The notes beneath the pieces are model-generated. The model made no database searches, was not told the DNA's origin, and was given only the letters and a program-made list of their open reading frames with translations. Below are positions 1-36,883 of a stretch of DNA of 36,883 bases, piece by piece. Made by a program: the position numbers and the translations under genes. Each line of letters starts with the position of its first letter. Position 1 is the stretch's first letter. Source of the DNA: Hahella ganghwensis DSM 17046 (lineage in GTDB: Bacteria; Pseudomonadota; Gammaproteobacteria; Pseudomonadales; Oleiphilaceae); assembly GCF_000376785.1 (NCBI RefSeq), contig NZ_AQXX01000077.1, positions 1-36,883 of the forward strand. Reading direction: 5' to 3'.

Positions 1-103
1 TGTGCTACAACATCATAAGGCGAGAAGCATCGATTGCGGCGGTAAGCTTTGATCGAGCCCCGTCTGACATTCGCTTCAAACCAGTGTGTGATTATATTGC
101 TGT

Positions 104-1117
104 TCAGTTAATTGTGATGGCGGCTTCCAATCCGATATCTGGAACAGGTCGGCGCTTGTCAGAGTTAAGATCGGGAATTAGTAGTCTGTTTTTGGAGAGG
201 CGTCCGAGGCCTACGACACCTCGGACGGTTAAGATATCAAAGACCCGATATCCAGTAGATCGCAATGCTGCTCCTCTTAAGTGAACAGCATTGCGATCCT
301 GGTTAAGCTTTTCATGAAAACTTGCGAACATCCCCCCAGATCGCAGGGATTGTCTGACTTTGCCCAACACAGTGGGTAGGTCATGAGCGTAGTAGAGCAC
401 CATGGAGGCCCATACCAGGTCATAATCCTCTCCCAGGAAATCCCGGTTCATATCCCCTTCCAGTATTTCAATCCCGGGATGATCAGACACCTGACTTCTG
501 ATTAGCGAAGCGACTCTGGGCAAGTCGAAAATAACGGTTTGAATATCAGGATTGATAGACAGGATATCCAGCGCCAGTTGCTCTGATCCCGCACCCAGAT
601 CCAACATCCGGTTTACATCGGGCCAGTTCGTCAATGACATCAGCACCTCGACGACAATAGGATTCCTGACCGCCACATGAAAGGACCTCAGGCCGTCAAC
701 AACGTTGGACCAGAACTCGGGCTGCGTCATCGTAGCCCCTTGCTTTCCCTGATGCCCCTGAATCAGGAGATCTACAATCTCTGAACCCGTGACATGTTTG
801 ATCTTTCCCAAATGATTCAATAATCCGCACATGGACACATTCGAATCGGAAACCAGCAGGGACCGGTATGAGTCACTTATCTGGTAACGCTCCTGACGCT
901 TGCTGATGAAGCCGATCGACACCATGGCGTTCAGAAAAAGTTCTGTACTTTTCCTGATCAGCTGAAAACGCGAGGCAACCTCCTCTGCTGTGCGAGAAAT
1001 CTGCAGGTAATCAAACAGATTGAGTTTCATGCCGGCAGACAGGAGCTCCCATCGCAAAGGCGCCACCAGAGTGTCAAACAGGAAATATTGTGCTTCATTT
1101 CCGAAGCGAGTCTTCAT
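104..1117 (-). CDS. SAM-dependent methyltransferase, O-methyltransferase family 2-like
   Basis: Predicted cytosolic SAM-dependent methyltransferase of about 337 residues. The N-terminal ~100 residues look like the winged-helix dimerisation domain of family 2 O-methyltransferases (substrate-starvation type segments such as LFDYLQ and YRSLLVS). The Rossmann core follows, with the SAM motif MLDLGAGSEQLALDI near residue 180, the acidic end of beta-2 (VIFDLPRV) and LEGDMNRDF. The start is taken at the second ATG because AAAGG sits about 6 bases before it, whereas it directly touches the first ATG at 1123. It lies 11 bases downstream of the receptor gene and is almost certainly co-transcribed with it. 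As I recall, the PDTC cluster pairs a receptor (pdtK) with a methyltransferase (pdtL). S- or O-methylation of the thiocarboxylate product is therefore a reasonable inference, but the substrate is not visible from sequence. Confidence 0.85.
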   Translation of the reverse strand: MKTRFGNEAQYFLFDTLVAPLRWELLSAGMKLNLFDYLQISRTAEEVASRFQLIRKSTELFLNAMVSIGFISKRQERYQISDSYRSLLVSDSNVSMCGLLNHLGKIKHVTGSEIVDLLIQGHQGKQGATMTQPEFWSNVVDGLRSFHVAVRNPIVVEVLMSLTNWPDVNRMLDLGAGSEQLALDILSINPDIQTVIFDLPRVASLIRSQVSDHPGIEILEGDMNRDFLGEDYDLVWASMVLYYAHDLPTVLGKVRQSLRSGGMFASFHEKLNQDRNAVHLRGAALRSTGYRVFDILTVRGVVGLGRLSKNRLLIPDLNSDKRRPVPDIGLEAAITIN

Positions 1118-1128
1118 TTGCATCCTTT

Positions 1129-3210
1129 CTAGATCCGATATCCGATTAATAGAGAGAGAGTCCTGGGTTGAGAGTCTTCAACAACCGTGCCGGCGGGAGT
1201 GCCCACGGCACGACTGAAAATTTCCCGGTCCAGGATATTGGCCGCAGACAATGTGGCATACACACTGCCTCTGGAATACCTTGCCTCAACATCCACTGTT
1301 GAGTAGTCAGGCTGTTCCAGGGTATTTTGGGAATCAAAATAGAAGCTGTCGCTATAACGTGAAGATATCCTCAACAGCCAGTTGGGTGAAAATTGGTAAT
1401 TCAGGTTCACGGATGCGCTCAATTGAGGAGAATACGGCAGGTCATTGCCCCCAAGGTCATTCACTATCCATTGCCCGTTCTCCTCCCGACGGGTCTCAAA
1501 CTCGGTCAACTCAGCTTCCTGCCACCCCAGCACACCATTAAGGCTGAGTTTATCGGTCAGCGCCGCATCGATCCGGTATTCCAGGCCAAAAATTTCCGCC
1601 TTGCCGGCATTTGAAATTCTCTGTGTATTTCCAGGCAGAGGATCGACAACCTGCTTGTCCCTGATCAAGTTGTAAAAAAAGACCAACTCTCCAGCAATTT
1701 TCTGATGCCAGTATGTATCCTGAAGCCCTATCTCCAGCGAATAGCTGTCTTCAGCTCCAAAGACGAAAGTTTCAGCATCGGTAGCGGATGTATGGTTGTA
1801 TCCTCCCGGCTGGTACCCTTTTGAGATAGCGGCATAAATGATTGTCTCCGGTGCCGCCTGGTATATTGCCGACAGCTTCGGCAGAAACGCCGTGTAGTCC
1901 TGGACCTGTACATATTGGCCAGACAGAGCTCCGGTAATTATCTGATAACCCTTTTTCCTGACTTGTTCTATTCGAATCCCCGGAACCAGAGCAAAGCGAT
2001 CGCTGAAGGAGATGTCAGCCTCTCCAAATACTGCAGCGCCAGTTTGATCGATTCGGGTCTCCCGGTGGGCGCTTGCCATCCCGATGGTAAAATTGCTGTC
2101 GGTATCCTCCAGGTAGAAATAACTTCCTACCGACCAGTCAAGGTCACCATCAAGTGCGGTAGACAGCACCCTGAACTCTTGGGAAATCATCCTGTCTCGT
2201 AACAGAGACTCCGTGGCGGGGGTCACCATGGGGCCGGTATCCAGGTCCATGGTAAAATCCTGTTCGTATCTGGTGACACCTGTAATTGACACAAACTCAA
2301 CATCGTTGGCGCTGTGGTCTACCCTTAGAGAATGGATCGAGGTGGTTCTGCGATCCTCGGTTTGAGTATCGTAATTGACGACAAACCTCTCGGTGGCAAA
2401 CGGTCCATCAAGATATCTCATGTAGGCTCGCCCTCCCTGACTATCCTCCCAGTGACTGCGAAACTGGATATCGGTGTTGTCGCTAGGGTAGTACGACCAC
2501 CCACCCGAAAACGACGTTCTGTCCCGACGATTTTGCTGATTACCGGCATCCGCCAGGTTGTAATAGGCACTTTCACTATCTTCATGCCTTAATGCCAGAG
2601 AAAAGGACGCCGGGGTTTCTGAAACCGGACCGGACACCCCTCCTGTCAGTGCCTGGGTAGGCTCCCAATCACGACCTCCGTCTGCGATAAGATAGGAATA
2701 ACTTCCCCAGTGCATATTCTCAATAGATGGAAATGGAGAGCTCACGAGAACACGGCCCGCCTGGGCATTACGGCCCTGGGGGTCTCCCTTCGCGCCTGTG
2801 ACCACGTCAATTGTTTCTATATTCATCCAATATGGTGCCTGAGTTGCTCCAAGCGGCAGTGCTACATCATCCACCACATAGCCCACTGGATCCTGCAATC
2901 CTCCATCAACCGAGGTCATCCCTCTGATAACCACTCGTGTCTGAACAGAAGATTGCTCTACTGCAACGTTGGGAATTTGCTCTGTCACACTACTGATATT
3001 ATCAGCCTGTGGACCTTGTTGATTTGAGCGCTTGATTGATCTGTTAAAGAAAGAGGTCCTATGACCTGAAGAGGTGGAAGTCGCTTCAGTGGAGATCTCG
3101 TTTAACTGATATATTTGGGAGTCTTCCGACTCTGATCTTGTTACTGAGGCGTATCCCAACGATAGACTTGCTCCTGAGCAGATAAAAACAACCAATAACC
3201 GACACTTCAT
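1129..3210 (-). CDS. TonB-dependent outer-membrane receptor (metallophore uptake)
   Basis: About 693 residues, consistent with a plug plus 22-strand barrel. The start at the ATG at 3210 gives a Sec signal peptide (MKCRLL followed by a hydrophobic stretch ending near GYA); an upstream TTG at 3222 has no usable ribosome site. A TonB-box-like segment (YQLNEISTEA) follows. Next comes the plug, with ISSVTEQIPNVAV, RVVIRGM and YVVDDVALPLG, and IETIDVVTGAKGDPQGRN as the barrel-entry motif. The C-terminus has alternating aromatic beta-strands and ends LSLLIGYRI, lacking the usual terminal Phe. Known family role: energy-dependent import of ferric siderophores and similar chelates. Placed between the sulfur-incorporation operon and a methyltransferase, it is likely the receptor for the cluster's own product, like PdtK. 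It is divergently transcribed from the moeZ-like gene, so they probably share control. Confidence 0.9.
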   Translation of the reverse strand: MKCRLLVVFICSGASLSLGYASVTRSESEDSQIYQLNEISTEATSTSSGHRTSFFNRSIKRSNQQGPQADNISSVTEQIPNVAVEQSSVQTRVVIRGMTSVDGGLQDPVGYVVDDVALPLGATQAPYWMNIETIDVVTGAKGDPQGRNAQAGRVLVSSPFPSIENMHWGSYSYLIADGGRDWEPTQALTGGVSGPVSETPASFSLALRHEDSESAYYNLADAGNQQNRRDRTSFSGGWSYYPSDNTDIQFRSHWEDSQGGRAYMRYLDGPFATERFVVNYDTQTEDRRTTSIHSLRVDHSANDVEFVSITGVTRYEQDFTMDLDTGPMVTPATESLLRDRMISQEFRVLSTALDGDLDWSVGSYFYLEDTDSNFTIGMASAHRETRIDQTGAAVFGEADISFSDRFALVPGIRIEQVRKKGYQIITGALSGQYVQVQDYTAFLPKLSAIYQAAPETIIYAAISKGYQPGGYNHTSATDAETFVFGAEDSYSLEIGLQDTYWHQKIAGELVFFYNLIRDKQVVDPLPGNTQRISNAGKAEIFGLEYRIDAALTDKLSLNGVLGWQEAELTEFETRREENGQWIVNDLGGNDLPYSPQLSASVNLNYQFSPNWLLRISSRYSDSFYFDSQNTLEQPDYSTVDVEARYSRGSVYATLSAANILDREIFSRAVGTPAGTVVEDSQPRTLSLLIGYRI

Positions 3211-3523
3211 ACCTGCGGGCAATCCCTAAGACTTCGATGCACACTGTTCACCTGTTTTTCATTTCGTTGCCTGCTTCATATCAATAGACCTGCTTATAGG
3301 TTTTGTTAGAAACCGGAACACATTCTTACGCTCCCCCATACAATAGGTTGATCCGCTTCAGACTCCTATCAAAACAAGAACAAGCAGATATCAATCTGCG
3401 AGCACCACAGGAAACTATCGTCTGTTCGCCATATGACAGAATCGCGAACCTCTATTTATATCGCACAACGACAAAAAACGGTTTGATAGTCACGATTCGA
3501 TAGACACAGCAAAGGAATATGTG
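3211..3523. promoter_or_regulatory. Divergent regulatory region between receptor and sulfur-transfer operon
   Basis: No coding sequence is supported here. Visible elements are: a direct repeat CCTGCTT at 3270-3276 and 3289-3295 (19-base period); a short inverted repeat GCAGAT-atca-ATCTGC at 3384-3399; and a direct repeat GATAGTCAC/GATAGACAC at 3485-3493 and 3499-3507, just before the right-hand start. Direct repeats about two helical turns apart would suit an AraC-type activator such as the one encoded at 20 kb, but the assignment is a guess. No convincing Fur box was found here. Confidence 0.4.
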
Positions 3524-4693
3524 ATGACATTACCTCCTCTAGTCAGCCCAGACGCTGAACTCAGCAAGCAGGAGATGGAAAGGTACAGCCGCCATCTTCT
3601 TCTCCCTGATATAGGGCTGGACGGACAAAAACGACTGAAAAACAGCAAAGTACTGATCATTGGTGCTGGTGGACTCGGGTCTCCGGCGTTGCTATATCTG
3701 GCTGCCGCCGGCATTGGCACACTCGGCATTGTAGACTTTGATACAGTGGACGCCTCTAACCTTCAGCGTCAGGTAATCCATGGTCAGTCTGACGTTGGCC
3801 GCAAGAAACTCGATAGCGCCAGAGCCACGATTCAGGAAATCAATCCATTCGTTCATGTTGAAATGCATGAAGCGCGTCTCGATACCTCCAACGCACTTGA
3901 AATTATCTCCGGTTACGACCTTATTCTGGATGGCACCGATAACTTTGCTACCCGCTATCTGGTCAATGACGCCTGCGTTCTCGCCAAAAAGCCCTATGTC
4001 TGGGGATCAATTTTCCGGTTCGAAGGACAAGCCTCTGTATTCTGGGAGGATGCACCTGGTGATATAGGCCTCAATTATCGAGACCTCTACCCGGAGCCAC
4101 CACCTCCAGAGCACGCGCCATCCTGTTCTGAAGGAGGAGTTCTGGGTGTACTTTGCGCCGCCATTGGATCCATCATGGCGACCGAAGCCATTAAACTCCT
4201 GACCGGCATTGGCTCTCCTTTGCTCGGAAGGTTAATGGTCTATGATGCCCTGGACATGACCTATCGTGTTCTACCCATCCGACGCAATCCGGACCGGCAG
4301 CCCATTACTGAACTCAGTGATTACGAGTATTTTTGCGGCTTGACCAAACCTGCCACACCACAAAAAGATGTTCCCACCATCAGTCCACGGGAACTTCATG
4401 ACATCCGTCAATCAGGCCAGTCACATTTATTGATAGATGTCAGAGAGCAGAGAGAACGGGATATCTGCTGCATCGAAGGAGCCATTCATATACCCAAAAA
4501 TGACATCCTGGCCGGGCGCGGACTGGAGTCTCTGGATAAGAATTCGCTTATTATCTTGCATTGTAAAGCTGGAAGCCGGTCAAAACAGGCGCTAAATGCA
4601 CTGGAAGAACAGGGTTTCACCAATTTGCAGAATCTACATGGAGGCATTCTTGCCTGGATCAAAGAAGTGGATTCTGAGCTCCCAACCTATTAA
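3524..4693 (+). CDS. MoeZ-type sulfur-carrier adenylyltransferase/sulfurtransferase (ThiF domain + rhodanese)
   Basis: E1-like enzyme that adenylates the C-terminal Gly of a small sulfur carrier and converts it to a thiocarboxylate. Residues ~15-250 are a ThiF/MoeB domain: GAGGLGSPALLYLAAAGIG (ATP-binding), DFDTVDASNLQRQ and DGTDNFATRYLVND. The C-terminal ~110 residues are a rhodanese domain with active-site loop HCKAGSRS (Cys near residue 347). The MoeB zinc-ligand CxxC pairs are absent: the first is replaced by NYRDLYPEP and the second by RRNPDRQP, as in M. tuberculosis MoeZ. An ATG at 3524 is preceded by AAAGGAA at good spacing; a GTG at 3521 would add one residue. It is the first gene of moeZ-mec-thiS, with 30 bases to the JAMM gene. 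It corresponds to QbsC/PdtF-type enzymes of thiocarboxylate metallophore clusters. Confidence 0.93.
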   Translation: MTLPPLVSPDAELSKQEMERYSRHLLLPDIGLDGQKRLKNSKVLIIGAGGLGSPALLYLAAAGIGTLGIVDFDTVDASNLQRQVIHGQSDVGRKKLDSARATIQEINPFVHVEMHEARLDTSNALEIISGYDLILDGTDNFATRYLVNDACVLAKKPYVWGSIFRFEGQASVFWEDAPGDIGLNYRDLYPEPPPPEHAPSCSEGGVLGVLCAAIGSIMATEAIKLLTGIGSPLLGRLMVYDALDMTYRVLPIRRNPDRQPITELSDYEYFCGLTKPATPQKDVPTISPRELHDIRQSGQSHLLIDVREQRERDICCIEGAIHIPKNDILAGRGLESLDKNSLIILHCKAGSRSKQALNALEEQGFTNLQNLHGGILAWIKEVDSELPTY

Positions 4694-4723
4694 ACCCAAT
4701 GATGTCACCAGGAGTTTAATGCC

Positions 4724-5167
4724 ATGTTAACCATTTTGGATACTCATGTTGAAGCTATACTGGAGCAGGCATTTGCTGAACACCCCGTTGAAGCTTGTGG
4801 TTTGATTCTAGGAAAGAAAGGACAACGAACGCCGCATAGATTGGTGCCCATGGAAAACGCTGCCAGATCGGAGACTTTCTTCCAGTTTGACCCCAAGCAA
4901 CAATTCAAAGTATGGGAGGAAATGGATGACCAGGAGGAAGTCCCCATGGTTTTCTATCATTCCCATACCGGTTCGCGGGCTTTCCCCAGCAAAGAGGATA
5001 TTCATCATGCCTGGGATCCGGAAGCCCATTACGTGCTGGTGTCGACCGCCGAGGGCAGACCAGGCGAGATACGCAGTTACCGCATAATAAACGACAAAGC
5101 TATTGAAGAGACGATTCGAGTAATACATCAATCGAACGATGCACCAGGAGAAAATCATGCCGGTTAA
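4724..5167 (+). CDS. JAMM/MPN+ zinc metallopeptidase, Mec+ (CysO-cysteine peptidase) family
   Basis: 147-residue single-domain JAMM protease. The full metal motif HxHx7SxxD is visible as HSHTGSRAFPSKED, with His79, His81, Ser89 and Asp92. An upstream Glu in the HPVEACGLILG segment is the expected catalytic general base. Family knowledge: Mec+ releases cysteine from the CysO-Cys adduct, and QbsD trims the QbsE C-terminus. The carrier encoded next already ends in GG, so C-terminal trimming should not be needed here and adduct cleavage is more likely. RBS AGGAG lies about 9 bases before the ATG. It overlaps the carrier gene by 11 bases, implying translational coupling. PdtG-like by position and family. 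Confidence 0.92.
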   Translation: MLTILDTHVEAILEQAFAEHPVEACGLILGKKGQRTPHRLVPMENAARSETFFQFDPKQQFKVWEEMDDQEEVPMVFYHSHTGSRAFPSKEDIHHAWDPEAHYVLVSTAEGRPGEIRSYRIINDKAIEETIRVIHQSNDAPGENHAG

Positions 5168-5429
5168 AGTTAAGATTCCCACCATACTACGCACCCTGAC
5201 CGATGAACAAAAAGAGGTTGTTTCCGAGGGCGCAACCATCAGAGAAGTCATAGAAAGTCTGGAGTCGCAGTATCCGGGAATCAGGGAGCGCTTACTGAAA
5301 AACGATGAAGTTCATAAGTTCATGAACATCTACGTCAATGAAGACGACATTCGTTTCAAGGATCAGCTGGCCACGACGGTTCAGCAAAGCGATACTATTA
5401 CCATTCTACCGGCAGTTGCCGGGGGGTAA
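5157..5429 (+). CDS. ThiS/MoaD/CysO-type sulfur-carrier protein
   Basis: 90-residue ubiquitin-fold carrier ending in ILPAVAGG. The C-terminal GlyGly is the site of adenylation and thiocarboxylation. Diagnostic segments include MPVKVKIPTILR, IREVIESLESQYPGIRERL, NIYVNEDDIRF and SDTITILPAVAGG, closest to CysO/PdtH-like carriers. The ATG at 5157 is chosen because CAGGAG precedes it by 6 bases; an upstream in-frame ATG at 5139 has no such site and would add six residues. It overlaps the end of the JAMM gene. Role: sulfur donor for converting an activated acyl group to a thiocarboxylate, together with the ligase and CoA-transferase-like protein downstream. A role in cysteine synthesis, as for CysO, is an alternative, but no CysM-type gene is adjacent. 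Confidence 0.92.
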   Translation: MPVKVKIPTILRTLTDEQKEVVSEGATIREVIESLESQYPGIRERLLKNDEVHKFMNIYVNEDDIRFKDQLATTVQQSDTITILPAVAGG

Positions 5430-5490
5430 CCCTTGCCGCTGCTGAGCATGAAACCAGCAGTAATTACTGAACACAATCCACTCAATGTCC

Positions 5491-5549
5491 TGCCAGGATG
5501 ATCCTCCTGGCATCTCTGCAGAAGGCGATCGGTTACAACCTTTCGCCTT
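5491..5549 (+). terminator. Tandem dyads after the sulfur-carrier gene
   Basis: Two hairpins follow the thiS-like stop by about 60 bases: TGCCAGGA (5491-5498) with TCCTGGCA (5505-5512), and AAGGCGA (5522-5528) with TCGCCTT (5543-5549). The second is followed by a pyrimidine-rich TCTTCCC. They may partly terminate or process the first transcript before the 390-base gap to the CoA-transferase-like gene. There is no long T-run, so termination is uncertain. No gene is supported in 5430-5819. Confidence 0.4.
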
Positions 5550-5785
5550 TCTTCCCACCAGGCCACCTACATCAGTCAAACCATTCCAACACAGCAAACA
5601 TCGCATGTAAGGAACATGCCTTTTGTCTGCGCCACTTTTTGCACTGCATATCCGTGAACAGGCGACAACCCAAACGTTTCTCAAAGATCTTTAAGCCATC
5701 ATCAATCTATTTCTATGAATACCTATTCGGCAAATGACATTGTAACGATACTCAAATGAAAGCCTTTGTAAGTTTCCTCCATTAA

Positions 5786-5804
5786 GGTATCCGCAACGGA
5801 TACC
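5786..5804. promoter_or_regulatory. Perfect inverted repeat just upstream of the CoA-transferase-like gene
   Basis: GGTATCCG-CAA-CGGATACC is a perfect 8-bp dyad with a 3-base centre. It ends 15 bases before the ATG at 5820 and immediately before the likely ribosome site GGTGAG (5808-5813). It could be a repressor operator or an mRNA hairpin limiting translation. No regulator was matched to it. Confidence 0.5.
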
Positions 5805-5819
5805 AATGGTGAGTTAATT

Positions 5820-7727
5820 ATGGAAACGGATAGCTTTCTTGAAGGTTGCACAATCGTTGGCAACTTTAAAAAGGTTCCTGATCACCTGAGAACTGTGACA
5901 GATACGTTGCAGTTCCAATGTCAAGCATTAGGAATTCAAGTCGAGAACAATCTTGATATGGACGTGGGAGCGCACTTTCCCTTCCAGTTCATTTCTCCGG
6001 ATTCAAGCATTCAGGAGAATCAATTTTCATTCTGGTCAGATAACCCTTTAAGACAGGGCTCAGAAGCCGTCATCCAGGCTGCAACCGGGATGATGTCCGT
6101 ACACGGACGCTCTATCGGCGGTATCGCCCCACTGAATCTTCCCTATCTTTCCACCGCCTCGGCAGTCATCACGCTGCTGGGATGCCTGGCGACCGCTATC
6201 GGAAAGAAGCGAGGCTTAGACGTCAGCGGATTTCAGTCGTCAATGGTTTCAACAGGACTCCTGTGTGTAGGGCAATACCTTGCCGGTGCGACAGTTGAAG
6301 AAGGGGCGGAAAATATCCCTCCGGGCACACATGATCAGCCTCAGCGACCTCCTTTTCGTTCTGCGGATGGTGAAGTGTTTGAACTTGAAACACTCTCCCC
6401 AGAACCCTGGCGCCGGTTCTGGGCAGCTCTTGGCATCACTCAGGAGGATGCAGGACGAGGCTGGCAGTCATTTCTTCAGCGTTACGCTAAAGCCACCTCT
6501 GCGTTGCCTGAATCACTGATGACTGCGATTTCATCCCATAACTTCAAGAATATTGTATCTCTTGGTGAAGTTACGGGGGTTTCGGTATGCCGTCAGCGTA
6601 CACTGCAGGATCGCGCCTCTGACAAGGATATCCCGTTACTATTGACGCAGGGCCCCTGGCAACTTCAACCGGAATCAGACCACTCAGAAACTGCTTCCCG
6701 TATAGATTCCACAAAGCCAGTTCCTCAACTTCAATCGACCTCTGATCGTCAACGACCTTTAACGGGGTTCACGGTCATTGAATCCTGCCGGCGCATTCAG
6801 GGCCCCATTGCAGGTCACCTGCTCGCCCTGCTCGGCGCAAGAGTGATTCGTATCGAACCACCTGGCGGAGATCCACTAAGAGGCATGCCTCCTTTTGCAG
6901 GAGATTGCTCAGCACGGTTTGATGCCCTTAATCACCTGAAAGAAGTCAGGGAAATCGATATCAAGTCTCCGGAAGGGCGCGCGGAGGTGATGTCATTGGT
7001 GTCAGAGGCAGACGTTTTTATCCATAACTGGGCACCAGGCAAAGCTGAACAATTACAGCTGGATCACGAGCACCTTAAGTCAGTGAACCCGGATATCGTA
7101 TACACCTACGCCGGTGGCTGGGGAATCATGGATGGTGTTGTGCAATGTCCCGGCACTGACTTCACAGTACAGGCCTACTCTGGAGTGGCCGAGCTGATTT
7201 CCGGTAAAAAGGCAGATGGCGGCGGCACTCTGTTTACCGCTCTGGATGTTCTGGGCGGAATCATTGCGGCCCAGGGAAGTGTATTGGGTCTGTTCAGGAA
7301 GATTTTCCACCGCCAGGGCTGCCGTGTAGATACATCGCTACTGGGAGGTGCGGCACTACTTACTCACTCTCATCTTCAGGCAATTCGATCCCACAATCCC
7401 AGGAAGGACTCTATTCAGGTTTCGCTATTCCGCACCTGCAGGGGTCACCTGGCTTTAAGCCTGAATCAGCTAAAGGATTTGATCCCGCTCCTGGCTGAGC
7501 TTGCATTGACAGAACAGGACCTGGATCAATCCAACTTGAATCAAAAGCTGGAATCGGCGCTGCAGACCAGAACCGCACAAGAGTGGGTTCCAATCTTCGA
7601 AAAAATCGGCATTCCCTGCAGTGAAGTTGTGGAGTCTCTCAGTGAACTGCCGGAGCAGGAACGCTTCAAGTCTAACCTGGAACGCTTAACTTATTCACGT
7701 GTTGCTACGCCATGGAGGTTCGCATGA
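5820..7727 (+). CDS. Family III CoA-transferase-like protein (CaiB/BaiF), tandem with degenerate N-terminal half
   Basis: 635 residues, about one and a half times a normal CaiB protein. The C-terminal ~370 residues form a recognisable CaiB domain: LTGFTVIESCRRIQGPIAGHLL, GARVIRIEPPGGDPLRG, FIHNWAPGKAEQL, and the catalytic-Asp segment GTDFTVQAYSG (Asp447). The N-terminal ~290 residues look like a second CaiB copy lacking its first nucleotide-fold segment. In that copy the catalytic position reads GSEAVIQAATG, with Glu82 in place of Asp. In established thioacid cassettes (PtmU4 in thioplatensimycin; PdtI in PDTC, from memory) a type III CoA-transferase-like enzyme delivers sulfur from the carrier to an acyl thioester or adenylate, and that is the inferred role here. 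It overlaps the ligase gene by ATGA. Confidence 0.85.
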   Translation: METDSFLEGCTIVGNFKKVPDHLRTVTDTLQFQCQALGIQVENNLDMDVGAHFPFQFISPDSSIQENQFSFWSDNPLRQGSEAVIQAATGMMSVHGRSIGGIAPLNLPYLSTASAVITLLGCLATAIGKKRGLDVSGFQSSMVSTGLLCVGQYLAGATVEEGAENIPPGTHDQPQRPPFRSADGEVFELETLSPEPWRRFWAALGITQEDAGRGWQSFLQRYAKATSALPESLMTAISSHNFKNIVSLGEVTGVSVCRQRTLQDRASDKDIPLLLTQGPWQLQPESDHSETASRIDSTKPVPQLQSTSDRQRPLTGFTVIESCRRIQGPIAGHLLALLGARVIRIEPPGGDPLRGMPPFAGDCSARFDALNHLKEVREIDIKSPEGRAEVMSLVSEADVFIHNWAPGKAEQLQLDHEHLKSVNPDIVYTYAGGWGIMDGVVQCPGTDFTVQAYSGVAELISGKKADGGGTLFTALDVLGGIIAAQGSVLGLFRKIFHRQGCRVDTSLLGGAALLTHSHLQAIRSHNPRKDSIQVSLFRTCRGHLALSLNQLKDLIPLLAELALTEQDLDQSNLNQKLESALQTRTAQEWVPIFEKIGIPCSEVVESLSELPEQERFKSNLERLTYSRVATPWRFA

Positions 7728-9403
7728 ACAATACAGGTGTAATTGATCTCGTTCCCGTCGCCATGCGGGAACAATGGGCATCAGAAGGATATTATCCAGA
7801 TCGTACGGTCTATGAACTATTTTGCGATAAGGCAAGGGAAAATCCGGAAAAGCCCGCAGTCCTGGAAATGAATGGTACAACCACCTATGGTCAGCTCGCT
7901 GAAGCGGCCGCCAGGTTCGCCAACAGCCTGTTGCAGCAGGGAATCACCAACGGCGATGTGGTGGTATACCAACTGACAAATTCATGGCGCTCTTGTGCCA
8001 TTGATTTAGCCTGTGCTGCCATTGGAGCTGTGGTATGCCCTATTCCTCTGGGGCGGGGAAGGCTTGATATTGAATCAGTCCTCAAGCGCAGTAATGCCAG
8101 AGCGGTCATCACTGAAAGAGCTTACGGTGATATCGACTATTGTGACGTGATCGAATCCATCAGGCCTGTCGCGCTCTCCCTGAGAGTTCTGATCGTCAAT
8201 GGAGCCAAACCGGATTCGTCCCATGCGGCTTGGAATACTCTCAACGAGTTATTCGAGAATGATCCCCTGACTACCAAGATTAAGGTCAACCCAAACAGTC
8301 CGGTACGTTTCCTTATCTCCTCTGGTACGGAATCCGAACCCAAACTGGTCGCATACTCTCATAACGCCATGTTGGGAGGCAGAGGTCGTTTCCTGGAACG
8401 TATTACCCGTCCCAACAGAGAGTTCCGTGCTCTGTATCTGATGCCGCTGGGAACCGCGTTTGGCTCAAGCGCCACCTTTGGAGTGCTTTCCTGGATGGGA
8501 GGTTCGATTGTTTTGCTGCCGAAGTTTGACGTTGCAACCGCTATTGAAGCGATTGATCAACATCGACCGAGCCACATCCTGGGCGTTCCAACCATGTTCC
8601 AGCGCATGGCCGTTGCCCCGGAACTTCACCAGATAGATCTGTCATGCCTCACAGCCATTGTCAGCGGTGGCGCCATTATCGACAAGGCCACCATATATCG
8701 TTGCGTCAATGCTTTTGATTGCAGACTCATTAGTCTCTACGGCTCAGCCGATGGCATCAACTGCCATAACACACTGGATGACTCCCTGGAGGACATTTGC
8801 CGCTCTGTCGGTCGTCCCAACCCGGACGTCTGCGAGATTCGTATAGTGGATGATCAAAAACAACCTTTGCCTCAGGGCGAGACCGGAGAAATTGCGGGAC
8901 GTGGCCCCATGTCTCCCATGCAGTATGTCAATGCGCCAGATCTCGACCAGCGCTATCGGGACGACGAAGGCTGGGTCTACACCGGAGACCTGGGCTGTAT
9001 CGACGCTGACGGCTATCTTGTCCTGCTGGGACGCAAGAAAGACGTCATTATTCGCGGAGGAATGAATATCAGTCCGGTGCAGATTGAAAAACTGGCCACC
9101 TCTCACCCAGATGTGGTGAGTGCCGCCTGCGTGCCGGTCCCCGATGCAGACCTCGGGCAAAGAGTATGCATCTGCCTCACCATGCGCGAGGGTGCTGGAC
9201 TGATATCACTCAGCGAGCTAACTGATCACCTCCGGAGCAAGGGGCTTGAGATCAGCAAACTGCCCGAATACCTCCAGTTCTACCGCCAGTTGCCAATGAC
9301 GCCGGCCGGGAAAGTGAACAAGAAATTGCTGACCCAGAATGTGGCCGGTTTGGGGAAAGTGGCTGGTCTACCCAATGGCGAGGAGTACCGGACCGCCAGC
9401 TAA
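7724..9403 (+). CDS. Acyl-AMP ligase / acyl-CoA synthetase (ANL superfamily)
   Basis: 559-residue AMP-forming ligase that would activate the carboxylate destined for thioacid formation. Motifs in order are: phosphate loop SSGTESEPKLV near residue 200 (a divergent form of SGTTGxPKG), SLYGSADG where most members have YGxTE, YTGDLG, GRKKDVIIRGGMNISP (A8 hinge), and the catalytic Lys530 in MTPAGKVNKKLL. The start is the ATG overlapping the upstream stop (ATGA) with GGAGG five bases earlier, so it is translationally coupled to the CoA-transferase-like gene. It is the equivalent of PdtJ/PtmA3-type ligases by family and position. No carrier-protein or condensation domain is attached, so the acid is probably handed on as CoA thioester or adenylate. 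The substrate is not deducible. Confidence 0.9.
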   Translation: MNNTGVIDLVPVAMREQWASEGYYPDRTVYELFCDKARENPEKPAVLEMNGTTTYGQLAEAAARFANSLLQQGITNGDVVVYQLTNSWRSCAIDLACAAIGAVVCPIPLGRGRLDIESVLKRSNARAVITERAYGDIDYCDVIESIRPVALSLRVLIVNGAKPDSSHAAWNTLNELFENDPLTTKIKVNPNSPVRFLISSGTESEPKLVAYSHNAMLGGRGRFLERITRPNREFRALYLMPLGTAFGSSATFGVLSWMGGSIVLLPKFDVATAIEAIDQHRPSHILGVPTMFQRMAVAPELHQIDLSCLTAIVSGGAIIDKATIYRCVNAFDCRLISLYGSADGINCHNTLDDSLEDICRSVGRPNPDVCEIRIVDDQKQPLPQGETGEIAGRGPMSPMQYVNAPDLDQRYRDDEGWVYTGDLGCIDADGYLVLLGRKKDVIIRGGMNISPVQIEKLATSHPDVVSAACVPVPDADLGQRVCICLTMREGAGLISLSELTDHLRSKGLEISKLPEYLQFYRQLPMTPAGKVNKKLLTQNVAGLGKVAGLPNGEEYRTAS

Positions 9404-9440
9404 ACCTGCAGGTACTGCTCAATATCTGAAATTGAATTTA

Positions 9441-9460
9441 CAGGGAGGTTTACCTCCCTG
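9441..9460 (+). promoter_or_regulatory. Perfect hairpin between ligase and MFS genes
   Basis: CAGGGAGGTTTACCTCCCTG forms a perfect 8-9 bp stem with a tiny loop, about 20 bases before the MFS start and just upstream of its ribosome site AGGAG. There is no T-run, so an mRNA stability or translation element within the operon is more likely than a terminator. The stem itself contains GGAGG, which could act as a sequestered decoy site. Confidence 0.45.
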
Positions 9461-9480
9461 AACACAGGAGTGAGCCCATA

Positions 9481-10701
9481 ATGAGCGAATCGTCTGCCCC
9501 CACAAACTCAACAACCCCAATGAACGGGCTGGAGAAAGTGAATATTGGCCTGGTTCTGGTGCTCGCGATGGCACTCCCCATGCTGATTCTTTATGCAACC
9601 GGCGCTTTGGGCCCTTACCTCATTGAGGCGCTTCAGATAAACAAAACAGATCTGAGCTACTTTGTCATGGCGTCTTTCGGATTGGCATCTGTATTGTCGT
9701 TGTTTGCCGGGAAGATCGTCGACAGTCTGGGACTAAGGTCGTCCTTTGCCCTGCACTTTCTCGCCATTGCGGCCTCCTTTCTTCTCATCAGCATGGCGGA
9801 CAGTTTAACTGCCATGATCGGAGCGGTCGCCATAGTGGGTCTTTCCCAGGCCATTGCCAATCCTGTCACGAATCAATTGATAGCACTGAGAATTCCCGCC
9901 AGCAGCAAGCCGAAAATGGTGGGATTGAAACAGTCTGGCGTGCAGCTGTCAGCCTTATTTGCGGGCTTTGCGCTTCCCGCCATTGCCATTCACTGGGACT
10001 GGAGAGCGGCTTTTGGGGTAATTGTGCCCATCGCCATGACGATGGCGGTACTGGGATGGAAAATCGCACCGAAGAAGGCCGCTGGGAGTAAACCCTCCAA
10101 CCTGCGTCCTCCTAATGTCCCGTTAACACTTCTGATGCTGACCCAAGGAGGCATTGGTGCGGTTCTGTCAGCTTACATAACTTACGTGCCCAGCTTCGCC
10201 ACAAGTCTTTCGTTTCCACCCGAACAGGCAGCATTGCTTATCACGTTATTCGGTATTACCGGGATGGCTTCCCGAATCATCATGACACCCATCGCAGCGT
10301 CATTCGACAATCAGGCCATGTTTATCGTGGGTCTAACCGGGTTTGCGATCATCGCCATCATGATCACGATGAGAGCGAGTCACTCAGATGGATGGCCACT
10401 TTATTTTGGCGTTACCGGAATCGGTCTTAGCATTGTCGCAACAAACGCCATTGCCATGGGAATGGTGATCAAAGATCAGAGGTTTGGCCCCGTCGCTTAT
10501 GCATCAGGGATGGTATCGGCAGCCTTTTTCGGCGGACTGGCCACCGGATCGGCGGCCTTCGGCCAGATAATTTCATTTTTTGGTGACTTCTCAAGTGGAT
10601 GGGTCTTCACCATCATGGTTCTGGCTTTTAGCGGAACATTTTGTTTCTTGCTTGCCAGTCAACATCAGCAACTTACACAGCAGGAAGCGACGTCAAAATG
10701 A
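9481..10701 (+). CDS. MFS transporter, CynX/NimT-like or PdtE-like permease
   Basis: 406 residues with about 12 hydrophobic segments and a soluble Ser/Thr-rich N-terminus. The MFS loop 2-3 motif appears as GKIVDSLGLRSS, and loop 4-5 contains LKQSGVQLSALFAGFALP, typical of the CynX/NimT branch. It lies inside the sulfur-cassette operon and overlaps the GH88-like gene by ATGA, so it should move the cluster product or an iron complex across the inner membrane. In the PDTC cluster an inner-membrane permease (PdtE) works with the receptor, which makes import of the ferric complex as likely as export. The second MFS at 18 kb would then be the exporter. Confidence 0.85.
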   Translation: MSESSAPTNSTTPMNGLEKVNIGLVLVLAMALPMLILYATGALGPYLIEALQINKTDLSYFVMASFGLASVLSLFAGKIVDSLGLRSSFALHFLAIAASFLLISMADSLTAMIGAVAIVGLSQAIANPVTNQLIALRIPASSKPKMVGLKQSGVQLSALFAGFALPAIAIHWDWRAAFGVIVPIAMTMAVLGWKIAPKKAAGSKPSNLRPPNVPLTLLMLTQGGIGAVLSAYITYVPSFATSLSFPPEQAALLITLFGITGMASRIIMTPIAASFDNQAMFIVGLTGFAIIAIMITMRASHSDGWPLYFGVTGIGLSIVATNAIAMGMVIKDQRFGPVAYASGMVSAAFFGGLATGSAAFGQIISFFGDFSSGWVFTIMVLAFSGTFCFLLASQHQQLTQQEATSK

Positions 10702-11813
10702 ACGGTTCATTGCAATTGGATCGTAAGCTCTCGCCGCTTAAAAATTCGCCCAAAACTGACTATATTCACGCCGCCTATGGGGTCATCAATACCCTGGAAC
10801 GTATCGCCAATATCTGCGAGGACAGCTTTCCTTTGTTCGCTTCAGCCCAGGACGGACAATGGAAGCTATCATCAGGTGGATCCTGGATGGGTGGGTTCTG
10901 GAGCGGCTGCTGGTGGCTCCGTGCCAGACTCAGTGGACAGCTATCAGACCGGTATGCCGCATCTTCGATCATTGAAAGGCTTACCCCGAAACTATACTCG
11001 GACACCATCTTTCGCAGCATGATTTATTGGTATGCGGTCGCACCGGGCATTCGGTTCTTTGAGGATTCGCAGTCTATTGAAATCGCCAAGCAAGCAGCAC
11101 AGGCGCTTGCTCCAAGCTATAACTCGCAGTGGCAGTGTTATCCCATGGGCAGCGCGCTTGGCGGCGGCGAGGCTGGCAAAAATACTCTGAATATTGACGC
11201 CTTCGCCGCGCTGATCCAGATATTGCAGTATGGCAGCCCGAAAGTACAGGATACCGCCAGAGGTCATGCCGACTCAGTGATTCAGTACATGACCAATTTC
11301 TATGGAGACTTCTATACCAACGTTATCCTCGGAGAGTCTCACATTGAGGTCAAAGGACCGGCAGGCAACTGGGCTCGGGGCCATAGCTGGGGTCTTCTGG
11401 GTCTGTGTTCCACCGCCTGTCTGTGGGGAAAAAGTTATCAGGAGCTGGCCGAAACCCGATGTCAGCAGTGGCTGAAAAAATATGCTGACCGTTTTCCGCG
11501 CAACCGCGTCTATGGTGACCGGAATCGACTGGATCCATCCGCGTCCCTGATTGCCGCGTTGGCCATGTATAAGCTGTCATCCTGCCCTAACACAAGGCTT
11601 GATTGGCGCAAAAAGGCGGACTCGATTGTCAGGCGTCTGATCGAATCCGAATACTTCAAGGTCGACAAACAGTCGCACGAGGCGCGTTTTACAGGATGTT
11701 GCTTCCGCATCAATGCCAAAGAAGAGATTCTGGGTGAAACCATATGGGGCTACTTCTTTCTTTTACAGGCATTGTTGACAGCAGCCAACCTGATCGATCC
11801 CGACGATATCTAA
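10698..11813 (+). CDS. GH88-like (unsaturated glucuronyl hydrolase fold) protein
   Basis: 371 residues, (alpha/alpha)6-barrel type. Recognisable GH88/GH105 blocks are SSGGSWMGGFWSGCWWL near residue 60 (family: W-S-GFWPG), NTLNIDAFAALIQI (Asp167 at the position of the family's conserved acid), NWARGHSWGLLGL (family: RGQAWALYG), DPSASLIAALAMYKL, and near the end GETIWGYFFLLQALL. It has no signal peptide, so it is cytosolic. The start is the ATG overlapping the MFS stop, which couples it to the operon; an upstream in-frame start at 10641 lies inside the MFS gene. Known members hydrate the double bond of unsaturated uronyl sugars. Such a gene is unexpected in a metallophore operon and may act on a vinyl- or enol-ether-like intermediate. 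That role is inference. Confidence 0.75.
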   Translation: MNGSLQLDRKLSPLKNSPKTDYIHAAYGVINTLERIANICEDSFPLFASAQDGQWKLSSGGSWMGGFWSGCWWLRARLSGQLSDRYAASSIIERLTPKLYSDTIFRSMIYWYAVAPGIRFFEDSQSIEIAKQAAQALAPSYNSQWQCYPMGSALGGGEAGKNTLNIDAFAALIQILQYGSPKVQDTARGHADSVIQYMTNFYGDFYTNVILGESHIEVKGPAGNWARGHSWGLLGLCSTACLWGKSYQELAETRCQQWLKKYADRFPRNRVYGDRNRLDPSASLIAALAMYKLSSCPNTRLDWRKKADSIVRRLIESEYFKVDKQSHEARFTGCCFRINAKEEILGETIWGYFFLLQALLTAANLIDPDDI

Positions 11814-11843
11814 TCACCTGATTAAGAGGTTCGACAGAAAGTC

Positions 11844-14276
11844 ATGAATTACAGTATAGGGATATGCGTACTCTCCGATAACCAAAGGCTCATTGAGCAG
11901 TTGGATTATGTATTCTCTCTCATCCATGCCATTCAGCATCCAGATGAGGACAGCAATACATTCGAATCGGAGCCATTTACTTTACCACCCCGAAATCATC
12001 GGGATGTCTTTAATGCCACCGTGAAGCAGGCCCGTCTTTATCTGTCCCAGGCAGGTAAACGCCACCACTTTACCTTTACTCAACTGAGGTTTAGCACTCT
12101 TGACGAGGCAATCCGGCATTTGCAGGGGCAGGATAGCGATTTTGACCTTTTTATTGTGGATTCGGAGCGGGTATCGGAATGCGCCAAAGACACCAATCTC
12201 AGTCTGTCTGAGAGCCCTTTCGAGCAACTGATCTCGGCCAGCAATGTCCGCACCCTGACTCCCTATTCCAAGGTCATGCTGGTACCTGCCGATAACCTTG
12301 ACAGCATTTTGTCCTATGTTGATGGCAGTGCTCAGATTCAGGTGTTGCAGGACGATCCAGACATTGATCGGGCCAATTTGCTGAAGCTTTTAATTGACCA
12401 TCTGGAGCACGGGTATCTCAATAAGCTGCTGTCTAGAACCACTGCCGCGACCAAATCCACGATTGGACTGGCAAAGGCCATATTTGGCCATATGCAGGAG
12501 CGCTGGAAAGGGCAATGGGATTTCCATTATTACACCGGGTCAATGGTGGCCAATCTGATCCGCTCAATTCAGGCATTATGTAATGAAGCACCTGAAACGG
12601 CATTACCCAGATGCCTGACGGGAAACAATGAGCATAGCCTGGCAGCAGGCGCTTTGGCTGGCTGGCAATTGTTTGACCGCGCTTATGTCATTGCGGTCAC
12701 CTCTGGGATGATCGACGAGTTTCGTGGAACTCTGGCCAATCTTCATAGAGCGAGGGCTCCAGGGTTGATCATCTGTGCCGATAGTCCTGCAGGTTCCTGG
12801 TTCGCCTTTCAAGGCACTATTGACGCCGACACAGATGGTCGCGATGTTATCGCTGCCAGACGAATACCTCACGTATATCTTCACGACCACGCAACCCTGG
12901 CAGAGCAATTGAGTAAGGCTTTTCAGATGATGAATGAGAGTCAGGGGCCTGTATTTGTCTTTGCCACCCCCAATGTACTGGAGTCCCGGGAAAACATCCC
13001 CTACTCAGTCTATACGGTCGATGCGGTCGATACGATCTCTTCCAGTCCCTGCAACCTTCAGCAGAGCGACCTTGATGCGGTGATGGATCTGATCAACCAC
13101 TCAGATATTCGGTTGTTATGGAATTGCGGACCGGTTTCTGACTATCAGCGAAGCCTGATTTACCAGATAGCCCATGAAGCTGGAATCGCACTGGCCGATT
13201 CTCTAACACATCCGGGTACGGTGCAGGCCTACAGCGACGGGCAAATCAATGAAAATTATCTGGGCACCTTTGGAGTTTATGCCTTCAGCCGTCGAATCTT
13301 CCATTATCTGCACGATGACGGCAAGGTGTGCGGCCCGGATTCCCTGAGCCAGTTCTTCCTTAAAAGTAAAATTGATCAGGCGTCCACGCCATTTTCCGAG
13401 GGAAAGCTGAAACGCAATTTTCACATTGTCCAGGTCAATAAAAACGAGCGCCACCTGTCGCCATATAGTGACATTGCGCTTCAGATACCTCTGACTGAAT
13501 TTTTGGAGTACGTCAAAAATCACCTCGACGTACAGCAGGAAATCAGAAATCATCGACTGGAACACCTTACCCGGGTCAAAAAACTCGATGAGGGTGTACC
13601 AGCCGACTATATGGCCAGCCTTCCCATGTCGGTAAATTACTTCACGCTAAAGCTGGGACAGCAGATACGCCAACTGATCGAGCAGGAGGACTTCCGGTAT
13701 ATCGGAGTGTATGACGTAGGTCGTTGCGGGCTCTCAGCCATACGCAATATCCCCAGAACAGACCGTGGGTTTTCTGGTTGGTATGGCCGGGCGCTGATGG
13801 GGGATGCCCTCTCAGCCCTGCCCTACATTGCCAGGACCTCGAAGCATAATGTTCTGGCTTTTATCGGGGACGGAGCCAGAGCATTGGTACCCAATATAGA
13901 AAACCAACTGGTCCAGGCCCTGGCTCACAATCCCAATGGGTGTCAGATCAATGTCACACTGCTCTATCTGTGCAACGGCGTTTTGTCCATGATTCAGACC
14001 TATTTGGATAAACGCACACCTTCTGGATGCGGTCGCCAGGTCATTGTACCCCTCCCCTTACAGGAAACCTATCCGGAACAGGAAAATGAGCCGGCCATTA
14101 CCAGCACCGTACCCGTTTACAGAACCAGACTGAGCATTTACCAGGAGCAACAGATTAGCGACCTGCTCTGTCAGAAAGGAAGAATCAATGTGGCTAAAGT
14201 CCTGCTATCCCATAACTCCGATGGAGACGGACTAAGCCTGTTTTCTGAATCTTCCTGGCATCGAATCACTGTTTGA
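11844..14276 (+). CDS. ThDP-dependent enzyme, PigD-like, with extra N-terminal domain
   Basis: 810 residues. Residues ~1-235 are an unrecognised alpha/beta domain, partly receiver-like (FDLFIVDSERVSE). Residues ~255-385 match a ThDP pyrimidine-binding domain, with the activating Glu263 in TGNNEHSLAAGALAG. A middle domain follows. Residues ~645-750 match the pyrophosphate domain with GDG at 675-677; the second part of the motif is reduced to a single Asn in LCNG and is set further away than usual. Length, architecture and the immediately following reductase-aminotransferase recall PigD of prodigiosin synthesis. PigD decarboxylates pyruvate and adds the acetyl unit to an enoyl acceptor (Stetter-type). 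By analogy this enzyme would make a 1,4-dicarbonyl precursor. Family assignment (ThDP) is firm; PigD-like function is inference. Confidence 0.8.
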   Translation: MNYSIGICVLSDNQRLIEQLDYVFSLIHAIQHPDEDSNTFESEPFTLPPRNHRDVFNATVKQARLYLSQAGKRHHFTFTQLRFSTLDEAIRHLQGQDSDFDLFIVDSERVSECAKDTNLSLSESPFEQLISASNVRTLTPYSKVMLVPADNLDSILSYVDGSAQIQVLQDDPDIDRANLLKLLIDHLEHGYLNKLLSRTTAATKSTIGLAKAIFGHMQERWKGQWDFHYYTGSMVANLIRSIQALCNEAPETALPRCLTGNNEHSLAAGALAGWQLFDRAYVIAVTSGMIDEFRGTLANLHRARAPGLIICADSPAGSWFAFQGTIDADTDGRDVIAARRIPHVYLHDHATLAEQLSKAFQMMNESQGPVFVFATPNVLESRENIPYSVYTVDAVDTISSSPCNLQQSDLDAVMDLINHSDIRLLWNCGPVSDYQRSLIYQIAHEAGIALADSLTHPGTVQAYSDGQINENYLGTFGVYAFSRRIFHYLHDDGKVCGPDSLSQFFLKSKIDQASTPFSEGKLKRNFHIVQVNKNERHLSPYSDIALQIPLTEFLEYVKNHLDVQQEIRNHRLEHLTRVKKLDEGVPADYMASLPMSVNYFTLKLGQQIRQLIEQEDFRYIGVYDVGRCGLSAIRNIPRTDRGFSGWYGRALMGDALSALPYIARTSKHNVLAFIGDGARALVPNIENQLVQALAHNPNGCQINVTLLYLCNGVLSMIQTYLDKRTPSGCGRQVIVPLPLQETYPEQENEPAITSTVPVYRTRLSIYQEQQISDLLCQKGRINVAKVLLSHNSDGDGLSLFSESSWHRITV

Positions 14277-14292
14277 TTTAGGGATTAATAAA

Positions 14293-16797
14293 ATGAAATT
14301 TGGATTTATCGCTCACCCCACTTCGGTTGCATTGAAACGTCATGTAAAGCTGATTGATCTGGCCAACCGGAATTTTGACGAACAGAGCGAGGGTTATCAC
14401 AAGGATTACTGGCAGTGGCAAAACCTGGTGCCGTTCACGACTCTGGATAGTGTTATCAGCAAGGCCGGCTCCAGGTGCAGTGGCATCGTGCACTATATGC
14501 CCCTGACTGCCGAGGAAATGCTGGCGGATCACCGCAACGTCACTAAACGGGTTATTGACGGAATCAATGACCTGCAAAGCCGGGGCGCTGAACTGGTCGG
14601 CCTGGGTGGCTTTACCGGTATTGTCGGAAACCGCGGCCTGCAAACCGCAGAAAAATGTGGCATTCCTATTACCACCGGAAACTCTCTGACCGCATATGCC
14701 GCGCAGAGAAATCTTCTGCAAACCATGGAACGACTTGAGGTATTCCCTCAGGGAACAGAAGTTGCCATTGTCGGTTACCCTGGCTCCATATCCCTTGCCA
14801 TCGCTCAGCTACTGGCTGACAAAGGTTGTCGTCTAACATTGGTTCACCGGGGCAAAAGTGATCCGGAGAAACACCTGAGCTATCTCCCTTCTAAGATGCA
14901 TTCGTCAGTCACTCTCACCAATAACATTGAGGATTGTTACGGCAAAGTGCAATTTTTTGTGGCAGCAACTTCTACCGGAAATGTCATTGATCCGGCCAGG
15001 TTACTCCCCGGCTCTGTTGTGGTGGATGCAGCGCTCCCCAAAGATGTTATGCAAGCCACCCAGCCCCGTAGTGACATTCTGATTATTGATGGAGGACTGA
15101 TATCGGCCGGTCCCGATGTGAGCTTCGGCGAGTCAGCCACCAACTTTGCTCCCAAAATGTTTATGAACGGCTGTCTGGCAGAAACCTTGATTCTTACCCT
15201 GGAGCAACGCCGCGATAACTTCTCGTTAGGTAGAGTGTTGCCCCCAGAACGTGTTCTGGAAATTGGACAACTCGCGGAAAAGCACGGTTTTACCACCGGT
15301 CCGATGGCAACTGACGGTGAACGAATCACCGATACCCACTTCCATGGTCTTTACCAACACCATCGTGAGGTGGCAGTCCCCACCAGCTCATCCGACCAGT
15401 TTCAACGGACTCAGACGCTGGACAGATTCCGCCGTCATATTAATCCGGTCATGGCGGATTTCTACCAGTTCAATCACACCGAAAGAGTTTTCAAACACGG
15501 GAGTGGCTGTCACCTGACGGATATGGATGGCACTACCTATCTTGATTTTGTCGCAGGATACGGTTGCCTTAACACGGGTCACAACCACCCTAAAGTGACC
15601 CAGGCCTTGAAAAATTACCTGGAGGCAGAGCACCCCACGTTCGTACAGTATGTTTCCATGCCCTATCACGCCTCTCTGCTAGCAGAGCGATTGGCGGAAC
15701 TGGCCCCAGGAGACTTGTCCAGGGTATTTCTCAGCAACTCGGGTACTGAAGCGGTTGAGGCGGCCATCAAAATGGCGCTGGCAGCGACAAGGCCCGGTCG
15801 TTTGCTCTATTGCGACAACGGCTATCATGGCAAAACATTGGGAGCCTTATCCATAACCGGCCGCAACAAGCATCGCAAAGCCTTTGAACCTTTGCTACCT
15901 GAATGTCAGGAAATTGCCTTCGGTTCTATCGAAGCTCTGGAAAAGGAATTACAGAGAGGCGATGTTCGCGCATTTATTCTCGAACCTATACAGGGTGAAG
16001 GTGGTGTGGTTCTCCCTCCTGAGGGTTATCTCAAGGAAGTCAGGCGCCTGTGCAGTCTGCATGACGTCATTATGATCCTGGACGAAGTGCAGACCGGACT
16101 GGGTCGAACCGGCAAACTCTTCTGTTGCGAGTGGGAAGACGTCGTTCCCGATATTCTGGTATTGTCCAAGTCGCTGTCCGGCGGAAGCGTTCCGGTCGGA
16201 GCCACAATTTCCAGTCCACAACTCTGGGATAAAGCCTACGGCAGCATGGATCGCTGCATTCTGCACACATCAACTTTTGGAGGCGGCAATCTGGCTGCTG
16301 CAACAGCACTTGCCACCCTGAATGTCATCACCGAAGAAAAACTCGCTGACAACGCCATGGCAATCGGCAAACAACTTCAGGTCGCACTGGAGGAAATTGC
16401 CAACCAATATCCTTTTATCAAATCGGTGAGAGGTAAAGGACTGATGCTGGCGATAGAGTTTTCTCAGTCTTTCAAGGGCAGTATCAATGCCACTGTTCAG
16501 GAGCTCGCTCATCGCTTCCCCTGGGATCCACAGGGTACATACCGGATGCTGTCGGATAACGCCAAGTATCACATGCTGACGGCCATCGACGAGCTTGAAT
16601 CCAGTATGGAGGATATGTTTGTTCTTCGATTCGTGACGAAATTATCACAGGAACACAATATTCTAACTTTCCTGACCGCCAATAATAGCCGCGTGATGCG
16701 TATCCAACCCCCATTGGTGCTTAACCAGCAGGAGGCATCCAGATTTATCTCGTGCTTTGACGCGGTTTGCCGAGATATGTCCACCTTCATGGATTAG
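14293..16797 (+). CDS. Acyl-thioester reductase (AAR-like) fused to class III aminotransferase, PigE-like
   Basis: 834 residues with two enzymes. Residues ~1-370 resemble cyanobacterial long-chain acyl-ACP reductase: N-terminal MKFGFIAHPTS, GGFTGIVGNRGL, TTGNSLTAYAA, a Rossmann loop VAIVGYPGSISLAIAQLL, and a Cys in FMNGCLAETLIL that falls at residue 294, the position of the catalytic Cys known in the Synechococcus enzyme. Residues ~395-834 form a class III PLP aminotransferase: GHNHPKV, SNSGTEAVEAAIKMA, LDEVQTGLGRTGK (Asp597) and the Schiff-base Lys626 in LSKSLSGGSVPVG. It should reduce an acyl-CoA or acyl-ACP to an aldehyde and transaminate it. PigE has the same two-function layout (from memory). 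It follows the ThDP gene after 16 bases, supporting a shared pathway giving an amino-ketone or 1-pyrroline. Confidence 0.88.
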   Translation: MKFGFIAHPTSVALKRHVKLIDLANRNFDEQSEGYHKDYWQWQNLVPFTTLDSVISKAGSRCSGIVHYMPLTAEEMLADHRNVTKRVIDGINDLQSRGAELVGLGGFTGIVGNRGLQTAEKCGIPITTGNSLTAYAAQRNLLQTMERLEVFPQGTEVAIVGYPGSISLAIAQLLADKGCRLTLVHRGKSDPEKHLSYLPSKMHSSVTLTNNIEDCYGKVQFFVAATSTGNVIDPARLLPGSVVVDAALPKDVMQATQPRSDILIIDGGLISAGPDVSFGESATNFAPKMFMNGCLAETLILTLEQRRDNFSLGRVLPPERVLEIGQLAEKHGFTTGPMATDGERITDTHFHGLYQHHREVAVPTSSSDQFQRTQTLDRFRRHINPVMADFYQFNHTERVFKHGSGCHLTDMDGTTYLDFVAGYGCLNTGHNHPKVTQALKNYLEAEHPTFVQYVSMPYHASLLAERLAELAPGDLSRVFLSNSGTEAVEAAIKMALAATRPGRLLYCDNGYHGKTLGALSITGRNKHRKAFEPLLPECQEIAFGSIEALEKELQRGDVRAFILEPIQGEGGVVLPPEGYLKEVRRLCSLHDVIMILDEVQTGLGRTGKLFCCEWEDVVPDILVLSKSLSGGSVPVGATISSPQLWDKAYGSMDRCILHTSTFGGGNLAAATALATLNVITEEKLADNAMAIGKQLQVALEEIANQYPFIKSVRGKGLMLAIEFSQSFKGSINATVQELAHRFPWDPQGTYRMLSDNAKYHMLTAIDELESSMEDMFVLRFVTKLSQEHNILTFLTANNSRVMRIQPPLVLNQQEASRFISCFDAVCRDMSTFMD

Positions 16798-16843
16798 TAA
16801 AAAGCCAGCGACTAAACCAATGACTAAGAAACAAGCGGTATGG

Positions 16844-16875
16844 GCCTGCTGACATCATCTGAAACGTCAACAGGC
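16844..16875 (+). other. Imperfect hairpin between aminotransferase fusion and acyl-CoA dehydrogenase genes
   Basis: GCCTGCTGAC (16844-16853) pairs with GTCAACAGGC (16866-16875) at 9 of 10 positions, within the 113-base gap. There is no T-run. It may be a transcript-processing or weak attenuation element, and the downstream gene could be read from its own promoter. Confidence 0.3.
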
Positions 16876-16910
16876 TCTAAGGATAGAAAATTCTATTTAA
16901 GGATCACGCA

Positions 16911-18077
16911 ATGCCAACATTGACACCACAACAGGAACTACTGATTCAGAAAGCCCGAGACTTCGTACAAACTGAATTACTGCCTCTGGAAGCGCAAGTT
17001 GAGAAAGATGGAGGACTCAGTCCGGAAATATCAGCACGGATTACACGAAAGTCCCGGGAAATTGGGTTGTTTGCTTCCAATATTGATGAACGCTTTGGCG
17101 GCGGAGGCTTGAGTGCCCTCGATAATGTGCTGGTACAGGAGCAGCTTGGTGCAACCAAGGAAATCCTCGCCCGTCGCGCAGCCGGGAATATATACGAATG
17201 CCTTATTGAAGGTACCGTACATCAGATTGAAAGCTTTCTGATCCCCAGCATCAGGGGTGAACGCTTTTCTGCATTGGCAGTTTCCGAACCTGAAGCCGGG
17301 TCTGACGCGGCGTCAATTCAAACCCGGGCTGAAAAGACGCAAACCGGTTGGATTCTGCATGGCAAAAAACACTTTATCAGCGATGCTGAAAACTGTGACT
17401 ATTTTATCGTCGCGGCAGTAACCGCGCCAAACCTCGGGCCTCGTGGTATTTCGTTATTTCTGGTTGAAAAGGATATGAAAGGTTTCTCCCTGGGCAAACG
17501 TTTCAACATGCTCGGATTCAAGGGCACCAGTCACTGCGAATTGATTTTTGATAACATTGTTCTGGGACAGGATGCGCTACTGGGACAGGAAAACGAAGGA
17601 TTTAGAATGCTCGGTGATACACTGGGCAAAGCGCGCCTGGCCAAAGTTGGAGCACGAGCTATCGGCAAATGCCAGAGGCTGTTACACCTGATGAGGGACC
17701 ATGCCCGGGATCGCCAGCAGTTTGGTAAAGCGATCATTGATTATGGCCCCATTAATCAAATGATTGCAGACAGTGCTATTGAAATTGCGGCTGCAAGGGC
17801 TTTGGTTCTCCAGACTGCCAGAGATATCGATGCCGGGATGAATTGCCGGGAAGCCATCTCTCAGGTGAAGGTTCTCACTACTGAAACCCTGGGACGGGTT
17901 GCCGATAGAGCAGTCCAGGTTTTCGGAGCCAGAGGCTGTCATGACGATCATGTGATAGAAAGCTTTTATCGTGACGCCAGGTTGTATCGCATTATTGATG
18001 GAACATCAGAAATTCACAGAAACATCATAGTCAAAGAGCACAAGAAACCCGGCACCCTGTGTCCGGTAGCCTGTTAG
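16911..18077 (+). CDS. Acyl-CoA dehydrogenase family flavoprotein
   Basis: 388 residues, the usual ACAD length, with FAD-binding signatures ALAVSEPEAGSDAASIQTRA, a middle beta-domain (GWILHGKKHFISDAENCDYFIV) and the C-terminal four-helix domain (RQQFGKAIIDYGPINQMIADSAIEIAAARALV, QVFGARGCHDDHVIESFYRDARLYRIIDGTSEIHR). In short- and medium-chain enzymes the catalytic base is the Glu of YEGT; the equivalent position here reads IIDGT, with Asp. Family role: alpha,beta-desaturation of an acyl thioester, or of prolyl-carrier in PigA-type members. In this cluster it could supply the enoyl thioester used by the ThDP and reductase-aminotransferase proteins. It is the last gene of the rightward run, and a strong hairpin follows the stop. 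Confidence 0.88.
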   Translation: MPTLTPQQELLIQKARDFVQTELLPLEAQVEKDGGLSPEISARITRKSREIGLFASNIDERFGGGGLSALDNVLVQEQLGATKEILARRAAGNIYECLIEGTVHQIESFLIPSIRGERFSALAVSEPEAGSDAASIQTRAEKTQTGWILHGKKHFISDAENCDYFIVAAVTAPNLGPRGISLFLVEKDMKGFSLGKRFNMLGFKGTSHCELIFDNIVLGQDALLGQENEGFRMLGDTLGKARLAKVGARAIGKCQRLLHLMRDHARDRQQFGKAIIDYGPINQMIADSAIEIAAARALVLQTARDIDAGMNCREAISQVKVLTTETLGRVADRAVQVFGARGCHDDHVIESFYRDARLYRIIDGTSEIHRNIIVKEHKKPGTLCPVAC

Positions 18078-18084
18078 AGACACT

Positions 18085-18122
18085 CCTTGTGCAGGGGCTT
18101 CTTACAGCCCCCTGCACAAGGG
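18085..18122. terminator. Strong hairpin terminator between convergent genes
   Basis: CCTTGTGCAGGGGCT (from 18085) pairs with AGCCCCCTGCACAAGG (to 18122), a stem of 13 perfect pairs plus more beyond a single bulge. It lies 8 bases after the acyl-CoA dehydrogenase stop and upstream (on the + strand) of the leftward MFS stop. The position suits a bidirectional terminator, although the T-run is poor. Confidence 0.65.
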
Positions 18123-18156
18123 TTCAAGAATGTTGAAAAATCACAGTTTCTGGCGC

Positions 18157-19392
18157 TTATGCGGATTGTCTTTCTTCGGTATCTGCCAGCTTTGAGCCTT
18201 TAATGACCCAAGCACTAAGAATCAGCATCAAAGCGCCCAGAAGTACAGCAAATACAAATGGCGTTATTACGGAAAACTGGTGAAGAAAGGCACCGGTTAC
18301 CGGTCCCAGAGCCATCCCTATCCCCTTGCTCACGCTATTGATTCCAGCGATTCGACCCTGCGTATCCTCATCGACGGCCAAACTCAGCAGAGCCAGGTTT
18401 CCAGGAAAGACAAGCCCCATTCCCAACCCCAGCAGAATCATTCCGACCAGCAGGACAGGATATGTCGTGGCGGAAGTCGCCGCTGTCAAGGCTATCACCA
18501 TAACCAAACACCCCGAGACCAACAGCCGCTCAGGTGACCATGTCAGCCATCTCATCAACCCGCCCTGAGTTACCACCATGGCTGCCATGCTGGCCATCAT
18601 GACCGCGCCAGTGCCTTTCAGCGCCTCCCCTGCTGAAAAACCGAACTCATCCTGCAACCGGAGTCCGATGACCTGTTGCAGAGTTCCGTAGATTAACAAC
18701 CCGCAAAAGGTGATCAGGAGCATGGGCCACAATTGTTCATAGGGAAGCTTGAAACTTAGATTGGAGGTGATTTCCCCGGGCTCTCTCGACTCAGGTAAAC
18801 GAGAGCATCCCAGCCACCAAATAAATACCAGCACAACGCCCAGCCCTGATAGTCCCAGCACAATGGATACTTGCCCCAGTGCCATCGCAATGGCACCACC
18901 GGCGATAGTTCCGATACCAAATGCAGCTCCCATTTTGCCCATTCCTCTGGCCCTATGTTCGGGTCCGGTGGAGTCAGCCACATAGGCCTGCGCTGCCGGC
19001 ATCACACCGCCAACGCCAATGGCTTGGCTTAACCTCAGGCCGAACAGGATAAAGAACGACATAGAGGCCGTTATCAGGAGATTTTGTCGAAGATAGACCG
19101 CGCCTGCGGCCAGTATCAGAAACAACCCTGTGACCACAATTCCAATGGCTATAATACTTCGCCTCCCGGCGATTTCACTCCGAGCCCCCCAAAAAGGCGC
19201 GGAAGCCATCATTGCAATGGATGACACCGTCAATATGAGACCGGTTTGGATGTCTGTGAGACCGAGGCTTCTGCCAAGGACCGGAAATGCGATCACAAAC
19301 AGGCTGTGTGCAGCACCATTAGCGATCAGAATCAACAGTAATAGTTTCAGACTGTTAGATTTGGGCAATTGCTCAGTTAATACCGTACTCAC
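18157..19392 (-). CDS. MFS drug/metallophore exporter
   Basis: About 411 residues, 12 predicted membrane segments. The MFS signature after helix 2 is GARSEIAGRRSIIAIG, and the motif at helix 5 is IGVGGVMPAAQAYVADST, as in TetA/Bcr-type proton-driven exporters. The start is taken at a GTG (19392) preceded by CAGGAAG with 7-base spacing, inside the last codons of the regulator gene. An ATG at 19416 and longer upstream forms lack such a site. The 20-base overlap with the AraC-type gene implies co-transcription from the Fur-box promoter at 20.4 kb. That fits an iron-regulated exporter for the cluster product. Confidence 0.85.
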   Translation of the reverse strand: MSTVLTEQLPKSNSLKLLLLILIANGAAHSLFVIAFPVLGRSLGLTDIQTGLILTVSSIAMMASAPFWGARSEIAGRRSIIAIGIVVTGLFLILAAGAVYLRQNLLITASMSFFILFGLRLSQAIGVGGVMPAAQAYVADSTGPEHRARGMGKMGAAFGIGTIAGGAIAMALGQVSIVLGLSGLGVVLVFIWWLGCSRLPESREPGEITSNLSFKLPYEQLWPMLLITFCGLLIYGTLQQVIGLRLQDEFGFSAGEALKGTGAVMMASMAAMVVTQGGLMRWLTWSPERLLVSGCLVMVIALTAATSATTYPVLLVGMILLGLGMGLVFPGNLALLSLAVDEDTQGRIAGINSVSKGIGMALGPVTGAFLHQFSVITPFVFAVLLGALMLILSAWVIKGSKLADTEERQSA

Positions 19393-19987
19393 AATATACT
19401 TCCTGTAATTTGTCATTGTTCCTGAATTCAATGGGGGTACAACTATATCGCTGTCGGAAAGTCTGCGCGAAATGGCTTGCACTGCTAAACCCGCACAAGA
19501 ACGCAATATCGGTAATACTCCGCTGACGATCCTTCAACAGTGATCGGGCACGTGCCAATCGATAGTCTCTCAGCCAACTGAATACAGTTTTGCCAAAGGT
19601 TTTCTTAAAGGTCCGATTCAATCGGGTGTGACTCATTCCCACCATTCTTGCCATTTCTTCAAGAGAAGGAATGTTGGCAAGATCTGCCGTTAACAGATGA
19701 ATCACTTTGTCCATTGCAGGACACTTACTCGAGACCAGAGTGTCGTCAAGAGACACTTCAGCCAGGGGTCTCAGCCACCGGGCCAATACATCGAGCGTTC
19801 GCGCTTCCGCACTCAGACAATCCAGTGACGTACTGAAAGGGTTATTCATTAAGTCAGAAATCCAGGATTCATTAGCCTCCTGGTAGCCCAACCGCATAAC
19901 CCAAGGTGTCCGATTGTTGGAAAGGATTCTGGATTGAGGCGGAAATGCAAACCCTATTCGTTTCGTCGCGTATTTGATAACCACCAT
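19373..19987 (-). CDS. AraC-family regulator, C-terminal part (frameshifted gene)
   Basis: Contains the rest of the sensor domain and a C-terminal AraC double helix-turn-helix. The first helix-turn-helix is SLEEMARMVGMSHTRLNRTFKKTFG and the second, with the family signature, is ITDIAFLCGFSSASHFAQTFRQRY. The overall form is like PchR, a siderophore-responsive activator. The upstream reading frame at 19989-20375 carries the missing N-terminal part in another phase, and the two join naturally around SLYSCQ-KNEMVVIKY. This segment could still be translated from its own ATG at 19987, but no good ribosome site is seen. As I recall, the PDTC cluster is controlled by an AraC-type activator (PdtC), so the expected target is this cluster. 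Confidence 0.8.
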   Translation of the reverse strand: MVVIKYATKRIGFAFPPQSRILSNNRTPWVMRLGYQEANESWISDLMNNPFSTSLDCLSAEARTLDVLARWLRPLAEVSLDDTLVSSKCPAMDKVIHLLTADLANIPSLEEMARMVGMSHTRLNRTFKKTFGKTVFSWLRDYRLARARSLLKDRQRSITDIAFLCGFSSASHFAQTFRQRYSCTPIEFRNNDKLQEVYCEYGIN

Positions 19988-19988
19988 T

Positions 19989-20375
19989 TCATTCTTCTGG
20001 TTGGCAGGAGTATAGCGAAACAGTTTGCTCCCGCCAGTTATTTACCAGCCAGACATCCCCAGGTCGAATCAGATAGTTTATTTCATGTTTGGAAAAGCCG
20101 ATTGAACTGACACCTTTGAATCCAAATATCAGTAGCGTAGTGTCTGTCTGATAGCGAATACAGGAGAGATAGTGATCTGAAAAAGTACAACGGCTTCTAG
20201 TAAGCGAGATATCATCACATATCCGACATGTCGTAAATAGTGTATCGCCTATATCGGTCGGGAGGGATGTTTGACACCACTTGCCTTGTACTTCTCCTGT
20301 TTCCAGCAGATAGTTATCAGATACGATGAATGGTACACGATCATTAAGCTCAGGCTTCTTTAAACTAAATTCCAT
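19989..20375 (-). CDS. AraC-family regulator, N-terminal part (frameshifted gene)
   Basis: 128 residues with a PchR-like ligand-sensing segment (HEINYLIRPGDVWLVNN near the end), ending prematurely at SLYSCQPEE. The ribosome site GGAGAAGG lies just before the ATG. A shift of one base near 19990-20000 would continue into the helix-turn-helix frame and give one protein of about 332 residues. Possible explanations are a sequencing error, a recent inactivating indel, or translational frameshifting; the sequence alone does not decide. Expression should be iron-controlled through the adjacent Fur box. Confidence 0.7.
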   Translation of the reverse strand: MEFSLKKPELNDRVPFIVSDNYLLETGEVQGKWCQTSLPTDIGDTLFTTCRICDDISLTRSRCTFSDHYLSCIRYQTDTTLLIFGFKGVSSIGFSKHEINYLIRPGDVWLVNNWREQTVSLYSCQPEE

Positions 20376-20391
20376 TTGCCCTTCTCCATAC

Positions 20392-20443
20392 GCTAATGTG
20401 AATCATTCTCACGTGAGAATACATTAGCTTATTTTTATTTCAA
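20392..20443 (-). promoter_or_regulatory. Promoter with overlapping Fur box upstream of the AraC-type regulator
   Basis: GCTAATGTGAATCATTCTC at 20392-20410 matches the 19-base Fur consensus (on the minus strand, against GATAATGATAATCATTATC) at 14 positions. It lies inside a larger dyad: perfect palindrome ATTCTCACGTGAGAAT at 20405-20420, flanked by GCTAATGT (20392-20399) and ACATTAGC (20421-20428). A sigma-70-like promoter reads leftward: -35 TTGAAA (20438-20443), 16-base spacer, -10 TATTCT (20416-20421). Fur bound here would cover the -10. The rest of the gap to 20805 shows no gene. Confidence 0.75.
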
Positions 20444-20805
20444 GTAGTTATAAAAGTTTAGCGTCCGTTCATCGGGCGCCACTCCTTAAACAGTCAATCC
20501 AGTCCATATGAATCAACATTACAGTGAATTCTTTAATTTCCCCGATAAATGTTTGATATATATGACTATTAAAAACCGAAACGAGCCAAAGCTTTCAATC
20601 ACTCCTTCCCCAGCCTTTCTCACCTGTTCTCATGCCTGAATGCCGTAATAACACAGGACAATTGACAAGGATGTAGTACATGCTGGCATAAACCGCGATT
20701 AACCAATGAAAGTTAATACAGCGTGAACCCAGCAAGCATTGAAGCTACAGGAAAGGCTTTACAGAGTGACGACTGCCAGGGCGTCGAAAGGTTGGCCAAG
20801 CCGGC

Positions 20806-21336
20806 CTAGTTTAGAAAGGAACAATTTACAATATGAAAGCGAGGATGGTGGTAGCCGACAACAGGGCTATACCTCCAACGTAAAAGTGACAGGCGACGAG
20901 TAACCAGCCTGACAAGCCAGAAAACAAAAAACACCGCCCCAACGGGGAGCAACGACGCTGATTCTTTGGTCGTCTTACCCTTCTCGCCACAGCAATCGCC
21001 ATCTATCTGACTTGAATCATGAATATCAATGACTACGCGATCTGGTGGCTCCAAAATGATGTGAGAAGCGCACTTGGCGCTTTCCATCAGGGCACCTCTT
21101 CGATTCATCGTTCCACTTTCAGCCATATCACCACTGGCAATCATCTCCATGGATTCGAAATGTTTGACAATATGCTTTTCTGATTGGGAAGAGATGATTG
21201 ATGGATCTGTATGAAGCGCATCCAACTCCAGATTCTGACCCAGCGCGCACAGGACCATGCTCTGGCTGAGCAACCAGAAAATCACTAACGGCCTAATGAC
21301 GCGGCGACTGAATTTGTAGGCGCTCTGCATACTCAT
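20806..21336 (-). CDS. Hypothetical membrane protein
   Basis: About 176 residues; not recognised. A hydrophobic N-terminus (RPLVIFWLLSQSMVLCALG) could be a signal anchor. The middle is acidic and soluble with a CCGEKGK motif. A second membrane segment near residues 130-150 (LLPVGAVFFVFWLVRLV) is followed by a basic tail ending HHPRFHIVNCSFLN. The CC pair and the membrane hairpin might suggest a metal-related small membrane protein, but this is weak. The start is uncertain: GTG at 21351 and ATGs at 21336 and 21330 all lack a clear ribosome site. It is transcribed toward the regulator gene but 430 bases away from it, so it is probably a separate unit. Confidence 0.5.
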   Translation of the reverse strand: MSMQSAYKFSRRVIRPLVIFWLLSQSMVLCALGQNLELDALHTDPSIISSQSEKHIVKHFESMEMIASGDMAESGTMNRRGALMESAKCASHIILEPPDRVVIDIHDSSQIDGDCCGEKGKTTKESASLLPVGAVFFVFWLVRLVTRRLSLLRWRYSPVVGYHHPRFHIVNCSFLN

Positions 21337-21351
21337 ATCTAAAAGATTCAC

Positions 21352-21865
21352 AATGATGATAGTAGTTAAGTACCTGACTAAGTCTTCCAGAACCTCCTGA
21401 ACCGGTCAAGGGAATATATCACTGTCTTTCAGTCTTAATTTGTGCACAATGGAATGTTGCCTTTTTGTCGGATATCGCCTCTTCCTCTGTCTTTTTTTAA
21501 AGTCACTGCCTGTCACTTATTTAATGCTTCACGGGATAGCCATTTCTCAATATATAGCCCACGCTACCATCTTTTATTTCGCCGTTGTTCGTCAGCTGCT
21601 AAGAACCACGACGACAAATTAACGATCTCAGCGCCTAATTTAAATAACAACCCTTATCACTGTGCCCGTAAAATGGCGTTATCCAATTAACTTAAGATTC
21701 AACTGACAGAGATGTCGAACAGACTGAAACGCACAGACGAGTCACCAGCAGGAATATTGACAGAGTTCACTGTGTAGATTTCCCTTTTTGGCTCAGCCAT
21801 ATAAGCTGCTTTGAACTAAGCTATCTGATGAGGACTTTCCCTCTCAGCGAAATAAGGAAATTGCT
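21352..21865. other. Non-coding stretch before the GH18-like gene
   Basis: About 510 bases with only short, unconvincing reading frames. The right end holds the ribosome site AAGGAA for the next gene. No repeat, RNA or terminator was recognised. Confidence 0.4.
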
Positions 21866-22606
21866 ATGAGCGGATACATTATTGGCGGTTGGACCCAAAA
21901 CCCTTCAGACACATCTCCTGAATCCTTCAGCTACACAATGTATGGTATGGTAACCAACTTGTCAGGATTGACGACAGGCACCCCCCAGTCTCCTGGCTGG
22001 AGCCCCAACACCACAAACGCTCCAGCCGGCCCCGGAAAAGTCTTGTGGACCTATGGCGGCGGCGGATGCACGCCGAAAAATATGCCAGAGCTTCCGGCAA
22101 GTGTGGAAGAAATCGTCCAGGCAACCGGCAAAGGAAACTGGTCCGGTGTTGATATTGACGACGAATGCAGTATGAATGTGGACATGCTGATCGAGACCAT
22201 GAGCAAATTAAAATCCCAGGACAAGGAATGCAGCTATACCTTTCTTGCCGGATGGGATTATAACAACCCCAACGCTTCGAGCCTGGGGCAAAGCATCAAT
22301 CAGGCTGTCAAGACGATCGCCCTGTCAGGCACAGCCAATCGCTTTTGCCTGATGTGCTACGCCGCAAGCATGTGGAGCATGAGCGATATTGAAGCCAATG
22401 TCGGCCCCGCCATCGACCGAACGATCGCCAACGGTGTTCCGGCCAAACAGATCATTCTGGCGCTGACTCCCGCAGGATTGAACCAGGAAAATCTGAACTA
22501 TTTTCTCAATCAGGTTAAGACCAAAGACATTGGAGGTTTATTTATCTGGAATTTCCCGGCAATGCCCAGTGAATACCTGCAGCAGATAGAAAGCGCACTT
22601 AGCTGA
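21866..22606 (+). CDS. GH18-like (chitinase-fold) protein without signal peptide
   Basis: 246 residues. The segment GNWSGVDIDDECSMNVDM matches the GH18 catalytic strand (consensus DGxDxDxE) with the final Glu kept but the first Asp replaced by Ser. Other chitinase-like strands are KVLWTYGGGG near residue 60, YTFLAGWDY, FCLMCYAASMW, IILALTPAG and GGLFIWNFPAMPSEY near the C-terminus. It has no Sec signal, membrane segment or chitin-binding domain, so it is either cytosolic or exported by another route. Starts of this type (MSGYIIGGW) resemble stand-alone GH18-like proteins found near toxins or secreted by non-Sec systems; that is a loose recollection. Ribosome site AAGGAA lies upstream. It is monocistronic, with a hairpin just after the stop. 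Confidence 0.7.
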   Translation: MSGYIIGGWTQNPSDTSPESFSYTMYGMVTNLSGLTTGTPQSPGWSPNTTNAPAGPGKVLWTYGGGGCTPKNMPELPASVEEIVQATGKGNWSGVDIDDECSMNVDMLIETMSKLKSQDKECSYTFLAGWDYNNPNASSLGQSINQAVKTIALSGTANRFCLMCYAASMWSMSDIEANVGPAIDRTIANGVPAKQIILALTPAGLNQENLNYFLNQVKTKDIGGLFIWNFPAMPSEYLQQIESALS

Positions 22607-22627
22607 TCCAGCCATTTATACGTTTAC

Positions 22628-22659
22628 ACAGGCGGTTATAGCTAGCTCTAACCGCCTGT
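22628..22659 (+). terminator. Hairpin terminator after the GH18-like gene
   Basis: ACAGGCGGTTA (22628-22638) pairs perfectly with TAACCGCCTGT (22649-22659) over 11 bp around a 10-base loop, followed by a T/A-rich tract. It sits 22 bases after the stop codon. Confidence 0.7.
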
Positions 22660-22785
22660 TATAGTAGTTACACATTGTGGCCGATCGCTTACAACCATTT
22701 CTGGCATTCCACATTACATCTTGAGACGAGCCGAATTGACGACTATCTTCTTTATATGATGATTTAGCCTTAAGTAGCCTTGGGT

Positions 22786-23559
22786 ATGAAGTACAAACTG
22801 GTTTTAGCGCTTTTTCTTTGCTTAATGAGTCGCGGCGTTGATGCTCTTGAGGGATCAATCAAAATTGCCAGGGGGGATGAAAACTATCCTCCCATGGAAT
22901 ACATGGATAATGGCCAGCTGACAGGCTTCCATATAGAGCTGGTTAACAGGGTATTTTCTGACCTCGGTCGCTCTGTTGAATATGTCAATTTACCCTGGAA
23001 ACGGGCCCTTTGGCTGCTCGAAAAAGGCCACGTGGATGCTGTCACCTTTATTTCAAAAACCGAAGCTCGCACCCGATTTGCCATTTTTCATCCACAAAAC
23101 ATCATCTCCGTCTCTCACCTCGCCTTCGTCAGAAACAGACTGGCTGACACGCCATTCCCTTTCAACGGCGATCTGGAGAGCGTCAAACATCATCGAATAG
23201 TAGTGCCTTTAGGGTTTAAGTTTGGCAATCAATTCGACACCTTTCCCTTCACCAAAAAAATTGAGATCAGCGGCGTTGATAGCGTGCTGAGAGAGCTGGC
23301 CAACAACAAGAATGCCGTGGCAGCTTTAAGCATCAGTTTTGGCCAGCTTGAGCACCTTAAACGCTACGCCCCGGTAGCAATAGACAGCCTTGAAGTTGTA
23401 CAACCCTACATCGCGAACACGGATGTTTATATTGGGTTTTCAAAAATCAAGAACCATGAAGCCCTGGCAGAAAGTTTTGCTAATGCGTATTCAGCACTCA
23501 AGAAAACCGATTTTTACTTTAAGCTGCGACAAAAGTATCAGCTCATTGAGTCAAACTAA
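22786..23559 (+). CDS. Family 3 periplasmic solute-binding protein
   Basis: 257 residues with a Sec signal peptide (MKYKLVLALFLCLMSRGVDA). The mature part begins IKIARGDENYPPMEYMDNGQLTGFHIELV, the usual first strand and helix of family 3 (amino-acid type) binding proteins. The lobe-crossing segment with VEYVNLPWKRALWLLEKGHVDAV and FISKTEARTRFAIFHP follows. The ATG at 22786 is preferred over an in-frame TTG at 22780; neither has a strong ribosome site. There is no permease or ATPase next to it and no attached enzymatic domain, so it belongs to the common orphan class of uncertain ligand. Confidence 0.8.
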   Translation: MKYKLVLALFLCLMSRGVDALEGSIKIARGDENYPPMEYMDNGQLTGFHIELVNRVFSDLGRSVEYVNLPWKRALWLLEKGHVDAVTFISKTEARTRFAIFHPQNIISVSHLAFVRNRLADTPFPFNGDLESVKHHRIVVPLGFKFGNQFDTFPFTKKIEISGVDSVLRELANNKNAVAALSISFGQLEHLKRYAPVAIDSLEVVQPYIANTDVYIGFSKIKNHEALAESFANAYSALKKTDFYFKLRQKYQLIESN

Positions 23560-23897
23560 GCCCCCAGCCAGACACCCCTCCATAAATACAAATATATTAT
23601 CCATATTTTTCAATTATTTAATCGAAACTTCTAATAAAGCACTTTAACTTTTGAAAACTTCACCTTTCATATTTTTTATCCACTTGGTTTCCACTTTTAT
23701 TCACTTTGCCCAACACCTGCGCTTAAGCGAACATCAGTGATTAGCATTTCCACCCCCACCCAATTGATAACCTGGTGTCAGCATTCGGCAAATCCATGCT
23801 TTCAACCCACAAACACTGGCTTTTAATGTCAGGTCACTTAAGATTGGAAGCTTCGCATTGATAAATGACCATCTGTATCTAAGAAAAGGAGTTTCTC
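23560..23897. other. Non-coding stretch upstream of tcyP
   Basis: 338 AT-rich bases without a supported gene. They should contain the tcyP promoter; the ribosome site AAAGGAG is visible just before 23898. No clear CysB-type or other operator was recognised. Confidence 0.4.
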
Positions 23898-25322
23898 ATG
23901 AGCCTCGCATTGATGGCGCTATGCTTTATTTTTTTGACATTCTATTTCGTGTTGAACCAACTTAAAAAACAGAAGAAAAGCTTCAACTACCGTGTGCTAA
24001 GCGCGTTAGCCGGCGGTCTGCTTTTTGGTGGTGCCATTCAGCTGATTTTGGGAGCTGGCAGCGAAACCGGCACCAAATTCGCGGAATTCATTTCCCTATT
24101 CGGCGATGGCTACATCAAATTACTGCAGATGATCGTCATCCCATTGGTGTTTGTCGCCATGACCGCCTCCATTATGAATGTTGAAGGCAATGGAGCCCTT
24201 TCTCGAATTGCACCGAAGATTATCGGCATGCTGATGTTCACCGTGGCGATTTCCGCCGCCATTGGTGTCGCAAGTATCTACCTGTTTAATATTGACGCCA
24301 ATAATCTTGTAACTTCAGCCGGGACTAACAGCGATATATCGGCGAGGAGTGAGAAGCTTTTATCCACACAGGAATTCATGACAACCAACGGCATCACCAA
24401 TCTGGTTCTGTCAGTGATCCCCTCTAATATTTTCAGCATGCTGGCGGGATCAGAGAGAGCCTCAACGCTTTCTACCGTTTTGTTTGCCATATTTCTGGGC
24501 TTTAGCATTCTTCAGGTAAAAAAGCGCCAACCAGAAAAAGTTCAAAGCTTTGTGGACTTCATCAATGCCGCAAAGGAAGTGGTTCTGTCCATGGTGCGCC
24601 AGATACTGAAACTAACCCCTTACGGTGTATTTGCGCTGATGACCGTCTTCATGATGAGCAATAACCTCTTTGCACTGGCAGAGATGGGGCGCTTTCTACT
24701 GGCCAGCTATGTCGCCATTGGCGTGATGTTTATAGTTCACTTGGTGCTAGTCGCTGTTTTTGGTCTTTCCCCCGTAAAGTTTGCCAAAAAGTCCTGGCCA
24801 GTGCTGGTATTTGGCTTCGGTTCCCGTTCGAGCATGGCCGCAATTCCACTAAATGTTGAGACCCAGACCCAGCGTCTTGGCGTTGATGAAGAAACTGCAA
24901 ATATGTCAGCCACTTTCGGCACCAGTATTGGGCAGAACGGTTGCGCGGGAATCTATCCGGCCATGCTGGCCGTAATGGCTGCACAAGTGATGGGCATCCC
25001 AATTGATCCGAGCTTCCTGGTCCAGCTGGTGATTGTAATCGCCATCGCTTCTTTCGGTATCGCCGGCGTGGGCGGTGGCGCAACTTTCGCCGCCGTGGCG
25101 GTGCTGACGATCATGGGGTTGGACATCACAGTGGCCGCCATCCTGATTTCCATCGAAGCGCTGATAGATATGGCAAGAACGGCGCTCAATATTTCCGGAT
25201 CAATGCTATCTGGCACCCTGACAGCAAAAAGAAATGGCACACTCGATCTAGAACAATACGAGGCTGACGGCACCGTAGAAAGAGAGTCGGAAGGAGCAGG
25301 GATTGCAGCGGAGCTCTCATAG
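23898..25322 (+). CDS. tcyP: L-cystine/cation symporter TcyP (DAACS family)
   Basis: 474-residue inner-membrane carrier of the dicarboxylate/amino acid:cation symporter family. It closely follows E. coli YdjN/TcyP along its length: GDGYIKLLQMIVIPLVF, the reentrant-loop segment FGFGSRSSMAAIPLNVETQTQRLGV, FGTSIGQNGCAGIYPAMLAVM, AGVGGGATFAAV and IEALIDMARTALNISGSM. Known role: uptake of cystine as a sulfur source. Ribosome site AAGGAG with about 7-base spacing supports the start. It stands alone. Closeness to a sulfur-incorporating cluster could be coincidence, though cystine import would feed the persulfide pool used by the rhodanese domain. Confidence 0.9.
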   Translation: MSLALMALCFIFLTFYFVLNQLKKQKKSFNYRVLSALAGGLLFGGAIQLILGAGSETGTKFAEFISLFGDGYIKLLQMIVIPLVFVAMTASIMNVEGNGALSRIAPKIIGMLMFTVAISAAIGVASIYLFNIDANNLVTSAGTNSDISARSEKLLSTQEFMTTNGITNLVLSVIPSNIFSMLAGSERASTLSTVLFAIFLGFSILQVKKRQPEKVQSFVDFINAAKEVVLSMVRQILKLTPYGVFALMTVFMMSNNLFALAEMGRFLLASYVAIGVMFIVHLVLVAVFGLSPVKFAKKSWPVLVFGFGSRSSMAAIPLNVETQTQRLGVDEETANMSATFGTSIGQNGCAGIYPAMLAVMAAQVMGIPIDPSFLVQLVIVIAIASFGIAGVGGGATFAAVAVLTIMGLDITVAAILISIEALIDMARTALNISGSMLSGTLTAKRNGTLDLEQYEADGTVERESEGAGIAAELS

Positions 25323-25625
25323 CCACACTGCCTGCCACTTTTGTCACATAGAGCTCAACACCCACAAAGTCTTTAGGGCTGCCTAGAAATAACACCGTGA
25401 CAAGCATTTCAATCAAGTGCTTGTTACGGCTCACTTCCGATTTTGAATCAATCCCAATATGCCGAGCGACCAAAGCAACCTTCCTTACCATAGTTTTTAG
25501 TTTCCGCAGGCCAAATAACAACTTACCAACAAAAAAATCCATACTTACAAGCTATCGCGATAGCGCTCTTCAACGAACGCATGTAGAATGCGCGCCCCTT
25601 CAAACGCTACCGCAAAAGGCAAAAA
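25323..25625. other. Non-coding stretch after tcyP
   Basis: About 300 bases with no supported gene; leftward reading frames run on into the antisense of tcyP. The GC/AT pattern is mixed and no hairpin terminator was found. Confidence 0.35.
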
Positions 25626-25862
25626 GTGCAGGAAAGAGACGCCAAACTGTTATTTGAAGCAGGAGATTTAACTTCTGCTATGATTCAGCCAGCCCCGATG
25701 GAGCATGGATGGATTATCGGACTGAAGAGAAAAAGCTCAAAAAATCTCGTCATGCTCGTCAGTTTCAGAGATCGCAGAAATCCTCAGGTATTCAAAACGC
25801 TGGATGCGGCTTTTGCCAGAGTGAAAAAGATCGGGTTTCGGACTGCAAGTGTCACCGGGTAG
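25626..25862 (+). CDS. Small conserved-type hypothetical protein
   Basis: 78 residues, basic, without signal or membrane segment. It begins at a GTG with AAGG a few bases upstream. The pattern GLKRKSSKNLVMLVSFRDRRNPQVFKTLDAAFARVKKIGF, ending in a helix with KxIGF, resembles small proteins that I have seen near plasmid- or phage-type regulators. No function is assigned. It is followed 148 bases later by the DUF6316-like gene in the same direction. Confidence 0.55.
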   Translation: MQERDAKLLFEAGDLTSAMIQPAPMEHGWIIGLKRKSSKNLVMLVSFRDRRNPQVFKTLDAAFARVKKIGFRTASVTG

Positions 25863-26010
25863 GGTTCTACCAGGAGTTTGCTGAACGCAGTTCACAGCAG
25901 ATTTGCGGAAAGCATCACAAAAATATATGCATAATGGACTATATATCACCTTTTGGTGACACCCTATAATTGCCCCCGCAATTCTGAAGCATCCTCTAAT
26001 GGAGTAGAAC

Positions 26011-26217
26011 ATGACCCATGCATCCCGCAGCGATGATTTACGTTTTTCAATACCCGTTGAACGTTCTGACCGGTTTTATGTTGAAAACGGCGAATGGTTT
26101 TACACCACCCGCGAAAACCTTGCTATCGGCCCTTATCCTTCCCAGACAAAAGCCAGGCAGGGGCTCGATGCTTACTTGGAATATATGGGGGAAACGACTC
26201 TAACCCCCAGCGGCTGA
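26011..26217 (+). CDS. DUF6316-like small protein
   Basis: 68 residues. The core YVENGEWFYTTRENLAIGPYPSQTKARQGLDAYLEYM fits the small DUF6316 pattern common in Pseudomonas- and Hahella-like genomes (an aromatic EGxWYF-xTRE strand, then GPF/Y and an amphipathic helix). Function unknown. Ribosome site GGAG lies 6 bases before the ATG. A -10-like TATAAT about 45 bases upstream may be its promoter. The stop lies 33 bases from the convergent MscS-type gene. Confidence 0.7.
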   Translation: MTHASRSDDLRFSIPVERSDRFYVENGEWFYTTRENLAIGPYPSQTKARQGLDAYLEYMGETTLTPSG

Positions 26218-26249
26218 CTTTTTTCGGCCGCAATCTTCCAAGGCCACGA

Positions 26250-27552
26250 TCATTCCTCTTTCAGTATTCTCACTTCTCGTTGCGGGAAAGGGATTTCAAT
26301 GCCGTTATTCTGAAGTGTTTCCAGGATAATAAGCAGCAGATCACCACCGACCCTGTTTCGCCCATCATCGATACCTTCCATCCAAAATTCCACAAACATG
26401 TTAATACCGGAATCTCCGAAGCTATCGATTTCACAATCGGGACGCTCTTCAAACGGAATATCTTCTCCACTGATCACCTGCGGATGCGTGGCCACGGCGG
26501 CCTTAACCAGTTCCACCATCTGCCTTACATTGGTTTTGTAAGCTACTGAGAAATCCACCCGATATCGTTGCTTTGTATTCTTGTGTGTCCAGTTAGTGAA
26601 GCTACTGGTGATGAACTTCTCGTTAGGGACAACAATATCCTTACCGTCGAAGGTTTCGAGGGTTGTTGAGCGCATGTTTAACTGAGTTACCAGGCCGGTT
26701 CGACCATCTTCAAGTTCTATGTAGTCCCCCACAGACACCGAACGATCCAGCAGAATAATCACCCCGGAGATAAAGTTGGAGGCAATCGCCTGCAATCCGA
26801 AGCCCAGCCCTACCCCTACAGCCCCCCCCAAATATGGCTAGGGCGGTAAGGTTGATCCCCATGACCTGAAGCATTAACAGAAAAATGATAAAGAACAGCG
26901 CGATTTCAAATAGTTTTGCCAACACTTCACGGGTACGGATGTCCAATGACTGCTGTCGCCGAATAATGGTTTGCCCCGTGGAGTTCGATACGCGTCCCAA
27001 CCAGAACAGCAGCGACCCGAATAGCATCACTCTCACCAGACCGTAAACGGACAGATTGATATTGCCGATCTCAATGGCAATTGATTCAAGCACTCTGGTG
27101 ATGTCGTCAAGCACACCAATTAAATGTAAAAACAGTATTGGCAATCCAATCCAGCGAAAAGTCTGCGCAACCAAGCTGCCTGGAATGGCCAGTGTTATAA
27201 AGGAGTTATAGAGCAGCAGCATCGCGACGATCAGCGCGCCTTTCATCAGCCAGCCTTCTTCCATAACAAGCTGACTGAACTCGAGCGTCAGCCGTAGTAG
27301 CAATATGGCAAACAGCGGAAACAACAATCGACCGAACCGATAAGTGAGATTTAGAACAGGATGCTCCTGTGGGCGGCCAGGAGGCTCGTTGAATAAGGGA
27401 ATAAGCTTTCGAAGCTTTCCTGCCAGCCCATAGGCTAACGCATAGACCAGGATGATAATGCCTATTTCACTATAAGTTTCTATACGGGTAATCGATTCTA
27501 AAGCGCTATCAAAAAGATCCTTGAATGTGGACAACAGTAACTCTTTGTTCAT
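26250..27552 (-). pseudogene. MscS-type mechanosensitive channel, one-base frameshift in a G8 run
   Basis: Two overlapping leftward frames carry one protein of about 433 residues. The N-terminal part (27552 down to about 26830) has four to five membrane segments ending MLQVMGINLTALAIFGG. The C-terminal part (from about 26830 to 26250) continues GAVGVGLGFGLQAIASNFISGVIILLDRSVSVGDYIEL, the Gly/Ala pore helix and beta domain of MscS. They join at a run of eight G on the coding strand (C at 26822-26829). Seven G would restore the frame exactly. Ribosome site GGAG precedes the ATG at 27552. Either it is a homopolymer sequencing error, a true pseudogene, or a slippage-prone (phase-variable) switch. 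Role if intact: osmotic-downshock channel in the inner membrane. Confidence 0.85.
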
Positions 27553-28077
27553 GCCACTCCGCCTCTTTCAACAGAGTTCAGAAGCGTTTGAATCAACCTT
27601 ATCGGACACACCGCCAGGATTGGATCCAAAGGCTCAATTTTTTAATTATTGAAGACAACAATACGCTTTAGAACCTCCTTAAGCGCCCGCCACGAAACTC
27701 TCCTGAACCGCATATCAGTCACCTCTTGCTTTTTCAGAACCTCCTAAATCATTGAATAATGTTAAGAATAGTATGGCCTAAACGATATTGCACACCAGAG
27801 ACACGGCCGGACCCGCTCACGCTAATAAAACGAGTTTCTCCGCGCTAATGGATTTTTACCCAGACAAAGACTATAACTATGTATCTGATCAAAGAATGTA
27901 CAGCTGCGCAACACTTCCTGTGATCTGCCTGGCTGGACAGCAACAAGCCGACAAATACAGGGAAAGGTACTCACATATGCTCAATCAAATCTGACCAACA
28001 AATAAAGACAGTCACAAAAACAGGTGCTTTGCTGAGAAAAAGCGGATCAAACTCACCTATTACAAGGACGAAGTCTA
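27553..28077. other. Divergent non-coding region before the ferritin/LodA/LodB unit
   Basis: About 525 bases. A 68-codon rightward frame at 27788-27994 has no clear ribosome site or recognisable composition and is not called. The sequence AGAACCTCCT recurs at about 27671 and 27738, and also near 21389. It should contain promoters for both flanking genes. Confidence 0.35.
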
Positions 28078-29052
28078 ATGAAATTAGAACATCATGAATG
28101 GGCTCTGGAACATCTGGAGACTCATTTGCAAGCTGCTGTGGATCTGGAATTGTGGACCATCCCCTTTTACATGTCAGCCATGTATTCAATCAAAGACCGT
28201 AATTCTAAAGCCTACCAATTGATACGTACGATCATTAATCAGGAGATGCTGCATTTGCAATGCGCGGCCAATATGGCCAACGCCTACGGATATTCACCGA
28301 AAATCAGCACTCCGGTTTATGAAGGGACCTACATACCACATCTCAATTTCAGTTTGGACCCTCCCGAATCGACAGCGCCTTATAAGCCTTACACGGCAGA
28401 AATCGGACCACTTGATGAGCTGCACATCAATGCCATGTGCCTGGTGGAAATTCCTGAATTCGACACTTCCCTGAAAAACATCGCTCTTCAAACCAAAATA
28501 GAGGAATACGGAAGCATCGGCGCGTTTTACCAAGCCTTACGGATAGGGGCGTCCCTGCTCAAAAAAGATATCAGAGGCGGTGTCAGGCAAGTGAATTATT
28601 TCACCAGCTTTTATCGCAACATGCCTGACATGATCGTTACTGATTCCGGAGCCAAAGGATTCGATCAGGTCAGCCTTTTGATTGACCTGATAACAGATCA
28701 GGGCGAGGGTCAATGCAAGGTCGATGAAACCATTCCCAAAGTATTCCAGAATACGGCCGATGACATAGAGCCAGCCGGTGATCATTTCACCAAATTCAAT
28801 CAAATCAAGGAAGAAGGCGGAGCGAATGGTAACCTTTTGCCGGAAACCTTCCCGACCAAACCCCGTGGCGAATACACCGAAGAAGATAAGCAACTGGAAC
28901 ACATCCTCATCGAGCAATTTACTCAGCTGACCGCACTCCTTGAAGGATTGTTCAGAGGAGAGAATCCTGAAAACTTCTTCCCAATTATGGCCAGTGTCGG
29001 CGGCGCAATCCGTAACTGCTGGGAACATGGCGTAACCCCTAAATTCAGGTAA
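28078..29052 (+). CDS. Ferritin-like di-metal protein (VioB/iminophenylpyruvate dimer synthase-like domain)
   Basis: 324 residues. The first ~160 residues form a ferritin-like four-helix bundle: LETHLQAAVDLELWTIPFYMSAMY (first helix, Glu ligand) and IINQEMLHLQCAANMANAYG (ExxH ligand helix). Further helices carry ELHINAMCLVEIPEF. The C-terminal half has an extra helical region ending VGGAIRNCWEHG. This domain type is known from VioB/StaD-like enzymes that couple imines made by flavin amino-acid oxidases. Ribosome site AAGGACGA lies upstream. It is followed within 50 bases by an amino-acid-oxidase-like LodA protein, so a role in oxidising or protecting that oxidase, or handling its imine or peroxide product, is inferred. 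Confidence 0.75.
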   Translation: MKLEHHEWALEHLETHLQAAVDLELWTIPFYMSAMYSIKDRNSKAYQLIRTIINQEMLHLQCAANMANAYGYSPKISTPVYEGTYIPHLNFSLDPPESTAPYKPYTAEIGPLDELHINAMCLVEIPEFDTSLKNIALQTKIEEYGSIGAFYQALRIGASLLKKDIRGGVRQVNYFTSFYRNMPDMIVTDSGAKGFDQVSLLIDLITDQGEGQCKVDETIPKVFQNTADDIEPAGDHFTKFNQIKEEGGANGNLLPETFPTKPRGEYTEEDKQLEHILIEQFTQLTALLEGLFRGENPENFFPIMASVGGAIRNCWEHGVTPKFR

Positions 29053-29098
29053 TGCCTTATAGGGTAAAGCTAAGCCACTTAAATTGAAGGGATGATCA

Positions 29099-31177
29099 AT
29101 GATGAACAAAAAAACCGTATTCAGGGTACACCCCACCGTCAATTTTGCCCGTTTCGGCACTAGCGAAGACTATATTCTTTCTCCGGAAACCAGTGCAGGA
29201 CTGCCTCAAAAAGGCACGGCCGTGACCGGAGGACTGCCTATTAAAAAAGGCACAGAAAACACCCCTGTCACCAGCAAAGACCTCCGCGACACCCAGGGAA
29301 ACCTGAAAAAACAGGCGGCACGCTTTCGAATATTTGCTTATGACGCCGACTGCACATCCACCTATCCCAGCGGAGACGGCGTGGAAGTCACTCTCGGCAC
29401 CAAGCTACCAGACGGCAGAGTTGTCAAAGATCTGATCTGGTCCTGCCATCTCGCGAATAAAAAGGCCGCCGCCTATAACGTGGTGAATAACAAAGGAATC
29501 GAGGCATATGCTGATGGCCAGGTTCCCCAGTTACGCAACCCAGAGGTACACGGAACCATCGATTCTGTCTACCGCTTAAATCGATTAATGATTGATCCAG
29601 GTCCACGCGCAATCAGAGCAAAACCAAGGGAGTTCGCGGACTTCAGTCGCTGCTCGCAGGCTTCATGCGTAAGGGAAAAAGGCAAGATAGAACCATTGCC
29701 TGACTACCCTATCCGCTTCCCGGAAGATACCAATGATGAATTGTTTGAACCCAGCGGGCCGCTGGATACCTTGGGCCAAATGCTGACCGATGACAAAGGT
29801 CGACTATTGGTTCTCTCAGCTTCGGGTAATGCCGTTGGCCAGTATGATGAATACGGTGTACCGATTCAGATGACCGGCGATCTCAACAATGTCGGATGGT
29901 TTGATTCGGCGGCTGACGGACCGGTTAAAGTCACTCTGGTATTCGAGGACGACACCACCGAAGAAGCCTTTGGTGCCTGGGTGGTTTGCGGCGATCCTGC
30001 CTACGCCCCACAGATCCGGAATGTGGTCTCCGTGTGGGATGACGTCTATAACATGTTTGTCAGAGACCTGGACCTGCAGCCTGATCTTTATGGAGAAGTT
30101 CCGGGCGAAGCTGAAAAGAGGTACAACCCGCACTACAAACCAAACTTCACTCAAGATATTCAACCAGTCTTTATTGCCTGTAACCTGCAGCGCTGGACAG
30201 CCAACTTGCCTCCCCTCGCCCTGGAGGCGCACAAGTCAGTGGTTGGAATCAGCGAAGACGATGACCCGAACAAAACCATCATGGCTGCCCTCAACTTCAT
30301 ACGGAATCCGAACGCCGACGAAACCAATATTGGCACACCGTTGATGCCATTATCTCTGGGGGCTGCAGGCACCTCTTTCCTCACAGTCACCAAAACCCAG
30401 TACTTCCTGATGGAGCAATGGAGCAAAGGTCACTTTGATAAGGGAGAAGTCTGCAAACTGGGGGCCGGTGAAGCCCTTGATGTTGCCTCAATGGCAAATT
30501 GTTTGGGTGGACGCTATGTTCCCGGCATCGAAGTCAGTTACACCATTATGGAGAAGGACATTTACATTCAGGACTGGAGCACCTCTGGAGCCGGGCCTTT
30601 CCGTATCAAACACTATCCATTGACCTACGACGGCCTGAAGAAAGACACTCCCTACCTTAGTAGTGGATGGATACCTCTGCATGACATGACCGACGGTCTG
30701 CAGCCTGGAGATGTCTCCAAGTTCATGGCAATCCCCTGGCAGACGGATTACAACTCCTGCTCTATTCACGCGACTGCCATCAATACGGACGGGGTAAATG
30801 AGAGCAACGGTGCGGAATCAACTCTGTACTGGTCCTGGCCGTCACAAAGACCTGATGCAGTCTACGTGGCAGAAGAGGTCTACAATAATGTTCTTCCCAA
30901 ACAACAATGGTCGATTCGTGGCCCCGGCACCTATGCAGTGAATCCTGCTTCTGCAGCAACCTTCCAGGATCCACTGCAATCGGTACAGGACTGGGACAAA
31001 ATCGGCATCATCATTCAGGGTATCAACGTGGAGAGCGATACTCAGACCTACTCTCCTGAACTCTACCTTGAGGTGCAAAGTCAGCTCACCGCACCAGGCG
31101 ATGCCACCGACCCCGTCCCAGGCTGGCCGTTTAATGCCAACCCTCCCAAGAAGAAAAGAGGATGTCCCCACAAATGA
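29099..31177 (+). CDS. LodA/GoxA-like cysteine-tryptophylquinone amino-acid oxidase
   Basis: 692 residues, similar in length to L-lysine epsilon-oxidase LodA. Hallmarks are the N-terminal VFRVHPTVNFARFGTSEDYIL (family VHPAIGIARVGNS), YDADCTSTYP, and FGAWVVCGDPAYAPQIRNVVSVWDDVYNMFV. The C-terminal redox half has MANCLGGRYVPGIE (Cys468) and SKFMAIPWQTDYNSC (Trp547), the best candidates for the CTQ cross-link, and WSWPSQRPDAV. There is no Sec signal; LodA relatives are nevertheless found outside cells. Known activity: oxidative deamination of a free amino acid (Lys or Gly in characterised members) with H2O2 release, often antibacterial. Substrate here unknown. Maturation needs the LodB-type flavoprotein encoded next. 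Start at 29099 (or 29102), with AAGGGA upstream. Confidence 0.88.
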   Translation: MMNKKTVFRVHPTVNFARFGTSEDYILSPETSAGLPQKGTAVTGGLPIKKGTENTPVTSKDLRDTQGNLKKQAARFRIFAYDADCTSTYPSGDGVEVTLGTKLPDGRVVKDLIWSCHLANKKAAAYNVVNNKGIEAYADGQVPQLRNPEVHGTIDSVYRLNRLMIDPGPRAIRAKPREFADFSRCSQASCVREKGKIEPLPDYPIRFPEDTNDELFEPSGPLDTLGQMLTDDKGRLLVLSASGNAVGQYDEYGVPIQMTGDLNNVGWFDSAADGPVKVTLVFEDDTTEEAFGAWVVCGDPAYAPQIRNVVSVWDDVYNMFVRDLDLQPDLYGEVPGEAEKRYNPHYKPNFTQDIQPVFIACNLQRWTANLPPLALEAHKSVVGISEDDDPNKTIMAALNFIRNPNADETNIGTPLMPLSLGAAGTSFLTVTKTQYFLMEQWSKGHFDKGEVCKLGAGEALDVASMANCLGGRYVPGIEVSYTIMEKDIYIQDWSTSGAGPFRIKHYPLTYDGLKKDTPYLSSGWIPLHDMTDGLQPGDVSKFMAIPWQTDYNSCSIHATAINTDGVNESNGAESTLYWSWPSQRPDAVYVAEEVYNNVLPKQQWSIRGPGTYAVNPASAATFQDPLQSVQDWDKIGIIIQGINVESDTQTYSPELYLEVQSQLTAPGDATDPVPGWPFNANPPKKKRGCPHK

Positions 31178-31211
31178 TGTCTATTGGCATAAAGCACAAG
31201 CAGAAAATAAA

Positions 31212-32363
31212 ATGCTGAATAAGACATATGATGTGGTTGTTTTGGGTGGTGGCCCCGCCGGTCTGGCGGCGGCCATCGCCATTCGGTGCAAAACGCAGGC
31301 CTCTGTTTTGGTTGTTGAACGACAAGCTCCCGGAGAAGAACGACTTGGTGAAAGCTGCCCTCCGGAAACCATTCTGCTATTAAAAAAACTGGGGGTGGCG
31401 AAGAGGTTCTATCAGGCCGGACATGAAACCTGCCCTGGCTACGCCTCGGTTTGGGGGCGGGCGGATGCCGGATATAACGACTTTATTGTGAACCCTTTGG
31501 GCCCCTCCTGGCGGCTTAATCGAAAAATATTTGACCAGATGCTGGTAGACAGAGCAATAGAGTGCGGTGCTCAAGTCAGTTGGTCCACTCGCTTTTTGGA
31601 TGCTTTTCAGGGCAATGATAAAGCGTTGACTCATCACCTGATCCTCACAGCCGTTGAGGATCAATCGCCTCATGATAAAAAAACGATCGAAGTTCAGACG
31701 TCATTTGTTGTGGACGCCACGGGATTTAAGGCGCATTTCGCCCGCACCCTAAATATTCGCAAGGAAATGGACGACCAGTTATTCGCGATTGTTCGTTTTG
31801 CTGACGTCGCCGCAGGTGAAGGCGTTAAACAGATACAACTTGAAGCCGTGCCTGAGGGCTGGTTCTATCATGCCCAAATTCCAGGTGGTAGAGTCGTCAG
31901 TATGATAGCGACTGAGAAGCCCTCAATCTATCAACTCAAGCGCGACCAATTTCGACCATTCGAGAAGGCCATCGAAAAGACGTCATTCATCGGCCCGAAC
32001 ATTCGCAAACTCAGCCTAAAAGAACACAGTTACCACACCTGCCCCATTCATTCAGGGTACCTCCGGAAAGTTGAAGATCAGAATTGGATCGCTATCGGTG
32101 ATGCGGCTTTAAGTTTCGACCCCATAGCTGCCCAGGGGATCTATAAAGGATTAAGTCACGGCTTACTCGCTGCTGACAAGGTAGCGGCATCATTCAACAA
32201 GGAAGAAACCCGCTTTCCGTCATTTACTGACCAGATTGACAGGCAATACGAGGTCTATCAAAGAAACCGCGCGCATGTGTACAGCCTGGAGCGCCGCTGG
32301 TTAAATTCGGATTTCTGGTCTGCACGGAATGATCGAATTAACGCTGTCGTCGGGGAAGCCTAA
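31212..32363 (+). CDS. LodB-like FAD-dependent oxidoreductase (quinone-cofactor maturase)
   Basis: 383 residues. FAD-binding DVVVLGGGPAGLAAAIAI is at the N-terminus, RLGESCPPETILLLKKLG recalls the flavin-dependent halogenase/geranylgeranyl reductase branch, and the second FAD motif is NWIAIGDAALSFDPIAAQGIYKGL. LodB and GoxB proteins of this type are required to form the CTQ cofactor of their partner oxidase, most likely by hydroxylating the Trp. The ATG at 31212 is used because it directly precedes the Rossmann strand; longer in-frame forms lie inside the oxidase gene. It begins 34 bases after the LodA-like stop and shares its operon. A perfect hairpin spans its stop codon. Confidence 0.87.
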   Translation: MLNKTYDVVVLGGGPAGLAAAIAIRCKTQASVLVVERQAPGEERLGESCPPETILLLKKLGVAKRFYQAGHETCPGYASVWGRADAGYNDFIVNPLGPSWRLNRKIFDQMLVDRAIECGAQVSWSTRFLDAFQGNDKALTHHLILTAVEDQSPHDKKTIEVQTSFVVDATGFKAHFARTLNIRKEMDDQLFAIVRFADVAAGEGVKQIQLEAVPEGWFYHAQIPGGRVVSMIATEKPSIYQLKRDQFRPFEKAIEKTSFIGPNIRKLSLKEHSYHTCPIHSGYLRKVEDQNWIAIGDAALSFDPIAAQGIYKGLSHGLLAADKVAASFNKEETRFPSFTDQIDRQYEVYQRNRAHVYSLERRWLNSDFWSARNDRINAVVGEA

Positions 32364-32389
32364 TCATGTCCAATGAATAGGCTTCCCCG
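32351..32389 (+). terminator. Hairpin terminator spanning the LodB-like stop codon
   Basis: CGGGGAAGCCTA (32351-32362) pairs perfectly with TAGGCTTCCCCG (32378-32389), 12 bp, around a 15-base loop; the stop codon lies in the left arm. There is no T-run after it. Confidence 0.6.
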
Positions 32390-32686
32390 GCGTCGACTAC
32401 AGGGAAACCACTTAAAGTCTGGTGTACAAATGAAAGTGGCTGCTCCGTAGATTGTTGATACATCGAGCCGCCCTATTTTTTACTTAGGGGCTGGGGTGAT
32501 AGTAATCACGGATCACTTGAGGACAGCTATTTCCTCAATTGCGTATATACCACAACTCATGGAATGAAAATTTAACCGAATGACTTGAATAACTTCAGTA
32601 ATTTCTGAGTAACTGAAGGGCTCTACTGATTCAAGCTTTCCAGCACCTTCAACCAAGTCAGATAAATCCACTTCTCTCCCCAGGAG
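32390..32686. other. Non-coding junction between the oxidase operon and the cassette array
   Basis: About 300 bases without a supported gene. A weak dyad CTTCAGT...AACTGAAG is near 32590-32620. Composition becomes AT-richer toward the array. This is the chromosome side of the distal end of the integron array. Confidence 0.4.
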
Positions 32687-32794
32687 TTATAACGCATGGT
32701 TCTGCGGTTGGTTACAGTTGACACCTTTTTGCCCAGCGAAGCGATGCCAAAAAGGTGTCAACTGTAACCAATCCGTAGCAGCCACTTGTTAGCT
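32687..32794 (-). repeat. attC site of cassette 1 (array-distal end)
   Basis: 108 bases from TTATAACGC (32687-32695, R'-type core) to TTGTTAGCT (32786-32794, R''-type core). The inside folds into a perfect 24-bp stem: 32708-32731 with 32748-32771, around a 16-base loop. The outer part is imperfect, as expected for extrahelical bases. The cassette gene's stop lies directly to the right, as in normal cassettes read leftward. Confidence 0.8.
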
Positions 32795-32796
32795 GA

Positions 32797-33066
32797 TTAC
32801 TCCGCTTCATTGCGGACCCATTTATTATCTAAACTTTCTCTCTCTGCTTCCCAACCAGATGATAAATCAGCAAGTTCATTTAGGCTAGGATCTCTCTCAA
32901 TAAGGTGACCAATACCTACAACACTAGCACCTTCAGTTGACTCGTGGTCATCACCGCAAAGAAACTGCCAGTTTTTTTCACCATGATAAACATATAAAAT
33001 TGGTTTTTTGTTTCTAAAAACGCAACCACATACTATTACCCTAAGATTATCAGGTTTAAATACCAT
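32797..33066 (-). CDS. Integron cassette 1: small hypothetical (DUF2185/immunity-like) protein
   Basis: 89 residues, acidic. Sequence blocks VCGCVFRNKKPILYVYHGEKNWQFLCGDDH and GIGHLIERDPSLNELADLSSGWEAERES recall small cassette- or immunity-type proteins with a GWxAER ending that I have seen in many integrons. Function unknown. It is transcribed leftward like all other cassette genes and ends 2 bases from its attC. AGGAAG lies about 11 bases upstream of the ATG. Confidence 0.7.
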   Translation of the reverse strand: MVFKPDNLRVIVCGCVFRNKKPILYVYHGEKNWQFLCGDDHESTEGASVVGIGHLIERDPSLNELADLSSGWEAERESLDNKWVRNEAE

Positions 33067-33105
33067 TTCTTACTTCCTAGTATTCACGTTCTTATTCGAC
33101 TCTAT

Positions 33106-33159
33106 TCCGGGTTCACTTTGTTACTGCAACACTCTTGTATAAACCGTGTAGGAGCCAGC
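33106..33159. repeat. 54-bp direct repeat, copy 1
   Basis: Matches 33994-34047 at 53 of 54 positions (A/G difference near the right end). It begins TCCGGGTTCACTTTG and ends GGAGCCAGC. It lies exactly where the missing half of the attC of cassette 2 should be and abuts the retained half-site. Confidence 0.9.
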
Positions 33160-33193
33160 CTCGGTGGGGCGAACAACATGGCGCTTGTTATGC
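33160..33193 (-). repeat. Half attC of cassette 2
   Basis: On the minus strand it starts GCATAACAAGCGCCATG (R''/L''-like) but the matching L'/R' arm (…CATGGCGCGTTATGC-like) is absent; the 54-bp repeat follows instead. It probably cannot recombine normally. Confidence 0.5.
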
Positions 33194-33198
33194 TGCTT

Positions 33199-33423
33199 CT
33201 ATACTTCGTCACGGAGTCTTTCTCTTGCCTCAGAAATAATATCTGACCAATTTTCAGAGAATGGCTCAGCTAGAACCTTCTCAAAAATGCATGTGAGATT
33301 CCACAGAGCCCTTTGTTCTGCCTGATCTTCAATACTTAACTTGTCTTCATCAGAGAACCTAGATAGCAACTCAAACAAAACCAAAGCCTCATCTTTTGTT
33401 AGCTTGATGGATACTTCGTCCAT
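33199..33423 (-). CDS. Integron cassette 2: small acidic hypothetical protein
   Basis: 74 residues, all-helical appearance, strongly acidic: SIKLTKDEALVLFELLSRFSDED, then ALWNLTCIFEKVLAEPF. The pattern (KLTKDEALVLFELLxRF...D) is one I associate with small hypothetical proteins in diverse bacteria, some linked to toxin-immunity loci; no function is assigned. No Shine-Dalgarno of note. The start lies 12 bases from the attC of the next cassette, so the leader is very short. Confidence 0.65.
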   Translation of the reverse strand: MDEVSIKLTKDEALVLFELLSRFSDEDKLSIEDQAEQRALWNLTCIFEKVLAEPFSENWSDIISEARERLRDEV

Positions 33424-33434
33424 GCTTCCTCACA

Positions 33435-33546
33435 GATAACGCCCACAGCATGGGAGACAAGCCGGAGCTGCACTTTGTGCAAGCATTTTAATGCGCACAA
33501 AATTCAGCGGAGCGTTTGGCTTCCCATAGTTGTGCTGGTTATACGC
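33435..33546 (-). repeat. attC site of cassette 3
   Basis: 112 bases from GATAACGCC (33435-33443) to GGTTATACGC (33537-33546). Inner arms CCCACAGCATGGGA and TCCCATAGTTGTG pair imperfectly, with GACAAGCC/GGCTT further in. The loop region contains a second dyad, TGCACTTTGTGCA. Confidence 0.75.
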
Positions 33547-33655
33547 TCTTTTAATACTCAACATAAATATACCCATAGTCTGTAATATTTTTTTGTGCTT
33601 CTTGCATCGATTGTATTTCATTAAGGAGGTTGGATTTAGCGACTCTTTTTTCGTA

Positions 33656-33994
33656 CTAGCCACATTGATTTGATGCATAGATAAATTCAATAAGTACATC
33701 TTCACCTGAGTCACTGCCCCATATATTTATTTGGTGCGAGTATTTGTAGTCATACTGAATCGCAGGTAGGTAAAATGAAATACTATCTTCTCTATTATAG
33801 AGATCGGAAGCCAACTCAGCTATTTTTTCGGGAGATCCATACCGCCCCCAATATCCTGGGGCATCATTAACGTAGTAACCTCCTTTTCCTCCCATCTCGA
33901 AAAAATATCGAATTTTTGGCAAAAGACTTTTTATTGGCCTCCCAATAGAGACATCCCACAAAGTATATAAATAGTCTCGTTTTCTAATTTTCAT
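33656..33994 (-). CDS. Integron cassette 3: hypothetical protein
   Basis: 112 residues, aromatic-rich (YFFEMGGKGGYYVNDAPGYWGRYG, SISFYLPAIQYDYKYSHQINIWG). Not recognised; the compact alpha/beta composition resembles cassette-borne or immunity-type proteins. Its ATG sits at the very end of the second 54-bp repeat copy, so the repeat supplies its leader. AT-rich codon use contrasts with the core genes at the left of the window. About 110 bases separate its stop from its attC. Confidence 0.6.
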   Translation of the reverse strand: MKIRKRDYLYTLWDVSIGRPIKSLLPKIRYFFEMGGKGGYYVNDAPGYWGRYGSPEKIAELASDLYNREDSISFYLPAIQYDYKYSHQINIWGSDSGEDVLIEFIYASNQCG

Positions 33995-34047
33995 CCGGGT
34001 TCACTTTGTTACTGCAACACTCTTGTATAAACCGTGTAGGAACCAGC
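33994..34047. repeat. 54-bp direct repeat, copy 2
   Basis: Second copy of the 33106-33159 repeat, 53 of 54 identical, again joined to a half attC on its right and to the next cassette's leader on its left. Confidence 0.9.
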
Positions 34048-34079
34048 TGTATTTTGTCCGTTTGAAGAGCTTGTTAGGT
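34048..34079 (-). repeat. Half attC of the DinB-like cassette
   Basis: On the minus strand it begins CACCTAACAAGCTCTTCAAA (R''/L'' arm); no complementary TTTGAAGAGC...GTTAGG arm occurs before the next gene. The 54-bp repeat follows directly. Confidence 0.5.
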
Positions 34080-34577
34080 GCTAAGCCCAGCCCTTCTTGA
34101 AGGCTCGACTTGATGCAGATATCGCGTAAATGTATCTTTTGGACGTTCAAGATTATTTTCTGCCAGCACTCTAGATGCCATACCTCTGTGGTTACTACCA
34201 TGAGTTAATAAATGGAGCAGTATCTCTTCGACTGACATCTGCCCTGTATCACCATCGACAAAATTAAATGAAACAATCCTTTTCAGTTCTTCTTTGGATG
34301 TTGATTCTGCAAAATCAACTAACCATGAGTCATTTTGATTCATTGTCTCACGTAGCTCTGATAACGTTGGGGTCTCTACTGTATTATCACCACTATATTT
34401 TTCAGGCTCACCTAAGATTCGGCTGATAAATAGACTATCAACGACCGCAGTATGGTTTAAGATTCTGATGAAAAATGTACTATCACTTTCTGGAAGTTTT
34501 GAGAACTGCTGTTCTCCAAAGTTAAGCAACTCATTATTTGCCCACTTTTTATATTGAAACGCCTTAGCAAACTGCAT
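34074..34577 (-). CDS. Integron cassette 4: DinB-family metalloprotein
   Basis: 167 residues, four-helix DinB/YfiT-like fold. The metal triad is visible: His42 in ILNHTAVVDSLF, and His126 and His130 in LLTHGSNHRG. Members are Ni/Zn/Fe-binding, and several act as thiol (bacillithiol/mycothiol/glutathione)-dependent transferases or maleylpyruvate isomerases; the specific activity here is unknown. The start is the ATG at 34577 (MQFAKAFQYKKW), where homology begins; a longer frame upstream runs through the neighbouring attC. The stop codon overlaps the R'' core of its attC. Confidence 0.8.
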   Translation of the reverse strand: MQFAKAFQYKKWANNELLNFGEQQFSKLPESDSTFFIRILNHTAVVDSLFISRILGEPEKYSGDNTVETPTLSELRETMNQNDSWLVDFAESTSKEELKRIVSFNFVDGDTGQMSVEEILLHLLTHGSNHRGMASRVLAENNLERPKDTFTRYLHQVEPSRRAGLST

Positions 34578-34621
34578 TTTTACTCCATTTTTATTAGTTG
34601 TTTTTGCTGAAACTGACCGGC

Positions 34622-34678
34622 ACCTAACGCGTTGCCAAATTGCGCCGCCAGGCGTCAATTCGAGCAGTTTGTTATGTA
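34622..34678 (-). repeat. attC site of cassette 5
   Basis: A compact 57-base site: ACCTAACGC (34622-34630) to GTTATGT (34671-34677). The arms GTTGCCAAATTGCGCC and GGCGTCAATTCGAGCAG pair imperfectly with extra bases, a classic attC hairpin. Confidence 0.85.
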
Positions 34679-35208
34679 TTTGGCACCTCATTATTGATAC
34701 TTAAATAAGGTGCCCCATGTTTGTTTTTGCCAATAACTGTTGCTGCAGCTCGATCACCAATATTAAGTAATTTTGTTGGCTTTTTGATAGCACCAGATAA
34801 ATAACCATCGGCTTGATCGCAAAGATAGCCCCATTCATAGTCTTTTGTAATTATCATGGTGTAAACATCTCCAGTTTCGCAACTATCTATAGCTGACTGT
34901 TTTCTCTTTTTTATTGCTTCTCGTTCAGAGCGTTCTTCGGGGCTAATCTGGCTTACCGAGCAATATTTATCATCTTGATAGGTGACATATACAGGTATCC
35001 TTTCACCACATATAGTTTCTTCTTTACCAGCTACATGAAGCTCTAGCTCTCTACCTTTTTGCTCTAATACTCTTAGTTGTGCTTCCGTACCATCCTCTAG
35101 CTCTACAATATAACCCAGATCAAATCTTGACTTAATTAACGCAAATGTTGGTTGAATCCACCTCCTATTGCCTAACGAGGCTGTAGAAAAACTCTGGGAT
35201 TTCCACAA
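34672..35208 (-). CDS. Integron cassette 5: S1/OB-like hypothetical protein with MITE-derived N-terminus
   Basis: Up to 178 residues. The C-terminal part (GDVYTMIITKDYEWGYLCDQADGYLSG..., LNIGDRAAATVIGKNKHGAPYLSI) looks like an S1-type OB fold; the N-terminal part (GYIVELEDGTEAQLRV) may be another OB-like strand set. The open frame starts at a TTG at 35208 within the inserted MITE and reads through the attC core (LGNRR). A strong AGGAGGT at about 35158-35164 is followed by no ATG, GTG or TTG at usual spacing, so the true start is uncertain and the MITE may have altered it. RNA binding is an inference from fold only. Confidence 0.55.
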   Translation of the reverse strand: MWKSQSFSTASLGNRRWIQPTFALIKSRFDLGYIVELEDGTEAQLRVLEQKGRELELHVAGKEETICGERIPVYVTYQDDKYCSVSQISPEERSEREAIKKRKQSAIDSCETGDVYTMIITKDYEWGYLCDQADGYLSGAIKKPTKLLNIGDRAAATVIGKNKHGAPYLSINNEVPNT

Positions 35209-35408
35209 CCTTTAAAAATGATCAAAATACGACCTACCATATGCGCTTCTACGTGAATTCTGCATGCATTTCACCCTTTACTTTCTTCAAAATTTTACGT
35301 AACGCGCGGCCAGAAAAATGTGTTGAGATTTTCCTACAGCCTCAACGCCTTGCTCTGGGCAAACCGAAGCGCAGCGTAGGGTTGTCCCTAGCAGCACTTT
35401 GTTATAAG
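35169..35408 (-). repeat. attC site of cassette 6, interrupted by a MITE
   Basis: The left core GCCTAAC (35170-35176) and right part (35344-35408: AACGCCTTGCTCTGGGC ... GCACTTTGTTATAAGC) give an ordinary attC of about 70 bases once the 167-base insertion and one AAC are removed. The inner arms GCAAACCGAAGCGCAGC/GCAGCAC are imperfect. Confidence 0.75.
35177..35343. mobile_element. 167-bp MITE with GAGGCTGTAG terminal inverted repeats
   Basis: Terminal repeats GAGGCTGTAGAAAA (left) and, on the other strand from the right end, GAGGCTGTAGGAAAA match at 14 of the first 15 bases. The element is flanked by the direct repeat AAC (35174-35176 and 35344-35346), which fits a 3-bp target duplication. 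It contains no transposase frame. Its removal with one AAC recreates an intact attC. The ends resemble those of some IS elements beginning GAGGCTGT; the mobilising family was not identified. Confidence 0.8.
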
Positions 35409-36008
35409 CCGCCGCTCCAATTTTGTAATTGCTTTTAATATTTCTTCTCGATTCTGCGCTGCCTTTACCCATTTAGGGAGCCTCGTAAAGTACGACCACT
35501 TGGTGCCGCTTGATACTCTGTGCTGTGCCGCTATGTACTCTTTTAGGTGCTTGAGATGCTCAGCACCATAAACCCAGACAGTGCCGTGACGTGTAGGTTC
35601 TTTTAGTGCCAACTCAAGACCAAAGAACGGATCAATTGCATGATCAGATGGCTCAGTGCGTGTAAACTCCAACGCAACTTCGTTTTCTGAATTACATTGT
35701 GGACACTTTTCACTTGAAGACTCTGACTTAATTTTAGAGGCATCTTCTAATTCTTTCTCTACCCGAACCCACTTGAGGCCACAAGAACGACAGGGACGCT
35801 TACCCATACCAAGAACTGGACCATGCCAACCATCACGCTCAGTTTTCATTGAATGTGAACAGCTGTGACAAAGAAAGGTTGCACGCCAATCCCTCCACAT
35901 AGGATTGCCGTCTATAACGCCTACACCACCACACTTTGGACAGACAGCTTCAATATAAGTCGCCCAATGTAATAGCGGATATCCTTCGTCTATATATCTC
36001 GTGCTCAT
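35388..36008 (-). CDS. Integron cassette 6: multi-zinc-ribbon protein
   Basis: 206 residues. Cys pairs come in order: CPKCGGVG (near residue 23) with CHSCSH (near 48), CRSCGLKW (near 73), and CPQCNSEN (near 102). This indicates two zinc ribbons. The C-terminal half (FFGLELALKEPTRHGTVWVYGAEHLKHLKEYIAAQHR...WVKAAQNREEILKAITKLERRL) is helical. This looks like a family of cassette- and island-borne zinc-ribbon proteins I have seen without known function; binding of nucleic acid or protein is a guess. The stop lies within its attC. Confidence 0.75.
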   Translation of the reverse strand: MSTRYIDEGYPLLHWATYIEAVCPKCGGVGVIDGNPMWRDWRATFLCHSCSHSMKTERDGWHGPVLGMGKRPCRSCGLKWVRVEKELEDASKIKSESSSEKCPQCNSENEVALEFTRTEPSDHAIDPFFGLELALKEPTRHGTVWVYGAEHLKHLKEYIAAQHRVSSGTKWSYFTRLPKWVKAAQNREEILKAITKLERRLITKCC

Positions 36009-36021
36009 ACTTTCTTAAGGC

Positions 36022-36118
36022 TTATAACGCCTCAAACACCGGCTTGGTGAAGTTGGCGGCTTTTTTGGAACAAAAAAGGTGACAGCTTTGCCAAATCCGC
36101 GTGATTTGACTTGTTAGC
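36022..36118 (-). repeat. attC site of cassette 7
   Basis: 97 bases from TTATAACGC (36022-36030) to TTGTTAGC. The inner region includes GGCTTTTTTG/CAAAAAAGGTG around GAA and arms CAAACACC/GGTGaagttgg. Its AAAAAGGTG stem resembles that of the first attC (32687-32794). Confidence 0.75.
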
Positions 36119-36542
36119 AGTTGCCAAGCCGAACCTCCCCTGACTCAAGAACACCAACTATCAAGCTATGATAAGGGTCTTGCGCATCTTCATTTATTGC
36201 CCATTGCCAATCTACTATTTCGGTATCAGTTGTAAATAGTAGCCTGACTCCATTTTCAAAACTCAGTTCTAAGCTTGAATCAGCGTTCAGGACCACTTTC
36301 GTTACCTTTTTACGCAGGGTCGCTGTAAGGATGGTAGCTTTAGCAATATCTTCTTTATCTATTGCTTCGGTTATCGGTGAATACTCGGACATTAGTTTGT
36401 TTAGAGCTGCCTCATCAGAAGAAACCATATTTTGAGAAATCAGCCAAAATCGGTCGAAATATAGGTCGAACGTATCCCCGAGACTAACCCTAGAATAAAA
36501 ATTCCCAAGTAGCTTTTCCTCTAATACTTCGATCGCGCTCAT
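36114..36542 (-). CDS. Integron cassette 7: hypothetical protein
   Basis: 142 residues, acidic, no signal or membrane segment. The N-terminus (VLEEKLLGNFYSRVSLGDTFDLYFDRFWLIS) and C-terminus (LELSFENGVRLLFTTDTEIVDWQWAIN...SLIVGVLESGEVRLG) have the strand pattern of small immunity-like proteins (DUF6188-like), but the match is not firm. The start is the ATG at 36542, 21 bases left of the next attC core. Its stop overlaps its own attC. Confidence 0.65.
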   Translation of the reverse strand: MSAIEVLEEKLLGNFYSRVSLGDTFDLYFDRFWLISQNMVSSDEAALNKLMSEYSPITEAIDKEDIAKATILTATLRKKVTKVVLNADSSLELSFENGVRLLFTTDTEIVDWQWAINEDAQDPYHSLIVGVLESGEVRLGNC

Positions 36543-36556
36543 AAGTTCCTAGTGAC

Positions 36557-36719
36557 TGCTAACATCTATGGACGCTCCACCTGTTGCAAGAAGATCCATT
36601 GATTAATTGGTTGTGCAGCCATCTATTCGGACTTTGCCTTACTGCCATGCCTATGTCCCTGATGATTTCCGCTAATCCGATTCTAAACATTTGGACGTTC
36701 TATTAAAACGATGTTAGGC
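36557..36719 (-). repeat. Long attC-like site at the right end
   Basis: GCTAACATC (36558-36566) and GATGTTAGGC (36710-36719) form the outer cores, with CTAACATC/GATGTTAG perfectly complementary. GGACG appears just inside both ends. The 163-base length is at the upper end for attC. It directly abuts the IS-related sequence on its right. Confidence 0.6.
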
Positions 36720-36802
36720 CCAGAGTTCTCGGATTACGGTTCAACCGATTTGCCATCAATTTGACCTTCCCACACACAACGCGACGTTAACATTCTATTT
36801 GT

Positions 36803-36883
36803 TCAAACCACTTGATAATGCTCGTCATAACTTCTGTGATGATAAAGCATTGCCCAAGCTATCCGAGCCAGTTTATTAGCTAG
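36803..36883 (-). mobile_element. IS110/IS1111-family transposase, C-terminal fragment (runs off the window)
   Basis: Reading leftward from the right edge: LANKLARIAWAMLYHHRSYD, ending DEHYQVV-stop at 36803. ANKxARIxWA is the conserved C-terminal block of IS110-type (DEDD) transposases. The rest of the gene lies outside. The 80-odd bases from 36720 to 36802 would be the IS end. The IS1111-attC subgroup is known to insert specifically in integron attC sites, which fits the adjacent site. Confidence 0.75.

Follow-up and report, generated by a model that had tools for sequence, protein, structure and literature searches.

A probable variant of the PDTC-type thiocarboxylate metallophore cluster with PigD and PigE homologues in Hahella ganghwensis DSM 17046

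Gene content of the locus

The window, meaning the whole 36,883-nucleotide stretch analysed here, is the entire contig NZ_AQXX01000077.1 of Hahella ganghwensis DSM 17046, and the contig end lies about 100 bases past a methyltransferase gene. Open reading frames and Pfam/NCBIfam profiles recover all of the genes named in the preliminary description, between positions 104 and 20375. No NRPS, PKS or acyl-carrier gene is found among the cluster ORFs scanned, in agreement with its prediction of a product made without NRPS, PKS or carrier protein.

The thioacid cassette consists of five genes on the forward strand. A MoeZ-like E1 protein with a rhodanese domain (3521–4693; PF00899, 1.6e-80; PF00581, 7.3e-17), predicted from its sequence to act in sulfur loading of ThiS, is followed by a JAMM/JAB protease (4724–5167; PF14464, Prok-JAB, 6.8e-27) and a ThiS/MoaD-like sulfur carrier (5157–5429; PF02597, 2.8e-18, scored on the longer ORF 5139–5429). 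A two-domain type III CoA-transferase homologue of the PtmU4/QbsK/PdtI type, here called CaiB and putatively thioacid-forming (5820–7727; PF02515, 3.9e-64, in two stretches), overlaps by 16 bases an acyl-AMP/CoA ligase of the PdtJ type (7712–9403; PF00501, 2.7e-58). The motif cysteines of the MoeZ-like protein and the H-x-H, S and D of the JAMM motif are conserved in 50 of 50 alignment rows, as is the catalytic-type aspartate D476 in the C-terminal domain of the CoA-transferase (50 of 50 ungapped rows). By profile these are five PdtF–J-type genes, and the proposed PDTC-type thiocarboxylate cassette is upheld; in the published account, PdtF–J are identified as E1-rhodanese, JAB, ThiS, CaiB and AMP ligase (PMC1779556).

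The window ligase is about 61–65% identical to Pseudomonas family members and 62% identical to the ligase of a Hahella thioacid operon that lacks PigD and PigE, a similar closeness that suggests the same acid substrate. The thioquinolobactin (qbs) cassette also comprises MoeZ, JAMM, ThiS, CaiB and ligase. However, a qbs-like locus (L135, so labelled from its GGCF tail) has no adjacent PigD and PigE, and its ligase and CaiB are 39% and 36% identical to those of the window. According to PMC6006322, QbsD is an example of a capped sulfur carrier that requires JAMM trimming, whereas the window ThiS is uncapped, with an exposed C-terminus ending in AVAGG. The thioplatensimycin system described in the same source shares a ligase and a two-domain type III CoA-transferase with a conserved Asp (PtmA3/PtmU4), but it is actinobacterial, its sulfur carriers are encoded elsewhere and its scaffold is another.

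At the start of the contig, on the reverse strand, are an O-methyltransferase (104–1123; dimerisation and Methyltransf_2 domains, PF00891, 3e-11) and a TonB-dependent receptor (1129–3222; PF00593, 1.5e-40; PF07715) whose TIGR01783 score of 98 bits does not reach the cut-off of 223.5; the two genes adjoin in locus L108 as well. Downstream of the cassette, the forward strand encodes a first MFS transporter (9481–10701; PF07690, 5e-29), a GH88-fold protein (10692–11813), a PigD homologue (11844–14276), a PigE homologue (14293–16797) and an acyl-CoA dehydrogenase (ACAD; 16911–18077; PF00441, 7.4e-40). The cluster genes are nearly contiguous, with overlaps or gaps of at most 30 bases from the first MFS gene through GH88, PigD and PigE. 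A second MFS transporter (18157–19506; PF07690, 2.9e-45) and an AraC-type regulator are found on the reverse strand. The regulator gene is split over two frames in assembly GCF_000376785.1, with the C-terminal DNA-binding part at 19373–19987 (PF12833, 1.5e-25) and the N-terminal part at 19989–20375, a region reached in another frame when the L012 AraC protein is aligned to the DNA by tblastn. Regulator, receptor and MFS transporter stand beside the cassette as in a pdt-type cluster. No Fur box was found in the window at three or fewer mismatches, and a scan of positions 1–20000 was uninformative for promoters (14 promoter-like sites versus 20.0 expected) and terminators (23 versus 18.9).

The GH88-fold protein is kept across the family. 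It has no Pfam match and is weakly similar by sequence to unsaturated glucuronyl hydrolases (phmmer E 1.5e-7), and its predicted model (pLDDT 90) gives a clear fold match to 2fv0, with a TM score of about 0.78. Of D88 and D149, which we take to be the catalytic Asp pair of the Bacillus enzyme, D149 is retained (D169 of the window protein) and D88 is opposite a Ser, in an alignment that is weak.

PigD and PigE homologues and their linkage to the cassette

The PigD homologue, a ThDP enzyme, has no Pfam match and scores 691 bits against the NCBIfam PigD model NF053552, under the equivalog cut-off of 950. It retains the GDGA and Glu motifs, its AlphaFold model resembles ThDP enzymes of the AHAS/pyruvate-oxidase kind, and its first ~160 residues fail to align with prodigiosin PigD. 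The PigE homologue, a thioester reductase fused to a class-III aminotransferase, scores 1395.6 bits against NF053554 (cut-off 850) and matches the solved aminotransferase 4ppm, which we take to be the PigE structure, over its full length (E 7.9e-290). In three scanned relatives PigE scores 1390–1434 bits, and that all stay above the cut-off suggests the same reaction. NCBIfam scores, the 4ppm match and the ThDP fold therefore bear out the original PigD/PigE assignment as one of homology, in a separate clade.

Trees were built from 67 of 126 PigD, 59 of 120 PigE and 36 of 52 CaiB rows, with near-duplicates and short rows omitted. These PigD and PigE homologues form their own clade beside prodigiosin PigD and PigE, and both co-vary with the cassette; the PigD split has 100% SH-aLRT support. 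The prodigiosin PigD that other Hahella genomes carry groups apart from the window PigD, in another clade, and the window PigE lies outside 16 prodigiosin PigE rows, none of them from Hahella. For loci L006, L068 and L081 the label “prodigiosin” denotes tree placement only, no other pig gene being mapped in those stretches. The window thus shares with prodigiosin pigD/pigE (NF053552, NF053554; 4ppm) the same adjacent enzyme pair and motifs, but differs in clade and in a PigD that is under cut-off with a dissimilar N-terminal region. This also shows that the name given by the NCBI PigE model extends to proteins beyond prodigiosin clusters. Among Thioclava pig proteins, assigned by gene order in their cluster, PigB, PigC, PigG, PigH and PigJ have no match in the window, and PigF, PigI and PigA match only the window methyltransferase, ligase and ACAD, at 23–27%. 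No full-length PigC is found in the genome (best match, 69 bits).

The combination was described at first as having no known counterpart, yet it is widespread. The same gene set is found again in Microbulbifer, Xenorhabdus, Photobacterium, Pseudomonas, Stutzerimonas, Advenella and Thauera, and the linkage of the two halves is maintained across several gene orders. A genome scan for PigD, in which a single-protein query gave no match and an alignment query did, yielded 75 loci, 21 with all five cassette genes within the fetched stretch; the scan is incomplete, 7 of 18 PigD-positive Pseudomonas genomes being traceable in its loci and 11 not. Among 298 sampled Pseudomonas genomes (taken, from the numbering, as part of a 398-genome draw), CaiB and PigD are both present in 13, only one in 2 and neither in 283, so that PigD occurs in 13 of 14 genomes with thioacid CaiB and 1 of 284 without. 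The two are adjacent in all 13 genomes having both (divergent in G321), in 4/4 further PigD genomes from the larger draw and in 5/5 opened from the family draw. Across the 23 loci of the co-variation test, PigD and CaiB distances correlate at 0.976, a value reached in none of 2000 permutations. In a class-wide survey CaiB was found at 1e-60 in 0 of 368 other genomes. Plasmid records contain PigD in six cases (three examined, all prodigiosin-type), CaiB in two and MoeZ in five.

Positional correspondence with the PDTC cluster

In published accounts, the PDTC cluster of strain F113 comprises 14 loci, PSF113_2605–2618, with the letter string pdtCKPELMFGHIJON (PMC3570484, PMC7415375). The family-B Pseudomonas order (locus L156), AraC–TBDR–MT–MFS–PigD–PigE–MoeZ–JAMM–ThiS–CaiB–ligase–ACAD–MFS–GH88, likewise has 14 genes and fits this string slot by slot. 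We take pdtC, pdtK and pdtE to be the AraC regulator, TonB receptor and MFS transporter; by gene position, the methyltransferase would then be pdtP, and PigD and PigE pdtL and pdtM. With the same letter assignments, genome G1085 reads AraC (C), MFS (E), F, G, H, I, J, TBDR (K), PigD (L), PigE (M), MFS (N), GH88, ACAD (O) and MT (P), which is alphabetical; the letters of P. stutzeri KC are assumed to run along its sequence. The PDTC cluster already known is very probably one member of the recurring family. The incomplete alignment-based PigD scan returned no locus of F113's species by name.

The Pseudomonas gene count and order equal the F113 string, so that, to judge by position, no slot is left for a dipicolinate synthase, and the earlier idea that PigD and PigE stand in place of dipicolinate-forming genes is not supported. 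Such genes are indeed absent from what was scanned, but the window set is complete relative to its relatives. The window shares with the F113 cluster the five-gene cassette and, by position, AraC, TonB receptor, methyltransferase, MFS, PigD, PigE, ACAD and the other MFS; it differs in gene order, with PigD and PigE after GH88 and the receptor and methyltransferase divergent from MoeZ. Its ACAD, receptor and methyltransferase are only about 22–30% identical to the Pseudomonas type, and the product may therefore differ from PDTC.

Predicted products and competing explanations

The region is probably a variant PDTC-type (pdt) thiocarboxylate metallophore cluster in which PigD and PigE are ordinary members (pdtL/pdtM) rather than a prodigiosin graft; its predicted products are a metallophore of the thiocarboxylate type together with a lipophilic 1-pyrroline. 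The alphabetical order in G1085 adds weight to this reading and removes some from its rivals. MoeZ would load ThiS with sulfur, the ligase and two-domain CoA-transferase would convert a pyridine- or dipicolinate-type acid of primary metabolism to the thioacid, and the methyltransferase may S-methylate it; the MFS proteins would serve export and the TonB receptor recovery of the metal complex, under AraC control. PigD would join a pyruvate-derived acetyl unit to an ordinary fatty acid presented as its 2-enoyl thioester, and PigE would reduce and aminate the result, leading to ring closure to a 5-methyl-4-alkyl-3,4-dihydro-2H-pyrrole.

We infer the identity of these products, and their formation side by side rather than joined, with F113 as a guide. 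F113 is reported to make PDTC derivatives and 3,4-dihydro-5-methyl-4-alkyl-2H-pyrroles as separate compounds, and wheat root extract raises both; the extract altered other F113 metabolites too, which makes the co-induction weak evidence. The masses fit, and 5-methyl-4-alkyl-dihydropyrroles should be what a PigD/PigE pair makes. Three pyrroline-network members left unnamed in that work (compounds 25, 26 and 29) came from each of the four strains tested rather than from F113 alone. This counts against the two-product reading, as does the frame-split regulator. The alkyl-dihydropyrroles of Pseudomonas are an orphan metabolite family reported in 1986. No gene assignment for those of F113 was found in the literature searched, which held few subscription papers; the present cluster may explain them and supplies likely genes. 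The PDTC metallophore system is thus predicted to carry a second, co-inherited product.

A single joint product, in which the PigD/PigE pyrroline forms part of the thiocarboxylate-bearing molecule or is later joined to a pyridine thioacid, is rather unlikely. The near-perfect co-variation and the linkage preserved in several gene orders would fit it, as would Micromonospora L062, where CaiB, ligase, ACAD, PigD (actinobacterial-type) and PigE lie side by side. All four Hahella genomes with the PigDE-less thioacid operon carry PigD elsewhere, a hint that the halves need each other. However, all 7 of 7 genomes of L027–L032 and L037 hold PigD but give no thioacid CaiB match at E 1e-20, genome G205 has PigD and PigE without CaiB (E 1e-60), and a mono-alkyl pyrroline offers the ligase no obvious carboxylate. 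The thiocarboxylate-bearing pyrroline first proposed is thus possible but not the simplest outcome, since the F113 compounds are separate and PigD/PigE persist without the cassette in several genomes.

It is improbable that PigD and PigE, using another 2-oxo acid or acceptor, build a new chelator core that replaces dipicolinate, giving neither PDTC nor an alkyl-pyrroline. The fully supported PigD split, the unalignable N-terminal residues and the unlike ACAD and receptor point that way, whereas the PigE scores suggest an unchanged reaction and the ligase identities an unchanged acid. Chance abutment of two unrelated clusters is very improbable: the halves do occur apart, but recurrence in many genera and gene orders, co-occurrence in Pseudomonas, co-variation and tight gene spacing lead us to reject it. 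A relocated or decaying prodigiosin fragment is hardly tenable, for although PigE scores as prodigiosin PigE and other Hahella genomes have prodigiosin PigD, it is contradicted by both trees and by the pig genes missing from the window and, for PigC, genome-wide.

Returning to the variant pdt cluster with two products, we tentatively suggest that PDTC-type clusters of proteobacteria and some actinobacteria might be two-headed, the thiocarboxylate metallophore and lipophilic 1-pyrroline being joined or associating as ions (a long-chain pyrrolinium cation paired with the anionic metal-PDTC complex) to act as a membrane-active or membrane-bound metal carrier. If so, these clusters would encode a membrane metal carrier of an undescribed kind.

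Gene content and recurrence of the cluster

The window spans an entire contig of 36,883 bases from a 6.56-Mb genome. Ten genes on the plus strand (3521–18077) encode, in order, MoeZ, JAMM, ThiS, CaiB (a two-domain type III CoA-transferase), a ligase, the transporter MFS1, a GH88-like protein, PigD-like and PigE-like proteins, and an acyl-CoA dehydrogenase (ACAD). The gaps between them do not exceed 113 bases, with the sole exception of the 390 bases separating ThiS and CaiB. A divergent receptor and methyltransferase (MT) lie on the left, and a convergent MFS gene and AraC gene on the right. The AraC regulator (19373–20375) occupies two frames, compared with intact relatives in Microbulbifer (L012) and Photobacterium (L036), either because the gene is genuinely interrupted or because of an indel introduced in assembly. 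A mechanosensitive-channel gene (26250–27552) is likewise split into two overlapping ORFs, the C-terminal part matching PF00924 and the other part without a Pfam match; together, the two split genes may indicate indels in the contig. At 28078–32363, a gene for a ferritin-like protein (PF12902) precedes LodA-like and LodB-like quinoprotein genes, which at 256 and 225 bits each score below their NCBIfam cut-offs.

A genome scan with the PigD alignment, an incomplete survey, yielded 75 loci, 30 of which match the window PigD end to end or up to a cut contig edge; those of the 30 that were placed in the PigD tree fall within the clade of the window protein. The preliminary description of this gene set holds as an observation, while its proposal of a unique graft does not, since the complete MoeZ, JAMM, ThiS, CaiB and ligase cassette is found in the fetched stretch of 21 of the 30 loci. 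Two more (L024 and L025) are short MAG contigs with CaiB on another contig of the same genome, and seven belong to genomes in which no thioacid CaiB reached 1e-20. Most of the remaining 45 loci represent prodigiosin clusters or PigD loci of Actinobacteria; also among the 45 are L068 and L081, where no other pig gene was detected, and L076, from Minicystis.

Architecture A, the gene order of the window, is shared by loci from Microbulbifer (L012), Xenorhabdus (L026) and Photobacterium (L036). Architecture B, found in Pseudomonas, runs AraC, TonB-dependent receptor, MT, MFS, PigD, PigE, MoeZ, JAMM, ThiS, CaiB, ligase, ACAD, MFS and GH88. Stutzerimonas, Thauera and Advenella have the genes of architecture B reordered or in part missing. 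At one locus (L174, genome G1186, 7805–10993) PigD and PigE map only piecewise with the rest of the cluster present, and it looks interrupted.

Proposed correspondence with the pdt genes

We take pdtC to encode the AraC regulator, pdtK the receptor and pdtE the permease of the pyridine-2,6-dithiocarboxylic acid (PDTC) cluster. Two papers give the cluster of Pseudomonas strain F113 as pdtCKPELMFGHIJON, PSF113_2605–2618, or 13 letters for 14 loci (PMC7415375, PMC3570484). A third paper describes pdtF to pdtJ as E1-rhodanese, JAB, ThiS, CaiB and AMP ligase, in that order, and includes among the carriers “Hche”, taken here for Hahella chejuensis (PMC1779556). The F113 string fits architecture B slot by slot, so that by position pdtP would be the MT, pdtL PigD, pdtM PigE, pdtO the ACAD and pdtN the MFS, with GH88 as the fourteenth, unlettered locus. 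Under the same letters, the cluster of genome G1085 from the Pseudomonadaceae draw begins with C (a divergent AraC gene) and a short MT-like fragment, continues as E, F, G, H, I, J, K, L, M, N and GH88, and ends with O then P on the other strand, an overall alphabetical order; its ACAD is closer to the window type than to the Pseudomonas type. Stutzerimonas kirkiae has E to M in sequence. The letters were reportedly first assigned to the cluster of P. stutzeri KC, where they presumably follow the sequence; given that origin, L and M have to be PigD and PigE for the two independent orders to agree. Most probably, the window cluster represents a variant form of the PDTC type.

Linkage, phylogeny and conserved residues

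Among 298 Pseudomonas genomes (thresholds 1e-60 for CaiB and 1e-100 for PigD), CaiB and PigD each occur in 14; 13 genomes have both, two a single one and 283 neither (Fisher 1e-20, relatedness ignored). The two lie together in 13/13 genomes with both, in a divergent arrangement in G321. In a draw of 398 Pseudomonas genomes, the cassette stands beside PigD in 17 of 18 PigD-positive genomes, the exception being G205. A separate family-wide draw contained PigD in 11 of 398 genomes, with the cassette alongside in all five opened. Distances over 23 loci correlate with those of CaiB at 0.976 for PigD and 0.970 for PigE, values that physical linkage alone would also give.

In the PigD tree, built by a quick method and carrying a long-branch warning between its two sides, a fully supported branch separates a cassette clade (37 rows), in which the sister of the window protein is from Microbulbifer, from the prodigiosin and actinobacterial proteins (30 rows). 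The PigE tree, from a set without Hahella prodigiosin PigE, is concordant. The NCBIfam PigE equivalog NF053554 accepts PigE from the non-prodigiosin clusters L015, L012 and L027 at 1390–1434 bits, and automatic names will therefore mislead.

Judged from sequence, the cluster enzymes look intact, with key motif residues conserved. Counted over aligned rows, in which some genomes appear twice, the JAMM motif residues and the MoeZ cysteines are each kept in 50/50, the CaiB Asp in 50/50 ungapped (52 in all), the PigD Glu and GDGA motifs in 124/124, the PigE reductase Cys in 114/114 ungapped, and the PigE aminotransferase Lys in 91 of the 92 reaching that position (116 in all). These residues are presumed to be catalytic. 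For the CoA-transferase, one paper names the Asp as the relevant residue (PMC6006322). The predicted PigD model (pLDDT 80.7) resembles acetohydroxyacid synthase and pyruvate oxidase in fold, with TMt reaching 0.76. That of the GH88-like protein (pLDDT 90) matches unsaturated glucuronyl hydrolase (UGL; TM 0.78); one of the two UGL Asp residues is aligned and kept, and the other is Ser.

One product or two

We favor a thiocarboxylate metallophore and a separate 1-pyrroline over a joint product. Two reports describe from F113 cultures both PDTC derivatives, at m/z 198 and 228, and 3,4-dihydro-5-methyl-4-alkyl or alkenyl-2H-pyrroles, all raised by wheat root extract (PMC7415375, PMC7911646). By mass calculation, the reported values fit bis-S-methyl PDTC, a monothio monomethyl derivative and an acetylated C11 pyrroline, the first two being assignments proposed here rather than in print. 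Of the four strains studied, F113, the one credited with pdt genes, was the sole source of the three characterized pyrrolines (28, 30 and 32), but network members 25, 26 and 29, not identified there by name, came from all four (PMC7415375). These pyrrolines have been known since 1986 from P. putida DSM 3601 (as cited in PMC7415375), a strain paired with PDTC in the title of a 2007 paper. Their C11, C13:1 and C15:1 side chains are those that PigD and PigE would yield from C14, C16:1 and C18:1 acids. In the accessible literature on these pyrrolines and by the 1986 authors, no gene assignment was found; the useful novelty lies in connecting pdt clusters with PigD/PigE and these orphan alkyl-pyrrolines in a form open to testing.

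The two halves also occur apart. PigD and PigE are found without the cassette in Brenneria, Lonsdalea, Pelomonas, Mitsuaria and Pseudomonas G205. Photorhabdus (L028, L037) has a cassette-clade PigD, no cassette and apparently no PigE nearby, the sole PigE-like gene within 10 kb being a distant aminotransferase (28–29%) on the opposite strand. Conversely, the cassette lacks adjacent PigD/PigE in Hahella G001, G002, G005 and G006, and in Pseudomonas at a second locus of G146 and in G149. Several of these cases count against two products. All four of these Hahella genomes carry a prodigiosin-type PigD, from which a pyrroline could come; the two Hahella genomes without PigD, G003 and G004, also lack the thioacid operon; and in G149, which has no PigD, CaiB and the ligase are more distant (39% and 44%). 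The sulfur carriers have an exposed GG end at 33/33 PigD/PigE-linked loci read, twice-seen genomes counted once, and are capped at 6/6 unlinked loci read (L099–L102, L135 and L136). In Hahella G001, G006, G005 and G002 (L099–L102, respectively) the thioacid operon is compact (MoeZ-JAMM-ThiS-CaiB-ligase-ACAD-MFS-GH88), with a carrier capped as GGCGDRL...; the stretches fetched contained no PigD/PigE, receptor or MT match.

Related combinations are found in Actinobacteria. PDTC has been isolated from a marine Streptomyces (PMC7374359). Micromonospora L062 (4663–14307) has CaiB, ligase, ACAD, PigD and PigE in a row, and Streptomyces caatingaensis L059 (3–14533) has matches to CaiB, ligase, ACAD, GH88 and MFS about 4 kb from PigD/PigE. 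Both PigD proteins belong to the actinobacterial clade, so the link between cassette and PigD/PigE may have arisen twice, the two halves perhaps having come together independently in this group.
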